A stretch of 64,000 bases of DNA from Bacteroidales bacterium (lineage in GTDB: Bacteria > Bacteroidota > Bacteroidia > Bacteroidales > UBA932), in assembly GCA_017447265.1 (NCBI GenBank), contig JAFSOA010000006.1, forward strand, positions 62,001 to 126,000. Reading direction: 5' to 3'. This document shows positions 1 through 64,000 of the stretch, in pieces. Each line of letters begins with the position of its first letter. Position 1 is the first letter of the stretch. Made by a program: the position numbers and the translations under genes. The notes beneath the pieces were generated by a model. That model saw only the letters and a program-made list of their open reading frames with translations. It ran no database searches and was not told where the DNA came from.

Positions 1-161
1 CAACGGACCCCCAGGTCCTTGGGGAGTTCACCAGGCGCCTGGTTCCGTATTATGCGGTCAAGGTCCCCTATGTGTACGATATGGCTTACCACTGCGCCCT
101 GCCGGATGAAGCATTCCTGCGGATGGAGCAGATGATGAGTCAGGCCGGCTTCGCGAAATAA
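1..161 (+). CDS. 3' end of an unidentified gene (partial)
   Basis: An open frame enters from the left edge and ends at a TAA at 159-161, giving the last 53 residues of a protein (ending MSQAGFAK). The piece is rich in tyrosine and methionine. I do not recognise a family from this fragment. Codon use is GC-rich like the core genes further right, so it is probably real coding sequence. It converges with the glycosidase gene, only 6 bases away. The start and function lie outside the window. Confidence 0.55.
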   Translation, partial: TDPQVLGEFTRRLVPYYAVKVPYVYDMAYHCALPDEAFLRMEQMMSQAGFAK

Positions 162-167
162 GCGAGT

Positions 168-1712
168 CTACTCCACCCAGTCAAATCCGGTAAAATCGGC
201 TTTTCCGCTGCGGCAGTACGGGCCCACGGTAACGCCCGTGAAACCGCCCGCCATCTCGGTACTCAGCAGCTTGGTTCCCAGGCTGGCGAAGGGTTGTCCG
301 TTCAGCTCGAACGCATAGTGGTCGCCATAGGCGCGCACATCCAACCGGGCTTCGGGCTGTGAGAGCAGTGCCACGGCCTGCTCATGCAGAATGTTGTGCA
401 GGCGGATGCGCACCATGGCGGACGAACGCCCCTTCTCGCGCCGGACCAGAAATTCAATGTGGCCGTTGTGCGTCTGGTAAATGGCCAGGCCGGCCTCTCC
501 GTCGCCTTGCAGGCGGACCTTCGTGCCGAAGCGGCATTCAGGCGCCTGCTGGCGGCGCAGCAGCGCCGTTGGATGCCAGCCGCCCCAGTCAAAACCGTCG
601 CCATTGCCCGTGAGCGTCAGGACACCGCCGCCGGCACTGTAGTTTTCGGCTATGGGATGCTGGATGTGCATCCACTCCGGCCCGATGGTCGAGAAGTCGT
701 AGAACAGCGAGTCTGGCTGCGGCTTTTCCGGTATCTTCTCCATGCGGACCGTCATCCGTTCGGCCACGGGTTCTCCGTCGTTGATCACGGGCCATCCGCC
801 CTTCCAGGTCACAGGCGCCAGGAAAGTCTCGCGGCCCAGGTGGTGGAAGTCACCGTCGTAGCGGCGATAGGCCAGGAAAACGACCCACCAGGTGCCGTCG
901 GCAGCCTCGAAGAAGTCACCGTGGCCCGTGCCCTGGATATTGCTGTTCTGTGCCCGGAGGGAACAGTGGGTCAGGATCGGGTTCTCCGGGTGGGGCTCAT
1001 ACGGACCGTATATGGAACGGCTGCGCGCGATGGTAAGCTTGTGGGCCAGTTCGGTGCCGCCCTCCGAGATCAGCAGGTAGTACCAGCCATCCTTCTTGTA
1101 GATGTGCGGTCCTTCCGGGAAACGGTCGCCCGTGCCGCTCCACAAAGGCCTGCCCTGGCTGAGCGTGGCGCCCGTAACGGGATCGATCTCGCACAGCGTG
1201 ATGGTGTTGTCGGGATTCGACACCATGTAGCAGATTCCGTCCTCGAAATAGAGCGAAGGATCGATGCCCTGCTGTTCCAGCCAGACGGGCTCGCTCCAGG
1301 GGCCGGCCGGGTCGGTGGCCGTCACCATGAAGTTGCCGCCGCCGCTCACGTTGGTGGTAATCATATAGAACGTGCCGTCGTGGTAACGGATCGTCGGCGC
1401 ATAGATGCCCAGCGAGGCGTTGGCCTGTTCCAGCGGGAGTTGCGAGGGCCGGTCCAGCACATTGCCGATCTGTTTCCAGTTCTGCAGGTCGCGGCTATGG
1501 TAGATCGGGACACCGGGGAAATAGTGGAAGGTGGAGTTGACCAGATAGTAATCCTCACCCACCGCCACAACGGACGGATCCGGGCTGAATCCAGGGATAA
1601 TAGGATTTTGCAGTTCTACTTCTACCTTGCCGACAGGGCTTTCAGGCAATCTGCAGGCAGTCAGGAGCATACCGGTCAAGACCAGCATACCCGCCAAAAA
1701 CAGTTTTCTCAT
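168..1712 (-). CDS. Glycoside hydrolase family 43 lipoprotein (beta-xylosidase / arabinofuranosidase type)
   Basis: A secreted polysaccharide-degrading enzyme of 514 residues. A type II signal peptide ends in the lipobox LLTAC (Cys20), so it should be anchored to a membrane, in Bacteroidota often the outer-membrane surface. The five-bladed propeller follows. The three GH43 acidic residues are visible: Asp45 in PGFSPDPS (base), Asp151 in GIDPSLYF (pKa modulator) and Glu200 in RFPEGPHI (acid). Residues ~335-514 form a second beta-sandwich domain typical of long GH43 xylosidases. The N-terminal pattern NPIIPGFSPDPS resembles the xylosidase/arabinofuranosidase subfamilies; exact substrate cannot be fixed. 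No SusC/SusD pair is next to it, so it is a stand-alone enzyme here. A promoter -7 box lies at 1740-1747. Confidence 0.93.
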   Translation of the reverse strand: MRKLFLAGMLVLTGMLLTACRLPESPVGKVEVELQNPIIPGFSPDPSVVAVGEDYYLVNSTFHYFPGVPIYHSRDLQNWKQIGNVLDRPSQLPLEQANASLGIYAPTIRYHDGTFYMITTNVSGGGNFMVTATDPAGPWSEPVWLEQQGIDPSLYFEDGICYMVSNPDNTITLCEIDPVTGATLSQGRPLWSGTGDRFPEGPHIYKKDGWYYLLISEGGTELAHKLTIARSRSIYGPYEPHPENPILTHCSLRAQNSNIQGTGHGDFFEAADGTWWVVFLAYRRYDGDFHHLGRETFLAPVTWKGGWPVINDGEPVAERMTVRMEKIPEKPQPDSLFYDFSTIGPEWMHIQHPIAENYSAGGGVLTLTGNGDGFDWGGWHPTALLRRQQAPECRFGTKVRLQGDGEAGLAIYQTHNGHIEFLVRREKGRSSAMVRIRLHNILHEQAVALLSQPEARLDVRAYGDHYAFELNGQPFASLGTKLLSTEMAGGFTGVTVGPYCRSGKADFTGFDWVE

Positions 1713-1736
1713 TGTAGGGACGGATTCATGCTAACT

Positions 1737-2153
1737 CTACAAAGTTAGCAAAACAATCTTGACGAACGATTCCGGCAGGCATACATTTTCCAGCGTCCGG
1801 GCGGCCAGGAAGAGCGGAGCGATTTCCTCATCCCGGAAGCCGGCGATGCCGCAGCCGATGCGGGTGACATAGAAGAAAAGCTCCGGATGCGCTTGCGCGA
1901 AGGCGATGAATTCATCCACATAGGGTGCGATGGTCTCTACCCCGCCCTGCATCGTCGGAATGGCATAGCTCTGCCCCTGCAGGCCGACACCCTGCCCCAT
2001 CACGGCGCCGAACTTCCGCCAGGCCACATACGCCGCTCCGCCGCCATGGCTACCCGCCAGGTTGCTGCCGAAAACGAAAACCTCATCCGGCTTGAGTTCC
2101 GTAATGAAATCCGGCGTAAACGCCGGCCGGGGAATGTGCTGGTATGTTCTCAT
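1737..2153 (-). CDS. A1S_2505-type phage-like small protein (macro-like fold suspected)
   Basis: 138 residues starting MRTYQHIPRPAF. The start was set at 2153 because the family pattern begins there and GGAGAGG directly precedes the ATG; a longer frame extends upstream but overlaps the next gene. The core VFVFGSNLAGSHGGGAA, GVGLQGQSYAIPTM and the late FYVTRIGCGIAGF segment match the widespread family that NCBI, as I recall, calls A1S_2505 phage non-structural protein. The glycine-rich loop and the FGSNLAG/RIGCGIAG motifs resemble ADP-ribose-binding macro-type proteins, which is inference. It forms a two-gene unit with the 62-residue gene 11 bases upstream. Biological role unknown. Confidence 0.75.
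   Translation of the reverse strand: MRTYQHIPRPAFTPDFITELKPDEVFVFGSNLAGSHGGGAAYVAWRKFGAVMGQGVGLQGQSYAIPTMQGGVETIAPYVDEFIAFAQAHPELFFYVTRIGCGIAGFRDEEIAPLFLAARTLENVCLPESFVKIVLLTL
1740..1747 (-). promoter_or_regulatory. Putative -7 element for the GH43 gene
   Basis: On the minus strand TAACTTTG fits TAnnTTTG, 28 bases before the GH43 ATG. It overlaps the stop codon of the upstream gene and sits in an 8-bp inverted repeat (TGCTAACT / AGTTAGCA, 1729-1750) that could act as an operator or weak terminator. No clear -33 TTTG. Confidence 0.4.
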
Positions 2154-2164
2154 CCTCTCCGGGA

Positions 2165-2353
2165 TTACCGGTACTTCGTGAAATGATACTTCTCCCGGAG
2201 CGCCTCTTTCGTCGCCTCGTCCTGATGCGTGAAATAAGCCTTGAAGCCGGGGCAGAAATTGATATGCCAGCGCCAGAACTTTCCACGGAACGATTTGGGA
2301 TTCTTCTCGTAATGTGCTCTTAATTTGCAAGTTTCGCAGGGATATTGTGCCAT
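2165..2353 (-). CDS. Small cysteine-containing hypothetical protein
   Basis: 62 residues, MAQYPCETCKLRAH..., with a CxxC pair near the N-terminus and a third cysteine in INFCPGF, plus many aromatic and basic residues. It could bind a metal but no family is recognised. I chose the ATG at 2353 over a TTG three codons upstream. A good -7 box (TATATTTG, minus strand, 2374-2381) lies about 20 bases upstream. It is probably cotranscribed with the A1S_2505-type gene. Confidence 0.6.
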   Translation of the reverse strand: MAQYPCETCKLRAHYEKNPKSFRGKFWRWHINFCPGFKAYFTHQDEATKEALREKYHFTKYR

Positions 2354-2373
2354 AGCATTCAATTATTTGACTC

Positions 2374-2381
2374 CAAATATA
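2374..2381 (-). promoter_or_regulatory. Putative -7 element for the 62-residue gene
   Basis: TATATTTG on the minus strand matches TAnnTTTG and would give a leader of about 16 bases. No clear -33 element. Confidence 0.4.
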
Positions 2382-2405
2382 AAACTTTTTTCTTTTCTCC
2401 GGCCC

Positions 2406-2603
2406 CTACTCCTTCCCCTTGTTCTTCCTGAAGTCCGTGAAACCCACCGCCAACGCCACGATCAGCGCAATGGCGATGAAGTAATGCGCCAGATTCTGAG
2501 CGTTCTCCTTGTCCGGCAGAAACTGCACCAACATCAACAGCACAACCCCGGCGACAATCACCGCCCATATAGAGCCGAATAAAGTTTTTTTCTTGTTATC
2601 CAT
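2406..2603 (-). CDS. Small two-helix inner-membrane protein
   Basis: 65 residues from MDNKKKTLFG. Two hydrophobic segments (about residues 9-27 and 38-56) are joined by a short charged loop (PDKENAQN), and the tail is basic (FRKNKGKE), so both ends are probably cytoplasmic. Another ATG at 2618 adds five residues; MDNKKK is preferred because basic residues directly precede the first helix. No family is recognised. It is followed by the 62-residue gene on the same strand but after a gap that holds that gene's own promoter. Confidence 0.6.
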   Translation of the reverse strand: MDNKKKTLFGSIWAVIVAGVVLLMLVQFLPDKENAQNLAHYFIAIALIVALAVGFTDFRKNKGKE

Positions 2604-2926
2604 AGGCATTTCCATCATAATACTGGCTCCAAATACAGGATGCTCTTGTCGCCTTCAAGAATCAGCACCAAAATACCACCGACATCCTGAGTGGACTTTT
2701 CCCAACGCAATTTACAGATACCTTTCCGCTTTTCCAAAAGAGATCCGATGATTTCTTCCATTTTTCCAAGAACTGCCGCTGAACGATTGTCACGTTGCAC
2801 GTTGAGGGGATTGTCAATTTTTTGCTGAAACGGTACTGACCTCACCGTCATTACCGGCTTGACCAGGAATCTCTCGGGCATCTCCCTGTCATCCTGAGCC
2901 TGCCGAAGGATCTCCATCACTCCCTC

Positions 2927-2963
2927 ACTTCCATCAATTCCTGCAATTGATGGAAGTTTTTTT
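2927..2963 (+). terminator. Rho-independent terminator, plus strand
   Basis: A perfect 13-bp stem (ACTTCCATCAATT / AATTGATGGAAGT) with a 5-base loop is followed by seven T. It would stop plus-strand transcription about 170 bases before brxA, insulating the BREX operon. No plus-strand gene is seen upstream, so the transcript it ends is unknown. Confidence 0.75.
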
Positions 2964-3075
2964 GAATAATACTGGACTTCCACAAACCCCCTAATAGACA
3001 TCCATCAACCTCCATCTAATCAAAGCATTGCGTTATTATATGCAGATTCGTACCATAAATATCGATAAAAAACGC

Positions 3076-3083
3076 TAAATTTG
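3076..3083 (+). promoter_or_regulatory. Putative -7 element of the BREX operon
   Basis: TAAATTTG fits TAnnTTTG, 50 bases before the brxA ATG, in an AT-rich stretch. No TTTG stands at the expected -33 position, so the promoter may be weak or activated. Confidence 0.4.
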
Positions 3084-3133
3084 TCAATTATACCGAAACC
3101 CACAAAATAGCATTTCGATTTTTAAGTAAACTT

Positions 3134-3862
3134 ATGGCCAGAACTGTAGGAAAATACTCCACAGATTGCAATATAATTGGCGGCATTCCCGATTATAGTG
3201 TGCTTCTGGATTACATTTTAGAGAAGAACGAAGCTTCCGGAGATGGAGGTTTCGTATTCCGGACTCAAAACGCATTGAGCCGTTTCAGTAAATCCATCGA
3301 CACTGGCATCCTCCAGTTTGCTTCTCCCAAGCACAAAGAACTGTTTATGTCCGCCATCGCTGGCGAGCAATATACCAACGCCGAAGAGATGCTCATTCTC
3401 TTTTGGCAGATGATCTACGCCAACAAGCTCTTCGGGAAGATTACCGAGAACATCTTCATGCCGGCAGTCTATAGTGGAAGAATCTTCCTGGACAAGAACG
3501 AAGTGCTCAGTTATCTCCGCTTCCTCCAGAAAGAAGAGCCCCAGAGCCTTCCCTGGTCAGAGAACACACTTGATACTACAGCATCCAAGTACCTGTCCAC
3601 CCTTAAGAAACTTGGTCTTGCTGATGGCTCACTGGTAAAGACAATCCTACACCCAGTAATCAGTGACAGCCTTTTTGTCTACTTTGTCAACTGGGCGCTT
3701 GCCGTCGATAAAGATAAGACCCTAAACAATCCGTTCTTCTTCTACGGCTTCTACGACACAACAGGCCTGATTAGTCGTCTCAAGAAGATTGAACTCATCC
3801 CTTACTGGAACATTAGCCAGATTGGCAACGACATAATGATAGAACTCAAAGCCCATGAGTAG
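3134..3862 (+). CDS. brxA: BREX protein BrxA (DUF1819)
   Basis: First gene of the BREX type 1 operon, 242 residues, the usual length. BrxA (DUF1819) is a small, mostly helical protein reported to bind DNA; its exact job in phage exclusion is not settled. The N-terminus (SGDGGFVFRTQNALSRFSKS) and the position directly before a DUF1788 gene identify it. No enzymatic motif is visible. It overlaps brxB by 8 bases, so the two are translationally coupled. Confidence 0.92.
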   Translation: MARTVGKYSTDCNIIGGIPDYSVLLDYILEKNEASGDGGFVFRTQNALSRFSKSIDTGILQFASPKHKELFMSAIAGEQYTNAEEMLILFWQMIYANKLFGKITENIFMPAVYSGRIFLDKNEVLSYLRFLQKEEPQSLPWSENTLDTTASKYLSTLKKLGLADGSLVKTILHPVISDSLFVYFVNWALAVDKDKTLNNPFFFYGFYDTTGLISRLKKIELIPYWNISQIGNDIMIELKAHE

Positions 3863-4406
3863 CACTTACGAAACCCAACATCTCCGGATGTTTGAAGAGC
3901 TCAAGCACGCTCTCAATATGGAAATGCCCAAGCTTGCCCTTGAAGCCAACGGCGGCAGGAGCATTCTTTTCGTGTATCCGCCAATTGATGATGAAGCATA
4001 TATCGCCGAGGCAAAAGATCGTTTCTCCGACAATTGCGAATTCATCGATCTGCGTAGTTTGATGACTGAGTTCATCAACGATATGGGCTTTGAAGAATTC
4101 CAGCGCCTAAAAAGTGAGATTGGAAACGAAATCTTCGCCAGCAACAATTACTCGGAAGGCACCTTCTACGCCCTCATCATCAAGCGAATCACGGAAGCAA
4201 TGGACGCCAGGAAGGTTCCTGTCCTTGTGCATACCGGCACCATCTACGGCCTTGGATTCTCCAACAACAATATTATGGAAGAAAAGGTGGTCCTCAATTC
4301 CAAGATTCCGCTTGTCGTATTCTATCCGGCCACTGTAGAGAACGGAACTATCATGTTCCTTGGCAAGCAAAACGCATCCAAGTATAGGTGTATCGTCATT
4401 CAATAA
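3855..4406 (+). CDS. brxB: BREX protein BrxB (DUF1788)
   Basis: 183 residues, family DUF1788, always found between brxA and brxC in type 1 BREX. The segment SILFVYPPIDDEAYIAEAK followed by FIDLRSLMTEFI and PVLVHTGTIYGLGFSNNNIMEE is the characteristic pattern. BrxB is required for defence in studied type 1 systems, but its biochemical role is unknown. It starts inside the end of brxA and is 18 bases from brxC. Confidence 0.92.
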   Translation: MSSTYETQHLRMFEELKHALNMEMPKLALEANGGRSILFVYPPIDDEAYIAEAKDRFSDNCEFIDLRSLMTEFINDMGFEEFQRLKSEIGNEIFASNNYSEGTFYALIIKRITEAMDARKVPVLVHTGTIYGLGFSNNNIMEEKVVLNSKIPLVVFYPATVENGTIMFLGKQNASKYRCIVIQ

Positions 4407-4424
4407 CTATCCACACGACCAACT

Positions 4425-7400
4425 ATGACACAGATTAAAGATATCCTTTCCATTCGTCTGGAAGACGAGATAAGCAGCGTTATTGACCTCAACGCCCAGA
4501 GTGAAGCCGATGTCAAAGAAGAGCTGGATAGTTTTATCCTGACAGAAAGCCTTGCCAAGCACCTCTCTGATTTCTGCGACACATTCGAATCAGGCGCAAA
4601 GCAATCCGGTGTCTGGATCAGCGGTTTCTATGGCTCCGGTAAATCGTACTTCGCCAAGATGCTGGGCCTGCTGTTATCCAACAGGGTCATCATGGGGACC
4701 ACGATGCAGGAGCGCTTTGCTCCCAAGCTGGAAGGCCTTCGCAATGCATCTATGCTGAAAAACTCCATTGACGGTCTTGCCAAGACAAAGAACCATGTCG
4801 TTCAGTTTGACTCGGCCAAGCATACCGGCAACGCCGGCATCAATTACATGATCTTTGGGAATTTCCTGAAGTCTCTCGGCTTCCTGGACAACTGGATTGG
4901 TCTTCTGGAATACAACATGTTCCTGGGCGGTGATCTGAATGCCTTCAAAGCTAAAGTCAAGGAGCAGACTGGCCAGGAATGGGACGAGGTAAAAAAGAAC
5001 CTGGTCAAATCTACCAAGACCTTCAAGGACGCATTCCTTGGCCTCGGAAACGAAGTCGATATCTACGATTCCAATAAGAAGATGGCCGAGGATCGTATCG
5101 CCAATTACGATGCCAGCAAGCTTCAGGAGGATATTGAGCGCTACCTGCGCGTGAACCCAGGCCTGCGCATTGTCTTTATGATTGACGAAGTGAGCGAGGC
5201 CATTGCCCAGAAAAAAATCAACATCCTCGATCTGGAAGGAATGGCCGAAGCACTTTCTTCGCTTGGTCAGCGAGTATGGACTGTCGCCATTGCCCAGCTC
5301 CAGCTTGATGACGTGATTAACACCCAGAATCTGGACCAGAATAAGGTGACCAAGATTATTGACCGCTTCCGTTGCCGCATCAGCATAGATGCCGAGGAAG
5401 TCACCACAATCATCCGTCGCCGCCTTCTGGCCAAGACAGACGAAGGCGTCAATACGCTTTCCACTTACTTCAACAAGAACAGTGGCCAGATAAAGGATAT
5501 TACCAACTTCGGCGGCACCGGCCTGAAAACCACTCAAGACGCTGCTAGTTATGCCGACTACTATCCTTTCTTCGAGAGCCAGATCAAGATGCTCCAGTAC
5601 TTCCTCTTTGGCACCTCAAAGATTGTGAAAACACAGGTAGGCACGCGTGGTATGGTTATTTCCGTCTTCGATGTCCTCAAGAAAGAAGCGATGAAAGACG
5701 CCGACATTTATACTCACGTCAATGGCCACCAGCTCTGTAACCAGGCAGAAGATAAAGTTCCAGAGGTACTACGCCACCGCTATGAGCAGGCAGAGAACTG
5801 CCTCAAGGACAACAACCTCAAACTGGTCAGTGGTAAGAAACTCCTCTTGGTTATCCATTTCCTCACGGGTGCTGAGGTAATCAACACATCAGCAGAGAAC
5901 ATCACCAAGTCCTATATCAGCAAGATTGAGGACTACTATTCCGTGCTGGAAGAAGTGAAGAAGGCTCTGGATATCCTTGTCGAGAAGAACATCCTCATTT
6001 ACACCGGCAATCAATATCGCATCACCAGCGAGATTGAGCAGCGCATCATCAGTGTAATGACGCAATTTGAGCCTCAGAACTTCCGTATCGTTGGAGAAAC
6101 CACAAAGCATCTCAGAAATCAGAAGATAATCAAGGATGCCCAGTCGATTACTGTAGATGGCTTCCCGGTGCCTTTCCATCTCGAGATGAGCAATAGCGAG
6201 CCTCTCAATAACGTCGCCTCCAAGTCAATGAAAGTCATCTTCTATGATCCTTTCATCAGTTCTGCCGACCGAGCCAAGACAATTGAAGACATCAAAACTA
6301 CCACCCAGTACGCCAAGGATACAATCACCCTTGTTCCTTCAGATAAATACCGGGCCGATATCTTCAAACTGGCGAAGGAAATTCTTCAGATCAATTACGT
6401 AATCGGCTTGGCATGGCCTACTCAGGAGGAAAAGGATGTTGTTCGCAACATCGAGAGCGGCTTGGACACCAAGCAGAAACAACTTGACGAAGCTATCCGC
6501 AAAGCATATAATGAAGGCGTCGCCATCTATCTTTACAACAGCTATCAGCTCACGGATGACAATGTCTCTTCTGAAATCGACAAGCTCGAAAAGAAAGCCT
6601 ACGACAACGTATTCTCCCGTCGCCTCACTTCACAGTTAAAAGATGATTTGGCGGCAAAGACGCTGAAAGTTGCAGACAACCAGCTGCAGCACCTCTACGG
6701 AACGTCCGATGAATTCAAGTTCTTTGACGCCACGGGATCCTTTATTGGTGACAAGCTCAGCGTGGTAACGGAAATCCTGGATCTTGCCAAGTCTCACATT
6801 AGCGGAAAGGATCTCGAGAATCAGTTGAAGGGCGCTCCTACAGGCTTTGCCTTTGGTACCATCATCACAACAGTCGCCGCCCTCTTCCGTGGAAGCAAGG
6901 TTATTGCCAAGTATGGAGGCAAGGATTACTTCTCGTACAAGGATGCCGGCGCTGACGCCATCTTCTCTCCCTCCAGCCATTTTGCCAATGCCTCATTTAA
7001 GGCTATTTCAAAGAGCCTTACTTACAATGAGAAGCAAGAGATTGTGGACATCCTCAAAGATGACTGCAACTACAAGAAATGGACAGGAGAAGTCGTCAAC
7101 TACTCGATGAATGACTTCCAGCTTGTCGACGCCCTCCGCACGCTTTCCAAAGAACTAATCCGTCGAATTACCAACAGTATCGAAGGCGATTCAGAGCGAG
7201 AGAAACTCTTCAAGTATTCTATACAAGCAAAGGATATCTTCAAGGAATTCGCCAGCACAGTCACCGAGCTTAATTACTATGATACGGCTACCCGCTTCCT
7301 GGCGGATGACACGTCAGATAAGTTTGTTGAGGCCGTTGACCGCGTTGAAAAGGACTTGAACTTCATTGACAACAGCCTCAGCATCATCATTAAAGCTGCC

Positions 7401-8078
7401 AACTACATCAATGAAGTTGAAGCCGAACTAAACCAGACGCGTGCGGATAAGCTCGAATTCGGTAAACTCCGCGATGAATTCCAAGATCTCCGGGATAAAG
7501 ATCTTGTAAAGAACTTCGCTGCTCTGAAGGAAAAGAAGCAGCAGATTAAGGACCTCTACTTCAAACTGATGTCGGAGAAAGCCAAGTTACTGAACACCGA
7601 ATTCTCTGCTCTTGAAGCTCGTGCCGTGGCGTTGCGTGACAAGATTGACACCTTCCCGTCAGATTGGAATGCCACACTTCGCCAGAAAGTATCCTCCACG
7701 ATAAGTGGCTTCAAGAAATACAAGATTACCGAAATCAGCCTGGCAGACTATTCCGTTCGCTGTTCGCTTACGGGCCTTATGCTGCGTGACCTTGAAGGTG
7801 CAATCAAGAGCATTCCGTCTGAGAAGGCCCAGCTCCAGCTGCTCGAATCCGAGTTGCGGACGGTAGCTCCTCATCCTAAACCAGATGTCACAAAACCTCA
7901 GCCCCAGCCTGGAGACGACACGAAACCTACGCCTCCGGCACAGCCTAAGGAACGCAAAGTAAAAAACCAGCTCCCTCGCGGTAAGAAGACCGTAGCTGAC
8001 TATAAAGCCTGGCTCTCCAGTCAGCTTCTCTTTGCCAACCAGTGTGACGAAACCGACATCCTCAACTTCGACGAATAA
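4425..8078 (+). CDS. brxC: BREX P-loop ATPase BrxC
   Basis: A large ATPase of 1217 residues, typical for BrxC. The Walker A motif GFYGSGKS is at residues 67-74 and Walker B (IVFMIDEVSEA) has Asp254-Glu255. The middle is helical with some coiled-coil character (residues ~960-1070), and the C-terminus carries a proline-rich linker (PKPDVTKPQPQPGDDTKPTPPAQ) before a final basic segment. BrxC is essential for phage exclusion and is thought to couple ATP use to the PglX/PglZ complex; that is knowledge of the family, not seen here. It lies 6 bases before pglX. Confidence 0.95.
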   Translation: MTQIKDILSIRLEDEISSVIDLNAQSEADVKEELDSFILTESLAKHLSDFCDTFESGAKQSGVWISGFYGSGKSYFAKMLGLLLSNRVIMGTTMQERFAPKLEGLRNASMLKNSIDGLAKTKNHVVQFDSAKHTGNAGINYMIFGNFLKSLGFLDNWIGLLEYNMFLGGDLNAFKAKVKEQTGQEWDEVKKNLVKSTKTFKDAFLGLGNEVDIYDSNKKMAEDRIANYDASKLQEDIERYLRVNPGLRIVFMIDEVSEAIAQKKINILDLEGMAEALSSLGQRVWTVAIAQLQLDDVINTQNLDQNKVTKIIDRFRCRISIDAEEVTTIIRRRLLAKTDEGVNTLSTYFNKNSGQIKDITNFGGTGLKTTQDAASYADYYPFFESQIKMLQYFLFGTSKIVKTQVGTRGMVISVFDVLKKEAMKDADIYTHVNGHQLCNQAEDKVPEVLRHRYEQAENCLKDNNLKLVSGKKLLLVIHFLTGAEVINTSAENITKSYISKIEDYYSVLEEVKKALDILVEKNILIYTGNQYRITSEIEQRIISVMTQFEPQNFRIVGETTKHLRNQKIIKDAQSITVDGFPVPFHLEMSNSEPLNNVASKSMKVIFYDPFISSADRAKTIEDIKTTTQYAKDTITLVPSDKYRADIFKLAKEILQINYVIGLAWPTQEEKDVVRNIESGLDTKQKQLDEAIRKAYNEGVAIYLYNSYQLTDDNVSSEIDKLEKKAYDNVFSRRLTSQLKDDLAAKTLKVADNQLQHLYGTSDEFKFFDATGSFIGDKLSVVTEILDLAKSHISGKDLENQLKGAPTGFAFGTIITTVAALFRGSKVIAKYGGKDYFSYKDAGADAIFSPSSHFANASFKAISKSLTYNEKQEIVDILKDDCNYKKWTGEVVNYSMNDFQLVDALRTLSKELIRRITNSIEGDSEREKLFKYSIQAKDIFKEFASTVTELNYYDTATRFLADDTSDKFVEAVDRVEKDLNFIDNSLSIIIKAANYINEVEAELNQTRADKLEFGKLRDEFQDLRDKDLVKNFAALKEKKQQIKDLYFKLMSEKAKLLNTEFSALEARAVALRDKIDTFPSDWNATLRQKVSSTISGFKKYKITEISLADYSVRCSLTGLMLRDLEGAIKSIPSEKAQLQLLESELRTVAPHPKPDVTKPQPQPGDDTKPTPPAQPKERKVKNQLPRGKKTVADYKAWLSSQLLFANQCDETDILNFDE

Positions 8079-8084
8079 TAGCTT

Positions 8085-11000
8085 ATGAAACTCATAAACC
8101 ACGTTCTGGATATCCGCAAGCTTGTTCAGCAGGCTATGGACAACCGCTTCTCCAAGATGGGAATCAAGGAGAGTGGTTTGACACCGATTGATGCCCTCCC
8201 GGAAGATCTTCGCCAAAAAAGGCAGAAGTTGGAGGACATTCTGCGCAATCACCAGAGCGAGTTGGAAGACTATGCCAAGGCGCGCCAGGAAACCATCAAT
8301 GAATGCACCTTCACGCTTTTTAATAGGATCGCTGCCATCAAGGTGATGGAAGAGAAGGAGCTATTTCCGGAGGTTATCAAGCGCCGCCCGGAGAACGGTA
8401 ATAAGTCCTTCTCGCACAACCTTTGGTTGGAGGAGAATCCAAGTGAGAAGAATGCTGAGCGTCAAGGTCTGAAGCATTTCCTTCAGTCAAAGTTCAATGA
8501 ACTGGGCGAGAATTTCTCGCTGTATAACGAGAATTATCCCTATTCCTTGATGCCTACGGCCGATGAGCTGTACAACATCCTTGAAGCATTCAATGCAGTT
8601 GAAAATGATCCGGATTGCGGAGCAGATATCTGGAAAGGCGACGATATCCTGGGATGGCTTTATGAGAATTTCAACGCTGTCGAGAAAGAGGCCCTAAAGA
8701 ATTCAGGAGAGAAGACCGAGTATGACAAGGTTTCTCTCCAGAGCCAGGTATATACACCCCGCTGGGTGGTGAAATTCCTTGTGGACAATACTCTTGGCAA
8801 GTTTTACCTTGAGATGTTCCCTGATAGCGATATTGTTAAACCTGATGAAAACGGAGAGGTAAAATATAAAATAGCCAATGCCCCTACAACAAGGAAGAGA
8901 GATCCAAAGAAAATGGAGGAGATTCGGGTGCTTGATCCTGCTTGCGGTAGTGGCAACTTCTTGATTTACACCTTCGATCTGCTCTATGACATGTACCTCA
9001 ATCAGATGGAGCAGTACAATGCTGAGTATTCACGCCGTGATATTCCTCGACTTATCCTTGAGAATAATATCTACGGTGTTGATCTGGATGAGCGAGCAGT
9101 GCAGCTCTCACAGATTGCATTGTTCATTAAGTCTCGTGAGCTGGGTGGCCGAAGGGCCAGGACTGCATCGCATACCAACGTTGTATCAACACATTTCTTC
9201 CTGCCGGATTATTCTGAGGTGGAGTCAGAATTTATCGCTTCCGGAGAATGGGATCAAACACAGCGTGGAACCATACGTAAGATCTGGTCTGACCTTCAGA
9301 ATGCGCACAAGTTTGGTTCGCTAGTCCGTGTAGAGGAGGTGCTGAATGGGCTATCACTCAAAGAAGACGAAGGAACGCTGTTTGCTACCGAAATGGAGCA
9401 AGACCTGTTCTCCTTCAAGAGAAGAGTGACCGATGTTCTTCATGATCAGGTAAAGGCCTATTGCGAGAAAAACACTTCAGAGTATGCGTTGACAAAGGCT
9501 GAGGATGCAATGACCTTCTTAAGCATTCTTTCAATGCCTTTTGATGTGGTGGTTGCCAATCCTCCCTATACTGACTGTGGGGATTTTGGCGAGGAGCTCA
9601 AGTCCTTTACAGAAGAAAACTACAAAAAGCCATATAAGTTTTGCACAAATCTTTATGCATCGTTTATAGCGAGGTGTTGTGAATTATCCGATTCATTAGG
9701 GAAAGTCGGTATGATTCATCCTCATACGTTTATGTACATTAAAACCTTTGAGGATGTCAGAAAGTATCTTCTGGAAAAAACTCACATCAATACACTTGTG
9801 GATTATGGTCTCGATCGTGTCAATCTGTTCGGTCCAGGGATACTCGTAGACGCGACTTTCTATACTGTTGATAAGGGAGTTTCACATGGAGAAGACAGCA
9901 TTTTTTTCAATATTACATCAAATCAACAAGAGAAGACAAAGAAAAACTCTCTCGAACGTGCAGTTGATGACGTTCTGAAAGGAATCAAAAATGACCGTGT
10001 TTTCTTTATTCAACAGTCGAAACTAAAACTGATTAAGTCGTATCCTTTTATTTATTGGGTCTCAGATGATTTTCGCGAGAAGTTCACTAAATACAATCTC
10101 AGTAAGACGGCTTCTGTTATTAGTGGACTGAAAACTGGGAATAATGATGCAACAGTTCGTTATTGGTGGGAAGTAAACGAATCGGACAAATGGCGCTTTA
10201 TGACAAAAGGCGGTCCATTTAATAGGTGGTATGGAAATAACTGGACTAAAGTTATAGTTGAGAATGATTTCGAACTGATAAAACAGCAAAGTAGCTTTAG
10301 CATTCCATCCACCATGGATGTCGAAGCAATAACATTCCCGAGTTCTGGATCAGGCCAAATCTCATTTAGACTGATCGGACCAGAGATTATTTTTAACAAT
10401 GGCTCTCCTGCAATTGTCTCAAATGATAATCACCTTCTATTGGCGATTCTAAACTCTAAACTGAGTGAGTATTCCCTGATAAGCCTTAATCCGACTGTAA
10501 ATACTACAGTAGGCGACATACAGAGACTTCCATTAGTGGACTTTTCTAAAATTGATAAGAAGAAACGTGATGACATCGTCGCGCTTGTCGATTTTAATAT
10601 ATTAATTAAGAAGCACTTATGCTCCTTTTCTTTAATTGAGCCTCATTTTGTTGAATCACCAATCGGAACTAGTCGTGATATTAAAGATGAGATTTTCTCA
10701 TATTTATATTATGAGAATGCACTTAATTCGTTAGTGCTTATTTCCGAGGCAATTATCAATAGTGAGGTCTTCGGTCTCTTTGGATTAAAAGAAGAGGATA
10801 TTCACATGATTCTACAAAAAGTCGGAGTATGCATAGGCTCTCTTCCTATAAGGGAAAAAGCAAAGGATGAATTTATAGAGTGGTGTGACAACGTTAAAGC
10901 AGTTGAAGTTCCAGCTATCGTCAGAAAATATATAGAAGAATTGCCCGAGGCGAGTGACATCGCTGCCCCTGGAGGTTTTAATTCTCTATATCAAACAAAT

Positions 11001-11741
11001 AATGGATGGGAAGACTATTGTGTGCGGGAACTATTGAACCCGGTGGAATGCCTCTGCCAGTTTAAAGAAGCCGGTATTGTACCTCCTCAAAGAGCCAATC
11101 ATTTAGCGTTTGAACTTATTACTGATATAATTCGAACCATATTAAGTAATGACGACGATGGCGTTGTCCCTTTGAATAATAAACTAGGTGAGGATTCCTT
11201 AGCATTTCGAATTGAACAAGAGTTTCATAGAAGAGGTTTTAATGCGGGACAGTTTACTCAAGTGATACAACTACTTGGAGTGGATTTGACATCATATTTG
11301 AGATCTTCTTTCTTCGGGCAGTTAAGCGACTACCTAAATCTCTTTATGTATCTTCCAAAGACTCCTTTTATTTGGCACCTTTGTAGCGGGCCCATGCATA
11401 CTTTAGATCTCTTTATCAGTATATATCGCTGGGATCGGAATACATTGTTCCGCATAAAGAGTGTTTATGCAGCAAATCAAGAATCCGCGATTCGAGATAG
11501 AATTAATGCTTTATCTAATGGAAATAGCATAGAGCAGATGGAGGTCAATAACCTTGTAGAACAGTTAGATGAGCTAAAAGCTTTCGTAGTCAAAATAGAT
11601 AATTTGTTAGCTGGAGGTTATGATCCTAAGTTAGATGACGGTGTGGCAAAGAATATAGCCCCATTACAGTCGAAAGGAATGATATCTTACGAAGTATTAA
11701 ATGCCTCCCAATTAAAGAAGTATTTAAATGCGACTTGGTAG
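8085..11741 (+). CDS. pglX: BREX adenine-specific DNA methyltransferase PglX
   Basis: 1218 residues. The N6-adenine methyltransferase core is clear: AdoMet-binding motif I VLDPACGSGNFL at 282-293 and catalytic motif IV NPPY at 492-495. PglX methylates one strand of a non-palindromic site to mark host DNA and is also needed for exclusion of unmarked phage DNA. The rest (residues ~510-1218) holds the target-recognition and C-terminal domains. Base composition drops after about 9600: a 60-base sample at 8221 has 32 G+C, samples at 10621 and 11521 have 23 each. This suggests that the recognition half was exchanged by recombination. No premature stop or phase-variation tract is visible. Confidence 0.95.
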   Translation: MKLINHVLDIRKLVQQAMDNRFSKMGIKESGLTPIDALPEDLRQKRQKLEDILRNHQSELEDYAKARQETINECTFTLFNRIAAIKVMEEKELFPEVIKRRPENGNKSFSHNLWLEENPSEKNAERQGLKHFLQSKFNELGENFSLYNENYPYSLMPTADELYNILEAFNAVENDPDCGADIWKGDDILGWLYENFNAVEKEALKNSGEKTEYDKVSLQSQVYTPRWVVKFLVDNTLGKFYLEMFPDSDIVKPDENGEVKYKIANAPTTRKRDPKKMEEIRVLDPACGSGNFLIYTFDLLYDMYLNQMEQYNAEYSRRDIPRLILENNIYGVDLDERAVQLSQIALFIKSRELGGRRARTASHTNVVSTHFFLPDYSEVESEFIASGEWDQTQRGTIRKIWSDLQNAHKFGSLVRVEEVLNGLSLKEDEGTLFATEMEQDLFSFKRRVTDVLHDQVKAYCEKNTSEYALTKAEDAMTFLSILSMPFDVVVANPPYTDCGDFGEELKSFTEENYKKPYKFCTNLYASFIARCCELSDSLGKVGMIHPHTFMYIKTFEDVRKYLLEKTHINTLVDYGLDRVNLFGPGILVDATFYTVDKGVSHGEDSIFFNITSNQQEKTKKNSLERAVDDVLKGIKNDRVFFIQQSKLKLIKSYPFIYWVSDDFREKFTKYNLSKTASVISGLKTGNNDATVRYWWEVNESDKWRFMTKGGPFNRWYGNNWTKVIVENDFELIKQQSSFSIPSTMDVEAITFPSSGSGQISFRLIGPEIIFNNGSPAIVSNDNHLLLAILNSKLSEYSLISLNPTVNTTVGDIQRLPLVDFSKIDKKKRDDIVALVDFNILIKKHLCSFSLIEPHFVESPIGTSRDIKDEIFSYLYYENALNSLVLISEAIINSEVFGLFGLKEEDIHMILQKVGVCIGSLPIREKAKDEFIEWCDNVKAVEVPAIVRKYIEELPEASDIAAPGGFNSLYQTNNGWEDYCVRELLNPVECLCQFKEAGIVPPQRANHLAFELITDIIRTILSNDDDGVVPLNNKLGEDSLAFRIEQEFHRRGFNAGQFTQVIQLLGVDLTSYLRSSFFGQLSDYLNLFMYLPKTPFIWHLCSGPMHTLDLFISIYRWDRNTLFRIKSVYAANQESAIRDRINALSNGNSIEQMEVNNLVEQLDELKAFVVKIDNLLAGGYDPKLDDGVAKNIAPLQSKGMISYEVLNASQLKKYLNATW

Positions 11742-11757
11742 GAACAAGTAACGTTAT

Positions 11758-13962
11758 ATGATTGACAAATGGTTTAGTGAAGAGGTTGCCCTGGCAACGC
11801 AGACAAATAAGCGACTCGTTATCACCGACAATGATGGCGAGGGTCGCTTCCTGCTGGGCTATCTCCCTAAAGGGTACGCATTCTTCTATGTCAATAGCAT
11901 AGATGATGAGGCCTTCGCTCGCTTTCAGGCAGAGAATGAGTTTCCGAATGACAAAGTCATCTTCTATTCATCCATTGCGGCGAAAGATCTGACTCTGCTT
12001 CAGGAGTATGTCCAGACTTGTGGTTGCATCAATCTGGACGACATTGATTCCTACCTTAGGAACTTGCTATTCTCAAAGCTGCATAAGAACACGGCAATCT
12101 CCAAAGAAGATCTGATAATTGCTGCTAAGATGTGCAAGGGTAAGACGGTCGAATGGTGGAAAAGCATAATGGATGGACTTGTCAAACCGCTAGACATCCG
12201 GGAAAACATCCTGGCTCTTCTCCACAACCCTAAGGCGCTAAAGAAGAATTCCGACAAACATATCTGGAAGTCCCTCTGCACGGAAATATACACGCTCATC
12301 GGCAAGCCTAATACCAATCAGCCTGAAGATGCTCTTTCCCTGGAGGTGTCCGGCACAATCTTCTCACGTCTGGCAGATGGAACTCTGGATGGCGAATTAC
12401 TGGACATCTATTACCAGTGGATTGACAGTAAGAGCCTGAGCGAGTCTCTGCCCAAGCATCTCTCTGCATTCAATCTACGCGCGGATGTGGATGTACTTCG
12501 TTCCCATCCTGATCATTGCTTTGAAGCGCTTGACAAGAAACTCTTTAGCCTTATCAGCAAGCGCTTGGAGGCTGGCACCAACTGCGACGATATAGTTCAG
12601 TACATAGACAAGCGCGTATCCAGCCCTCGGGTTGCAGACAAAAAGGCTTCTTGGCTACGCCATCTACAAGTGCTCCTCGAATACCGGTCTAAGGGTATCG
12701 ACAGCGTAAACGATATTCAGTCTTTTGCTCAGTATTACCTGGTCAATTTCGCCAAGGTGGATACTGCTATGAGGAAACTATATGTGTCGTGGCTCAGCAA
12801 TGAAGCCATACTCCGTCCTATCCAGAACTACTACGAGAACCTCAATAAAGTCCTGTTGGACAAATGGTTCAGTTTCCATCGTCAGTACCAGCAGAATCAG
12901 TTCCTCTATCTGAAGACTATCCTTACGGAGAATCAACACTGTGCTGTTATAGTCGGAGATGGCCTTCGCCTTGAGATTGCTAATGCGGTTGCCCAGAAGA
13001 TTCGCCGCTCACAGTTTGATTGTAAGATTGAGGAGAAGACTGGATTCTGCGACCTTCCTTCTGTAACCGAAATCGGTATGAGCCGTCTGTTCGGCATCAA
13101 CTCTGTCAAGGCACAGGATCGTTTCAACCATTTGAAAAGTGAGTTCCCGGATGTGGAGATCAAGCAATTGGACAAGCTGAGCGATGCGGATACCGCCGAG
13201 AAGTTGATCCTCAGCTTTGGCGACATTGACCAGGTGGGAGAAAAGAAACAGCTTGGAGGGCTTAAGGATATCGATGCCTACGAAGATTATTTGGCAGACG
13301 CTATCAGCCGGCTCCTTGCGATGGGTTACGGGAAAGTATTCGTGACCACTGACCACGGCTTTGTAATTACTGGCATCCTGGATGAAAGTGATAAGGTTGC
13401 TCCTCCTGCTGGAGATAATACGAAGACAGAGGAACGCTATGTTCTTTCAGATACTGAGCTTTATGGTCCAGATATCATTGAGAAGGAGGGTGATTTCTTC
13501 TCATATCGTTACGCATACTTCGCCAAGACAGACAAACCGTTCAAGACAAAGGGTGCCTATGGTTATGCCCACGGTGGCCTGACGCCGCAAGAGTGCATCA
13601 TTCCGCAGTATTGCTTCTCGTCAAATGAGCAGGCATATAGTATAGGCGTGAGCATCATCAATAAGGCAGAGCTTGGCTCGATGTCCAGTAACTTCTACAA
13701 GGTTAAACTGAAGGCATCTGGTGATCAGGGTAGCCTATTCAGCAGCCAGGTAACGGTGAAGATCCAGCGCTTCGTAGGTGACGCACCAGTTCCCGGTGGC
13801 CCTGTCCTCACGTTGAGCGCCGGAGAGACCAAAGAAATGGAATTCGAACTACCTCGTGGCGGCGAAGAAAAGATCGTTATCGTAGATAGCGACACAAAGA
13901 AGCAGTATGACTTCTGCACTGTAAAGAAATCCGATGACCGAGACTTGGGAGGTCTCCTATAA
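11758..13962 (+). CDS. pglZ: BREX alkaline-phosphatase-like protein PglZ
   Basis: 734 residues, PglZ type A. The alkaline-phosphatase-superfamily metal motifs are visible: VIVGDGLRLEIA with Asp401 and FVTTDHGFVITG with Asp532-His533. PglZ is the hallmark of all BREX systems and interacts with PglX; metal-dependent nuclease activity has been reported for some members. The N-terminal third is helical; the C-terminal ~100 residues (from SSNFYKVKLKASG) are a beta-rich module. The start ATG is 16 bases after pglX and the gene ends 10 bases before the preferred brxL start. Confidence 0.95.
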   Translation: MIDKWFSEEVALATQTNKRLVITDNDGEGRFLLGYLPKGYAFFYVNSIDDEAFARFQAENEFPNDKVIFYSSIAAKDLTLLQEYVQTCGCINLDDIDSYLRNLLFSKLHKNTAISKEDLIIAAKMCKGKTVEWWKSIMDGLVKPLDIRENILALLHNPKALKKNSDKHIWKSLCTEIYTLIGKPNTNQPEDALSLEVSGTIFSRLADGTLDGELLDIYYQWIDSKSLSESLPKHLSAFNLRADVDVLRSHPDHCFEALDKKLFSLISKRLEAGTNCDDIVQYIDKRVSSPRVADKKASWLRHLQVLLEYRSKGIDSVNDIQSFAQYYLVNFAKVDTAMRKLYVSWLSNEAILRPIQNYYENLNKVLLDKWFSFHRQYQQNQFLYLKTILTENQHCAVIVGDGLRLEIANAVAQKIRRSQFDCKIEEKTGFCDLPSVTEIGMSRLFGINSVKAQDRFNHLKSEFPDVEIKQLDKLSDADTAEKLILSFGDIDQVGEKKQLGGLKDIDAYEDYLADAISRLLAMGYGKVFVTTDHGFVITGILDESDKVAPPAGDNTKTEERYVLSDTELYGPDIIEKEGDFFSYRYAYFAKTDKPFKTKGAYGYAHGGLTPQECIIPQYCFSSNEQAYSIGVSIINKAELGSMSSNFYKVKLKASGDQGSLFSSQVTVKIQRFVGDAPVPGGPVLTLSAGETKEMEFELPRGGEEKIVIVDSDTKKQYDFCTVKKSDDRDLGGLL

Positions 13963-13972
13963 ATAGTTGATT

Positions 13973-16006
13973 ATGATTGACATTGACAATAAATTGCTCG
14001 ACCTCTTCAGGGGTTATGTAGTACGGAAGGATGTGGTTCGTTCCATCAAGACTGGCGCGAATGTTCCTGTCTTCGTCCTGGAATTCCTGCTGGCTAACTC
14101 CTGCAGTACCAATGACGAGGAAAAGATTGCTGAGAGCGTCAAGAACGTAAAAACTGTCCTCCAGCAGCATTACGTGAATCCGGACGAGGCTAACTATGTT
14201 CAGGCCAAGATACGTGAGATGGGCTCCTACAAAGTCATTGACCGCATCTCTGTCAAGCTTGACCCTTCCAAGGATAAATACTGGGCAGAGCTGTCCAACC
14301 TCAATATCCGGGACGCCAACATCGATGAGAGCCTAATATCTGAGCATGAAAAGCTCATGATGGGTGGTATCTGGGCCATCATCGATATGGATTACGACCC
14401 TACAAACATCATCGGGAAAAAGATATATCCATTCGTCGTAACCAAGATTCGCCCCATCCAACTTTCCAACTTCGATGGTGCCCGCATCAGTGAAATGCGT
14501 TCCCAGTTCAGCAACGAAGAGTGGCTGGATATTCTTCTCCGCAGCGCCGGTTACGAGCCCGAATCAGAAGGGATGACGCAGCGTATGAAGATGTTGCTCC
14601 TCTCGCGCTTTATCCCGCTTGTAGAGGCCAATTTCAATATGGCAGAGCTTGGTCCTCGTAGCTCAGGAAAATCGTTCGTCTATAAAGAACTCTCTCCGTA
14701 TTCGCTGCTGGTAAGTGGTGGCCAGGGAACATCTGCCTCCCTCTTTGTGAATAACACAACCGGACAGATTGGCGCTGTCGGAAAATGGGATGCTGTTTGC
14801 TTTGATGAATCTACGGACGAACTCTTCAAGGACGCCGAAGTCGTCCCTCTGATGAAGGACTATATGGAATCTGGCTCTTTCTCTCGTGCTGGCAAGTCCG
14901 GCGAGAAAGCAGCGAATGCTTCCATTGTAATGGTGGGTAATATCAACCAGCCCGTGGAAACAGTGCTGCAGAACAGCCATCTTTTCAGCCCGTTCGCAGA
15001 GAAAGTTGCCAACGACACTGCATTCCTGGATCGTATCGGATTCTTCCTCCCAGGCTGGGAAGTCATCAAGTTCAAACCGGATAACTTCACCAACCATTTC
15101 GGCTTCAGCACCGATTACTTCAGCGAAATGCTCCACCACGAGCGCCGCTTCAACTATACCGATGCCATTGACGAATTCTTCATCCTTGGTTCCCAGCTGC
15201 GCCAGCGCGACACCAAACCGGTCCGTAAGACCGTTTCCGGTCTCATCAAACTGATGCATCCGGATGGCAAGTACACCAAGGAAGATGTTCGCACATATCT
15301 GGAGTGGGCCATCGAGATGCGCCGTCGTGTAAAGGAACAGCTCAAGCGAATTGGCGGCATGGAGTTCTGGGACACCAACTTCTCATACATCGATAAGGAC
15401 ACCCAGGAGGAAATCTACGTCACCCTTCCGGAAGACCGTGGCAACAATCTGATTGAGGATGCGCCCCTGGCTCCTGGCACCTGCTACACCGCAACTTCTG
15501 ATGGAGAGAAAGTATCTCTCGTCAAAGTCGAAGTCATCACCATGGAAGGCAACGGCAAGTTAGAAATATCCGGAACAACCTCGGCAGAGGTCAAACAAGA
15601 CATCAAGAATACCTACAACTACATCCGTGCTAACGAGAAGACCATCCTCTCCCAGAAACATTCCCTGCAGCAGACGGATGTGAGGGTACAAGTGTCCACG
15701 CTGCTTGGTGTAGCAGTCCATACGGGTGTCGGTGCCGCAGTTTTCGCCGCCATCGTATCATCCATCTACAACCGCAACCTCAAGGCAGGCCTGGGCGTCA
15801 TCGGCAACATCTCCATCGGCGGAGCCATCGAACGCGCCACCAACTTTACCGACCGCGTTTCCCTTCTCTCCGAGAACGGTGCCAAAACGGTCCTAGTCCC
15901 GATGGAAAACCTCCCGGAAATGTCCTCTCTCCCTGCCAGCATCCTCGGCAAAACTGACGTGCCCTTCTACGCCAATCCGCAGAACTTGATCCAGAAAATG
16001 GTATAA
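13973..16006 (+). CDS. brxL: BREX AAA+/Lon-like protein BrxL
   Basis: About 677 residues. I prefer the ATG at 13973; a TTG two codons upstream is possible. The AAA+ core has Walker A GPRSSGKS (about 227-234 from this start) and Walker B AVCFDES. The last ~120 residues are Lon-protease-like (LGVAVHTGVGAAVFAAIVSS ... NISIGGAIERATNF ... GAKTVLVPMEN). Where Lon has its catalytic Ser (PSAG) this protein has VGAA, and where Lon has the catalytic Lys (GGLKEK) it has GGAIER, so the domain is probably not a protease. Studied BrxL proteins form DNA-binding MCM-like rings needed for exclusion. High G+C up to its stop, then a sharp drop. Confidence 0.94.
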   Translation: MIDIDNKLLDLFRGYVVRKDVVRSIKTGANVPVFVLEFLLANSCSTNDEEKIAESVKNVKTVLQQHYVNPDEANYVQAKIREMGSYKVIDRISVKLDPSKDKYWAELSNLNIRDANIDESLISEHEKLMMGGIWAIIDMDYDPTNIIGKKIYPFVVTKIRPIQLSNFDGARISEMRSQFSNEEWLDILLRSAGYEPESEGMTQRMKMLLLSRFIPLVEANFNMAELGPRSSGKSFVYKELSPYSLLVSGGQGTSASLFVNNTTGQIGAVGKWDAVCFDESTDELFKDAEVVPLMKDYMESGSFSRAGKSGEKAANASIVMVGNINQPVETVLQNSHLFSPFAEKVANDTAFLDRIGFFLPGWEVIKFKPDNFTNHFGFSTDYFSEMLHHERRFNYTDAIDEFFILGSQLRQRDTKPVRKTVSGLIKLMHPDGKYTKEDVRTYLEWAIEMRRRVKEQLKRIGGMEFWDTNFSYIDKDTQEEIYVTLPEDRGNNLIEDAPLAPGTCYTATSDGEKVSLVKVEVITMEGNGKLEISGTTSAEVKQDIKNTYNYIRANEKTILSQKHSLQQTDVRVQVSTLLGVAVHTGVGAAVFAAIVSSIYNRNLKAGLGVIGNISIGGAIERATNFTDRVSLLSENGAKTVLVPMENLPEMSSLPASILGKTDVPFYANPQNLIQKMV

Positions 16007-16011
16007 CGTAT

Positions 16012-17289
16012 ATGACAAGTGCTATCGAAGTAATCAATGAAAGGATAATTTTAGCTGGGGACATTCTCACAAAGCTCTCTGAGCTTACAAGAAATCCACG
16101 GCCCAGAACTAATTCTGGTATCATTTCTATTGATCCCACAGTTAGGTATAATCCTATTCTGGTCAATCAGATAAAGGATGAACTAAGCAAATGGCAATTT
16201 GTGACTAAAGAATTGCTTATTAAGCACTTCGGAGAAGATAGCCGCTATACAAAACGCTTCGATGATTCCATTGTTGAGCATAAAATTGGCCGAGATTATA
16301 AAGCAGAACTAACCCGTGAAGCCGAAGCGGGAATTACGGCTCTTAAATCAATCATCGAAAGCATTCAAATCTCTGGAGATCCAGCCACTGATATGAATCA
16401 GATTGAAGTCAACAAGCCACCGATGGTTTTTATTAGCCATTCCTATCAGGATAAAGTTTTTGTCGAAGCTCTTGTTGAATTGCTGGAAGGAATCGGTTTG
16501 GATGAAACAACTCTATTCTGCAGTTCTGTTCCCGGCTACTGGATTGGACTCGGAAAGAATATTATCAAGGAGATTCGCGATCTGTTTGACAAACGCTCTT
16601 TGTTTGTCATCTTTGTTCAATCTCCAAACTTTTATAAGAGCGCTGTATCTCTTAATGAGATGGGGGCTGCGTGGGCATTAAAATCGGAGTATTGTTCAAT
16701 CTTGACTCCTGATATGGAGTATAGAGCAATGACTGCCGTAGTTAATAGCCAAGAAATCGCCATTAAAGTGAACACTTCGGAAGCTAAAGCTCGTCTAACC
16801 GAGATGAAAGGGTCAATCCTGTCATTTTTGGGTAAACCAGATATATCTCCCGTTCTTTGGGAAAGAAAGCGGGACAAATTCTTGAGCACTGTTGACCCCT
16901 CGTATAAAGGGGATTCCGCCACTCCTCAATCTTCTACTGAAGAGTATCAGAGATTGATGATTGAGAAAATGAAGCAGGAGAAAGAGGATCTGATGAAAGC
17001 AAGTATTAAAGGGAATATTTTCCCATCATCCAGTAAAGGCTCTTTGCACCTTCGCATATTCAATGCTGGCAAATCGACAGCAAGAAACATTCGAATTGAA
17101 TGGTTGAATGAAGATGAAACCGTTCATCTTTCAAAGCCGTTTGAGACAATCGAGGATCTTAGCCCGCAGAATAAACGAGACTATCGCTTATTTCTAGTCT
17201 ATGGTCATCCGGAGACAATGCGCTTAAGATATATCTGGGATGATGATTTCAAAACCGACAACACTTTTGAGGAGGGGCTGCAATTATGA
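16012..17289 (+). CDS. TIR-domain protein attached to the BREX operon
   Basis: 425 residues. Residues ~1-125 are helical with no recognised family. A TIR domain spans ~136-275: PMVFISHSYQDKVFVEALVELL (first strand and helix), SSVPGYWIGLGKNI (BB-loop region) and SVSLNEMGAAWALK-like segment with the putative NAD-cleaving Glu216. The last ~100 residues look like a beta-sandwich (HLRIFNAGKSTARNIRIEW). Bacterial TIR domains commonly degrade NAD or make signalling nucleotides during phage infection; that activity is inferred here. It begins 5 bases after brxL with no promoter, so it should be cotranscribed with BREX, and overlaps the zinc-ribbon gene by ATGA. It is much more AT-rich than brxL. Confidence 0.85.
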   Translation: MTSAIEVINERIILAGDILTKLSELTRNPRPRTNSGIISIDPTVRYNPILVNQIKDELSKWQFVTKELLIKHFGEDSRYTKRFDDSIVEHKIGRDYKAELTREAEAGITALKSIIESIQISGDPATDMNQIEVNKPPMVFISHSYQDKVFVEALVELLEGIGLDETTLFCSSVPGYWIGLGKNIIKEIRDLFDKRSLFVIFVQSPNFYKSAVSLNEMGAAWALKSEYCSILTPDMEYRAMTAVVNSQEIAIKVNTSEAKARLTEMKGSILSFLGKPDISPVLWERKRDKFLSTVDPSYKGDSATPQSSTEEYQRLMIEKMKQEKEDLMKASIKGNIFPSSSKGSLHLRIFNAGKSTARNIRIEWLNEDETVHLSKPFETIEDLSPQNKRDYRLFLVYGHPETMRLRYIWDDDFKTDNTFEEGLQL

Positions 17290-17561
17290 AAAAGAATTAC
17301 AATCGAAGCATCAGCTTAAGATGCGTTGTGTGCGGCAGCGCAGATCACTTCGAGTATAATGATGACAAGACCTATGTCAAGTGCACTCTCTGTAATCGTG
17401 AGTACCTTGGCGGTCAGGAGGAGCTTCAAGAGATGAATGAAGCTATGATTACGGAAGAAGTAGAATCTATCAAAGAGGAAGTATCAAAGGATGTAGCGAA
17501 AGAACTGACAGAAATGTTTAAACAGGCCTTCCGCGGCAATAAACACATAAAATTCAGGTAG
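17286..17561 (+). CDS. Small zinc-ribbon protein paired with the TIR gene
   Basis: 91 residues with two CxxC knuckles (CVVCGSADHF and CTLCNREYLGG), a classic zinc ribbon, followed by a long acidic helix (EELQEMNEAMITEEVESIKEEVSKDVAKELTEMFK). It resembles small proteins that NCBI, as I recall, names ECs_2282 family putative zinc-binding protein; this assignment is tentative. The ATGA overlap with the TIR gene indicates coupled translation, so it may be a regulator, adaptor or trigger-sensing partner of the TIR protein. No function can be shown from sequence. Confidence 0.75.
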   Translation: MKKNYNRSISLRCVVCGSADHFEYNDDKTYVKCTLCNREYLGGQEELQEMNEAMITEEVESIKEEVSKDVAKELTEMFKQAFRGNKHIKFR

Positions 17562-17594
17562 TTATAGCTGGAGCTGCTCTCGAAACATCAAGGC

Positions 17595-20500
17595 ATGGAA
17601 ATAGTTATTTTTTATTCCTGGATTTCACAGTTTAACAATGCTAACAAGCGCTTTGTTCGGAAATGTATTGATAAAGCGGTCAAGAGACTGCAAAAGGATA
17701 AACTACCGGAACTTGAAGGCATCGACTTGAGAGTCATCGAGAGTTTAGATCGAGCTCCTGGGCATCAAGTTCTTACAACCACGCAAGATGAGGAGATTCG
17801 TAATTCTGACATCTTCATTGGCGATTGGACGGTTGTCAATCCATATAATTTTCTGGAGCGTTTTCTCGCAAAGACATTTCGTTACAAACGGACTCGCAGC
17901 ATAAACACAAATGTAGTTCATGAGTATGAGATCTTCGTTGGTAACAATGGCCATGATGGAGCTATTCTTGTCATGGATGCTTCTCGAGGATCAGCAAAGA
18001 AAGATAATGACCTAATCCCCGTAGATTACCGCAGTCGTCGTTTCCCAATTGAGTTTTCAGGGACTACTAACATAGATGAATTATCTAAAGATATCTACCG
18101 GTCATTAAGAACTAGCGTCCCGGCTGCAATAAAAAGGCGAAAGAATCGTTTCTCTCCCCTACACACCTGGTATGAGCAGGAAGAAAGAAAAGCATTTCAT
18201 GAATCTCCCTTTTATGAGAACGAAAGGATCCGCACAATCAAGGAGGCCATTCGGCACTCCGATAAAGATTTGCGCATTCTTGGCATGTCTGGGATTGGTA
18301 AAACTAGATTGGTTCACGAAGCTTTTCGAAATGAGGAAGATGCTTTTTTCAGAAATAATTATCTCTATGCGGTATTCTCTGACGATGAATCTGCAGGCAT
18401 TCGCAATTCAATTGAAGGCTATCTGACTGACCCGAAGAACGAATGTATCATCTGTGTTGATAATTGCCCTCCTTCTTTTGCACGCATCATTCAGAAGACA
18501 AAACGAGATTATTCAGCACGTAATAGGATTATTACAATTTTCAATCACCAAGACCAGGATAATAGCGACCCTGTATCTGATGTCGAAACGATTGCTATCG
18601 GTCTGGATGATGTTTCATCTGTCGTTGATAACATTCTTGATGGAGCATATTCACAATTATCAGATGATAAGAAAAAGATAATCAAAGACTTCTCAGCCGG
18701 GTTGCCTATGATGGCAGTTATTCTTGCAGAAAACGCCAAATCTGGGCGGCTAGATTTCACAAGAATACCCAATAATGAGTTGGTTGATAAGCTCCTCGAT
18801 GTTGATGAGAATCACGATAAGGAGATCCTTAAATCGTGCGCTCTTTTCTCGCATATTGGATACCGTGATGAAGTTGCAGGTGGGGCTAAGTTCATTATCT
18901 GCAATAAGGACATCTCTCCCCTGTTGGATGGTGAAGAAAATGCAAGAATGACTTTGTTTCAAAGGACTTTCAACAAATACAAGGCTCGCGAAATCTTTGA
19001 GATCCAGGGACGTTTTTTTGCAATCCGCCCCATCCCTCTTGCTCTGAAACTAGCTGAAGATTGGCTGGCTGAGTGCAACCCCGAGCGCCTCCTCAATGTC
19101 ATTACTGATATTCAGATTGAGGATGCTAGGAATAATTCCCAGCTCTTAACTAATGCCTTCGCTAGCCAAATGTCTAATTTGGCCGGCAATGAGAAGGCGC
19201 AGAATCTCGTTAAAACTCTTACTGGTATTGAGAGCCCTTTTGCTAACACGGAAGTTTTAAATACTGAACTGGGTTCACGACTCTTCCGATCGTTAGTAGA
19301 AGTGGACCCCGTGTCAGTGGCTGATCTCTTATGGCGTGTCTTTGGGGAGATGTCTACCGAATCTCTGTTGTTAATTAAGGATGGCCGAAGGAACTTGGTT
19401 TGGACAGTACAGAAACTCTGTTTCGACAAACGGACCTTTAGGATAGGCACTAAACTGCTAATCAAATTTGCTTTGGCAGAGAATGAAACTTGGGGGAATA
19501 ATGCCACAAATGAAGCTGTAAACTTGTTTCATGTTTATCTCCCAGGGACAGAAGCGGACTTGGATGCCCGGATGGAGATCATTAACTGGGTAAGAACCTT
19601 GGATGGCGCAGAGGACTTTTTGATCAAGATTCTGTCATCTGCGTTGATGTCCGGCAATTATTCATATATGGGTGGCGCAGAGAAACAAGGATCCAAGAGA
19701 TTAGACCACTACATGCCGTCCGGAGCAGAGATAGTCAAGTATTGGGAAAACATATCATCCATTATAAAGGATTGTATTGTGGCTTATCCTGATAAACTTG
19801 ACGACCTTTCAGAAGTGGTTTCTTCCAATTTTGGCTGTCTTATACGAGCCGGTGTAAGCACGCTTGCATTTGACTTGGCAGAGTTCGTCGCAGATAAGCG
19901 TAATTGGGATTGGGAGAAGATGCGCGAGTCCCTTAGGATGATTTCCTGGAGAAATGGCTGGAAGGAGTATCCTGAGCCCCTTAAAAAACGTATACAGCAG
20001 TTTAAAGAAAAACTCACCAAGGATGATTTCATTTCAAGATTCCGCGACGCATCTCGCTATGAAAGAGGAAGTTGGGATGACGAATTGAAAAAGAAAACCG
20101 AATTATACAAAGGACTGGCCCATGATTTCGTTGATAAGGAAGGCGCAAGTGATGAAATCTTAAGGCAAGTACTCCTTGATTCCAATTTAAGACCCTATAA
20201 CGTTTTCGGAGCAGAGCTATACAACTGCGTCTGCAATAATAATAGCCTGTACCTAAAAATTTCGACCACCATCATTTCCACAATATCAGAGACGAAGAAT
20301 TACGCGGACAGCACCCTGATCGGCTTCTGGAGTCATGCTTCTAAGCAAGACTTTGAGGATGTATACCCTACTATTCTTGACCAGATTCCAGATGCTCTTT
20401 TCCCGCTCTTAGCCATACGATGCTCTGCCCTGGATGAGTGCTCTCTATTGTTCGATTTGGTCAGTACTGGAATGGCGAGTATTAATTCCTTCAATATGTT

Positions 20501-21371
20501 CTGCTCCTACTGTATTTGGAACAAGCATGATAAGGATAGCATAATCGCCTTCTTTGATAGATTGGCCAGATTATCTTCAGACGGTTCGATCATTGCGTTA
20601 GAGCGGATGAAGTCTTTGCTGTATTTCGACAAACAAGACAACAAATGGTCGTTTCTTGTAGAAGAGTATAGGAAACTGATTATTGAGGAGATTGCGCCAG
20701 CTCGAATTGATCATGAAGGGTATATGGAGTGTGTTGAAATGATTCTTGATCAGTATGATAGTCCAACCGTCGCATCGTTTATCAGTAAGAAACTGTTGGC
20801 CTTTTTTATGACGGAATCATCTAATCATCACCTTACAGGGCACTACGTTGATTCTGTTCTTTCAATAATCTTTAATAAGTACTTTGACGTGGTTTGGCCG
20901 GACTGGTCTAAATCACTGGCCGATCCCCAAAAACTGGTATTTGCATACCTTCTCAAATTTAAACTTGGGCACTCAATCGGAGGAATCGGAGATGGTGCGT
21001 TATTTGGGGTCAACCACAGTGATGCGCTTAAGCAATGGTGTGCTGACTACCCCGACAGCGCCCCTATAGTACTTGCAACCTATGTCCCAGTTTATGATGG
21101 AGAGCAATTATCCGAACTAGCTATTTTCCTTCTGGATAACTACGGTAATAACAAATCTGTCTTGAGTGAGTTGGGCTGCAACCTAGGCTCTTTTTCATGT
21201 GTAGGTTCAGCAGTCCCCATATATGAGAAGAAGAAGAGAGTGCTTCAAGCATTGGTGCCACACAAGAATCCCGTTGTAAACCAGTGGTTGTTAGATAACA
21301 TTAGGTACGCAGACGCTGATATAGCCAGAGAGACTGATAGAGATGCGGAGGACACCATCTTGTATAGATAG
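17595..21371 (+). CDS. STAND NTPase with TIR-like N-terminal effector (Avs/NLR-like)
   Basis: 1258 residues in three parts. Residues 1-~175 resemble a TIR-like fold: FYSWISQFNNANKRFVRKCIDKA, NSDIFIGDWTVV and NTNVVHEYEIF, where Glu110 takes the position of the catalytic Glu in NPNVxxE-type TIR relatives. Residues ~205-480 are a STAND-type NTPase with Walker A GMSGIGKT at 230-237 and Walker B ECIICVDNC near 285. The remaining ~750 residues are helical, without clear repeats by eye, and would be the sensor. This is the architecture of bacterial NLR-like proteins (Avs family and relatives), which recognise a phage protein and switch on the effector. It starts 33 bases after the zinc-ribbon gene with no promoter in between. 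Function inferred; no close named homologue recognised. Confidence 0.8.
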   Translation: MEIVIFYSWISQFNNANKRFVRKCIDKAVKRLQKDKLPELEGIDLRVIESLDRAPGHQVLTTTQDEEIRNSDIFIGDWTVVNPYNFLERFLAKTFRYKRTRSINTNVVHEYEIFVGNNGHDGAILVMDASRGSAKKDNDLIPVDYRSRRFPIEFSGTTNIDELSKDIYRSLRTSVPAAIKRRKNRFSPLHTWYEQEERKAFHESPFYENERIRTIKEAIRHSDKDLRILGMSGIGKTRLVHEAFRNEEDAFFRNNYLYAVFSDDESAGIRNSIEGYLTDPKNECIICVDNCPPSFARIIQKTKRDYSARNRIITIFNHQDQDNSDPVSDVETIAIGLDDVSSVVDNILDGAYSQLSDDKKKIIKDFSAGLPMMAVILAENAKSGRLDFTRIPNNELVDKLLDVDENHDKEILKSCALFSHIGYRDEVAGGAKFIICNKDISPLLDGEENARMTLFQRTFNKYKAREIFEIQGRFFAIRPIPLALKLAEDWLAECNPERLLNVITDIQIEDARNNSQLLTNAFASQMSNLAGNEKAQNLVKTLTGIESPFANTEVLNTELGSRLFRSLVEVDPVSVADLLWRVFGEMSTESLLLIKDGRRNLVWTVQKLCFDKRTFRIGTKLLIKFALAENETWGNNATNEAVNLFHVYLPGTEADLDARMEIINWVRTLDGAEDFLIKILSSALMSGNYSYMGGAEKQGSKRLDHYMPSGAEIVKYWENISSIIKDCIVAYPDKLDDLSEVVSSNFGCLIRAGVSTLAFDLAEFVADKRNWDWEKMRESLRMISWRNGWKEYPEPLKKRIQQFKEKLTKDDFISRFRDASRYERGSWDDELKKKTELYKGLAHDFVDKEGASDEILRQVLLDSNLRPYNVFGAELYNCVCNNNSLYLKISTTIISTISETKNYADSTLIGFWSHASKQDFEDVYPTILDQIPDALFPLLAIRCSALDECSLLFDLVSTGMASINSFNMFCSYCIWNKHDKDSIIAFFDRLARLSSDGSIIALERMKSLLYFDKQDNKWSFLVEEYRKLIIEEIAPARIDHEGYMECVEMILDQYDSPTVASFISKKLLAFFMTESSNHHLTGHYVDSVLSIIFNKYFDVVWPDWSKSLADPQKLVFAYLLKFKLGHSIGGIGDGALFGVNHSDALKQWCADYPDSAPIVLATYVPVYDGEQLSELAIFLLDNYGNNKSVLSELGCNLGSFSCVGSAVPIYEKKKRVLQALVPHKNPVVNQWLLDNIRYADADIARETDRDAEDTILYR

Positions 21372-21403
21372 TACATCCACAAACATCACTTTTTTCGCTG
21401 CGA

Positions 21404-21447
21404 CTAATTGGTAAATTTGCCAATTAGAAAAACAATTCCTATCTTTG
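21404..21447 (+). promoter_or_regulatory. Promoter with a palindromic operator over the -33 box
   Basis: A 24-base near-perfect palindrome (CTAATTGG...CCAATTAG, 21404-21427) contains TTTG at 21416-21419. Twenty bases later stands TATCTTTG (21440-21447). This is an ideal Bacteroidota promoter with the operator placed on its -33 box, in front of an XRE regulator, so autorepression is likely. Confidence 0.8.
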
Positions 21448-21500
21448 TCCCAAGTTTATTTTTCCGTGGGGTGCACCACATTAAAAACGCTTGGAAAATT

Positions 21501-21998
21501 ATGGACAAAAATCTCAGAAAGTTTATGGCGACCGAGACAAGGTCTCGGGCCCAGATCCTCGACCGTTACTTCGTCGAGGTGCAGACGCCGGATGGCGAGC
21601 TCTTCAAAATCATGTCCGATATTGCCAAGTACGACAGCGACGAGTACAAGGCCTATGTCCTCCACCTGATTGAATTCATCTTCGACCGGAACTTCTCCGA
21701 CGACAAAGAACAGATGGTAAACCGCATCAGCCGCGATTTCCTTCTCAACGCCGTGCCGTCGATGGGCATGGACTCCGGCAACCGGCAGGCTGAGCGCGTC
21801 CGCATCGGCAAGCGCATCAAGGAACTCCGTGAGGCCAAGAAGATGGAAGCACGCGATCTGGCACTCCTCACCGGCATTGATGCCGCCAACCTCTCCCGCA
21901 TCGAGCAGGGCAAATACTCCACCGGCGTGGACATCCTCTCCCGCATCTGCGTTATCCTGGACGCCTACCTGGATCTGATCCCCAATACCGAAAAATAG
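21501..21998 (+). CDS. XRE-family transcriptional regulator
   Basis: 165 residues from the ATG at 21501 (MDKNLRKFMA); an in-frame upstream extension runs through the promoter and is not used. The C-terminal half is a helix-turn-helix of the Cro/C1 type (RIGKRIKELREAKKMEARDLALLTGIDAANLSRIEQGKYS). The N-terminal ~95 residues are helical (FKIMSDIAKYDSDEYKAYVLHLIEFIFDR) and of unknown role, possibly ligand sensing or dimerisation. The palindrome 21404-21427 is its likely operator. It lies 7 bases before the CoiA-like nuclease gene and probably controls it. More GC-rich than the STAND gene before it. Confidence 0.88.
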   Translation: MDKNLRKFMATETRSRAQILDRYFVEVQTPDGELFKIMSDIAKYDSDEYKAYVLHLIEFIFDRNFSDDKEQMVNRISRDFLLNAVPSMGMDSGNRQAERVRIGKRIKELREAKKMEARDLALLTGIDAANLSRIEQGKYSTGVDILSRICVILDAYLDLIPNTEK

Positions 21999-22005
21999 AA
22001 ATGCC

Positions 22006-23109
22006 ATGGCTGGGGTGAAGTATCACTATGCTCTTGATGAGCAGAACCGACTCGTATGCATTGACGAGGTTACAGAGGAAGACCGGCGCACACATTCCTA
22101 TCACTGCCTGAACTGCGGCGCCGGTATGATTCCAAGAATGGGCGAAGTGCGCTCCTGGCATTTTGCACATCGTGGTGATGACGACCACTGTGGAGCCGAG
22201 ACCTATCTCCACAAATTGGCAAAGCGCCTGATTAAAGAGAAGTTCGACCGAGAAGAACCGTTCGAGGTCGGTTACTACCGAGATGTCAAATGCTCAGACC
22301 AAGGCACCTGTCCTTTTGCCAAGCCGGAAGAATGTCACGCTTGGAAACTGGACACCTTTGACCTGAAACAATTCTATGATACCTGCGTTGAGGAACAGTC
22401 AGTAGATGGCTACATTGCGGACCTGCTGCTTACCAGTTCGGAGAAGCCGGACCGGGAGCCGGTCTTGATAGAGGTTCAGGTTTCTCATAAAAGCACCGAC
22501 CAAAAGATCCAATCCGGCCTACGCATCATTGAAATCCGCATAAAGACAGAAGAGGACATCAAATCACTCTTGGGCTCCCCTTTTGTCGAAAACCCGGAAG
22601 CCAAATTCGGACATGTCAGGGACGTAGAAACGATTGGATTCGCCAAGTTCCACAACTTCAAGAAGAAAGCCTCCACACCCGAACCCTTGGAGAAGCGAAG
22701 TATACAACGATTCTATCTATTCCGCAGCGGAAAGGCCTTCGTTACCAATATGGACGAATTCAAATCTTGCAGAGAGGTTCACAAGAAGGATAACGACAAA
22801 GCCATCTTCGAGGCCAGTATCGACTGCTTCTACCTGGACTCCCCCTCTCCCTATGAGTTCGGATATATGGCGGCAATGCAGAATGGAATCCAAGTGCGAA
22901 CCTGCCAATTCTGCAAATACCACCGAAGCGGATACGAAGTCGGCTTCGGCCTCGATCCAATCTTCTGCTGCCTCTACAAGAAATACGGCACGCCAGAGAA
23001 TCCAGAGCCGCAGTACGCACGCCAGTGCCAATACTACCGTGAAGACAAAGAACAAACAGACGAGGTCAAACGACTTATGCCTCCGATTGTAGTAGCATCA
23101 AGTGAATAA
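22006..23109 (+). CDS. CoiA-like zinc-finger nuclease
   Basis: 367 residues. The N-terminus has the CoiA-type zinc finger YHCLNCGAGM (Cys34, Cys37) ending in WHFAH (52-55), then a PD-(D/E)XK-like nuclease core, YIADLLL (Asp139) and VLIEVQVSH (Glu156, Gln158). A second cysteine group (CSDQGTCPFAKPEEC, 96-110) and a third near the C-terminus (TCQFCKYH, FCCLYKK, ARQCQYY) may bind further zinc. CoiA was named for competence, but CoiA-like nucleases also occur in defence islands. Here it is paired with an autoregulated XRE gene and sits behind BREX, so a DNA-targeting defence role is inferred. No competence genes are nearby. Confidence 0.75.
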   Translation: MAGVKYHYALDEQNRLVCIDEVTEEDRRTHSYHCLNCGAGMIPRMGEVRSWHFAHRGDDDHCGAETYLHKLAKRLIKEKFDREEPFEVGYYRDVKCSDQGTCPFAKPEECHAWKLDTFDLKQFYDTCVEEQSVDGYIADLLLTSSEKPDREPVLIEVQVSHKSTDQKIQSGLRIIEIRIKTEEDIKSLLGSPFVENPEAKFGHVRDVETIGFAKFHNFKKKASTPEPLEKRSIQRFYLFRSGKAFVTNMDEFKSCREVHKKDNDKAIFEASIDCFYLDSPSPYEFGYMAAMQNGIQVRTCQFCKYHRSGYEVGFGLDPIFCCLYKKYGTPENPEPQYARQCQYYREDKEQTDEVKRLMPPIVVASSE

Positions 23110-23124
23110 GGGCAATATTAACAC

Positions 23125-23138
23125 ACCCATTAGTGGGT
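23125..23138. repeat. Short inverted repeat before the HEPN gene
   Basis: ACCCA-TTAG-TGGGT, a perfect 5-bp stem with a 4-base loop, in the 50-base gap between the CoiA-like gene and the next gene. It has no T tract, so it is more likely an operator or RNA hairpin than a terminator. Confidence 0.4.
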
Positions 23139-23159
23139 ACTAACCAATAAATTAGCACA

Positions 23160-24434
23160 ATGACATCTGAGTCATTCTTTGAAGAAATCCCCAAGGCATT
23201 GTTCCCCTATTGTAATTATGAAATGAATGATTCGAGAATTCTCGTATATTCTGGCCATTTTTCACTGAATAACAGAGGAATAAACGAAATCCTTGAAGGG
23301 GAAATCTACTACTCGTTAAATGGAGAAGTAGAACTTGTTTTCAAGGGAAAAGGAGAACGATTGGATCTTTCTTGGTTTGAATCCGATGGTGATCTCCAAA
23401 TTAGCACACCGAGCGGTTTAGCCGGCAAATGTCGCCTCAACAGTTGTGTTTCCTGTAATGATGGAAAAAACACTTTTCAAGGTTTCATTCAACACCTTTT
23501 TGCTGAGCAGAGAAAATGCTCACAATGGCACTGGTCATATATGAATATGACGGCGTTTATCGGTGAGCTTGTCACTCGTATTACAGAGAATCATCGTTCG
23601 GTAAAGAAGGACCGACTATCTTTTTCATGTAAAGACGGGACAAAGATCATATTAGAAAACACAGAAAAGCGAACAAGTTCAAGTGAAATAAGCCGATACA
23701 GTATCTCTCATCACTGTGCGCTAATCCCAGCGAACGACAAACCGATTGATTTCGATTATGCGTGTAAATACATTATTGCTTTTTCACATTTCATAGGTTT
23801 TGTGGTCGGCCGGTATCACAGTCCTATTCTCATAGAGGGAATTGATGATAAAGATCAGCATTTCTCATATCATTTTTCTGGATACGATAAGAGTCGAGTT
23901 GGTGTAAACAGCTGGCTACCCTCTCCCAATGACACGGACATTGAATCTCTCTGGCCTATTTTCGAAGAAATCTGGAATGGGGATGACGCGGATAAAGCGG
24001 ATATCCTCTCTACGGCCCTCCATTGGTATCAGGAAGCGAATATCAATAGCGGAAAGGCTGAAGGAGCGTTTATTATGGCAATTACCGGTATACAAATGAT
24101 GTCTAATGTTATTCTAACGGAAGAAGAGCTAAAAGGGAAGAATCATTTGCAGAACTTGCTCAAAAGGATGAAGTACAAGCCTACTTTCGACCCGAAGAGC
24201 CTCATTGACACAAGAAACCAACTGATTCATTATAATAAGGATAACCGTACTAAATACAATACCTTGACCAGAGAACAAAAACTTATGTGCCTGGAGAATG
24301 CATTGTCCGTATTGGAGCTAGCGATTCTGTATTGGCTGGGATATCATGGGCGGTATGCAGATAGAACAGACGCTAATAAATGGCGTGGCGCTTCAACTAA
24401 AAAAGTACCCTGGGCAGATGTGCGCATCTTTTAA
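23160..24434 (+). CDS. HEPN-motif protein, ApeA-like abortive infection candidate
   Basis: 424 residues. The C-terminal ~130 residues are helical and contain SLIDTRNQLIHYNK, a textbook HEPN RNase motif (Arg352-Asn-x3-His357, Rx4H). The N-terminal ~290 residues are a mixed alpha/beta region including QWHWSYMNM and a beta-rich start (ILVYSGHFSLNNRG). This two-part plan resembles ApeA and related abortive-infection RNases, in which an N-terminal sensor controls a C-terminal HEPN domain that cleaves tRNA. The family link rests on architecture and motif only. AT-rich compared with the CoiA-like gene. No clear promoter was found in the 50-base gap upstream. Confidence 0.65.
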   Translation: MTSESFFEEIPKALFPYCNYEMNDSRILVYSGHFSLNNRGINEILEGEIYYSLNGEVELVFKGKGERLDLSWFESDGDLQISTPSGLAGKCRLNSCVSCNDGKNTFQGFIQHLFAEQRKCSQWHWSYMNMTAFIGELVTRITENHRSVKKDRLSFSCKDGTKIILENTEKRTSSSEISRYSISHHCALIPANDKPIDFDYACKYIIAFSHFIGFVVGRYHSPILIEGIDDKDQHFSYHFSGYDKSRVGVNSWLPSPNDTDIESLWPIFEEIWNGDDADKADILSTALHWYQEANINSGKAEGAFIMAITGIQMMSNVILTEEELKGKNHLQNLLKRMKYKPTFDPKSLIDTRNQLIHYNKDNRTKYNTLTREQKLMCLENALSVLELAILYWLGYHGRYADRTDANKWRGASTKKVPWADVRIF

Positions 24435-24465
24435 ACCTGCCCCCAACATAGCGCGAAGGCAGGTG

Positions 24466-24622
24466 CGCGATGATGGATGCGACGATTTGTGAGCGGCAGG
24501 AAATACGCGGCCAAGCGGGAGTCCCGTCATGTGACGGCGCAGGTTCTTCGACCGTTAGCGGAGCGTAGCGACAGCTAAAAGTGAGAAGTTCGCCGTCAAG
24601 GGACGGACGCGCAGGCTGCGAC
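24466..24622 (+). repeat. Dispersed structured repeat, copy A
   Basis: About 155 bases sharing a core with three other sites (25925, 27484, 40180). The core runs from GCGACGATTTGTGAGCGGCA through the hairpin CCGTCA/TGACGG, then a TTAG...CTAA hairpin with variable stem (24555-24578), to CCGTC-AAGG-GACGG. Copy A lacks the tail with GAGGAGCAGCCA seen in B, C and D. All copies are in the same orientation and none encodes a conserved protein. Confidence 0.8.
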
Positions 24623-24673
24623 TTTCTCCAGTTTCATGCTCAATGCTTGTGGCCACCAAGAGGTCCCTGCCGA

Positions 24674-24705
24674 TTTGGAATATCCGAAACAAATGCATAT
24701 TTTTG
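24674..24705 (+). promoter_or_regulatory. Consensus promoter for the two-helix membrane protein
   Basis: TTTG (24674-24677), 20 bases, TATTTTTG (24698-24705). This is an exact sigma-ABfr consensus. The leader to the ATG at 24827 would be about 115 bases. Confidence 0.65.
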
Positions 24706-24826
24706 GATACAGACTCTTTCCGTGCCTGTCTTCTTTAGCCTGAAAAGGCGGTGGCTGAATGGATTACCTTCCATTGATACCCCTTAATCGTACCAATTCA
24801 ATCTAACCCATCAATCATGAATCCTT

Positions 24827-25096
24827 ATGAACAAAAAAATCAGTCAAGAAGCGACGCTCTACCTTATCCTGTCGTCACTCTTATTGATGGTAGCACAGGC
24901 CCTCGGTGTTGTCCCCTTCGTCCTCAGCATGGTCTATTTCATTAAGTCACAGAGCGATGAGGCGGACAGAAACCCGCAAGAGATGCGGCGGCTGCGCGTT
25001 TGGATCATTATCACACTCGTCCTGTCCTTCGTTTTGTGCATCGCCACCGTGACATACCTGGTGACAACCTTGACCGAATATCTTCGCCAACGATAA
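24827..25096 (+). CDS. Small two-helix membrane protein (dispanin-like layout)
   Basis: 89 residues with two hydrophobic segments (about 11-36 and 57-80) joined by a charged loop (KSQSDEADRNPQEMRRLR). The layout, with a helix, a loop rich in charged residues and a second helix, is like CD225/dispanin and related small bacterial membrane proteins, but sequence identity is too low by eye to assign it. An ATG 10 bases upstream opens a different frame without membrane segments and was not used. It has its own promoter and stands alone between the repeat copy A and a gene-poor stretch. Confidence 0.6.
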   Translation: MNKKISQEATLYLILSSLLLMVAQALGVVPFVLSMVYFIKSQSDEADRNPQEMRRLRVWIIITLVLSFVLCIATVTYLVTTLTEYLRQR

Positions 25097-25445
25097 GCAG
25101 CAGAAAGGAAAGAGTCTGTTTATAATAACTTCTCCATTTTTCTGAGGTACGATACGAGTATTTCAACCTAGTATTTCGGATAGCCATACATAACAGCCTT
25201 TCAAGCCGCCGAAGCGTTGAGACCCCGTGGCAAGCCCGGGATGACAATAGGTATCCGGCATCATCTCCCTATCCTACTCCCCAATTATAAAGATTGATTA
25301 TTTCGCAAAAAGCCGAGATTCTAAAAATCGCATATCCGAGTTTTTTCTTGAAGGTCTTTCAAACTATCTTTGTCGAAAGCCCGACATAAACAACTTGAAA
25401 ACTATAAAAAAGTATAGAAAAGAATTGTAGTATAAAATATTATAG
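25097..25445. other. Intergenic stretch with repeat remnants
   Basis: About 350 bases without a gene. It holds a short copy of the genome repeat that ends copy B (CCGCCGAAGCG...CAAGCCCGGGATGAC, about 25204-25243) and a -7-like TATCTTTG at 25365-25372, which may start a short transcript or be an upstream promoter of the next two small genes. Confidence 0.45.
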
Positions 25446-25453
25446 TAACTTTG
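25446..25453 (+). promoter_or_regulatory. Putative -7 element for the small two-gene unit
   Basis: TAACTTTG, 15 bases before the ATG of the 43-residue gene; a TTG lies 18 bases upstream of it. Confidence 0.4.
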
Positions 25454-25468
25454 TAAAAGGAACCGTTT

Positions 25469-25600
25469 ATGACACAACTGACAGTGAAGGAGCAGGAGTT
25501 GATTGATGCCATCAGGAATGTCCAAAAGAGTAAACATAATCCCTCTAAGGAACTTCGGCGATATGCCAAAGAATTGTTTGATAGACTTTTAAACGAATAA
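25469..25600 (+). CDS. 43-residue helical protein upstream of DUF5053 gene
   Basis: MTQLTVKEQELIDAIRNVQK... reads as one or two amphipathic helices ending LFDRLLNE at a TAA at 25598-25600. It is charged, without cysteines or membrane segments. It is 9 bases before the DUF5053 gene, which has a good AAGGAG site, so the two form one unit. No family is recognised; the size and context allow an antitoxin-like or leader-peptide role, but nothing in the sequence proves it. Confidence 0.6.
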   Translation: MTQLTVKEQELIDAIRNVQKSKHNPSKELRRYAKELFDRLLNE

Positions 25601-25609
25601 GGAGTTATT

Positions 25610-25891
25610 ATGAAAGATATTGCCAACCGTTACAAAAATTCTTCGATCATCCCTTTGGTGGATGATATTTACGATCTGATTACCTGGGGCGATTTCGCTA
25701 AGTGTTTCTTCCCCGACCATTCTGTATCCTGGTTCTACAACAAGATGCGAGGTGTTGACGGTAATGGAGGCATAGGCGCTTTCACAGCGGAAGAGATGAA
25801 ACAACTTTCCGAAGGGCTGACTCAACTCGCCGATCGTATCAAAGCAGCCGCAGAGCGAATACAGCCTTGCCAGTCGGCCGAAAGAGCATAG
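25610..25891 (+). CDS. DUF5053 family protein
   Basis: 93 residues, MKDIANRYKNSSIIPLVDDIYDLITWGDFAKCFFPDHSVSWFYNKMRG..., matching the DUF5053 pattern common in Bacteroidales, including the conserved ITWGDFAK and SWFYNKMRGVDGNGG blocks. Function is unknown. The family is often found near mobile or accessory regions. A strong ribosome binding site (AAGGAG) lies 7 bases before the ATG. The C-terminus is a helix rich in alanine. It ends shortly before repeat copy B. Confidence 0.8.
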   Translation: MKDIANRYKNSSIIPLVDDIYDLITWGDFAKCFFPDHSVSWFYNKMRGVDGNGGIGAFTAEEMKQLSEGLTQLADRIKAAAERIQPCQSAERA

Positions 25892-25924
25892 AGATTCCAG
25901 GACACGATCGGAATGACGGATAAG

Positions 25925-26173
25925 CGTGGAGGCGGCGGCGCGATGATGGCTGCGACGATTTGTGAGCGGCAGGAAAAACGCGGCCAAGCGGGAGTCCCGT
26001 CTCGTGACGGCGCAGGTTCTTCGACCGTTAGACGCCGCGCAGCGGCGGCTAAAAGGGAGAAGTTCGCCGTCAAGGGACGGACGCGCAGGATGCGCCTGCC
26101 GCGAACCATGAGGAGCAGCCACTTCGCGCACCCGCCGAAGCGCTGAGAGGCCGGGTCAAGCCCGGCATGACGG
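25925..26173 (+). repeat. Dispersed structured repeat, copy B
   Basis: The longest regular copy without an insertion. It has the core, the TTAG...CTAA hairpin with a fully paired CGCCGC/GCGGCG stem (26028-26052), then the tail CATGAGGAGCAGCCACTTCG and an end CCGGGTCAAGCCCGG. Open frames across it are not conserved in the other copies. Confidence 0.8.
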
Positions 26174-26579
26174 AGCGGCTCAAAACTATTTCTCCAAAAA
26201 GGGAGCGCCGAAGCGTTCCCCAAGCTGAAGGTCGGATAGAATAACCAGAGACCGGTCCGCTGCGTATCGTCAACGTCCCCTAACGCGACGATAGTGCGAA
26301 CGGACCCGTTCTTGCTTGCCTTGGCGGAACCGTTTGTATGATTTCACCTTGACAAACTTCTGAATCCCATACACATAGTACAGGCGCAAGACTACTTGAA
26401 AAAACCTTTTCTTCATTAATTGAGAATTTACCTTGTAAAAGGTTTTCAGAGGATGGGCGAAGTACCCCTTCAGCTTATTGGACAGAAAAGGCATTCCAGT
26501 AGGGGCTGAAATGCCTTTATGTGTCAAGGTAAATCTCGCACGAGGCGATTCTCAATTAACAGTACAAATATACGGCATA
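26174..26579. other. Gene-poor stretch with nested inverted repeats
   Basis: About 400 bases with no supported gene. A minus-strand frame of 85 codons (26270-26527) is rich in Lys/Arg and follows the inverted repeats; I consider it spurious. The notable content is the paired repeats listed at 26400-26559. Confidence 0.45.
26400..26559. repeat. Nested, mutually exclusive inverted repeats
   Basis: Three stems are visible. AAAACCTTTT (26400-26409) pairs with AAAAGGTTTT (26436-26445). TTAATTGAGAAT plus TTACCTTG (26415-26434) pairs with CAAGGTAA and ATTCTCAATTAA (26525-26532, 26548-26559), whose two parts are split by a 14-base insert holding CTCGCACGAG. Inside lies AGGCATT...AATGCCT (about 26489-26516). 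The first two stems cannot form together. It may be a small non-autonomous element or a structured RNA. Confidence 0.55.
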
Positions 26580-27161
26580 TTATTGAATCTGCAAACAAAT
26601 TTGCTCCACCATCAACCTTGTTCCCTCCCCATTCGGATGCACCCCGTCATAGCAATATCTTGCATCCGTGAAGATATCCACCAAGTCGATGCACGGAAGC
26701 CCGCACTCCCCCGCCACCTCGCGGATGACGGGCCGGACTCCGTCTTCCAGCGTCTCTGGTGAGAGGCCGCCGAAAGTGCCGCCCATCACGCGGAACATCC
26801 TGATAGGCGCGATGAGGATGACGCGCGGATGCGAGGGTAAGTCGCGGTACGACGCGACGATGCGCTCGTAGTCGCGGTGGAAGGCCGCGGCATCCCAGTC
26901 CCAAGCCGTAGCATCATTGGAGCCCAGCATCAACAGCACGATGTCCGGATTCCACGCCCGGCTTTCGCCGTAGGCTATCGTCTCTACATAGGGCAGGTCC
27001 GCATCGAAACGGACAGACGCGCCGTTACAGCCGAAGTTCCGCACGGCATAGTCCGCGCCCAGCCTCTCCTGCAGCTGCGCAGGATAGCTCTGCCGCCAGG
27101 AATCCGGCAGCGAAAAGCCCCAAGTGAGGCTGTCCCCTATGCAGGCCACGCGTGTAGTCAT
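26580..27161 (-). CDS. SGNH/GDSL hydrolase
   Basis: 193 residues with all SGNH blocks: block I IGDSLTWG (Ser11), a Gly in NFGCNG, GSND (Asn), and the C-terminal YDGVHPN (Asp172, His175). It is an esterase or acyl-hydrolase of the lipase_GDSL_2 type; substrate is unknown. There is no signal peptide, so it is cytoplasmic. The ATG is at 27161 and a -7 box ends only 8 bases upstream, so the messenger may be almost leaderless. It is the first clearly core-like gene right of the island, although more repeats follow it. Confidence 0.88.
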   Translation of the reverse strand: MTTRVACIGDSLTWGFSLPDSWRQSYPAQLQERLGADYAVRNFGCNGASVRFDADLPYVETIAYGESRAWNPDIVLLMLGSNDATAWDWDAAAFHRDYERIVASYRDLPSHPRVILIAPIRMFRVMGGTFGGLSPETLEDGVRPVIREVAGECGLPCIDLVDIFTDARYCYDGVHPNGEGTRLMVEQICLQIQ

Positions 27162-27168
27162 TGTTTTA

Positions 27169-27176
27169 CAAAGATA
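27169..27176 (-). promoter_or_regulatory. -7 element directly before the SGNH gene
   Basis: TATCTTTG on the minus strand. The predicted transcription start is only about 3 bases from the ATG. Confidence 0.5.
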
Positions 27177-27222
27177 GTCTTATTAATTGCTTTTTTGCAG
27201 ATTGAATCCTGAAAAATGCTTC

Positions 27223-27306
27223 TATCTTTGCTGTGTAAAGGTAGGTCAAGTGAGTTCTTGACCAAATGATGGGAAACAGAGCACCGAAAGGTGCCCTTAT
27301 TTTTTA
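27223..27306 (+). ncRNA. Putative small RNA with own promoter and terminator
   Basis: TATCTTTG (27223-27230) is followed by a perfect 7-bp hairpin GGTCAAG/CTTGACC (27244-27263) and then by a GCACC-GAAA-GGTGC hairpin (27281-27294) with a T-rich tail (TTATTTTTTAT). That makes a transcript of about 70 bases. A short frame (MMGNRAPKG...) crosses the terminator and is considered spurious. It is divergent from the SGNH gene. Confidence 0.45.
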
Positions 27307-27483
27307 TATCCTTCGAAAGAAGGGGCTCTTTGTAATGAAAAAAAGCCGCCAGGCAGCGACTTTTGAATGAGGCTCGGACCAAGTGACCTTGAGAGGGTTG
27401 TCATCCCTTCTAACGAAATTCCTCTTCGACGAATCCTATCGCAAATATACAGCAATAATCGGAATCTGCAAATTAATTGATGC
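27307..27483. other. Intergenic stretch after the putative small RNA
   Basis: About 180 bases with no gene and no clear motif, leading into repeat copy C. Confidence 0.4.
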
Positions 27484-27804
27484 GTGGAGGCGGCGGCGCG
27501 ATGATGGCTGCGACGATTTGTGAGCGGCAGGAAGTACGCGGCCAAGCGGGAGTCCCGTCATGTGACGGCGCAGGTTCTTCGACCGTTAGACGCCGTGCAG
27601 CGGCGGCTAAAAGGGAGAAGCTCGCCGTCAAGGGACGGAAAGCGGCATCAGCCGCTAGCGGAGGCCGGGCAGGGTTAGCCCGCGTGATAGCAAGGCCGGA
27701 GCGGCGGGGTTCGGGGCAGCGCCCCGTAAGCAATTCCACGCCTGCCGTGAACCTTGAGGAGCAGCCACTTCGCGCACCCGCCGAAGCGCTGGGATCCCGG
27801 GTCA
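27484..27804 (+). repeat. Dispersed structured repeat, copy C with an internal insertion
   Basis: Same core as A, B and D; the variable hairpin is at 27586-27610 with one C-to-T change in the stem that keeps pairing as G-U. Between the GACGG end of the core (~27638) and the shared tail (~27740) lies about 100 bases of other GC-rich repeat, including CCGCTAGCGG-like and GGGGCAGCGCCCC hairpins. It ends at the stop of the yccF gene. Confidence 0.75.
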
Positions 27805-28170
27805 GTGAATGACCTTTCCGAAAGGGAAGATGGACGGGATGATCATTTTGAAGTGCTGAAGCCCGAACGGGATGCCGACGATCGTAATGCAGAAAAGGAG
27901 CCCGCAGAAAAGGTGCACGACAGCGATCTCCCACCAGCCGACAAGAATCCAGATGAGATTCATCAGCGAGGAAAGACAGCCGGGCTGGCCGGGACCGTTG
28001 ACGATCTCATGACCGAACGGCCATAGCGCGTAGGTACCCAGCATGAACAACTGGACACCGAACGGAATGCCGATGATCGTGATGCACATCAGCAGCCCCA
28101 CGATATAGTAGATCAGGGCGATGAGCAGGCCGCCGAATAGCAGCCAGACGATGTTGCCAAGCACCTTCAT
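27802..28170 (-). CDS. yccF: YccF domain inner-membrane protein
   Basis: 122 residues with two copies of the YccF (DUF307) motif: MCITIIGIPFGVQLFMLGTYALWPFG and FCITIVGIPFGLQHFKMIIPSIFPFG, each with hydrophobic helices. YccF proteins are small inner-membrane proteins of unknown function. It is the last gene of a leftward operon beginning at grpE and ends at repeat copy C. The gene starts 6 bases after the small gene upstream. Confidence 0.9.
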   Translation of the reverse strand: MKVLGNIVWLLFGGLLIALIYYIVGLLMCITIIGIPFGVQLFMLGTYALWPFGHEIVNGPGQPGCLSSLMNLIWILVGWWEIAVVHLFCGLLFCITIVGIPFGLQHFKMIIPSIFPFGKVIH

Positions 28171-28176
28171 CCCCGT

Positions 28177-28368
28177 CTACCCTACTTCAGTGATCGTATA
28201 GACATCGCGGCTGGAAAGGACCGGCCAGGAATGCCCTTCAAGATAGATGTCGCCGTCGGCGGTGATACGTTCGATGCGGGCCTCGACACCAGTAAGGTCG
28301 GAAGCGGCCGCATCACGGCCATCGGAGCTGTCAACGCTGATGACCAGAAGCTTGTCGCCAGGATTCAT
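28177..28368 (-). CDS. Small hypothetical protein in the grpE-yccF operon
   Basis: 63 residues, MNPGDKLLVISVDSSDGRDAAASDLTG..., acidic and probably a small beta barrel (pattern like SH3 or Tudor-type folds: GDKLLVISV, VEARIERITADGDIYLEG). No family is recognised. It is 8 bases after the lipoprotein gene and 6 before yccF, so it belongs to the operon. Confidence 0.65.
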   Translation of the reverse strand: MNPGDKLLVISVDSSDGRDAAASDLTGVEARIERITADGDIYLEGHSWPVLSSRDVYTITEVG

Positions 28369-28376
28369 GGATACTG

Positions 28377-28952
28377 CTATTTTTCGGTTTCAGTTTCGCT
28401 TTCCTTGAAGCTGTCGAGCAGCTCCTTGTAGCCCGGGATCACCAGCCCCGTGGCCTTGTGCAAGTCGCGCTTGTCCGACACGAAGGTGATCACGCGGCCA
28501 TCGGGCGTTACCGTCGCAAAGGCCGGCTGCGCCGGAACACGCGTCTTCCCTACCTTGCCGCTGTAGGTGTACGAATAATCGTAATATGCCACCTTCAGCG
28601 TGTCATCGCCCATCATCTCCTTCATCGCGTTGAGCTCATTGAAGATCTTCGTGTCCTTCTGCAACGACTCGAACATCAGCGTCGCATTCTTCTGCATGCC
28701 CTGCTGCATGTATTTCTCCAGCCGGGCCGTGTTTTGGTCGAGCCGCGTGTCGTAGATGCCGATGCGGCGCTGGAACTCCGTAGCGAAGGTCGTGGAATCC
28801 AGCAACTTCAAGTCCGTGATCTGGATGCTGTAGGGCTGATCCACATCCTTCATCATTTCGGCCACGATGGCATCGGCCACCGGATCGGCCTTCTGCTGCG
28901 AGCAGGCAGCCAGGGCCAGCAGCGCGCAGGTCAAAACTAACAAACGTTTCAT
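28377..28952 (-). CDS. Lipoprotein of unknown function
   Basis: 191 residues with a type II signal peptide (MKRLLVLTCALLALAACSQQ, lipobox LAAC). The mature part is helical near the middle (residues ~65-110) and ends with a beta segment (AFATVTPDGRVITFVSDKRDL). No family is recognised. Its ATG overlaps the anmK stop by 4 bases, so it is translationally coupled to anmK. Confidence 0.75.
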   Translation of the reverse strand: MKRLLVLTCALLALAACSQQKADPVADAIVAEMMKDVDQPYSIQITDLKLLDSTTFATEFQRRIGIYDTRLDQNTARLEKYMQQGMQKNATLMFESLQKDTKIFNELNAMKEMMGDDTLKVAYYDYSYTYSGKVGKTRVPAQPAFATVTPDGRVITFVSDKRDLHKATGLVIPGYKELLDSFKESETETEK

Positions 28953-30037
28953 ATCGATTCTCTTTGATTACCCTTGTATAAACAACCGCCGATATTGTCG
29001 CGCACCGCGCCCGTCACCGACGACAGACAGTTCGGCAGATCCGCCACATAGAGCGCACCCAGCAGCGCGAAGATCAGCGCCTCCTTGAAATCGATGGTCA
29101 GCGGGTCCGGCACGATGAACTGCGCCTGCGGCGCCACCGCCCGCATCCGCTCCACCAGATAAAGATTGCGCGCACCCCCGCCCGTCACCAGCACCCGGCC
29201 CCTGCGGACGTTCCGCCCGACCTGCACCGCCACATGCTCCACAAACGTGGCCAGCACGTCCGCCACAGACAGATCGTATGACGCGATCAACGGATAGACC
29301 GTTTCCTCCACCCACTCGCGGCCCAGCGACTTGGGACCCGCCTGCGTGTAAAATGGCAGCGCGTTGAGCGCGGCAAGCAGCGAAGAACAGACCCTTCCGC
29401 CCCGCGCCGTCACCCCGTCCCTGTCATACGCCAGGCCCAGCTTTCCGGCAAAATGATTCAGCACATAATTGACCGGCGAGATGTCGTAGGCCAGCCGGCG
29501 CGCACCCTCCGCAAACGAAATGTTCGAGAAACCGCCCAGGTTCAGGCAGTAGTCGTAGTCGCCGAAGAGCACCGCATCGCCAATCGGGACCAGCGGAGCC
29601 CCCTGCCCGCCCAGCGCCACGTCCGTCGTGCGGAAATCACAGACTGTGTCGACGCCGCAGGTCGCGGCAATGCCCGCCCCGGAACCGATCTGGGCCGTGA
29701 AACGCAGCGAAGGCTGGTGAAAGACCGTCTGCCCGTGCGAGGCCACCAGATCGACCTTCAGGCCATTGCGCGCGATGAAATCGCGTACCTGTCCGCCCAG
29801 GAACAGGCCATAGTCAGAATGCAGGCGCGCATAGTCGAGCGCCGACAGGGACTGGGCCGTCGCCAGCTGCTCGCGCAACCAAGCCGGATAGTCCACACTT
29901 TCCGCCTTCACGATCCGGTACGACCAGTTGCCGTCATAATCGAAATGCACACAGCACAGGTCGAGACCGTCGAGCGAGGTGCCCGACATGAGCCCCACCA
30001 CGTCAATATGAAAATTCCCGGGTTTCATAAGCTTCAT
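28949..30037 (-). CDS. anmK: Anhydro-N-acetylmuramic acid kinase
   Basis: 362 residues. AnmK phosphorylates and opens 1,6-anhydro-MurNAc, feeding cell-wall sugars back into metabolism. The N-terminal phosphate-binding loop VGLMSGTSLDGLD and the block VCDFRTTDVALGGQGAPLVPIGD are diagnostic of the family. The last third includes VLVTGGGARN, the second nucleotide-binding element. It overlaps the end of the M23 peptidase gene by 35 bases, fitting a peptidoglycan turnover theme in this operon. Confidence 0.95.
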   Translation of the reverse strand: MKLMKPGNFHIDVVGLMSGTSLDGLDLCCVHFDYDGNWSYRIVKAESVDYPAWLREQLATAQSLSALDYARLHSDYGLFLGGQVRDFIARNGLKVDLVASHGQTVFHQPSLRFTAQIGSGAGIAATCGVDTVCDFRTTDVALGGQGAPLVPIGDAVLFGDYDYCLNLGGFSNISFAEGARRLAYDISPVNYVLNHFAGKLGLAYDRDGVTARGGRVCSSLLAALNALPFYTQAGPKSLGREWVEETVYPLIASYDLSVADVLATFVEHVAVQVGRNVRRGRVLVTGGGARNLYLVERMRAVAPQAQFIVPDPLTIDFKEALIFALLGALYVADLPNCLSSVTGAVRDNIGGCLYKGNQRESI

Positions 30038-31673
30038 TTCCGCAAATATCCGTTACGATAACTTTGATTTCGTGTTTTTTGCCGCGCGACACACGCTCGG
30101 GCTTGAGTTCCAGCGAGACCGTGCCGCCCTTGAGCATGGACAGGTACCACTTCCCGTCGATCTCCACGCGCGCAGATTCGATGCCGGAGGCATTGTCCCG
30201 CACGCGGATGCGGATGGTGCTGCCGTTGACGATCTGTTTCTTGCGCTCCAGGAACTGAATCGTGGGCGCAACCGTGTCGATGGCCACGCAGTAGGTACCG
30301 AAGCGTACGTTGACGCCCGAGTAGCTCAAGGTCTGCCCGTAATGGGCCATGTAGGATTTCTCCTCGAGCCCGGCGGGCACGTCGGCTGCAATCTCCAGCG
30401 CTCCGGCCTTCATCAGCGGGATGTCGGGCGAGCCGATCTGCCAGACGTCGGACACGATGCCGCGTTCCGGATCGGGACCCGCCACCTTGCGCCAGGTGAA
30501 GTAGATGTTGTCCGTGAGCGCACCGGCCGGCAGATAATAGCTCATCGAGCTGTCGATCACGCAGTTCTGCATATACCAGAGCCAGGGAACGGCCTGCAGC
30601 GAAGTGTCGCGTGCCGGCGCCTGGAAACGGGCGTCATCGCGCCGCACCCGGTAGCGCAGCGCGGCCCGGTTGCCGTGTTCGTCGATGGCTTCGAGCAGCA
30701 GCGTGTGCACGGCGTCGTCCGGGAGATCAATGATGCCGCGGCGGCGGCTCTCAATGCGGTCCGCCAGGCGGTTGCCGGGCTCCACGAGACTCTTCACCAG
30801 GTCCCGGCCGCCACGGCTGCTCTCGCGATACTCGATCAGCGACCGGATGTAGCGGCCCTTGTCCGAGGGCACGTCCCCCACCTTGAAAGCGAAGAGCAGC
30901 GTGTCGTCGAGGCTGACACGGTACTGCTCCACGGCCAGTTTGGCGCCGGTCCCTTCCTGGCGGTCGGTGGCGTCGATGGCCACATAGCTGCGCTGCGGCA
31001 GCACCAGTGTGTCGCGCACCGCTTCCGGACGCTGCAGGTTGTGGATGCGCCAGCTGCCGCCCAGGGGCAGCGTGTCGAGCGCATAGAAGCACACCCGGTG
31101 GAACTGGGGACTCGTCTTGTCGAGAGGCTTGTATACGCCCCGCGAAATATAGTTCAGGCTCATATCCTGCTCCGTGTCACGGATTTCCATGTGGAGGTGC
31201 GGGCCGGCCGAAGAGCCGGTATTGCCCACCTGGCCGATGACATCTCCCTGTTTCACAGGGAATTCATCGGGATGGAAGCGCAGGTTCACGCTGAAACTTT
31301 CCGTCGCGTATTGCTCTTTCTCCACGCGCCGCGCCACGGGCTCACAGAAACGCAGCAAGTGCCCGTAGACCGAGGTCGTGCCGTCCGGGTGGGTCACATA
31401 AATGCCGTTGCCATAGCCCCAGGGCGATACGCTCACGCGCGAGATGTAACCGCTCTTGATGGCGTGGATCTCATCCCCTACCTTGCCGCCCACACGCCAG
31501 TCCACCCCGCTGTGGAAATGATCGTGTCGGAGCTCGCCATAGGTACCCGCAAACGACATGGGCACATCGAGCGGCCGGATGGCCTGCTCCTGTGCCCATG
31601 TGTTCACGCTTTGAGCCAGCGTGAGAACCAGCGCGACAATCCGCGCAAGAACCGGTGCGGGAGACCTCTTCAT
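30003..31673 (-). CDS. M23-family metallopeptidase (peptidoglycan endopeptidase)
   Basis: 556 residues, secreted (signal peptide [28 protein letters not shown]). The LytM/M23 zinc site is at the N-terminal end: HFHSGVDW (His, Asp) and, about 110 residues on, the HLHMEIRD motif. The remaining ~370 residues are beta-rich domains ([29 protein letters not shown] looks Ig-like). Such proteins cut cross-links in peptidoglycan or regulate amidases. The start overlaps the dnaJ stop by ATGA and the end overlaps anmK. Confidence 0.9.
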
Positions 31674-32779
31674 GACTTGGGCGTGAACGAGGATGAACTG
31701 CGCCAGCCTTCCATGATCTCTTTTTCTTTGCGGTCCAGCTTCTTCGGCATGTAGACCTGCACATAGATGAGGTAGTCGCCGCTGCCATAGCCGTTGACAT
31801 CGGGGATGCCCTTGCCGCGGAGCTTGAGGATCTTGCCGGGCTGCGTGCCCGGATCGACCTTGATCTTGAGCTTGCTGTCGATATACGGGATTTCCACCGA
31901 ACAGCCGAGCACGGCGTCGGGAATGGAGAGATTCAGGTTGTAAATCAGGTCGTTGCCATCACGCTGCAGGCCATTGTCCTTGGGGCCTTCCTCTTCGATG
32001 ACCACGAGCAGGTTGCCCGGCACACCGTTGTTGCGGGCGGCGTTGCCCTTGCCCTGGATGGTCAGCTGCATGCCTTCCTGCACGCCGGCGGGGATCTTGA
32101 AGGTAATCTCCTCGGTGCTCTTCACCAGGCCGGAGCCGCTGCACTTGCGGCAGGGGTTCGTGATCTTCTTGCCTTCGCCGCCGCAATACGGGCAGGGCGA
32201 CGAGGTCTGCATCTGGCCCAGGATGGTATTGGCGATCTTGGTCACCACACCCGTGCCGTGGCAGTGGTCGCAGGTCTTGATGTCAGCTTCGCTCACGGCA
32301 CCCTTGCCCTTGCAGTCGGGGCAGGTCACCATCTTGCTGATCTTGACCGTCTTCTCGACACCTTTCATCACGTCGGCCAGGCTGAGCCTGACCTTGATGC
32401 GGATGTCCGTGCCGCGGGCCACGCGCCGTCCACTGCTGCGGGCGCCGCCGAAACCGCTGAACGCGCCGCCGAAGGCTCCGCCGAAAATGTCGCCGAACTG
32501 CGAGAAGATGTCTTCCATCGAGAAGCCGCCGCTGCTGAAGCCGCCCTGACCGCTCATGCCGGCATGGCCGAACTGGTCGTAACGGGCCCGCTTCTGCGGG
32601 TCGCTCAGCACGTCGTAGGCCTCGGCGGCCTCCTTGAACTTCTCCTCGGCCTCCTTGTCGCCGGGGTTCTTGTCCGGATGGTATTGAATGGCCTTCTTGC
32701 GGTAGGCCTTCTTGATGTCTTCCGCCGAAGCGTTCTTTTCAACGCCCAGCACTTCGTAGTAATCTCTTTTCTCTGCCAT
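31670..32779 (-). CDS. dnaJ: Chaperone DnaJ
   Basis: 369 residues with the full type I layout: J-domain with HPD at 34-36, a Gly/Phe-rich linker (~75-115, [25 protein letters not shown]), four CxxCxGxG zinc repeats ([32 protein letters not shown]) and the C-terminal client-binding domains. DnaJ delivers unfolded proteins to DnaK, whose gene is not in this window. It is 21 bases after grpE in the same operon. Confidence 0.98.
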
Positions 32780-32800
32780 GTTGCGATTCTCCTTCCTGGC

Positions 32801-33388
32801 TTAAATGCCCACTACGACCTTGGCGTAGCGGATGACGTTGCCGTTGAGCGTATACCCTTCCTGGGTCACGTCAATCACCGTATTCTTCTTGGCCGGGTCT
32901 TCGACCGGGAACTGGGCCACGGCCTCGTGGTAATCCGTGTCGAAGGCGGCGCCACGGGCGGCGATCGGCTCCACGCCGCGCGACTTGAGGTAGTTCATCA
33001 ACTTGTTGTAGATAAGCTCGGTACCTTCAATAGCCGCAGCGTCCGCGCCGGATTCGCGCAGAACCTGCAGGGCACGCTGGCAGTCATCCAGCACAGGCAG
33101 GAAACCCTTGAGGATATCCTTGCCGGCGCTGTCGATGAGTTCCAGCCGCTCCTTGGCGGTACGGCGGCGGTAGTTGTCCCATTCGGCCTGCAGGCGCAGG
33201 TGCTGGTCCCTGGCTTCCGCAGCCTCTTCGCGGGCCTTGGCCAGGTCTTCCGTCAGTTGCTTGATCTCGGATGCCTGCTCGGCGATCTTCCGTTTTTTCT
33301 TGTCTTTCTCCGAGGCGGATTTTCCGCTCGCGGGTTCGGTATTTTCTATATGGTTTTTCTTCTCTTCTTCCATAGTATATACGGACAT
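32801..33388 (-). CDS. grpE: Nucleotide exchange factor GrpE
   Basis: 195 residues. A long N-terminal helix rich in Glu/Lys (residues ~25-85) and the beta domain at the C-terminus with the family signature (YHEAVAQFPVEDPAKKNTVIDVTQEGYTLNGNVIRYAKVVV). GrpE exchanges nucleotide on DnaK. First gene of the leftward operon; a minus-strand TATCTTTG at 33401-33408 lies 13 bases before the ATG. Confidence 0.97.
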   Translation of the reverse strand: MSVYTMEEEKKNHIENTEPASGKSASEKDKKKRKIAEQASEIKQLTEDLAKAREEAAEARDQHLRLQAEWDNYRRRTAKERLELIDSAGKDILKGFLPVLDDCQRALQVLRESGADAAAIEGTELIYNKLMNYLKSRGVEPIAARGAAFDTDYHEAVAQFPVEDPAKKNTVIDVTQEGYTLNGNVIRYAKVVVGI

Positions 33389-33400
33389 TTTTTCCGGTCA

Positions 33401-33408
33401 CAAAGATA
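33401..33408 (-). promoter_or_regulatory. -7 element of the grpE-dnaJ operon
   Basis: TATCTTTG on the minus strand, with the ATG 13 bases downstream. No clear -33 TTTG and no CIRCE-type inverted repeat was seen, so no HrcA control is evident. Confidence 0.5.
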
Positions 33409-33470
33409 ATCAAAATACCTGCCATTAAAATAATCAAGACAAAATGGCAGAGCGAAGCGTAGCGATTTTT

Positions 33471-33501
33471 TTTGGAATAATGAAAGAATGATGTATCTTT
33501 G
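33471..33501 (+). promoter_or_regulatory. Promoter of tRNA-Glu
   Basis: TTTG (33471-33474), 19 bases, TATCTTTG (33494-33501), 15 bases before the tRNA. Exact Bacteroidota consensus. Confidence 0.75.
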
Positions 33502-33516
33502 CAGTCCCAAACCTAT

Positions 33517-33589
33517 GGCGCTATCGAATAAGGGTTTAGTTCGCGGCCCTCTCAAGGCTGAAATCCGGGTTCGAATCCCGGTAGCGCTA
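33517..33589 (+). tRNA. tRNA-Glu (anticodon CTC)
   Basis: A 73-base cloverleaf. Acceptor stem GGCGCTA/TAGCGCT (first pair G-U), D-arm GAAT/GTTC with GG in the loop, anticodon stem CGGCC/GGCTG with loop CTCTCAA (anticodon CTC, reads GAG), T-arm CCGGG/CCCGG with TTCGAAT. CCA is not encoded. Confidence 0.9.
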
Positions 33590-33590
33590 C

Positions 33591-33624
33591 AAATAAAGGA
33601 GCTCAAGATTGAGCTCCTTTATTT
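33591..33624 (+). terminator. Terminator of tRNA-Glu
   Basis: A 16-bp perfect hairpin, arms AAATAAAGGAGCTCAA and TTGAGCTCCTTTATTT, directly after the tRNA. Confidence 0.8.
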
Positions 33625-33659
33625 GTAGCGGTGCGCGAGGCCTGCCTCGCTTTTTTTTG

Positions 33660-33667
33660 TATCTTTG
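33660..33667 (+). promoter_or_regulatory. -7 element of the esterase gene
   Basis: TATCTTTG only 9 bases before the ATG at 33677, so the transcript leader would be about 5 bases. Confidence 0.5.
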
Positions 33668-33676
33668 CGGCCGATT

Positions 33677-34582
33677 ATGCAGAAACGGATACTCATAGCC
33701 CTGTTGATCGCAGTGGGCGTACTGTCTTCCTGCGGGGTTTTCCGCAACCGCGGCGTTTCCTACTATTACGCGGGCGAACCCGTGGAAGAGTCAGGCTACC
33801 AGCCGCTTGGCAAGGTAGTGGAAGCCTGGTACCCCTGTTCCGTGAAAGGGCCGGCGCAGCGGCGCATGATCGTATACCTGCCACCGGACTACGAGGAAGG
33901 CACGAAGCGCTACCCCGTTGTCTATCTCCTGCACGGCGCACGCGGCCATGAGACCGTCTGGATCCAGCGCGGCCGCATGTTCCAGATCACCGACAGCCTC
34001 TACTGCCAGGGAAATTCCGTTCCTGCCATCGTCGTCATGCCCAATGTCAACCAGTACAGAGACGACAAGGATTTCGAGAACTCCCGCTACAAAGACGCCA
34101 TGGAGTCGCTCTTCGAGATCGACGGAACCGTGGAGACCGCTTTTGTGCGCGATGTGGTGGGCTATGTGGACAGCCATTTCCGCACCATCCCCGACAAGGC
34201 GCACCGCGCCATCTGCGGCCTCTCGGTGGGCGCCCTGCAGAGCATGTACATCTCCGCAGATTCCCCGCAGACCTTCGACTACATCGGACTTTTCAGTCCC
34301 TTCTGGAAAATCATCACCCATCCGGGGCCCGACAACTTCTTCTACTTCAACATCAAGAAAAAGTGGAAGCAGCAGTTCTCCCCCAACCCGCCCAAAGGCT
34401 ACTACGTCATGACCAGCGGCGGTGACTTCTTCTACCTGCACATACAGAACCTCCGGCGCTACTTCGACCGCCACGGCTACCCGTATACCTACATCCGGAC
34501 AAAGGGCGGCCATGAATGGTACAACTGGAGCTATTACTATGCCTGGATGATGGAACATGTGTTCCAGGAATCGGCAAAGTAG
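33677..34582 (+). CDS. Secreted esterase lipoprotein (alpha/beta hydrolase, esterase D type)
   Basis: 301 residues from the ATG at 33677 (MQKRILIALL). Lipobox LSSC (Cys19). The catalytic nucleophile Ser183 is in GLSVG and the His279 in GGHEW; the Asp is probably in a loop between them. VVYLLHGARGHETVW is the oxyanion-hole strand of the putative-esterase family (feruloyl esterase, S-formylglutathione hydrolase, mycolyltransferase relatives). It may remove acyl groups from plant polysaccharides, in keeping with the GH43 gene, but the substrate is not determined. Confidence 0.85.
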   Translation: MQKRILIALLIAVGVLSSCGVFRNRGVSYYYAGEPVEESGYQPLGKVVEAWYPCSVKGPAQRRMIVYLPPDYEEGTKRYPVVYLLHGARGHETVWIQRGRMFQITDSLYCQGNSVPAIVVMPNVNQYRDDKDFENSRYKDAMESLFEIDGTVETAFVRDVVGYVDSHFRTIPDKAHRAICGLSVGALQSMYISADSPQTFDYIGLFSPFWKIITHPGPDNFFYFNIKKKWKQQFSPNPPKGYYVMTSGGDFFYLHIQNLRRYFDRHGYPYTYIRTKGGHEWYNWSYYYAWMMEHVFQESAK

Positions 34583-34597
34583 ACTGAACCTGAACCC

Positions 34598-35779
34598 ATG
34601 AAAATTCTGTTTGTCATCAATAACCTGTATATCCGCGGAAACGGCCTTTCCGCCTCGGCGCGAAGGACCATCCATGAACTGAAGTCCGCCGGCGAGGATG
34701 TCCGCGTCATGACCGGGTGCAATCCGGACAATCCGGGCCAGCACCCCGACTTTCCCCTGAAGGAATTCAAGTTCCCGATCTTCCAGCCCATCATCGAAGC
34801 CAATGGCTTCTCCTATGCCAACGGCGATCCCAAACGCATCGAAGAGGCCGTCCGCTGGGCCGACGTGGTCCACCTGGAAGAGAATTTCGTGCTGCAGTAC
34901 AAGACGATACGCATTGCAAAACGGCTGGGCAAACCCCTGACTGCGTCGTTCCATCTGTTCCCGGAAAACATCTTGAACAACCTGGGCATCACGCGCTGGA
35001 AATGGCCGGCAGAAACCCTGCTGCATCTCTGGCAGAAACATATCTACAGTGCCTGCTCCCACATCCACTGCCCTACGGAAAAAGTACGTCAGCGTCTGCA
35101 GGAAAACCACTACACTGCCGAACTGCGCGTCATCTCCAACGGCCTGATTCCCGAGACCTGTCTCCGGCCAGCCGATCCCCCGCAGAACTATCTGGATCCC
35201 GAGCGCCCGCTGGAAGTCATCTGCATCGGACGCCTGGCCAACGAAAAAGACCAGATCACGCTGCTCCGGGCCATGCGCCACTCCCACTTCGCCCGCCGCA
35301 TCCACCTGGTTTTCGCCGGAAACGGCCCTCTGGCCAACAGGCTCAAGAAGAAAGCCCGTCAACTGTACCGCGAAGGCATCCTCAGCTACGAGCCCTCCTT
35401 CGTCTTCCTGAACCACGATGAACTGTGCCGGCTCGCCGCCAAGGCCGACCTGACCGTTCACTGCGCATACATCGAGATCGAAGGCCTCTCCATTCTCGAG
35501 GCCATCCAGCAAGGCGCCGTGCCGGTCATCGCCGACGGGCCCTACACCGGATCCGCCCAGTTTTCGCTGAGCGAGCGCAGCCTCTTCCCCATTCACGACG
35601 CCGGAGCGCTGGCCGAACGCATCGACGACTGGCTTTCGCACCCCGAAGAGCGCTGGGAAGAAGGCAAGCGCTACGCCGCCTCCGTCAAACCCTACAACAT
35701 CGCCAACTCCGTCAATCAGATGATTGCCATGTTCCGCGATGCCCTGAACCGTCAAAACCATGTGGAAGAAACCGCATAA
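34598..35779 (+). CDS. GT4-family glycosyltransferase
   Basis: 393 residues with the GT-B fold: an N-terminal half beginning MKILFVINNLYIRGNGLSASARR, and a C-terminal donor-binding half with EVICIGRLANEKDQITLLRAM and the EGLSILEAIQQGAVPVIAD motif, where the Glu pair binds the nucleotide-sugar. The acceptor is unknown; a cell-surface glycan is the usual product. No other glycan genes lie next to it. It overlaps the next gene by 20 bases. Confidence 0.92.
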   Translation: MKILFVINNLYIRGNGLSASARRTIHELKSAGEDVRVMTGCNPDNPGQHPDFPLKEFKFPIFQPIIEANGFSYANGDPKRIEEAVRWADVVHLEENFVLQYKTIRIAKRLGKPLTASFHLFPENILNNLGITRWKWPAETLLHLWQKHIYSACSHIHCPTEKVRQRLQENHYTAELRVISNGLIPETCLRPADPPQNYLDPERPLEVICIGRLANEKDQITLLRAMRHSHFARRIHLVFAGNGPLANRLKKKARQLYREGILSYEPSFVFLNHDELCRLAAKADLTVHCAYIEIEGLSILEAIQQGAVPVIADGPYTGSAQFSLSERSLFPIHDAGALAERIDDWLSHPEERWEEGKRYAASVKPYNIANSVNQMIAMFRDALNRQNHVEETA

Positions 35780-36215
35780 CTGGCTGATCGCCGCCGCCGC
35801 CCTGCTCGTCATCGTCCTGCTCGGGATGGATGTCTGCCACGCCTTCAATCCGGAAACCGGCATCAGTTACGCCGTCCGCTTCAAGGACCGGCTCATCTAC
35901 ATTATCTTCATCGTGCTGTCGTTCATCCTTTCCGACGTGACGCTGGTCTCAGCCAGACAGCCTTTCTACCAGGTGTTTCTGTCCATTACCAACGCCATTG
36001 TACTGCTGGGCTTCCAGGGCTGGATCTTCGTGGATTTCTTCACCACGAAACTGCCGTCCGGCCTGAAGATGTCGACGGTCTACTCCCTGTCCGTCGGCAG
36101 CATCTTCCCGCTGCTGGCCATCATCCTGCTGGTGATTGCCGTCCGCATGGCCGCCAACGAGGGCACAGCCCAGCGCATCGCGCGGGCTTTCGAGCAAAAA
36201 ACAGGAAAGAAATAA
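35760..36215 (+). CDS. Four-helix membrane protein (DUF4293-like)
   Basis: 151 residues with four hydrophobic helices (about 8-26, 44-60, 72-90 and 104-126) and a basic C-terminal helix (AANEGTAQRIARAFEQKTGKK). The length, four-helix layout and the end FPLLAIILLVIAVRMAAN resemble DUF4293 of Bacteroidota, but this is a judgement by eye. It is coupled to the glycosyltransferase gene by a 20-base overlap and converges with the transporter gene. Confidence 0.6.
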   Translation: MWKKPHNWLIAAAALLVIVLLGMDVCHAFNPETGISYAVRFKDRLIYIIFIVLSFILSDVTLVSARQPFYQVFLSITNAIVLLGFQGWIFVDFFTTKLPSGLKMSTVYSLSVGSIFPLLAIILLVIAVRMAANEGTAQRIARAFEQKTGKK

Positions 36216-36219
36216 GCGC

Positions 36220-37116
36220 TTAACTCGCCAGTACCAGGATCACCATGCTGACCAGCAGGATCAGCAGGGCCAGTCCTTTCGACCGGAGGTTCTTCTCCTT
36301 GAAGAAGAGGGCTCCGCAGATGAAGGTGATGATCACCGAACTGCGGCGCAGGATCGAGACCACCGACAGCATGGCGCCTTCGCCGCTCAGCGACAGGAAG
36401 TACAGGAAATCCGACCAGGTGATGAAGAGCGCGATGACGAGGATGAGCCAGTCGTGTTTGTAGGGCTTGTAGTACGGGCTTCCGGAATGTTTCACGGCCA
36501 GCAGGGTGATTGCCAGGATCAGCGTAATGTAGAAATTGCACCAGCCCTGGACGAACATGGGCTGCATCGAGGCCATCAGGTGCTTGTCGAGCAGGGCGCT
36601 CGCCACGCCCGAGACCACCGACACCCACATGCAGATGACCCAGCGGTTGCGCACGAAGTCGAAACCTTCCCGCCGGCTCGTATGACCCAGCAGCCAGAGG
36701 GCCACGAAGGCGACGAGGACGGCCACCCACTGCCAGAGATTCAGTCTTTCGCCGAAAATGAGGATGGAGCCCAGCAACACGAACACCGGCCGGGAGGTCT
36801 TGATGGTGCCGGCCGTCGTGATGGGCAGGTGCTTAAGGCCCATCAGGCCCGTGACCCAGGAGATGGTTACGACAAAAGCTTTGAGGATGACCAGCAGATG
36901 GTCGCGCAGCGTGCCCGGCGACGCATTGAACGAGGTATTTTCCAGCCAATGCCAGCCAAAAGCGGACGTCAGCACAAAGGGACTCAGGATCAGCGTGGAA
37001 AGTGCGGTTACATAGAGAAGGATATGCAGCACGTCGTTGCGTGTCGACGCCTGTTTCTTGAAAACGTCATAGATGCCCAGCAGGATGGCAGATCCGATGG
37101 CAGCCCAAAGCCACAT
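36220..37116 (-). CDS. EamA/DMT-family transporter
   Basis: 298 residues and about ten hydrophobic helices in two EamA halves. The segment GLMGLKHLPITTAGTIKTSRPVFVLLGSILIFGERLNLWQWVAVLVAF is the typical end of the first half, and SVVSILRRSSVIITFICGALFFKEKNL of the second. The family exports metabolites or amino acids; substrate is unknown. It is 4 bases before the end of the next leftward gene, so it is probably cotranscribed with the TPR gene. Confidence 0.9.
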   Translation of the reverse strand: MWLWAAIGSAILLGIYDVFKKQASTRNDVLHILLYVTALSTLILSPFVLTSAFGWHWLENTSFNASPGTLRDHLLVILKAFVVTISWVTGLMGLKHLPITTAGTIKTSRPVFVLLGSILIFGERLNLWQWVAVLVAFVALWLLGHTSRREGFDFVRNRWVICMWVSVVSGVASALLDKHLMASMQPMFVQGWCNFYITLILAITLLAVKHSGSPYYKPYKHDWLILVIALFITWSDFLYFLSLSGEGAMLSVVSILRRSSVIITFICGALFFKEKNLRSKGLALLILLVSMVILVLAS

Positions 37117-37119
37117 GGT

Positions 37120-39114
37120 TTACAGTTCTTCTTCGGTTTTACAATATTTCTTGATGACGCTGTAAGCGTCCTGGATGCCCAGTTCTCCCGCCGTACTCAG
37201 GTCGATGCATCCTTTTTCCTTGTCTTTCAGATAGATCAGCACGAGCCCCCGGTTGTAGAAGGCTTCGCCGATGTAAGGATAAAGATCGATGGCGCGGGTG
37301 TACTGCACGATGGCCTCGGGAAGGTCGTTCGACAGGCAGTACAGGTTGCCGAGATTATAGTAGGTGTACGGAAATCCGGGATTGAGCGTGGTTGCCTTCA
37401 CCATGTCGTGGATGGCCGGCGTGTAGTCGTAGCTGCGAGTCACCTGGTCCTGCACGCGGGTCTTGACGGTCTTGGCATTGTCGAGGGTGAGCACCTGCAC
37501 GTTGTTCTCCATCGAGGAGATGAAATCGATCATCTCGGCTTGCAGGGCGCCCCGGTTGATGTAGTAGAAGAAGGTCTCGGGCGACTTCTCGATGGCCTCG
37601 TCGTAGCAGACCAGCGCGGTGTTGAACTGGTTGTTCTCCGCTTCCACCAGCGCGCGGGCGAAGAGGTTGTCGCTGCTGCGGTCCGTACGGAGCCGGCGCG
37701 TCACATCCTCCCGGACCCGGGCGGCGTCGCGGACGTGGGTCCGGCCGTCAGCGGCGAACTTCACGGCCAGCGGGCTCTGGGCGATATATGTGTCGAGGAC
37801 CTCGTCTTCGAACTTGTGAGCGATGGATGAGAATCCGCTCACCGTATCGGCGGGCTGCACCTTGTAGAGCGGCTTGAGGCGGATGTCCACGTCGCGGTAC
37901 TGGAGCAGTTCATTGTCGAAATCCTTCTTGGCGAACTCCGCGTCGAGGGCCAGCAGTCGGTCGTACTTGCGGGTGGTGTCGGCGAAGGCAGCCTTGCCCG
38001 TGGAATCGGCCGTCAGGGCCTGGTATTCCCGCACCTTCTTCTGGGCGATGTCGTAGTCCTGCTTGGCGGAGGTGTACTGGCCGAGCTGGCTCTTGGCATA
38101 CGAGCGGTTCATGTAGGCCTTCGCAAAGTCGGGATAGAGGTTGATGGCCTGCGAATAATCGTCCATGGCGTCGCGGTAGCGGCCCAGTTCCATGAAGACA
38201 GCCGCCCGGTTGAAGTAAGCCAGCACGTTGTTGGGGTTGATGTTGATCACCCGGTCGTAGTCGTCAAGCGCGGCCCGGTAGTCCCCCACCTGCGAATAGA
38301 TCAGGGCCCGGTTGTAGAGCGTCAGGGCATTGCCCGGCTCCTCCTCCAGCACCCGGTTGAGATCGTCCAGCGCGCCGGCGATGTCCTTGCGGTCGTATTT
38401 GAGGATGGCGCGGTTGAAAAAGGCGAAGGTGTTGGTGCTGTCGATGCGGAGGGCCGTGTCGAGGTCTTCAATGGCGTCGCCGGTACGGTCCTGCATGGCA
38501 TACACGCGGGAGCGCCGCACATAGCCTTCGGGGTCGTAACGGTTGAGCGAGATGGCCTTGTTGTAGTCTTCCAGGGCACGGACGGTGTCTTTCAGGTAGA
38601 GGTAGCAGGCGCCGCGGTTCAGATAGGCGTTGGCCTCGCGGGGCGACTTGCGGATGAAGGTGTTGAAGTCCTGCACCGCCTTCTCGAACTGCTGCGAAAG
38701 GAAATAGGTCACGCCGCGGCTGAAATACAGGTCGGTGTAGCTCGGGCGCAGGTCCACGGCTTCCTCGAGATCCTTGAGGGCCAGGTCGTACTTGCCGATG
38801 CGGCTCAGCGCGATGGCCCGGTAGTGGTAGGCCGGCGTATAGATGGGATTGAAGTGCAGGGTACGGTCGAAATCGCGCTGGGCGCCCACGAAGTCACCGA
38901 GGTTGTACTTGGCGATGCCGCGGAAGAAATAGGCTTCATACACGGTGCTGTCGAGGCGCGAAAGCACGTTGAAGCGCTCGATGGCCTGGGCGTATTTGCC
39001 GTCAATGAGCAACTGGCGGCCGCTGTAATAGAAGTGGTCGAGATCGTATTGCGCCCATGCCGCGGTCACGGAGAGCCACAGGAGCGCAAGAAATGCGGTG
39101 ACGCGTTTGAACAT
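37120..39114 (-). CDS. Exported TPR-repeat protein
   Basis: 664 residues from the ATG at 39114, which gives a clean signal peptide (MFKRVTAFLALLWLSVTAAWAQ). At least nine TPR units are readable through residues ~30-340 (for example IAKYNLGDFVGAQRDFDRTLHFNP and FNRAAVFMELGRYRDAMDDYSQAINLYPDFA), then a linker with a long helical region and three more TPR units at the C-terminus. It should act as a periplasmic scaffold; partners are unknown. A longer start ten codons upstream would overlap the divergent promoter. Confidence 0.85.
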   Translation of the reverse strand: MFKRVTAFLALLWLSVTAAWAQYDLDHFYYSGRQLLIDGKYAQAIERFNVLSRLDSTVYEAYFFRGIAKYNLGDFVGAQRDFDRTLHFNPIYTPAYHYRAIALSRIGKYDLALKDLEEAVDLRPSYTDLYFSRGVTYFLSQQFEKAVQDFNTFIRKSPREANAYLNRGACYLYLKDTVRALEDYNKAISLNRYDPEGYVRRSRVYAMQDRTGDAIEDLDTALRIDSTNTFAFFNRAILKYDRKDIAGALDDLNRVLEEEPGNALTLYNRALIYSQVGDYRAALDDYDRVININPNNVLAYFNRAAVFMELGRYRDAMDDYSQAINLYPDFAKAYMNRSYAKSQLGQYTSAKQDYDIAQKKVREYQALTADSTGKAAFADTTRKYDRLLALDAEFAKKDFDNELLQYRDVDIRLKPLYKVQPADTVSGFSSIAHKFEDEVLDTYIAQSPLAVKFAADGRTHVRDAARVREDVTRRLRTDRSSDNLFARALVEAENNQFNTALVCYDEAIEKSPETFFYYINRGALQAEMIDFISSMENNVQVLTLDNAKTVKTRVQDQVTRSYDYTPAIHDMVKATTLNPGFPYTYYNLGNLYCLSNDLPEAIVQYTRAIDLYPYIGEAFYNRGLVLIYLKDKEKGCIDLSTAGELGIQDAYSVIKKYCKTEEEL

Positions 39115-39136
39115 CTTTGCAAAAGTACTATTTTTG
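39106..39136 (+). promoter_or_regulatory. Promoter of the M28 peptidase gene
   Basis: TTTG (39106-39109), 19 bases, TATTTTTG (39129-39136), then 18 bases to the ATG. Exact consensus. It overlaps the start of the divergent TPR gene. Confidence 0.7.
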
Positions 39137-39154
39137 CATGTCATTTGAAACTAA

Positions 39155-40117
39155 ATGAGAAAAAGTTGTGCCATTCTGCTCCTTGCGGGTCTCTTTCTGT
39201 GCTTTCCGGGCCGGAACGGGGCCTGGGCGCAGAGCCTCCGGCCCTATGAGAACCTGGTTTCGGCGGAAGAGCAGCGCCGGATTCTCACACACCTGGCAGA
39301 CGAAATGACCGAGGGCCGGGCTTCGGGCACTCATGGCAAGCAACTGGCTGAGCACTACCTCATCGAACAGTTCCGTTCGCTGGGGCTCAAGCCCGTCGAC
39401 TGGGCTTACACCCAGAGTTTCCGCTACGAAGATTCCATCGCCGTCCGCAATGTGGTGGGGTTGCTCCCCGCCGCGACACCCACGGACGAATATCTGGTCA
39501 TCGGGGCGCACTACGATCATCTGGGCCGGCTGGGGCACACTGTCTACCCGGGTGCGGACGACAATGCGTCGGGCGTGACCGCGCTGCTGTCCCTCGCCCG
39601 CATGTTCTGCGCGATGAAGGCCGACGGGAACGGTCCGCGCAAGAACCTGTTGTTCGTGGCGTTCGACGGCAAGGAGCTGGACATGGCCGGCAGCCGATGG
39701 TTCGTGAAGCATCTGCCGGTGCCGCAGGAAAAGATCAAGGCGATGATCAACCTGGACATGCTGGGCACCGATCTAGTGCCGCCGGGGCACAATCCGGAAT
39801 ATCTGTTCGCAATCGGCGAAAGCACGCTGCCGGAGACCTATCAGGGTTATCTTTCCTACCTCTGCCACCGGGCGGCGTACAAGCTCGACCTGGACCTGAC
39901 GTTCTACGGGAGCCGCGATTTCTATCGCATGATGTACGAGACATCCGACCAGCATCCGTTTGCGCGCGCGGGCATCCCGGCGGTGCTCTTTACCTCGGCC
40001 TTCCACCAGCACACGCTCAAGCGCAGCGACACGCCAGCCATCATCAACTATCCCCTGCTGCGCAAACGCACCCTCATCATCTTCAATTTCATCAACCGCC
40101 TCTGCGCGGATAACTGA
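39155..40117 (+). CDS. M28-family metallopeptidase (secreted aminopeptidase-like)
   Basis: 320 residues with a signal peptide (MRKSCAILLLAGLFLCFPGRNGAWAQ). M28 metal ligands are visible: His in GAHYDHLG, the bridging Asp in GADDNASG, Glu in FDGKELDMAGS, Asp in NLDMLGTD and a late His in SAFHQHT. In well-studied M28 enzymes the block is EE, the first Glu being the general base and the second a ligand; here the pair is Lys-Glu. So zinc binding looks possible but the general base is not obvious. The enzyme may use another residue or be non-canonical. Confidence 0.88.
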   Translation: MRKSCAILLLAGLFLCFPGRNGAWAQSLRPYENLVSAEEQRRILTHLADEMTEGRASGTHGKQLAEHYLIEQFRSLGLKPVDWAYTQSFRYEDSIAVRNVVGLLPAATPTDEYLVIGAHYDHLGRLGHTVYPGADDNASGVTALLSLARMFCAMKADGNGPRKNLLFVAFDGKELDMAGSRWFVKHLPVPQEKIKAMINLDMLGTDLVPPGHNPEYLFAIGESTLPETYQGYLSYLCHRAAYKLDLDLTFYGSRDFYRMMYETSDQHPFARAGIPAVLFTSAFHQHTLKRSDTPAIINYPLLRKRTLIIFNFINRLCADN

Positions 40118-40179
40118 TACTGGGGCTCCCGGCCTTAGTACTTTGCTAATCGAGGGTGCGTACAGGTGCGCAGGCAATG

Positions 40180-40365
40180 TGCGTAATAATGGATGTGACG
40201 ATTTTGAGCGGCAGGAAAGAGGCAGATAAGCTGGAGTCCCGTCTCGTGACGGCGCAGGTTCTGCGACCGTTAGACGAGCAAAGCGAGACTAAAAGGGAGC
40301 AGTTCGCCGTCAAGGGACGTAATCGCAGGATGCCCCTGCCGCGAAGCATGAGGAGCAGCCATTAT
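40180..40365 (+). repeat. Dispersed structured repeat, copy D
   Basis: The most diverged copy, 13 kb from the others, in the gap between the M28 and fucosidase genes. The hairpin stem sequence differs (CGAGC-AAA-GCGAG inside TTAG...CTAA, 40270-40292) but keeps pairing with tandem G-A mismatches. The tail CATGAGGAGCAGCCA is present. The whole gap 40118-40384 is essentially this repeat. Confidence 0.75.
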
Positions 40366-40384
40366 TATGCAACAGCCGTAGCGA

Positions 40385-41827
40385 CTATTGTGAATCACAA
40401 TAAACGGTGTCGTGGTAGAGGGCAAGGCGGGTCAGGGTCGGGCAAGCCAGGGCGTCGTCGATCACCAGACGGAGGGCCGAGGTGGTGACGGTGGGCGTCA
40501 GTACGATACGTTTGTAGCCGACGGTGGTTTCGCGCGCGATCTCCAGCCAGAAGCCTTCCGGCGTCAGCATCTCGGCGTGGAAAGCCACGATACGCTGGCC
40601 CAGGGGAATGTATTCCTGAAGAAGGAGGCGGTTGAACGTGCGAGGCTCGGGAAATTCGAGCGTCAGGGAAGCCGTCGTCCGGTCATCGGGCAACGCCCAG
40701 TAGCTGTCGTAGTCGCCCGAAAGGACGTTCGCAGGAGCGAAACCCCGACCACGGGACGGGCCGGAGACGGCGGCACCGTCAGCCTGGTCGACAGCGAAGA
40801 CCGCATCCAGCGCGGCACGGAATTCCATCAGCCGGAGCGAATCGACCGCATCGATGCGGCCACGCGTGTCGGGCGGCACATTGAGCAGCAGCAGCGAATT
40901 GCGGCCGACACTCTCATAATAGATCTGCAGCAGCTCCTGCACACCTTTTACCTGCGCCGTCTCGGACGCACGCCAGAACCAGCCCGGCCGGATCGACACA
41001 TCGGTCTCGGCGGCGGCCCAGTGCGAAGCGCCCGGCGTACCGCCGTTCAGCACATCCACGGGCGGACTCCCCGCTCCCGGCTCAAAACCATCCAGCTCGA
41101 GCGTCGACCAGTTCGTGCGGCCGGCCTCTCCCCGCTCGTTGCCCACCCAGCGGCAGCCGGGGCCTACATCGCTGAAGATCACGGCCTGCGGCTGCAGGCG
41201 CTCGACCGTCGCATTGAACAACGGCCAGTCATAGACCTGCCGGCGCCCCGTGGGCCCCTCCCCGCAGGCACCGTCGAACCACTGCTCGAACACCGGACCG
41301 TAACGGCCGTCCAGCACGCTCTCCAGCGTCCGGACAAACGCCTCATTGTAGGCCGGCGAGCCATAGCGCGGATCGTTGCGGTCCCAGGGCGAGATATACA
41401 CGCCGAACCGGAGATCCTCCGCCGCACAGGCATCCGAAAGCGCACGCAGCACATCTCCCTGTCCGTCGCGCCAGGCACTCTGCGCCACGGTGTGCGCGCT
41501 CTCGGGAGACGGCCAGAGACAGAAGCCGTCGTGGTGCTTGGCCGTGAGGATCACACCCCTGAACCCGGCGGCACGGGCCGTCTCCGCCCACTGGCGGCAG
41601 TCGAGATCCGTGGGCTGGAAGATGTCTTCCGGCTCCGTCCCGTCACCCCATTCCGCTCCGGTGAACGTGTTGGGGCCGAAGTGGCAGAAAAGATTCATCT
41701 CCATCTGCTGCCAGGCCACTTGCTGCGGCGTCGGGCACGCACCGAACGGCACCGGCGGACGCACCGTGCAGGCGGAGGCGGTCAACAGGATCATCAACAG
41801 GGAAAGGAGGATATGGGGGTATTTCAT
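40385..41827 (-). CDS. GH29 alpha-L-fucosidase lipoprotein
   Basis: 480 residues with a lipobox signal peptide (LLTASAC). The GH29 barrel shows WAETARAAGFRGVILTAKHHDGFCLWPS and the nucleophile Asp185 in EQWFDGACGEG. The C-terminal ~130 residues are a beta-sandwich similar to F5/8-type carbohydrate-binding modules (GFAPANVLSGDYDSYWALPDD). It removes terminal fucose from host or plant glycans. Together with the GH43 enzyme it fits a glycan-foraging gut anaerobe. It is divergent from the nucleoside phosphorylase gene. Confidence 0.92.
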   Translation of the reverse strand: MKYPHILLSLLMILLTASACTVRPPVPFGACPTPQQVAWQQMEMNLFCHFGPNTFTGAEWGDGTEPEDIFQPTDLDCRQWAETARAAGFRGVILTAKHHDGFCLWPSPESAHTVAQSAWRDGQGDVLRALSDACAAEDLRFGVYISPWDRNDPRYGSPAYNEAFVRTLESVLDGRYGPVFEQWFDGACGEGPTGRRQVYDWPLFNATVERLQPQAVIFSDVGPGCRWVGNERGEAGRTNWSTLELDGFEPGAGSPPVDVLNGGTPGASHWAAAETDVSIRPGWFWRASETAQVKGVQELLQIYYESVGRNSLLLLNVPPDTRGRIDAVDSLRLMEFRAALDAVFAVDQADGAAVSGPSRGRGFAPANVLSGDYDSYWALPDDRTTASLTLEFPEPRTFNRLLLQEYIPLGQRIVAFHAEMLTPEGFWLEIARETTVGYKRIVLTPTVTTSALRLVIDDALACPTLTRLALYHDTVYCDSQ

Positions 41828-41868
41828 GACACGTGGGTTTGACCTTGTGAAATTACAAAAAAAGTTCG

Positions 41869-41876
41869 TATATTTG
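41869..41876 (+). promoter_or_regulatory. -7 element of the nucleoside phosphorylase gene
   Basis: TATATTTG, 16 bases before the ATG at 41893, with a TTG 21 bases upstream (41845-41847). Confidence 0.5.
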
Positions 41877-41892
41877 TTTTTTAAGCGTATCC

Positions 41893-42777
41893 ATGCTCAT
41901 GAACAATCAACCCATACCCAGTTCTGAACTCATCATCAACGACGATGGTTCCGTATTCCATCTCCATATCGCCCCCGAAGACCTCGCCGACAACATCATT
42001 ATGATGGGTGACCCCACGCGCGTGCACGCGCTGGCATCGCACTTCGACACGATCGAGCTCACCAAGCAGTCGCGGGAGTTCATCACGATCACAGGTACTT
42101 ACAATGGGAAGCGTGTCACCGCTCTCTCCCACGGCATCGGCACCGACAACATCGACATCGTGATGACCGAGCTCGACGCGCTGGCCAACATCGACTTCAA
42201 GACCCGCATGCCCAAACCCGAACACAAGACCCTGAATATCCTGCGTATCGGTACCTGCGGCGCGTCTCAGCCCTACATTCCCCTCGGCAGCTACATCCTG
42301 AGCCACATCTCCATCGGTTTCGACGGCGTGCTGAACTGGTACAAAGACGGTGAGAAAATTTTCCTCAAAGATTTCGAAGAAGCCTTCGTCAAGCATATGG
42401 ATTGGCCGGAACGCTTTGCAAAACCCTATTTCGTCCGTGCCAACCAGGAACTCATCGACGAGTTCAGCCCTTTCACGATTAAAGGAATGACTGTCTCCGC
42501 CCCCGGTTTCTACGGACCGCAGGGCCGTTCCGTCCGCCTGGAGCTGACCATCCCCGACCTCATTGAGAAACTGGAAAGCTTCGAATATGAAGGATACCGC
42601 GTGACCAACATCGAAATGGAGAGTTCCTGCCTCGCAGGCCTCGCCGCCCTCCTCGGCCACAAGGCCGCCACCGTCTGCCTGGCCATCGCCAACCGCCACA
42701 TCAAGGAGAGCAATCCGAACTATAAACCCCTGATGGACAGACTGCTTCTGCTATCACTTGATGCCATTACCTCCTAA
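41893..42777 (+). CDS. udp: Nucleoside phosphorylase (uridine phosphorylase type)
   Basis: 294 residues of the NP-I family. MMGDPTRVHALASHFD binds phosphate; GKRVTALSHGIGTDNIDIVMTELDAL, ILRIGTCGASQ and TNIEMESSCLAGLAALLG are the family blocks, the last with the Glu-Met-Glu motif that binds ribose. It splits (deoxy)uridine or a related nucleoside for salvage. The base preference cannot be read with certainty. A second ATG two codons in is also possible. The next gene follows by one base. Confidence 0.85.
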   Translation: MLMNNQPIPSSELIINDDGSVFHLHIAPEDLADNIIMMGDPTRVHALASHFDTIELTKQSREFITITGTYNGKRVTALSHGIGTDNIDIVMTELDALANIDFKTRMPKPEHKTLNILRIGTCGASQPYIPLGSYILSHISIGFDGVLNWYKDGEKIFLKDFEEAFVKHMDWPERFAKPYFVRANQELIDEFSPFTIKGMTVSAPGFYGPQGRSVRLELTIPDLIEKLESFEYEGYRVTNIEMESSCLAGLAALLGHKAATVCLAIANRHIKESNPNYKPLMDRLLLLSLDAITS

Positions 42778-42778
42778 G

Positions 42779-43657
42779 ATGCCCGTCGATCCGGAAATAC
42801 TGGAACCGTTGGTCGCCCTGTTTGACGACCGGGACAACGTGGTGACCGACCTGGTGGACCAGCGGCTCGCCTCGTTAGGCACGGAAGTGGTGCGTTCACT
42901 CCACAACCGCGCGGAGCGGGAGTCCGATCCCGTGCAGAAAGCTGCCATCGTCGAGCGCGCCCGCCGGCTCAACGCCACGTTCCGGCTCGATGAGTTCCAG
43001 GATTTCATCAACCGCTCCCCGGCCCCCCTCTCCCTCTTCGAGGGCGGCTGGTTCATCAGTTCCCTCTTCGACTGGACCCTGAGCAGAGAGCGTTATGAAG
43101 CCCTCTTCTACGCCTGCCTGGAGGCCTACCAGGTGGAACATTCCGACATGCGGACCGGCGTGGAGAACATCCGCATCCTGAACCACGTGTTCTACCGGCG
43201 TCTCAAGTTCACGCTTTACGACGTCCAGCTCAAGGACCCGCAACACGCCTTCCTGAGCGACGCCCTGCACAGCCGCGAAGGCAATCCCTTCGTGTTGGCC
43301 TACATCTATCTGGCCATCTGCCAGTCCGCCGGCCTCTCCGTGGAGTTGCTCTGCTTCCCGGGCGGCTTCGTGCCCGCCTATGTGGAGAACGGCAGGATCC
43401 TCTTCTACATCAATATCTACCGGGGCGGCGAGCTCTTCCCGCAGGACCGCCTGGAAGGCTTCCTCAAAGCCACGGGCCTGCAGATCGACCACAGCGCGTT
43501 CCGCCGGCGCGACGAATCGTCCATGCTCACCCTGTACCTGGAGTCCCTGCTCTACATCCACGCCGGGCTGAAGGACGAAAAAAAGAGCGCGCTCATCGAG
43601 CGTGCCCTTGACATGCTGGGACCGGAACGTTTCCTGGCCATCGACGCCCCCGAATAG
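42779..43657 (+). CDS. Transglutaminase-like / SirB1-family protein
   Basis: 292 residues from ATG 42779 (MPVDPEILEP), one base after the phosphorylase stop. The core (ALHSREGNPFVLAYIYLAICQSAGLSVELLCFPGGFVPAYVENGRILFYINIYRGGELF) matches the Transglut_core2/SirB1 pattern in which the usual Cys is often absent; here the position is RGNP-like (SREGNPF), so catalysis is doubtful. Function of the family is unclear. It converges with psd. Confidence 0.75.
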   Translation: MPVDPEILEPLVALFDDRDNVVTDLVDQRLASLGTEVVRSLHNRAERESDPVQKAAIVERARRLNATFRLDEFQDFINRSPAPLSLFEGGWFISSLFDWTLSRERYEALFYACLEAYQVEHSDMRTGVENIRILNHVFYRRLKFTLYDVQLKDPQHAFLSDALHSREGNPFVLAYIYLAICQSAGLSVELLCFPGGFVPAYVENGRILFYINIYRGGELFPQDRLEGFLKATGLQIDHSAFRRRDESSMLTLYLESLLYIHAGLKDEKKSALIERALDMLGPERFLAIDAPE

Positions 43658-43670
43658 CGGGCGCTTCCTG

Positions 43671-44324
43671 TCAGATTTCAGCCAGAATAGAACTGACGCC
43701 CTTGACCAGTTCCCCCACCTCGACGCGGACCTTCGCGTCGAGCGGCAGGTAATAATCGATGCGCGAGCCGAACTTGATGATGCCGCACTGGTCGCCGGCC
43801 CGCACCGCCATGCCTTTCTTCGCATAACAGACGATGCGGCGCGCAAACCCGCCGGCCAGTTGCTTGAAGAGCACTTCCTTGCCTTCCGGGGTGCGGATGG
43901 CCGTGCAGAAATGTTCATTTTCCTCCGAGGCCTTCGGCTTGAAGGCGAGCAGGTGCTTGCCGGGAAAATACTGGGCGTAGGAGACGGTCCCTGTCACGGG
44001 CCAGAAATTGGCGTGCAGGTCCCAGAAATCCATGTATACCGAAATCATCAGGCAGTCGCGCTGGAGGTAGCCGCCCGCGAAGACAGGGCCGATGAAGACT
44101 ACTTTTCCGTCGGAAACCGCCGATACCAGGTGTTCGTCACCCACCGGCGTACGGTCGGGCACCATGTGGAAATAGGTCTGCCAGGAGCAGAACCAGAGCA
44201 GGAAAATGGTGAGCAGCGTGTTGATCCACCAAACGGGCACCCAGTGCCAGAGCGCAAAGGCAGCCGCGGCGCTGAACAGGTAAACTGCCAGCACCGTTCC
44301 ATAGGTGTTTTTGTCGAGGCGCAT
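43671..44324 (-). CDS. psd: Phosphatidylserine decarboxylase
   Basis: 217 residues, the short form found in Bacteroidota. Two N-terminal membrane helices, then the PSD domain. The self-cleavage site is the Gly186-Ser187 pair in IIKFGSRIDYYL, where the serine becomes the pyruvoyl cofactor. It makes phosphatidylethanolamine from phosphatidylserine. It is one base after the cdsA stop in the leftward operon, so two steps of phospholipid synthesis are coupled. Confidence 0.92.
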   Translation of the reverse strand: MRLDKNTYGTVLAVYLFSAAAAFALWHWVPVWWINTLLTIFLLWFCSWQTYFHMVPDRTPVGDEHLVSAVSDGKVVFIGPVFAGGYLQRDCLMISVYMDFWDLHANFWPVTGTVSYAQYFPGKHLLAFKPKASEENEHFCTAIRTPEGKEVLFKQLAGGFARRIVCYAKKGMAVRAGDQCGIIKFGSRIDYYLPLDAKVRVEVGELVKGVSSILAEI

Positions 44325-44325
44325 A

Positions 44326-45159
44326 TCAGATCAATTGAAATACAAGCAAATAGGCGGCCGCTACCGGAAAGATGAACAGCAGGTCGTCGAAACGGTCGAG
44401 CATGCCGCCGTGGCCGGGAATCAGTTGGCTGGCATCCTTCACGCCGGCGTGGCGCTTGATGAGCGACTCGAAGAGGTCGCCCGGGACACCGACGGCCGAG
44501 ACGATCAGGGCCAGGATCATCCAGTGCGGAAGCGCCAGCACCGGCGCACCCCACAGGGCCCACACCGCCCAGGCGGCCAGAAAGGTAAACGCCGTACCCC
44601 CGTAGACACCTACCCAGGATTTCTTGGGCGAGAGTGCCGGAAAGAGTTTGCGGCTGTTGGTCCGCTGTCCGAAGAGCATGCCCACGCAATAGGCACCGAT
44701 GTCGTTGATCCAGATCAGCACGATCAAGCCCAGGGTCAGGCGCCAGGAAAAGGCACCGCCGGGCCAGGCGATCCGGAGCAGCGAGAGCATCGCCGGCAGC
44801 ACGTACACCAGCGGGAAAAAGGGTTCCGTGGAAAAGGCATGGTCCGCCGCTCCGTCGAAGAGCATACAGAACCACGCTGCGACCAAAGGCAGCACACTGA
44901 GAGCCAGCCAGCGCACCGGGACGCCATAGGCCAGATGCAGGAAGGTCAGCACCACGGCCAGCAGCATGGCCAGCACCACCAGCACCTGCTCCTTACGGTA
45001 GCGGGAGCCGGACACCAGGCGGTAGAATTCCAGGGAGATTGTCACAGTCATCAGGCAGGCCAGCGCCGGCACGCCCCAGGGCAGCCACAGGCAGCCCACC
45101 ACGACGGCGATCAGGATCACGCCGCTGACAATACGCTGCACCAATGTCGATTTTCCCAT
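44326..45159 (-). CDS. cdsA: Phosphatidate cytidylyltransferase
   Basis: 277 residues, a polytopic membrane protein. The C-terminal signature PKKSWVGVYGG...ESLIKRHAGVKDASQLIPGHGGMLDRFDDLLF is that of CdsA. It makes CDP-diacylglycerol, the precursor for phosphatidylserine and thus for the next gene, psd. It is 3 bases after ftsH in the same operon. Confidence 0.96.
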   Translation of the reverse strand: MGKSTLVQRIVSGVILIAVVVGCLWLPWGVPALACLMTVTISLEFYRLVSGSRYRKEQVLVVLAMLLAVVLTFLHLAYGVPVRWLALSVLPLVAAWFCMLFDGAADHAFSTEPFFPLVYVLPAMLSLLRIAWPGGAFSWRLTLGLIVLIWINDIGAYCVGMLFGQRTNSRKLFPALSPKKSWVGVYGGTAFTFLAAWAVWALWGAPVLALPHWMILALIVSAVGVPGDLFESLIKRHAGVKDASQLIPGHGGMLDRFDDLLFIFPVAAAYLLVFQLI

Positions 45160-45162
45160 CGG

Positions 45163-47178
45163 TCAGTCTTTTTGTCCTTCCGCCTCCTGAGGGATTGCCT
45201 GCACCTCAGGCGTTTCTTCTTCGCGCAGGAGCTTGTTGGGGTCCACCCCGCCCTTGCGCGGGCCGAAGATGGCTTCGAGGTCTTCCGAGAACACCACTTC
45301 GCGCTCCAGCAACAGCTTCGCCAGCTGCTCGAAGCCTTCGCGGTTTTCCGTCAGCACCTTCAGCGCCGTGGCGTGCGCCTGTTCGATGAGGCTCTTCACC
45401 TCGTCATCGATCAGTTCCGCCGTCTTCTCGCTGTAAGGCTTGCTGAACGCCATGTCGCGGCTGCCCGTCGAATCGTAGTACGACAGATTGCCCACCTTCT
45501 CGCTCATGCCGAAATAAGTAACCATGGCATACGCCTGCTTGGTCAGTTTCTCCAGGTCGGAGAGCGCCCCGGTCGAAATGCGGCCGTTGACGATCTCTTC
45601 GGCCACGCGGCCGCCGATGGTGGCCGCCATCTCGTCCATCATCTGCTCCGTAGTGGTGAGCTGCCGCTCTTCGGGCAGGTACCAGGCAGCGCCCAGGCTC
45701 TGTCCGCGCGGGATGATGGTGACTTTCAGCAGCGGGTTGGCGTTGGGCAGCAGCCAGCTGACCGTGGCGTGTCCCGCTTCGTGATGGGCGATCGTATTCT
45801 TTTCTTCGGGCGTGATGATCTTGCTCTTGCGCTCCAGGCCGCCCACGATACGGTCGATGGCATCGAGGAAGTCCTGTTTCTCCACCTCCTGCTTGTTCTT
45901 GCGGGCGGCGATCAGCGCGGCTTCGTTGCACACGTTGGCGATGTCGGCACCGCTGAAGCCCGGGGTCTGCTTGGCCAGGAAGTCCATCTGGAAGCCCGGT
46001 GCGAGCTTGATGCCGCGCAGGTGCACTTTGAAGATCTCGAGGCGTTCCTTGAGCTCCGGCAGGTCCACATGGATCTGACGGTCGAAGCGGCCGGCGCGCA
46101 TGAGGGCCTTGTCGAGGATATCGGCGCGGTTGGTCGCGGCCAGGATGATGACGCCTGAGTTGGAGCCGAAACCGTCCATCTCGGTCAGGAGCTGGTTCAG
46201 CGTGTTCTCTCGCTCGTCGTTCGAGGTGAAACCGGCATTCTTGCTGCGGGCACGGCCCACGGCGTCGATCTCGTCGATAAAGACGATGCACGGGGCTTTT
46301 TCCTTGGCCTGGCGGAAGAGATCGCGCACGCGGGAAGCTCCCACGCCCACGAACATTTCCACGAAGTCGGAGCCCGACATGGAGAAGAAAGGCACGTCGG
46401 CCTCACCGGCCACGGCCTTGGCCAGGAGCGTCTTGCCGGTGCCCGGAGGGCCCACCAGCAGCGCGCCCTTAGGGATCTTGCCGCCCAGGGCGGTGTATTT
46501 CTTCGGATTCTTCAGGAAATCCACGATCTCCTTCACCTCGACCTTGGCCTCTTCCATGCCGGCCACGTCCTTGAAGGTAACTTTCACGTTGTTGGACTTC
46601 TCATAGAGCTTGGCCTGCGATTTCCCGACATTGAAGATGCCGCCGCCGGGACCGCCGCCCATGCTCCGCATCGGGCGCATGAAGACGAAGAACATGCCCA
46701 GCAGGAGCAACGGGAAGATCACCCATTCGATGATCGGTCCCCAATAGCTCTTGTGCTCGTCGACGACCACCTTGAACTGTTTCTCGGCGGGCAGCGACTC
46801 CACCAGCGCGTCAAGCTGGTTTTCGGCGTCGAATTTCTCCGACACCAGGAAGTAGAAGTGCGGCCCGGCCTTGGGCTCGCGGCCGCCGTAGAGGTTCTTG
46901 TATTTTTCGAGCGCGGACTGCCGCAGGTAGATCTCTCCCTTGTGCTCGTTGCGCACGTAGACCAGCTTGTCCACGTCGCCGCTGACCAGCAGGCCGTCCT
47001 TGACGTCGATCCACTCTTTCTTCAGGGGATTGGCCGTACCTGTGGACGACCACATGTAGGCCAGGCCCAGCAGCAAGAAGATATAGATCAGCGAGAACCA
47101 GTTGAAGCCCCGGTGCGGCTGCCGTGCGGGGCGCGGACGGCGGTTGTCGTCCGGCCGATAGTTGTTGTTGTCTTCCAT
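45163..47178 (-). CDS. ftsH: Membrane AAA+ protease FtsH
   Basis: 671 residues from [10 protein letters not shown]; the start at 47178 gives a 1-base overlap with the rsfS stop (TGATG). Two membrane segments (about 25-43 and 137-156) flank a periplasmic domain. The AAA domain has Walker A GPPGTGKT and Walker [10 protein letters not shown]; the zinc-protease motif is HEAGH. FtsH degrades unstable membrane and cytosolic proteins. A longer frame upstream lies inside rsfS. Confidence 0.97.
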
Positions 47179-47537
47179 CACGCTTCGGGATCGGTATAAG
47201 TGGTTTTCACGGCATCGGCCCACAGGTCTTCCAGGCGGTAGAACAGTCGCTGGTCGGTCTTGAAGATATGGACCACGATATCACTGTAATCGAGAATGAT
47301 CCAGAAGGCGTTCTCGCGGCCCTGCTTGCGCAGGACGCTGCGGCCGTACTCCTTCTCCATCATCTCTTCGACATAGTCGGAAATGGCGACGACCTGGGTC
47401 GTCGAGTCTGCATTACAAATCACGAAATGGTCCGCGATGGCGGTTCCGATCTTCGTCAGGTCGAGCGAAACCACATCCTGGGCCTTTTTCTCCAACATCG
47501 CGTCGGCGATTACGCCGACTTCACTCTTGGTCTTCAT
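47178..47537 (-). CDS. rsfS: Ribosome silencing factor RsfS
   Basis: About 119 residues from MKTKSEVGVI (the longer frame begins in the promoter). The motif HFVICNADSTTQVVAISDYVEEMM and the end WIILDYSDIVVHIFKTDQRLFYRLEDLWADA are diagnostic. RsfS blocks subunit joining when nutrients are short. First gene of the rsfS-ftsH-cdsA-psd operon. Confidence 0.94.
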   Translation of the reverse strand: MKTKSEVGVIADAMLEKKAQDVVSLDLTKIGTAIADHFVICNADSTTQVVAISDYVEEMMEKEYGRSVLRKQGRENAFWIILDYSDIVVHIFKTDQRLFYRLEDLWADAVKTTYTDPEA

Positions 47538-47549
47538 CAATAATTGAAC

Positions 47550-47582
47550 TATCTTTGCAAAGTAAATGATCTTACAAAGATA
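47550..47582. promoter_or_regulatory. Face-to-face promoters of birA and rsfS
   Basis: Plus strand TATCTTTG at 47550-47557 (for birA) and minus strand TATCTTTG at 47575-47582 (for rsfS). The two predicted start points lie close together and the transcripts would overlap by a few bases. Confidence 0.5.
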
Positions 47583-47626
47583 GAACTTTCTTACAAATAT
47601 CCCGCCATCCGGGAACAACTGAAAAT

Positions 47627-48391
47627 ATGGCAGATTTCATCCACTGGTTTGACACCATCGACTCCACCAACACGCGCCTGCTGGCAGACAAGGGCTCCCT
47701 GCCCGACCGGACGGTCTATGCCGCCCTGTTCCAGACAGCGGGGCGCGGCCAGAAGGGGAACCGCTGGGAAAGCCGTTCCGGTGAGAATCTGACCTTTTCC
47801 ATCCTCCTCAAGCCGGAGGCGCTTCCGGCCCGCGAGCAGTTCGTTCTCTCGCAGATCGTCGCGCTGGGCCTGCTGGATTTCCTGAGCGCCGAAGGCGTGC
47901 AAGCCACCATCAAGTGGCCCAACGACATCTATGTGGGTGACAAGAAGATCTGCGGCACGCTGATCGAGCCGACGCTGGCGGACGGCCGGGTGGTTTCGGC
48001 CGTGGCGGGCATCGGGCTGAATCTGAACCAGCGGGACTTCGACCCTTCCCTGCCCAATCCTACGTCGCTGGGCCTGGTCACGGACCGGCGCTACGATGTC
48101 AAGGAGACGCTGCCCCGCGTGCTGGCGCCCGTTTTCGCGCGCTGCGACAAGCTCGGATCGCCGTTTGCGCGCAACGGCTATGATGCGGAATACCTGGCCC
48201 AGTTGTACCGGCGCGGCGAATGGCGCGACTTCGAGGAGATGCCGGCTACCGTCGTTCCGACGGAGCATCGATCGGGCCGCCGCATCCAGGCCCGCATCCT
48301 CGGCATCGATCCTGAATCCCGGCTCCTGCTCGAGCACCGGGACGGCACCATTCACACCTACGGCTCGAAGGAGATCAAGTATATTATTTAG
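47627..48391 (+). CDS. birA: Biotin-protein ligase
   Basis: 254 residues, catalytic domain only; the N-terminal DNA-binding domain of E. coli BirA is absent, so it should not be a repressor. Biotin/ATP loop GRGQKGNRW (39-47), IKWPNDIYVGDKKICGTLIE (catalytic Lys) and the small C-terminal SH3-like domain. It attaches biotin to acetyl-CoA carboxylase. The 3' end overlaps rpe by 8 bases on the opposite strand. Confidence 0.95.
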   Translation: MADFIHWFDTIDSTNTRLLADKGSLPDRTVYAALFQTAGRGQKGNRWESRSGENLTFSILLKPEALPAREQFVLSQIVALGLLDFLSAEGVQATIKWPNDIYVGDKKICGTLIEPTLADGRVVSAVAGIGLNLNQRDFDPSLPNPTSLGLVTDRRYDVKETLPRVLAPVFARCDKLGSPFARNGYDAEYLAQLYRRGEWRDFEEMPATVVPTEHRSGRRIQARILGIDPESRLLLEHRDGTIHTYGSKEIKYII

Positions 48392-49043
48392 CGGTTTTGA
48401 GGGCGCGGATGGCGGCCAGGGGATTGGCGGAGGAGAAGGCGGCGGAGCCGGCAACGAAGACGCCGGCGCCGAGGCGTTCGAGTTCGGCGATGTTCGCCGT
48501 GCTGACACCCCCGTCGACCTGGATGAAGCAGTCGGCGCCCTGAGCGGCGATCATCTCTGCCAGGACCCCTACCTTTTCTGTCGTCTCCGGAATGTACTTC
48601 TGGCCGCTGTAGCCCGGATGCACGCCCATCACCACCACGTAGTCGATCTGCCGCAGCCAGGGAATCAGCACCTCGGCCGGTGTCTCGGGATTGATGGCCA
48701 CCCCCACTCCCATGCCGCAGGAACGCACCAGACGGATGGTGGAACGGAGCTGACGGAGATTGCAGGCCTCATAGTGGAAACTCAGGTACTGGACGCCCAG
48801 TTTGGCAAAACGCTCGACGTAGGTCCAGGGCTCGATGATCATCAGGTGTGCGTCGAGCGGCTTCTGCGCGACGCGGGCAATCGCCTGGCACACCGGAAAG
48901 CCGAAGGAAATGTTCGGAACGAAGATGCCGTCCATCACGTCGAGATGGAACCAGCCCGCCGCACTGCGGTTGACCATGCGGCAATCCCGTTCGAGATGGC
49001 CGAAGTCAGCGGAAAGCATGGAAGGAGCGATGACGCGGGGCAT
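48384..49043 (-). CDS. rpe: Ribulose-phosphate 3-epimerase
   Basis: 219 residues, a TIM barrel. IAPSMLSADFGHL, HLDVMDGIFVPNISFG, DAHLMI, MGVHPGYSGQKYIPET and QVDGGVSTANI are the metal- and phosphate-binding blocks. It belongs to the pentose phosphate pathway. Two bases after pepD, so probably cotranscribed. Confidence 0.97.
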   Translation of the reverse strand: MPRVIAPSMLSADFGHLERDCRMVNRSAAGWFHLDVMDGIFVPNISFGFPVCQAIARVAQKPLDAHLMIIEPWTYVERFAKLGVQYLSFHYEACNLRQLRSTIRLVRSCGMGVGVAINPETPAEVLIPWLRQIDYVVVMGVHPGYSGQKYIPETTEKVGVLAEMIAAQGADCFIQVDGGVSTANIAELERLGAGVFVAGSAAFSSANPLAAIRALKTAK

Positions 49044-49045
49044 GG

Positions 49046-50479
49046 CTAGACCGTTTTAAGTACGTCGAGCAGAACCGCCCAGAAGCGTTCGAGGGAAGCC
49101 AGGTCAAGCCTTTCGCCCGGCGCGTGAACGCCGCGCAGTGTGGGGCCGAAAGCGATCATGTCGACATCGGGGAATTTTTCCGTGAAGAGACCGCATTCAA
49201 GGCCGGCATGGATGGCCCGGACGACCGGTTCCCGGCCGAAAAGCCGCTTGTAAGAAGCCACGCAAACGTCCTTGATATGCGAATTCATATTCGGTTTCCA
49301 TCCAGGATAACCATCTGAATGTCTTACTTCTGCACCAGCCAGCTCAAGCACTGCCGCAACTCGCTGCGAGAGGAAGATGCGCTGGCTGTCGACGGCGCTG
49401 CGCTGCATGGTTCCCACGACGATCTTCTGCCCGCTGTCAATCCGGACGGAGGCCAGGTTGGTCGAGGTTTCGATCAGTCCCGGGATGTCGGGGCTCATGG
49501 CGATCACGCCGTGCGGGATGGCCAGCAGGGCGCGGATGAGGCGGCCGGCCGTCGCACGGTCGATGGCAGAAGCCGGCCGTTCGACGGGTTCCGCATGAAA
49601 ATACAGGCCCGGATCGGTCACGGCGTACTCGGCTTTCAGGCGGGCCGCCAGGTTGTTGAACCGGGCGATGACCTCTTCTTCGCTGTGGGCCGGAATGGCC
49701 AGCACGACCTCGCCGCCGCGGGCGATGGCGTTGCGCTTGTTGCCGGCGATGATGTGGCAGAGGTCCACGTTGAGCGGCCAGATCTCGTTCAGGAAACGCG
49801 CCGTCTGCTGCACGCCGTTGAAGCGACCCTTGTCGATGTCGTCGCCGCTGTGTCCGCCCAAACCGCCGCCGAGCGTGAATTTCATTGTCACGTCGCCCGG
49901 CGCCAGCTTTTTCTCGTGGTAGCTGAAGGTGCCGACCGTATCCATGCCGCCGGCGCAGCCGACGCAGAAATAGCCTTCGTCTTCGTCATCCAGGTTGATG
50001 AGCGTCTTGCCCGTGATGAAGCCTTGCTTCACCGCACGGGCGCCGTCCAGCCCTGTTTCTTCCGAAACGGTGAACAGGCACTCCACCCGTGGATGCGCAA
50101 TCGTGTCGTCGTCCAGGATGGCCATCGCCGACGCCACGCCGATGCCGTTGTCTGCGCCGAGCGTCGTGTCGTGGGCGATCATCCAGCCGTCTTCGATCAC
50201 GAAATGGATGGGATCTTTGGAAAAATCGAAATTGGAGGTGCTCTTCTTCTCGCACACCATGTCGGTATGGCCCTGGAGAACGACAGTAGGACGGTCCTCA
50301 TAGCCTTTCGAAGCCGGCTTGGCGATCATCACGTTGCCGACCTTGTCGGTCTTGCATTCGAGTCCGCGCTGCTTCGCGAACGCCTGCAGGTAGGCGACCA
50401 TTTTTTCTTCATGACCGGATTCACGCGGGATACGGGTGATCTCACGGAAAAAATCCAGGACTTTTTCTGTATTCATCAT
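49046..50479 (-). CDS. pepD: Aminoacyl-histidine dipeptidase (M20 family)
   Basis: 477 residues. Zinc ligands of the M20 family: His in VLQGHTDMVCEKK, bridging Asp in LGADNGIGVA, the Glu pair in SEETGLDGA, and the late His in GVHAPGERLD. PepD (carnosinase type) hydrolyses Xaa-His and other dipeptides in the cytoplasm. It follows dnaA on the same strand by 21 bases, a gap short enough for cotranscription. Confidence 0.95.
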   Translation of the reverse strand: MMNTEKVLDFFREITRIPRESGHEEKMVAYLQAFAKQRGLECKTDKVGNVMIAKPASKGYEDRPTVVLQGHTDMVCEKKSTSNFDFSKDPIHFVIEDGWMIAHDTTLGADNGIGVASAMAILDDDTIAHPRVECLFTVSEETGLDGARAVKQGFITGKTLINLDDEDEGYFCVGCAGGMDTVGTFSYHEKKLAPGDVTMKFTLGGGLGGHSGDDIDKGRFNGVQQTARFLNEIWPLNVDLCHIIAGNKRNAIARGGEVVLAIPAHSEEEVIARFNNLAARLKAEYAVTDPGLYFHAEPVERPASAIDRATAGRLIRALLAIPHGVIAMSPDIPGLIETSTNLASVRIDSGQKIVVGTMQRSAVDSQRIFLSQRVAAVLELAGAEVRHSDGYPGWKPNMNSHIKDVCVASYKRLFGREPVVRAIHAGLECGLFTEKFPDVDMIAFGPTLRGVHAPGERLDLASLERFWAVLLDVLKTV

Positions 50480-50500
50480 AGCCTTATGTTTAGCGATTGG

Positions 50501-51937
50501 TTACTCGGGGCTGTTGAGCTGACGCTCGATGTCGTGGACGAAACCGCGGAAACTGCGGTCGGTGTCCATGAGGTCGCTCACCGTGTTGCAGGCATGGAGT
50601 ACGGTGGCGTGGTCTTTCCCGCCCAGCTGGGCGCCGATGGAGGAAAGGGAGGTCTTGGTCAGGCTACGGCTCAGGAACATGGCGATCTGGCGTGCCTGGA
50701 CAATCTCGCGCTTGCGCGTCTTCGAGAGGAAGACATCGTCGCTGATATTGAAGTAGTTGCAGACGGCTTCCTGGATCTTGCCTACGGTGATCTCGCTCTT
50801 CGGGTCGGTGACCACGCGGTCGACCAGGCGCTGCGCGAGTTCCATGGTGATCTCCTGCTTGTTGAAGGTGGCGTTGGCGATCAGGGAATAGAGAATGCCT
50901 TCCAGTTCGCGGACATTGGTCTTGACGCTCTGGGCCACGAAAGAGAGCACGTCGTCGGAGATGGTGACGCCTTCACGCGCACACTTGGCCTGAAGGATGG
51001 CCAGCCGCGTCTCATAGGCCGGGGGCAGCAGTTCCGCGTTCAGGCCCCACTTGAAGCGGGACAGCAGGCGCTGGTCGAGGCCCTGCAGCTCCACGGGGGG
51101 CTTGTCGGAGGTGAGGATCAACTGCTTTCCGCTCTGGTGCAAGTAGTTGAAGATGTGGAAGAAGGCGCCCTGGGTGCCTTTCTTCTCGGCGAAGTCCTGC
51201 ACGTCGTCGATGATCAGCACGTCGATGAGCTGGTAGAAGCGCAGGAAATCCGCCACCTTGTTGCCGTTGTTCGCGCTCTTGGCCGAGCAAGCGGCGTTCA
51301 TATACTGGTTCTGGAAGGTGTTCGCACTGACGTAGAGCACCACTTTCTCGGGGAAGCGGGCCTTGACCGCGATGCCGATGGCCTGGGCCAGGTGCGTCTT
51401 GCCGAGGCCGGGGCCGCCGTAGATGAACAGCGGGTTGAAGGTGCTGCGGCCGGGATTGGCGGCGATACTCTCCCCTGCCGAACGGCCGAGCCGGTTGCAC
51501 GAGCCTTCGATGAAGTTCTCGAAATTGTAGATTGGATTGAGGCAGGGATCAATGTTGAGCTTGCGCAGGCCGGGAATGATATAGGGGCTGCCCGTGTAGT
51601 GGGCGCCCATGTCGGGGAGAGGAATCTCGGCATTGCGGGGTTTGCCGCCCTTCGGCCGTTCCTCGACATAGATGTCGTCGAGGATGCGGACTTTGTAGAC
51701 GAGCGAGACGTCCGGTCCGATCTCCCGGCGGAGCACTTTGCTCAGGATACCGATGAAATGTTCCTCGATATACTCGCGCCAAAAGTCGGAAGGGACCTCG
51801 ATCGTCAGCCGTTGCGCATCGAGCGCGATCGGCTTGATCGGGCCAAACCATGTCTTGAAAGACTCTTCATTCAGGTTGTCCCTGAGAATCTCCAGACAGC
51901 GGTTCCAAACTGCTATGACGGGGTTGTCGGAAGTCAT
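50501..51937 (-). CDS. dnaA: Chromosomal replication initiator DnaA
   Basis: 478 residues with domain I (SFKTWFGPIKPIAL), a linker, the AAA+ domain (Walker A GGPGLGKT, Walker B VLIIDDVQDF) and the C-terminal DNA-binding domain (LGGKDHATVLHACNTVSDL). Full length. The gene ends 21 bases before pepD. The intergenic region upstream is strongly AT-rich. Confidence 0.98.
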   Translation of the reverse strand: MTSDNPVIAVWNRCLEILRDNLNEESFKTWFGPIKPIALDAQRLTIEVPSDFWREYIEEHFIGILSKVLRREIGPDVSLVYKVRILDDIYVEERPKGGKPRNAEIPLPDMGAHYTGSPYIIPGLRKLNIDPCLNPIYNFENFIEGSCNRLGRSAGESIAANPGRSTFNPLFIYGGPGLGKTHLAQAIGIAVKARFPEKVVLYVSANTFQNQYMNAACSAKSANNGNKVADFLRFYQLIDVLIIDDVQDFAEKKGTQGAFFHIFNYLHQSGKQLILTSDKPPVELQGLDQRLLSRFKWGLNAELLPPAYETRLAILQAKCAREGVTISDDVLSFVAQSVKTNVRELEGILYSLIANATFNKQEITMELAQRLVDRVVTDPKSEITVGKIQEAVCNYFNISDDVFLSKTRKREIVQARQIAMFLSRSLTKTSLSSIGAQLGGKDHATVLHACNTVSDLMDTDRSFRGFVHDIERQLNSPE

Positions 51938-52163
51938 CGGTTCAGGTTACTTTCCAACAACAAAATTGGGGAAAAAATGGGGATTAAAAAAAATTTTTTT
52001 TGTTGTTTTTTTAATTTTTTCCGCAATGTGCTGACAATCAAGAAAAAATTTTTTCTGTTTTTGTTTTGCACTGATAATCAGCCACTTGCAAAGTCGCAAA
52101 ACGCATATTTTCCTGACGCTTATAGACTTATAGCCCTTACAATGCTTAAAAAATTAAAGGGGC
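51938..52163. other. AT-rich region upstream of dnaA (origin not supported)
   Basis: 226 bases with long A and T runs (around 51970-52060). I found no clear TTATCCACA-type DnaA boxes, only weak matches such as TTTCCAACA near 51952, so replication origin is a possibility but not a supported call. A minus-strand dnaA promoter should lie here, but no TAnnTTTG was found. Confidence 0.35.
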
Positions 52164-53279
52164 TCAATCGATCTTCACGACGAAGGCGCCCGGGAACTTT
52201 TTCTGAATGCCCGGAAGACGGCGCGCGGCTTCCTCTCTGGAGGGATAGTTACCAACAGAATACTTGTAAAAACCGTTGATAAACCGGACCCGGTATTCCA
52301 GCACGCCCTTGAGCTCGGGAGAGCCGTTTTTCAACTTTTTCGAAGACGCCAGGATCTGGATCTCGTAGTGCGGGCCCACGACGGCGGGCGAAGGAGCCGG
52401 CGGATTGACAGGTTCCAGGTCCTCCTCGGAGGTTTCGAGCACAGCGGGATCGAAATCAAACGAGCCGTCCGTATCATAGGTATGCTTGAAAGAAGCAAAG
52501 GCGTCGAAGATATTGTCGGCGATCTTCTGCCGGTTGTCGGCGTTGTTGAGCTTCGTGCGGTCGGAACTGTTGGAGAGGAAGCCCACTTCGATCAGCACGG
52601 AGGGCATCGTGGTACGCCAGAGAACCATGAGCGGCGCCTGGCGCACGCCCCGGCTCTTCTTGATGGGGCCGTGGCTGATGAACTGCTGCTGCACCAGCGA
52701 CGCAAAGGCGATGCTCTGCTCGAAATGGGCGTTCTGCATCAGGTTGAAGATGATGTAGGATTCCGGATTGTCGGGATCGAAGCCTTCGTAGGTCGTGGAG
52801 TAGTCTTCCTCCAGCAGGATCACGGAGTTCTCCCGCTTGCAGACGGCCATGTTCGACTCGCTCTTGTCGGTACCCATGACGAAGGTCTCGGTGCCCGAAG
52901 CCGCCGTCGATTTGGCGGAATTGACGTGGATCGAGATGAAAAGGTCGGCATGGTTGCGGTTAGCGATGTTCCCGCGCTCGGCCAGTTCCACGAACTTGTC
53001 GGTCTTGCGGGTGTAGATGACCTTGACATCGGGAAATTCTTTCTGGATCCGCGCACCCAGGCGCAGGGCCAGGTCGAGGTTGATCTGCTTCTCGCTCAGT
53101 TTGCTCTGCTTGGAAACGGCGCCGGGGTCGTGCCCGCCGTGCCCGGCGTCGATGACCACGGTCTTGAGCCGCAGCCCTCCCTCCTGGGCGGAAACGGGAC
53201 GGGGCAGCGTCAGAAGCACGAAAATGGCCAGCAGGATCATTCCTGGCCGGAACAGCGCTTTATTTGAGCACGATGGCAT
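52164..53279 (-). CDS. N-acetylmuramoyl-L-alanine amidase with SPOR domain
   Basis: 371 residues with a signal peptide. Amidase_3 zinc motifs: VVIDAGHGGHDPGA (His), DLFISIHVNSA (His) and SVLIEVGFLSN (catalytic Glu). The C-terminal ~75 residues (HYEIQILASSKKLKN ... FYKYSVGNYPSREEAARRL) form a SPOR domain that targets denuded glycan at the division site. It cuts peptide from MurNAc for cell separation. A -7 box (TATATTTG, minus, 53319-53326) lies 39 bases upstream. Confidence 0.94.
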   Translation of the reverse strand: MPSCSNKALFRPGMILLAIFVLLTLPRPVSAQEGGLRLKTVVIDAGHGGHDPGAVSKQSKLSEKQINLDLALRLGARIQKEFPDVKVIYTRKTDKFVELAERGNIANRNHADLFISIHVNSAKSTAASGTETFVMGTDKSESNMAVCKRENSVILLEEDYSTTYEGFDPDNPESYIIFNLMQNAHFEQSIAFASLVQQQFISHGPIKKSRGVRQAPLMVLWRTTMPSVLIEVGFLSNSSDRTKLNNADNRQKIADNIFDAFASFKHTYDTDGSFDFDPAVLETSEEDLEPVNPPAPSPAVVGPHYEIQILASSKKLKNGSPELKGVLEYRVRFINGFYKYSVGNYPSREEAARRLPGIQKKFPGAFVVKID

Positions 53280-53318
53280 ATTACTTGCTTATTTTTTATA
53301 TTTTTGCCGATTAATTAG

Positions 53319-53326
53319 CAAATATA
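53319..53326 (-). promoter_or_regulatory. -7 element of the amidase gene
   Basis: TATATTTG on the minus strand, 39 bases before the ATG. Confidence 0.45.
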
Positions 53327-53332
53327 CGAATT

Positions 53333-56122
53333 TTGTTCCACAATAGAATATCAGCCGGAACCTTGTGCCTGGGATTGCTGACCGTCCTGCTCCTGCTTGT
53401 GGCGGGAGGAGTGCCGGTCCGGGCGCAGGAGCCCGATACGCTGGCCCGCATCGCGGTCCGCGATTCGATCCCTGCACGCGATTCGATCCCCGCACGCGAT
53501 TCGCTGGTATTCTCCCGCGACACGCTGGAACTCCAGTATGCGCCGGCGCTCCCCGACTCGACGTCCCGTCCCGCCGACACCCTCGTCATCCAGCCCAAGG
53601 GCATGATTGACCGTCCGGCCTTCTCCACGGCCCGCGACTCCGTGATGGAGGACATCGAGAACAACATCATCTATTATTTCGGCGACGTCACCGCCAAATA
53701 CCAGGACATGGAACTCAAGGCCGACTACATGGCCTACAACACCAAACTCAACGTCGTCTACGCCAAAGGTACGACCGACACCATCACCAACGAGGTGACG
53801 GGGCGCCCCGTGATGACCACCGGCGGCAAAAGCTACGAGATGGACGAGGTGTACTACAACTTCGAGACCCGCAAGGCCCGCATCAAGAACATGGCCACGC
53901 AGCAGAAGGAAGGCAAGCTGGTCGGCGAAAAGCTCAAGATGATGCCCGACCAGTCCATCAACATCGCGGGCGGCAAGTACACGGTCTGCGATGCCGAACA
54001 TCCGCACTACTACCTGAAGATGACCGCGGCCAAGGTCATGACCAAACCCAAGCAGCGCACCATGTTCGGTCCGGCCTACGCCGTGATCGGCGACGTGCCG
54101 ATTCCGTTCATCATCCCCTTCGGCTTCGTCCCTGAGCGGCCCGACCGTGCCAGCGGCATCCTGATCCCGAGCTACGGTGAAGAGAAATCCCGCGGCCTCT
54201 ACCTGCGCGACTTCGGCTATTCCGTGGTCATCGGCGACTACCTCGACCTGGCCCTGACCGGCGACATCTACTCCTACGGTTCGTGGGCGGCCCGCCTGAC
54301 ATCGCGCTACAAGAAACGCTACGCCTTCGACGGTTCCCTGTCCATCAACTACTCCGACGACATCACGGGAGAGCGCGGCACTGACACCTTCAGCGAATCG
54401 AAGAACTTCGGCGTGAACTGGAGCCATTCCCAGGACGCCAAGGCCCGCCCGGGAACCTCCTTCCGCGCCTCGGTCAACTTCTCCAGCCCGTCGAACAACC
54501 GATACAACTCCACCAGCGTGAGCGACGCGCTCCAGAACCAGGCATCCTCCTCGATCTCCTGGTCCAAGACCTGGAGCGGCATCTCGCTCTCGGCCAACCT
54601 CCTGCACAGCCAGAACTCCCGCGACAGCTCCTACAGTTTCACCCTGCCCAACATTACCTTCAACGTCAACCGCTTCTATCCTTTCAAGCGGAAGAACCGC
54701 GTCGGCAAGGAGCGCTTCTACGAGCAGATCTCCTTCAGCTACGGTGCGACCCTGCAGAACAAGGTGGCGTTCAAGGCCAGCGAGTTCGGCTTCAACCGCG
54801 ACATGCTCAACCGGATGCAGAACGGCATGAACCACAATTTCTCCATCGGCCTGCCCGGTTTCACGCTCTTCAAATACCTGCAGTTCACCCCGAGCGTCAG
54901 CTATGGCATGAACTGGTTCTTCCGGGAACAGTCCCGCCGCTACAACCCCGATACCGACAAGGTGGAGACCGTCTGGGGCGACCAGTTCGGCACGTTCGGC
55001 GTCACCCAGACCTATTCGGGCGGCATCTCCATGAACACCCGCATCTACGGTATGTTCCAGTTCGGCAAGCGCAGCAAACTGCAGGCCATCCGGCACATGA
55101 TCACGCCGACCCTGAGCTTCTCCTTCAGCCCGAACCTGGCCACGAAGATGAACGGCTACACCACCTATACTTATACAGACAAGGACGGCGTGGAGCGCAG
55201 CGTGGACTACAACAAATATGCGGGCCAGCTCTATGCCCCGCCGGGCGCCGGGCGCAACGCGTCGCTCTCCTTCGGCTTCGCCAACAACCTCGAGGCCAAG
55301 GTGCTGAAGAACACCGACCCCATGGCCAAGGAGCCCGACAACCCCAAAGACAAATACGAGAAAATCAAGCTGATCGACCAGCTCAACATCAGCGGTTCCT
55401 ACAACTTCCTGGCCGACTCCATGCGCCTGTCGAACATCAACCTGACGGCCAGCACCACGATTTTCGGCAAGCTGGGCATCAACGGCAACATGGCCTTCGA
55501 TCCGTATGCCGTCAACGAGCACGGACAGCGCATCAACAAGCTCAACGTGATCAAGACCGGCATCCCGGCCCGCCTGGTCAATGCCAGCGCATCGCTCTCC
55601 TACTCCATCAACGGCGACGGCAAATACAATGGCAACGACGGCCACAACGACCAGGGACAGGGCGGCGGCACCAAGCGGAGCGGCGAAGACGCCGACTACG
55701 CACGCGTATATTATCATCCGATCACGGGCGAATACATTCCGGGCGGCTGGGTCTACTACCTCAATCCGAACATTCCCTGGTCGCTGAGTTTCAACTACAA
55801 CTACTCGTATTCCCGCTCCTACCAGTTCGCCAACGAGCAGCTCGACATCAAGCACAAGCATGTCCAGACCCTCAGCGTGGCCGGCCAGATCCGTCTCACC
55901 AAGGCCCTGAACATCAACGTCAACACCGGTTTCGACCTGACCCAGATGAAGCTCAGCACCACCCAGATCAGCGCCACCTACGACCTGCACTGCTTCGCCA
56001 TCTCCGTCTCCTGGGTCCCGACCGGCCAGTGGGAAAGCTGGAGTTTCCGCATCGCCGCCAAGGCTTCGGCCCTGAGCGACATCCTTCAGTTCAAGAAATC
56101 CGCGAGTTTTTGGGATAAATAA
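53333..56122 (+). CDS. lptD: LptD-like outer-membrane protein
   Basis: 929 residues. The start appears to be TTG at 53333 (MFHNRISAGT), which keeps a basic residue before the signal helix; no ATG fits better. A short DSIPARDSIPARDS repeat follows, then an OstA/LptA-like beta-jellyroll (~110-270, IENNIIYYFGDVTAKYQDMELKADYM) and a ~600-residue beta-barrel ending in SFWDK. It would insert lipopolysaccharide into the outer leaflet. Divergent from the amidase gene. Confidence 0.88.
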   Translation: MFHNRISAGTLCLGLLTVLLLLVAGGVPVRAQEPDTLARIAVRDSIPARDSIPARDSLVFSRDTLELQYAPALPDSTSRPADTLVIQPKGMIDRPAFSTARDSVMEDIENNIIYYFGDVTAKYQDMELKADYMAYNTKLNVVYAKGTTDTITNEVTGRPVMTTGGKSYEMDEVYYNFETRKARIKNMATQQKEGKLVGEKLKMMPDQSINIAGGKYTVCDAEHPHYYLKMTAAKVMTKPKQRTMFGPAYAVIGDVPIPFIIPFGFVPERPDRASGILIPSYGEEKSRGLYLRDFGYSVVIGDYLDLALTGDIYSYGSWAARLTSRYKKRYAFDGSLSINYSDDITGERGTDTFSESKNFGVNWSHSQDAKARPGTSFRASVNFSSPSNNRYNSTSVSDALQNQASSSISWSKTWSGISLSANLLHSQNSRDSSYSFTLPNITFNVNRFYPFKRKNRVGKERFYEQISFSYGATLQNKVAFKASEFGFNRDMLNRMQNGMNHNFSIGLPGFTLFKYLQFTPSVSYGMNWFFREQSRRYNPDTDKVETVWGDQFGTFGVTQTYSGGISMNTRIYGMFQFGKRSKLQAIRHMITPTLSFSFSPNLATKMNGYTTYTYTDKDGVERSVDYNKYAGQLYAPPGAGRNASLSFGFANNLEAKVLKNTDPMAKEPDNPKDKYEKIKLIDQLNISGSYNFLADSMRLSNINLTASTTIFGKLGINGNMAFDPYAVNEHGQRINKLNVIKTGIPARLVNASASLSYSINGDGKYNGNDGHNDQGQGGGTKRSGEDADYARVYYHPITGEYIPGGWVYYLNPNIPWSLSFNYNYSYSRSYQFANEQLDIKHKHVQTLSVAGQIRLTKALNINVNTGFDLTQMKLSTTQISATYDLHCFAISVSWVPTGQWESWSFRIAAKASALSDILQFKKSASFWDK

Positions 56123-56141
56123 AAAATATTCCCTATCTTTG
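56109..56141 (+). promoter_or_regulatory. Promoter of rho
   Basis: TTTG (56109-56112), 21 bases, TATCTTTG (56134-56141). It overlaps the end of lptD; the leader to the rho ATG is about 50 bases. Confidence 0.7.
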
Positions 56142-56197
56142 TGGTATCAAATCTGACCGGGACGCGAATCCTGCCTTCCGGTTTCCAATCCAACTCG

Positions 56198-57988
56198 ATG
56201 TTAGACATAATTGAATTGAGCAGCAAGAGCCAGGAAGACCTTGTTGCAATCGCCCAAGAACTGAACGTTCGCAAACCGGCTTCGCTGAGCAAAGATGACC
56301 TGATTTATGCCATCCTTGACGAGCAGGCCATCCAGAGCAAGGAATCCCCTGCCAAGCAGCGCCAGCAGCGCAAGAAAGGCGGCAGCAAGAAAGCGGAAGC
56401 CGGCGAAAGCGCCGCACAGGCCGACAGCACCCCCGCACCCGCGGCAGAAGGCACAGAAAATACCGCCAAGCGCAAACGCGGACGTCCCAAGAAGAATGCC
56501 GCCGAGACAGGCGACGGACAGGCCGCTCCCGCCGCCGAGGCTCCGGCCGCCCAGGAAGCCGCACCTGCTCCGGAAACCCCGGAAACGCCGGCCGCCGACA
56601 GCCAGCCGTCCAAGAAAGGTGGCAAGAAACAGCGTCCCCGCATCGAAAAGGCCGAGACCGCTCCGCAGCCTGAAACCCAAGCCGAGGCCCAGCAGCAGCC
56701 GAAACAGCAGCAGAAACAGGCGCAACAACAGCAGCAGCGCAAGCAACAGAATAATCAGAACCAGCAGAATAACGCGCAGAACCAGCCGCAGAGCAATCCG
56801 CAGAATCAGCAGCAAAATCAGCAGCAACAGCAGCCGAAACAGCCCCGCATCGAATTCGAGGGCATCGTCGAAGCGACCGGTGTGCTCGAGATCATGCCCG
56901 ACGGCTACGGTTTCCTGCGCTCCTCCGATTACAATTACCTCAATTCACCGGACGACATCTACGTGTCGCAGAACCAGATCAAGATGTATGCGCTCAAGAC
57001 GGGCGACACCATCCTCGGTGAAATCCGCCCTCCGCGCGAAGGCGACAAGTATTTCCCGCTGGTCAAGGTCAACCGCATCAACGGCCGCTCTCCTGAGTTC
57101 ATCCGCGACCGCGTGCCCTTCGATTTCCTCACGCCCCTCTTCCCGGACGAGAAATTCAACCTTACCGGCCACGGACACAACAGCAACATTTCGGTCCGCG
57201 TGGTGGACCTCTTCACTCCGATCGGAAAAGGCCAGCGCGGTCTGATCGTCGCTCAGCCGAAGACCGGTAAGACCGTGTTGCTCAAGGATATCGCCAATGC
57301 CATCGCCGACAACCATCCGGAAGTATACATGATCGTCCTGCTCATCGACGAGCGTCCGGAAGAGGTCACCGACATGCAGCGCAGCGTCAAGGCGGAAGTC
57401 ATCGCCTCGACCTTCGACGAGCCGGCCGACCACCACGTAAAAGTGGCCAACATGGTGCTGGAAAAAGCAAAACGCCTGGTGGAATGCGGCCACGACGTCG
57501 TGATCCTGCTCGACTCGATCACCCGCCTGGCCCGCGCCTTCAACACCGTGCAGCCCGCTTCCGGCAAGGTGCTCTCCGGCGGTGTGGACGCCAACGCCCT
57601 CCACAAGCCCAAACGTTTCTTCGGTGCCGCCCGCAACATTGAAGGCGGCGGATCGCTCACCATCCTGGCCACGGCCCTCACCGAGACCGGTTCGAAGATG
57701 GACGACGTGATTTTCGAGGAATTCAAGGGTACCGGCAACCTGGAGCTCCAGCTCGACCGCAAGCTCTCCAACCGCCGTATCTTCCCGGCCGTCGACGTGA
57801 CGCTCAGCTCCACCCGCCGCGACGATCTGCTCTACGATCCGGAATATGTCAACCGCATCTGGATCCTGCGCAATCACCTGGCGGACATGACTTCGCTGGA
57901 GGCCATGGAATTCATGAAGAGCCGCCTCGAAAAGACGCGCGACAACGAAGAGTTCCTGATCTCGATGAATGGAGACAAACTAAGTTAA
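56198..57988 (+). CDS. rho: Transcription terminator Rho with long Q/N-rich insertion
   Basis: 596 residues from [12 protein letters not shown]; a longer frame upstream lies in the leader. Rho_N SAP-like domain 1-47, then a large disordered insert (48-216): first Ala/Pro/Lys-rich with an AT-hook-like KRKRGRPKK, then strongly Gln/Asn-rich from about 157 to 216. The cold-shock RNA-binding domain starts near 217 ([25 protein letters not shown]) and the ATPase domain has [11 protein letters not shown]. Gut Bacteroides Rho carries a disordered insert reported to drive condensates; the same is inferred here. Confidence 0.97.
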
Positions 57989-57994
57989 TTTTAT

Positions 57995-58025
57995 TTTGCA
58001 AGTAGAAAAAAAGTTTCTACATTTG
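57995..58025 (+). promoter_or_regulatory. Promoter of tRNA-Lys
   Basis: TTTG (57995-57998), 19 bases, TACATTTG (58018-58025), 22 bases before the tRNA. Confidence 0.7.
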
Positions 58026-58047
58026 CAGTCCCAAAACAAAGGGACAT

Positions 58048-58120
58048 GCTTCCTTAGCTCAGTTGGTAGAGCACGACACTCTTAATGTTGGGGTCCAGGG
58101 TTCGAGCCCCTGAGGGAGCA
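58048..58120 (+). tRNA. tRNA-Lys (anticodon CTT)
   Basis: 73-base cloverleaf. Acceptor GCTTCCT/AGGGAGC, anticodon stem CGACA/TGTTG with loop CTCTTAA (anticodon CTT, reads AAG), T-loop TTCGAGC. CCA not encoded. Confidence 0.92.
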
Positions 58121-58167
58121 CGCGAAAATGAAAACTCAGCCTAAAGCTGAGTTTTCTTATTTTCGCG
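58121..58167 (+). terminator. Terminator of tRNA-Lys
   Basis: A long hairpin, CGCGAAAAT...AAAACTCAGC pairing with GCTGAGTTTT...ATTTTCGCG. Confidence 0.7.
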
Positions 58168-58365
58168 TGCTCCCTTTGGTCGCATCTTTTCTTCTGGGGC
58201 TCTGCCCCAGACCCCGCGGGCCCTTGGCCCGGCCCGCTAAAGCGGGCTTTATGTTGATGACTCCAATAAATCTATAGCGAGCGTATCTGCGGGTGGTTTT
58301 GGAAGGGGTGGCCATTTTTTCTGGCCGCACATACCAAAACCAGAGCAGAAAAGCGAGCGATTGAT
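58168..58365. repeat. GC-rich hairpin cluster between tRNA-Lys and hydE
   Basis: Three hairpins in tandem: TCTGGGG/CCCCAGA (58194-58212), GGGCCC/GGGCCC-type (about 58220) and AGCCCGC/GCGGGCT (about 58230-58250). The style matches the insertion in repeat copy C. No gene. Confidence 0.5.
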
Positions 58366-58373
58366 TATCTTTG
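58366..58373 (+). promoter_or_regulatory. -7 element of the hydEGF operon
   Basis: TATCTTTG, 18 bases before the presumed TTG start of hydE. Confidence 0.5.
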
Positions 58374-58391
58374 TAAGATAAATGGATTGCT

Positions 58392-59399
58392 TTGAGCCAT
58401 CTTGTTGATATATTACGGGAGCGGAGAACGCTGGATGACCAGGGATTGAAGGCACTGTTGGAAAGTGACGAACGATCCTTGGAGGAAGATCTGTATCGCA
58501 ACGCACGGGAGGTGGCGGTCGAGCAGTTCGGACATATCATCTGGCTGCGCGCCCTGATCGAATGGAGCAACGTCTGCCGCAACGACTGCTTCTACTGCGG
58601 CATCCGGCGCAGCAACACCCGGCTGCCGCGCTACACCCTCTCCCGCGAAGACATCCTTGCCTGCTGCGACAGCGCCTGGAAACTGGGTCTGCGGACTTTC
58701 GTCCTGCAAGGTGGAGAGAATCCGCCCGCCGCACAGGCCCTGGCCGAAACCGTGGCCGAAATGCGCGCTTCCTGGCCCGAAGCAGCCATCACGCTCTCGC
58801 TGGGCGAATTGCCGCAGGAGACCTATGCGCTGTTGCGGCGCAGCGGTGCGAACCGCTACCTGCTGCGCCACGAAAGCGCCAATCCCAGCCACTATGCCCG
58901 CCTGCATCCCGCCCCCATGCAGCTGGAACACCGTCTCGCCTGCCTGCACGAACTGCGGGCACTGGGCTTCCAGACCGGCATGGGCATGATGGTGGGCAGC
59001 CCGTTCCAGACCACCGACGATCTGGTGGCCGACATCCGGCTCATCGAATCCTTCCGTCCCGAGATGATCGGCCTGGGGCCTTTCATCCCCCACCCAGACA
59101 CGCCCCTGGGCAATTACCCCGCCGGCAGCGCCGAACGCACCTTGCGGCTCTACGCCATCCTGCGCCTCATGCTGCCCGGAGCCTGGATCCCCTCCACCAC
59201 AGCCCTGTCCACCCTCCGCCCGGACGGCCGTACCGCCGGCATCCTGGCCGGGGCCAACGTGCTGATGCCCAATTTCACACCGGCCCGACAGCGTGCCGCC
59301 TACGCCCTCTACGAAGGCAAGAACGGCGTCGCCGTCGAAAACGCCGCCATGCTTACACAAATTCTTGAAGAACTAGACACTATCGGATACCATGTATAA
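58392..59399 (+). CDS. hydE: [FeFe]-hydrogenase maturase HydE (radical SAM)
   Basis: 335 residues. The radical-SAM cluster motif is CRNDCFYC (Cys62, Cys66, Cys69). HydE helps build the dithiomethylamine bridge of the H-cluster. The start appears to be TTG at 58392; the nearest ATG upstream is in another frame. It overlaps hydG by 8 bases, and hydE-hydG-hydF form one operon. Confidence 0.94.
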   Translation: MSHLVDILRERRTLDDQGLKALLESDERSLEEDLYRNAREVAVEQFGHIIWLRALIEWSNVCRNDCFYCGIRRSNTRLPRYTLSREDILACCDSAWKLGLRTFVLQGGENPPAAQALAETVAEMRASWPEAAITLSLGELPQETYALLRRSGANRYLLRHESANPSHYARLHPAPMQLEHRLACLHELRALGFQTGMGMMVGSPFQTTDDLVADIRLIESFRPEMIGLGPFIPHPDTPLGNYPAGSAERTLRLYAILRLMLPGAWIPSTTALSTLRPDGRTAGILAGANVLMPNFTPARQRAAYALYEGKNGVAVENAAMLTQILEELDTIGYHV

Positions 59400-60807
59400 T
59401 CCTTTATCTACCCACGCCGACGAATTCATCGACCACGCCGAAGTCCTCGAGACCCTGGCCGAAGCCCGGCGCGAAAGTCAGAACCCGCTGCGCGTCAGCG
59501 AAATCCTGGAAAAAGCCGCCCGGTGCAAGGGCCTCAGCCACCGCGAGGCGGCCATCCTGCTCGACTGCAACGACCCCGTTCTGGAAGAACGGCTCTATGC
59601 GCTGGCCGGCGAGATCAAGCAGCGCTTCTACGGCAACCGCATCGTGCTCTTTGCGCCGCTTTACCTGTCGAACTACTGCATCAACGGCTGCGTCTACTGC
59701 CCTTACCACGCCAAGAACCGCAGCATTCCCCGCAAGAAGCTGACTCAGGAAGAGATCGCGGCCGAGGTGCGCGCACTCATCCACACCGGCCACAAGCGCC
59801 TCGCCGTCGAAGCCGGAGAAGATCCCGTGCACAACCCGCTGGAATATATCCTGGAATCCATTCGTACGATCTATTCCGTCAGCGAGGGCGGCAACAGCAT
59901 CCGCCGCGTGAACGTGAACATCGCCGCCACCGATGTCGAATCGTACCGGAGACTCAAGGCAGCCGGCATCGGCACCTATATCCTGTTTCAGGAAACTTAC
60001 AACCGGCAGCAGTACGAAAGCCTGCATCCCACCGGTCCCAAGAGCAATTATGCCTGGCACACCGAAGCCATGGACCGTGCCCAGGAAGGCGGCTGCGACG
60101 ACGTGGGCGTCGGCGTCCTGTTCGGGCTGGGCGGCTACCGCTACGAGCTTACGGCCCTGCTGATGCATGCCGAGCACCTGGAAGCCCGTTTCGGCGTCGG
60201 CCCGCACACCATCAGCATGCCCCGCATCTGTCCGGCCGATGACGTGTCGCTCGACAGTTTCCCCGACGCGCTGCCCGACGCCATCTTCCGCAAGATCGTG
60301 GCAGTGCTCCGCGTGGCCGTGCCCTATACCGGCATGATTATTTCCACGCGCGAATCGGCCCGGATGCGGGAACAGCTCCTGCACTGCGGTGTCTCTCAGA
60401 TCAGCGGCGGCTCCCGCACCAGCGTGGGCGGCTACACGACCGAAGAGCGCCACGACGAGACGGCGCAGTTCGATGTGTCCGACACGCGTCCGCTCGACGA
60501 CGTGGTGCGCTGGCTGCTGGAGATGGACCACATTCCGAGCTTCTGCACGGCCTGCTACCGCGAAGGCCGCACCGGCGACCGCTTCATGGCACTGTGCAAG
60601 AGCGGCAAGATCAGCCTCTGCTGCACGCCCAATGCGCTGATGACCCTCAAGGAATACCTCATGGACTACGCTTCCCCCGCGACCCGGGCGGCCGGCGAAC
60701 GGCTCATCGCCGCATCGCTGAGCGATATCCCGGAAGGCCGGGTGCGGGAAAAGACCGTCGAGCGTCTGGCCCGCATCGAAGCCGGCGAACGGGATTTCCG
60801 ATTCTAA
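59392..60807 (+). CDS. hydG: [FeFe]-hydrogenase maturase HydG
   Basis: 471 residues. The radical-SAM motif is CINGCVYC (Cys96, Cys100, Cys103); the second cluster site near the C-terminus has CTACYREGRTGDRFMALCKSGKISLCC. HydG splits tyrosine to make the CO and CN ligands of the H-cluster. Translation is probably coupled to hydE. Confidence 0.96.
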   Translation: MYNPLSTHADEFIDHAEVLETLAEARRESQNPLRVSEILEKAARCKGLSHREAAILLDCNDPVLEERLYALAGEIKQRFYGNRIVLFAPLYLSNYCINGCVYCPYHAKNRSIPRKKLTQEEIAAEVRALIHTGHKRLAVEAGEDPVHNPLEYILESIRTIYSVSEGGNSIRRVNVNIAATDVESYRRLKAAGIGTYILFQETYNRQQYESLHPTGPKSNYAWHTEAMDRAQEGGCDDVGVGVLFGLGGYRYELTALLMHAEHLEARFGVGPHTISMPRICPADDVSLDSFPDALPDAIFRKIVAVLRVAVPYTGMIISTRESARMREQLLHCGVSQISGGSRTSVGGYTTEERHDETAQFDVSDTRPLDDVVRWLLEMDHIPSFCTACYREGRTGDRFMALCKSGKISLCCTPNALMTLKEYLMDYASPATRAAGERLIAASLSDIPEGRVREKTVERLARIEAGERDFRF

Positions 60808-60823
60808 AAGCCTGACACGTACT

Positions 60824-62017
60824 ATGGAACGTCTGCACATCGCCTTCTTCGGACCTGCCAATAGCGGCAAGTCGACGCTGGTCAACGCCATCGCCGGACA
60901 GGAGGTGTCGCTGGTCAGCCCCATGCCCGGCACGACGACCGATCCCGTCCGGAAGCCCATCGAACTGCCCGGCCTGGGGCCGTGCGTGCTCATCGACACG
61001 GCGGGCCTTGACGACGACTCCGTCCTCGGCCCCGAACGCCGGCGCCTGACCCTGTCCATTCTGGAAGAGACGGATGTGGCGGTCTACGTGCCGCCGATGT
61101 CCCCAAAAGTGGGACAGCAGCTACAAAATGAGAATGAAATTGCCGTTGATGTCCCCGAATCGGGGACATCGGCGACACCCGTCGTCGTCTACCGGCACGG
61201 GGAGTCCGTCGAATCGCTGCTGCAGCGCATTGCGGCGGCCGTACCGAAACAGAAGGAGCATTTCCTGACCGGTGACCTGGTGACGGCCGGAGACACCGTG
61301 CTGCTGGTCATGCCCCAGGACAGCGAGGCCCCCAAGGGCCGCCTCATCCTGCCGCAAGTCCAGGTCATCCGGGAACTGCTCGACCGCGGTTGCACGCCGC
61401 TCTGCTGCACGCCCGCGTCCCTGCCCGCCGCCCTGGCCAGCCTGCGGACCCTGCCGGCTCTGACCATCACCGACGCGTCGGTATTCCGCGCCGTCAACGA
61501 ACTTTTGCCTCCCGAAGCCCCGCTGACCGCCTTTTCCATTCTGCTGGCCGCCGCCAAAGGCGACATGCAGGTCTTTATCGAAGGCGCCCGGGCCATTGAC
61601 CGTCTCACCGCCCGGTCGCGCGTGCTCATCGCCGAAGCCTGCACGCACGTCCCCGACAACGAAGACATCGGCCGTGTGAAAATCCCGGCCCTGCTACGCC
61701 GCGTAGCTGCGGGTGGCAATTCCGGGCGCGAGCATTTTGTCAGCGAGCGCCTGGAAATGCCAGAGCAGCGGAGCGAAGAAATGCTCACGATCGATATTGC
61801 GGCAGGAAACGATTTCCCGGAGGACCTCACCGGCTATGATCTGATCATCCATTGCGGCGCCTGCATGGCGACGCGGACACGGGTCATGGCACGTACGAGA
61901 AAGGCACTCCTTTCGGGAGTGCCCATCACCAATTATGGCATCGCCCTGGCAAAACTGCAGGGCATGCTCGAAAGAGTCGTTATTCCCGGTTCTCGAACTC
62001 GGAAACAATCTTCTTGA
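60824..62017 (+). CDS. hydF: [FeFe]-hydrogenase maturase HydF, GTPase domain altered
   Basis: 397 residues. G1 GPANSGKS (10-17), G2 TTTDPVRK and G3 DTAGLDDD are present. The region that should hold G4 (NKxD) instead reads PPMSPKVGQQLQNENEIAV and VDVPESGTSATPVVVYRHGES, coded by a palindromic repeat (61096-61170), and no NKxD is seen. After this the dimerisation and cluster domains are intact: EACTHVPDNEDIGRVKIP and IIHCGACMATRTRVM carry the Cys-x-His and His-Cys-x2-Cys cluster ligands. HydF is the scaffold that delivers the 2Fe unit. The end overlaps the hydC-like gene by 38 bases, convergent. Confidence 0.9.
   Translation: MERLHIAFFGPANSGKSTLVNAIAGQEVSLVSPMPGTTTDPVRKPIELPGLGPCVLIDTAGLDDDSVLGPERRRLTLSILEETDVAVYVPPMSPKVGQQLQNENEIAVDVPESGTSATPVVVYRHGESVESLLQRIAAAVPKQKEHFLTGDLVTAGDTVLLVMPQDSEAPKGRLILPQVQVIRELLDRGCTPLCCTPASLPAALASLRTLPALTITDASVFRAVNELLPPEAPLTAFSILLAAAKGDMQVFIEGARAIDRLTARSRVLIAEACTHVPDNEDIGRVKIPALLRRVAAGGNSGREHFVSERLEMPEQRSEEMLTIDIAAGNDFPEDLTGYDLIIHCGACMATRTRVMARTRKALLSGVPITNYGIALAKLQGMLERVVIPGSRTRKQSS
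61096..61170. repeat. Palindromic repeat inside hydF
   Basis: TGTCCC...GGGACA (61098-61116) and a perfect 11-bp inverted repeat GATGTCCCCGA/TCGGGGACATC (61148-61170), with a less GC-rich spacer. It is in frame with hydF. Confidence 0.7.
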
Positions 62018-62465
62018 TGTCCGCCGGATTGAGCCGGCCGTAGACCTTCTCGCCGATCGTGGCCACCGGAGCCAGACCGCAGGCACCCACACAACGCAGG
62101 CAGTCGAGCGAAAACTTGCCGTCGGGCGTGGTCTGACCCACGTCGATGCCCAGCACGCGCTTGAACTCTTCCAGCAGTTTGTCAGCACCCCGCACGTAGC
62201 ATGCGGTTCCCAGGCAGACCGAAATCGGATACTTGCCCTTGGGCGTCATCGTGAAGAACGAATAGAACGTCACCACGCCGTAGACCTTCGAAGCCGGAAT
62301 GCCGAGTTTCGAGGCCACGATGCGCTGCACCGGCTCGGGCAGATAGCCGAGTTTCGACTGGCATTCATGGAGGATGGCGATCAGTTCACCGGGATCGTTA
62401 TTGAATTGTTCGCAGACCTCCTCCACCTGGCGGACGGCCTCGCAGGATAATTTCATCTCACTCAT
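61980..62465 (-). CDS. NuoE/HydC-like [2Fe-2S] hydrogenase subunit
   Basis: 161 residues, thioredoxin-like ferredoxin of the NuoE family. Cluster ligands are Cys84 and Cys89 (CLGTAC) and Cys125 and Cys129 (CVGAC). Together with a NuoF-like subunit (not in this window) it would link NAD(P)H to the hydrogenase. It starts one base after the hydA stop, so it is the next gene in the same operon. Confidence 0.93.
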   Translation of the reverse strand: MSEMKLSCEAVRQVEEVCEQFNNDPGELIAILHECQSKLGYLPEPVQRIVASKLGIPASKVYGVVTFYSFFTMTPKGKYPISVCLGTACYVRGADKLLEEFKRVLGIDVGQTTPDGKFSLDCLRCVGACGLAPVATIGEKVYGRLNPADIKKIVSEFENRE

Positions 62466-62466
62466 A

Positions 62467-64000
62467 CTACTGAATCTGTTTGTTGAAATAATGGGTATGC
62501 AGCAGTTCTTCGGAACGTTCGCTCAGCGGTTCGCCGAGATAGTCCTCGTACAGCTTGATGATATCGGGATTCTTGTGGCTCATGCGGATTTCCTTGCCTT
62601 CGTCCTCGCGGTAGATAGCAGACGCGCGCGCCTGCAGGATTTCGATGTTGCCATGGTGGTACGGCTGGCCGGCGCCGCCGATGCAGCCGCCCGGGCAGGC
62701 CATCACTTCCACCACGTGGTAATCGAGCTCGCCCTTGCGCAACTTGTCCATCAAGATGCGCGCATTGCTCAGGGTGTGGGCCACGCAAACCTTGAGCGGG
62801 AAGCCCGCCAGGTCGATCGTCGCCTCCTTGATACCCTCGAAGCCACGGACTTGCGTAAACTCGAGCTTGGGCAGGGCCTTGCCGGTATAGACTTCGTACA
62901 CGGTGCGGAGTGCGGCTTCCATCACGCCGCCGGATGCGCCGAAAATGGCGCCGGCGCCGGACGACTCGCCCATCGGCGTGTCGAACTCGCTGTCGGGCAG
63001 CTCGGGAAAGCGGATGTTGGCGCGCTTGATGAGCCGGGCCAGTTCGCGGGTGGAAATGGAATAGTCCACGTCGGGCACGCCGTCGTGGGTAAATTCCGGC
63101 CGTTCGCACTCATATTTCTTCGCCAGGCAGGGCATGATCGAAACCACCACCACCTTCTTCGGATCGATGTTCCGTTTCTCGCACCACCAGGTCTTGGCGA
63201 TGGCGCCGAACATCTGGCCGGGCGATTTGGCGGAAGAAGGATACTCCAGTAGGTCGGGATAATTGTGCTCGAAGAAGTTGACCCAGGCCGGGCAGCATGA
63301 GGTCATGATCGGGAGCTTGACATTCTTGTCACCGGCCAGGTGGGCCTTCAGGCGCTTCAGGATCTCGGCGCCCTCTTCCATGATGGTCAGGTCGGCGGCG
63401 AAATCGGTGTCGAAAACCTTGGTGAAGCCCAGATACTTGAGCGCCGTCACCAGCTTGCCGGTGACGATGGAGCCCGGTTTCATGCCGAACTCTTCACCGA
63501 GGGCCACGCGGACGGCGGGCGCCGGCTGCGCGATGACGATCTTGTTGGGATCGACCAGGTCGTCAAGCAGGCGGTCGGTGTTGTCACGCTCGGTCAAGGC
63601 ACCCGTCGGGCAGACGGCGACGCACTGGCCGCAATAAGTGCAGTCCGTATCCTTGAACATGCGGTCGAAGGTCGGAGCGATGGTGGTGTCGAAACCACGG
63701 CGCACGGCGCCGAGGACGCCCACGGACTGGACCTTGTTGCACACGCTCTCGCAACGGCGGCAGAGGATGCACTTGTCCATGTTGCGCGTGATGGCAGCCG
63801 TGATTTCCTTCTTGCGGGCAGACTGTTCTCCACCCTGGAACGGCATCTGGCGGATGTTGAAGCGCATTACCAGGCGCTGGAGCTCGCAGTCGCTGCATTT
63901 CGGGCAGGTGAGGCAGTCGTTCGGGTGGTCGGAAAGCATGAGTTCCGCAATCGTCTTGCGGGCGCGGATCACGCGGGCCGAGTTGGTATAGACCACCATG
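62467..64000 (-). CDS. hydA: [FeFe]-hydrogenase catalytic subunit HydA (N-terminus outside window)
   Basis: At least 510 residues are in view; the start lies beyond 64000. After a ferredoxin-type region with NDCLTCPKCSDC, two 4Fe-4S motifs (CILCRRCESVC and CTYCGQCVAVC) lead to the H-cluster domain with all three signatures: L1 TSCCPAW, L2 MPCLAKKYECERPEF, L3 EVMACPGGCIGGAGQP. This is the H2-evolving or -consuming enzyme, probably electron-bifurcating with NuoE/NuoF partners. The missing N-terminal part should be a 2Fe-2S ferredoxin domain. Confidence 0.96.
   Translation of the reverse strand, partial: MVVYTNSARVIRARKTIAELMLSDHPNDCLTCPKCSDCELQRLVMRFNIRQMPFQGGEQSARKKEITAAITRNMDKCILCRRCESVCNKVQSVGVLGAVRRGFDTTIAPTFDRMFKDTDCTYCGQCVAVCPTGALTERDNTDRLLDDLVDPNKIVIAQPAPAVRVALGEEFGMKPGSIVTGKLVTALKYLGFTKVFDTDFAADLTIMEEGAEILKRLKAHLAGDKNVKLPIMTSCCPAWVNFFEHNYPDLLEYPSSAKSPGQMFGAIAKTWWCEKRNIDPKKVVVVSIMPCLAKKYECERPEFTHDGVPDVDYSISTRELARLIKRANIRFPELPDSEFDTPMGESSGAGAIFGASGGVMEAALRTVYEVYTGKALPKLEFTQVRGFEGIKEATIDLAGFPLKVCVAHTLSNARILMDKLRKGELDYHVVEVMACPGGCIGGAGQPYHHGNIEILQARASAIYREDEGKEIRMSHKNPDIIKLYEDYLGEPLSERSEELLHTHYFNKQIQ

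Follow-up and report, generated by a model that had tools for sequence, protein, structure and literature searches.

Within a 64,000-nucleotide stretch of Bacteroidales DNA (the window), a type 1 BREX operon is followed by genes for a TIR protein, a zinc-ribbon protein (ZnR) and a STAND protein (Table 1). With middling confidence, the locus is read as BREX plus two independent, probably co-transcribed add-ons: one is a putative abortive-infection module with a swappable effector, built on ZnR and a domain here called Cdom and armed in this case with a TIR domain, and the other is the STAND protein. Within what was searched, the nine-gene arrangement does not recur as a variant of BREX; it is the ZnR/Cdom pair that recurs, in part beside restriction genes.

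Table 1. Features of the nine-gene stretch and its downstream edge, in window coordinates
Feature	Position	Strand	Evidence
brxA	3134..3862	+	PADLOC BrxA 4.5e-46; Pfam BrxA above cut-off
brxB	3855..4406	+	PADLOC BrxB 6.2e-32; Pfam BrxB below cut-off
brxC	4425..8078	+	PADLOC BrxC 1.2e-297; Walker A at residue 67
pglX (brxX) methyltransferase	8085..11741	+	PADLOC E 0; NPPY-type motif at residue 492; GC3 0.43
pglZ, divergent	11758..13962	+	PADLOC PglZ 4.1e-164, 545.9 bits
brxL, Lon-like, TTG start	13967..16006	+	PADLOC 1.8e-275; NCBIfam TIGR02653 803.9 bits vs cut-off 628
TIR-Cdom fusion	16012..17289	+	PADLOC spbK 4.9e-49; PDB 9phb; phrog_6723; Cdom HMM
Zinc-ribbon partner (ZnR)	17286..17561	+	Alignment: two CxxC, conserved C-terminal AFxGxxxI tail
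STAND NTPase	17595..21371	+	PADLOC PD-Lambda-4_A 2.8e-38 over 209-817; Walker A GMSGIGKT at 230
Bacteroidota-type promoter-like site, before next gene (HTH)	21416..21447	+	Consensus scan

By gene content, the row from brxA to brxL is a type 1 BREX operon. The first-pass annotation had listed six canonical BREX genes in order. They are brxA-brxB-brxC-pglX-pglZ-brxL, and their coordinates and frames are confirmed, with all six named by PADLOC; the extent of the nine genes on one strand, 3134 to 21371, is likewise as given there. PglX is of the BREX-1 class (NCBIfam NF033452, 517.5 bits against a cut-off of 500), and PglZ scores under both NCBIfam type cut-offs (1B, 81.7 bits against 400; 1A, 49.6 against 270). 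The junctions were also described correctly: 5 bp separate brxL from the TIR gene, the TIR and zinc-ribbon genes overlap at an ATGA (-4), and 33 bp lie before the STAND gene. As to the claim that neither promoter nor terminator lies in between, the 64-kb window has 8 matches, against 0.34 expected, to the Bacteroidota-type promoter consensus TTTG-N18-22-TANNTTTG; none falls within 3134-21371, and one lies just past the STAND gene. The sigma-70 and terminator scans say nothing for or against the claim, since their counts do not exceed those in shuffled sequence (29 sites against 29.7, and 17 against 17.0). At nine of ten consensus matches, two plus-strand promoter-like sites occur inside the nine-gene stretch, at 11603-11634 and at 16585-16615, the latter within the TIR gene, and upstream of brxA there is only a -7-like half at 3076. 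Judged from the sequence, a single transcript across the nine genes is plausible. GC3 drops from 0.641 to 0.397 across the brxL/TIR junction and the GC content of the island is 0.39-0.54 against about 0.60 for the chromosome; the BREX operon sits in a low-GC defence island that was probably acquired. More genes, possibly defence-related, lie downstream of the nine.

The nine genes had been proposed to form one layered system, and a search of other brxL neighbourhoods, run as a preset test, did not bear this out. The BREX link is conserved in none of 31 other brxL loci (five with less than 1 kb downstream and four encoding short BrxL proteins of another kind), whose fetched flanks have no counterpart of any of the add-on proteins (TIR, zinc-ribbon, Cdom, STAND); nor is the arrangement shared by any of 83 loci with ZnR and/or Cdom, in which no BREX gene occurs in the flank, flanks often being cut by the contig. 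Of the 31 loci, the order (295 genomes) supplied 14 and the class (395 genomes) seven; the other ten were picked from 332 plasmid records. When more complete close BREX relatives were sought among 60 relatives of G020, only G020 itself was found, and its contig ends within brxL. One conserved nine-gene system is therefore rejected for lack of recurrence among the loci searched. Among the matches listed in the open-access literature, titles and the starts of abstracts mention no TIR/ZnR/STAND arrangement behind BREX.

The TIR protein has an N-terminal region (residues 1-132), an SpbK-like TIR domain (about 133-290) with E216, and Cdom (about 312-425), which corresponds to phrog_6723, matched at residues 310-418. 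Pfam TIR_2 is barely above its cut-off (28.3 against 28 bits), and the match to SpbK in the PDB (9phb, E 9.4e-13) covers residues 133-290 only. In this alignment E216 of the window protein corresponds to SpbK E192, with the N-E-M-G-A-x-W helix kept; E192 is the catalytic glutamate of SpbK, and its change to Q abolishes defence (SpbK paper). The TIR domain is probably an NAD-destroying enzyme, and the TIR and STAND proteins suit the first-pass view of them as abortive-infection parts. SpbK, the TIR NADase of the Bacillus subtilis element ICEBs1, is a 267-residue protein with the TIR at its end and a portal-binding N-terminal domain; unlike SpbK, the window protein has an N-terminal region without a reported SpbK match, Cdom after the TIR, and a coupled zinc-ribbon gene. 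The extra Cdom and the absent N-terminal match rule out that it is SpbK itself. No close relative of the TIR or STAND proteins was confirmed in viral contigs, and PDB searches with Cdom or STAND gave near-chance matches only.

ZnR and Cdom make up a two-gene module found chiefly in Bacteroidales and Proteobacteria. Among 64 genome loci, Cdom adjoins ZnR in 60; three of the remaining four end at a contig edge 82-318 bp past ZnR, with the start of a hydrophobic segment readable. ZnR relatives are 27-62% identical over the best segment; against ECs_2282_CxxC (NF047912, cut-off 37 bits) the window ZnR scores 26.4 bits, below the cut-off, and the relative at L058 scores 65.7, above it. The known likeness is the uncharacterised ECs_2282-type zinc-ribbon/phrog_6723 pair of ICE-like elements, plasmids and Type I restriction-modification (R-M) operons, from which the window differs in having a TIR in place of the hydrophobic N-terminus and in gene order, TIR-Cdom before ZnR rather than the usual ZnR before Cdom. 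Most Cdom proteins have the hydrophobic N-terminal segment, probably a membrane anchor. Of 77 Cdom proteins, a total that counts some loci twice, two have a TIR in its place: that of the window and that of L066, from another member of the Bacteroidales. The two fusions are 43% identical and are sisters in the combined tree and in the Cdom tree (0.984); they are not grouped in the tree of ZnR only. The highest 19-residue mean hydropathy of the window fusion, which has no hydrophobic N-terminal segment, is 1.02, a value not exceeded by three membrane-type relatives (L107, L111 and L137). Of the 66 plasmid records that carry ZnR, 64 are classed as conjugative, and phage records have no match to the window ZnR or to the Cdom of L094. 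The pair is not described in the titles and abstract starts among the open-access matches listed.

Homologues of Type I R-M genes or McrC occur in the flanks of 17 of the 64 genome loci of the module, compared with one of 39 control loci drawn from the BrxL, TIR and STAND searches (Fisher p 0.0012); 15 of the 17 are on the same strand and six are within 700 bp. The restriction seeds were taken from the loci under test; excluding the seeds of a locus's own group leaves 16 of 64 (p 0.0023), and collapsing near-identical ZnRs leaves seven of 36 (p 0.025). In the tree group of ten loci around the window, six adjoin hsdS, one adjoins an LlaJI-type endonuclease, and the window module follows BREX; in L069, L071 and L073 the module overlaps hsdS by 4 bp. 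The neighbour of the L066 fusion is an NsnB/OLD-type ATPase rather than a restriction system. The association with restriction is a statistical one of moderate strength: with the seeds used, 47 of 64 loci show no homologue of Type I R-M genes or McrC, flanks of about 10 kb on each side are available for only 32 of 64, and eight of the 17 positive loci are one ICE-like lineage. Near neighbours (147 proteins) matched 431 PADLOC families and far neighbours (127) matched 217, results that are suggestive at most, as the counts are not normalised and the families listed are the best 25; the protein sets exclude near-duplicates and anything shorter than 110 aa, were sampled to 148 of 165 near and 148 of 177 far proteins, and omit one near and 21 far edge-cut proteins. 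Recurrence of the module inside or behind other restriction operons means that it may be tied to restriction in general.

The STAND protein had been described as having a TIR-like N-terminus; the STAND assignment holds, and the TIR likeness is weak, with all scores below cut-off. A CAP12-type TIR model gives E 0.053 with the whole window protein, no match with its N-terminal 235 residues alone, and E 0.003, also below cut-off, with the N-terminus of a relative; the N-terminal domain is perhaps TIR-like. The best match of its STAND region to PD-Lambda-4_A spans residues 209-817, with the first 200 or so residues outside the matched stretch; the name PD-Lambda-4 is absent from the main text of PMC9519451, its presumed source. 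The only full-length relative found, in G082 (34% identity), has a DdmD-like gene nearby, and no BREX, TIR or ZnR occurs in 18 kb around it.

The favoured reading, of BREX with two add-ons, draws on the gene content, the fusion, the catalytic glutamate, the pairing, and the recurrence beside restriction genes. The TIR in the place of the anchor suggests a swappable suicide device. ZnR and Cdom would form a sensing or holding complex, triggered by phage infection or by disturbance of a neighbouring restriction system; on sensing, TIR domains would cluster and degrade NAD, stopping both cell and phage. A tentative and rather unlikely extension makes ZnR-Cdom a guard of Type I R-M, McrBC/Mrr loci and BREX: inhibition of the watched complex by a phage anti-restriction protein would fire the exchangeable N-terminal effector. 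Most lineages would use a membrane segment for this purpose, and a Bacteroidales branch, here moved behind BREX, a TIR NADase.

Plain stacking in a defence island, with BREX, the TIR pair and STAND as three independent systems coupled at most by transcription, is a possible, though less probable, account. The lack of recurrence in brxL and ZnR/Cdom loci, the GC3 break, the STAND relative of G082 away from BREX, TIR and ZnR, and the possibly defence-related genes continuing downstream all agree with it; it sits less well with the narrow junctions, which have no strict promoter match between them, and with a module placed inside restriction operons to the point of overlapping hsdS. Two small coupled genes, often on mobile elements, could also be a toxin-antitoxin pair, in which the Cdom protein would be the toxin and ZnR its antitoxin or a chaperone, kept for element stability rather than phage defence; this is improbable, as ZnR is under every antitoxin family cut-off and a TIR arm and embedding in restriction operons are atypical of plasmid-stability pairs. 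Equally doubtful is a nine-gene unit selected together, in which BREX acts first and TIR/STAND suicide follows its failure: the single strand and tight spacing fit, and backup effectors are a published BREX theme in the part of PMC12839542 consulted, but the arrangement is absent from every other brxL locus (five cut short) and ZnR/Cdom locus, and composition breaks at the brxL/TIR junction.

If BREX with two add-ons is correct, an effector-swapping two-gene module joins the set of devices known to accompany restriction systems. PrrC is a suicide guard carried by restriction loci, and whether such loci carry their own guards beyond PrrC would become testable. Type 1 BREX with auxiliaries (PMC12839542; BrxU island, PMC8565348) is similar in that additional defence genes lie within the operon or follow it; in the parts of these sources consulted the auxiliaries are nucleases, whereas the add-ons of the window are TIR, ZnR and STAND. 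BREX backup effectors have already been proposed, with nucleases, in the consulted part of PMC12839542, where TIR, NADase and Toll have 0 occurrences. TgvAB from Vibrio cholerae VPI-2, according to the portion of PMC12409362 used, is also a defence module of two genes set within a Type I R-M cluster, but is a GmrSD-like restriction system with domains (DUF262, DUF1524) different from those of the window module. Among 5,426 complete Escherichia coli genomes, 80 contain DNA nearly identical to a plasmid copy of the usual form, 79 of these matches spanning at least 80% of the query, although some copies may be broken; laboratory study of the usual pair is therefore feasible.

The object of interest in this stretch is a TIR-armed module of a zinc-ribbon protein (ZnR) and a phrog_6723-type domain (Cdom). 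The first-pass annotation had read the BREX operon and the TIR, zinc-ribbon and STAND genes behind it as one layered nine-gene system with a suicide backup. Its layout is borne out: all nine genes lie on the + strand where it had placed them, PADLOC profiles name brxA, brxB, brxC, pglX, pglZ and brxL in that order, and the spacing is as tight as described, with the ZnR gene overlapping the TIR gene by ATGA and the STAND gene starting 33 bp past the ZnR gene. PglX passes the NCBIfam BREX-1 cut-off and BrxL is above its own; a motif check finds an NPPY-type motif in PglX and Walker A in BrxC and BrxL. PglZ, which is far under the NCBIfam cut-offs for both 1A and 1B yet has a high PADLOC score, is divergent in sequence.

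Coordinates of features in the window and in the loci fetched for comparison
Feature	Sequence	Coordinates
Nine-gene run, brxA to STAND	window	3134-21371
pglZ	window	11758-13962
brxL	window	end 16006
TIR-Cdom gene	window	16012-17289
ZnR gene	window	17286-17561
STAND gene	window	17595-21371
Inverted repeat (putative operator)	window	21404-21427
HTH gene	window	at 21501
CoiA_N protein	window	22006-23109
ApeA/HEPN-like protein (sub-threshold)	window	23160-24434
Full-length STAND relative and nearby DdmD-like gene	L053	6973-16973
TIR-Cdom/ZnR behind NsnB/OLD-like ATPase	L066	5763-9578
Cdom gene without detectable ZnR, between hsdM and hsdS	L049	6707-16006
ZnR/Cdom pair and small gene	L168	6013-7163
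Cdom gene with in-frame stops	L062	4261-4760

The reading as a single system was not upheld: in the loci searched, the nine-gene arrangement does not recur (0/31 other brxL loci and 0/83 loci with ZnR and/or Cdom). The brxL set comprises 14 others from 295 order genomes, 7 others from 395 class genomes and 10 chosen out of 332 plasmid records. Homologues of TIR, ZnR, Cdom and STAND are absent from the fetched flanks of all 31; downstream sequence is under 1 kb in five of them, the closest BREX relative (in genome G020) among these, and four of the 31 (L040-L043) encode short BrxL proteins of another kind. The ZnR and/or Cdom set comprises 64 genome-contig loci, 11 viral-contig loci, 5 plasmids and 3 order genomes, with some places fetched twice (L051 is L067); none of the 83 has a homologue of the window BREX proteins at E 1e-4, with just half of the 64 genome loci (32) extending about 10 kb to either side. 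In 247 genomes the STAND protein has two matches besides itself, one of them a full-length relative (34%) that has a DdmD-like gene nearby and, across 18 kb, no TIR, ZnR or BREX. Multi-layered BREX with backup nucleases has already been proposed, TIR not being mentioned in the accessible part of that source (PMC12839542), and TgvAB provides an earlier case of a two-gene module within a Type I cluster (PMC12409362). Among the titles and abstract starts of the open-access matches listed, neither the ZnR/Cdom pair nor a TIR or STAND arrangement with BREX is described.

In the alignment, ZnR shows two CxxC pairs, and the tail at its C-terminus is conserved. Cdom adjoins ZnR in 60 of the 64 genome loci obtained by a pattern-limited search through the species genome collection; contigs end 82, 185 and 318 bp past ZnR in L092, L105 and L118, where the start of the hydrophobic segment is still readable, and Cdom is absent from the 354 bp left after ZnR in L126. 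Viral-contig loci have Cdom in 8 of 11 cases, while two end at ZnR and L136 is without Cdom. The order is ZnR then Cdom in 59 of the 60 paired loci, the exception being L066, the only other locus with a TIR-Cdom fusion, also from Bacteroidales, which has the window's order. In three order genomes, the last 110 residues of the window TIR protein, its Cdom, match nothing but a stand-alone protein of about 145 aa, which lies directly 3' of the ZnR gene in two of them. Cdom (conserved pattern NxGKxxAxN...WxDD) is presumably Ig-like, by resemblance rather than structure. A hydropathy mean above 1.6 over 19 residues of the N-terminal region in 46 of 77 Cdom proteins makes a membrane segment likely for most of them; the remaining 31 include both TIR fusions (1.02 and 0.71), the fragments L060 and L062, and L107, L111 and L137 near 1.0, the rest lying at 1.27-1.6.

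Cdom starts past residue 62 only in the window and L066 (2/77). The window TIR domain, at about residues 133-290, has SpbK as its closest PDB entry (9phb, E 9.4e-13). Its N-E-M-G-A-A-W helix aligns with SpbK N-E-M-G-A-T-W (residues 191-197), so that E216 is the counterpart of SpbK E192; defence is abolished when that glutamate is changed to Q (PMC12847820, PMC11984713). A 398-aa relative in genome G274 (42% identical over residues 31-294) is without the C-terminal domain and adjoins proteins with Por-secretion tails, with no known defence genes beside it. The TIR-Cdom proteins of the window and L066 share 43% identity. Both the combined tree and the Cdom tree join them as sisters (0.984), nested inside other Bacteroidales pairs; they are not grouped in the ZnR-only tree. 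Most likely, the TIR arm was acquired a single time and took the place of the hydrophobic segment. At L066 the module is preceded on the same strand by an NsnB/OLD-like ATPase and two small genes, possibly a different host system for it.

Restriction genes recur beside the pair. HsdM, HsdS, HsdR or McrC flank 17/64 genome loci; in 15 of these they share its strand and in 6 they lie no more than 700 bp away. The same eight seeds match 1/39 loci fetched for BrxL, TIR or STAND (Fisher p 0.0012). As the seeds were drawn from the ZnR/Cdom loci themselves, the count was repeated with each locus's own group left out of the seeds, and it agrees with the first (16/64, p 0.0023), near-copies inflating both, with 8 of the 17 positive loci from one ICE lineage. 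When loci are merged at 85% ZnR identity, restriction genes flank 7/36, 5 on the same strand (p 0.025). In L069, L071 and L073 hsdM and hsdS enclose the pair, which has a 4-bp overlap with hsdS; in L072 hsdS is 158 bp 3'. Two Tannerella forsythia loci have hsdS directly upstream and an AbiH-type protein 3' (AbiH tested in L076), and L078 has an LlaJI-type endonuclease directly upstream. In ICE-like copies, which we take to be SXT/R391-like, the pair comes after Type I or McrBC genes; in L084 an Mrr-type endonuclease separates it from them, and MobH and TraD lie beside L058. Of 10 tree members around the window, several of them near-copies and grouped without a support value for the wider node, six adjoin hsdS, one LlaJI and one lies behind BREX; L066 and L074 are beside none of these. 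Defence islands cluster anyway, and the association is a moderate one.

The module is most likely an abortive-infection pair in which ZnR and Cdom would sense or restrain and the N-terminal part would act. In the window, clustered TIR domains would cleave NAD, as others have shown for SpbK (PMC12847820, PMC11984713). Because the pair recurs beside restriction subunits, the state of a restriction complex is a candidate trigger; if it is the trigger, BREX could be what the module watches in the window.

The stretch of ~2.3-26 kb is probably an acquired island, since its GC of about 0.39-0.52 is below the chromosome's about 0.60. GC3 is 0.56-0.64 in brxA, brxB, brxC, pglZ and brxL, 0.43 in pglX and 0.40-0.50 in the TIR, ZnR and STAND genes; this difference suggests a join at the brxL/TIR junction. 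The nearest ZnR relatives are from Bacteroidales. With a consensus taken to be that of Bacteroidota promoters, the window has 8 strict matches against 0.34 expected, none within the nine-gene run and one directly 3' of the STAND gene; relaxation to 9/10 gives two + strand promoter-like sites inside the run.

Among minor observations, L049 has a Cdom gene between hsdM and hsdS with a different small open frame in the ZnR position. In E. coli NCTC9967 (L168) an ISNCY transposase precedes the pair, and a small gene, WP_001610302.1, follows it after 42 bp; this gene is also 3' of ZnR on pAPEC-O2-ColV (L062) and is perhaps a third component. The Cdom gene of that plasmid is unannotated and looks broken; intact copies occur in other E. 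coli records (L168). In the window, the inverted repeat CTAATTGG...CCAATTAG overlaps a promoter-like site 5' of the HTH gene and looks like an operator for the HTH regulator. Past this gene, the CoiA_N gene and the ApeA/HEPN-like gene, the latter's product having no PADLOC match, continue the island and are possibly further defence genes.
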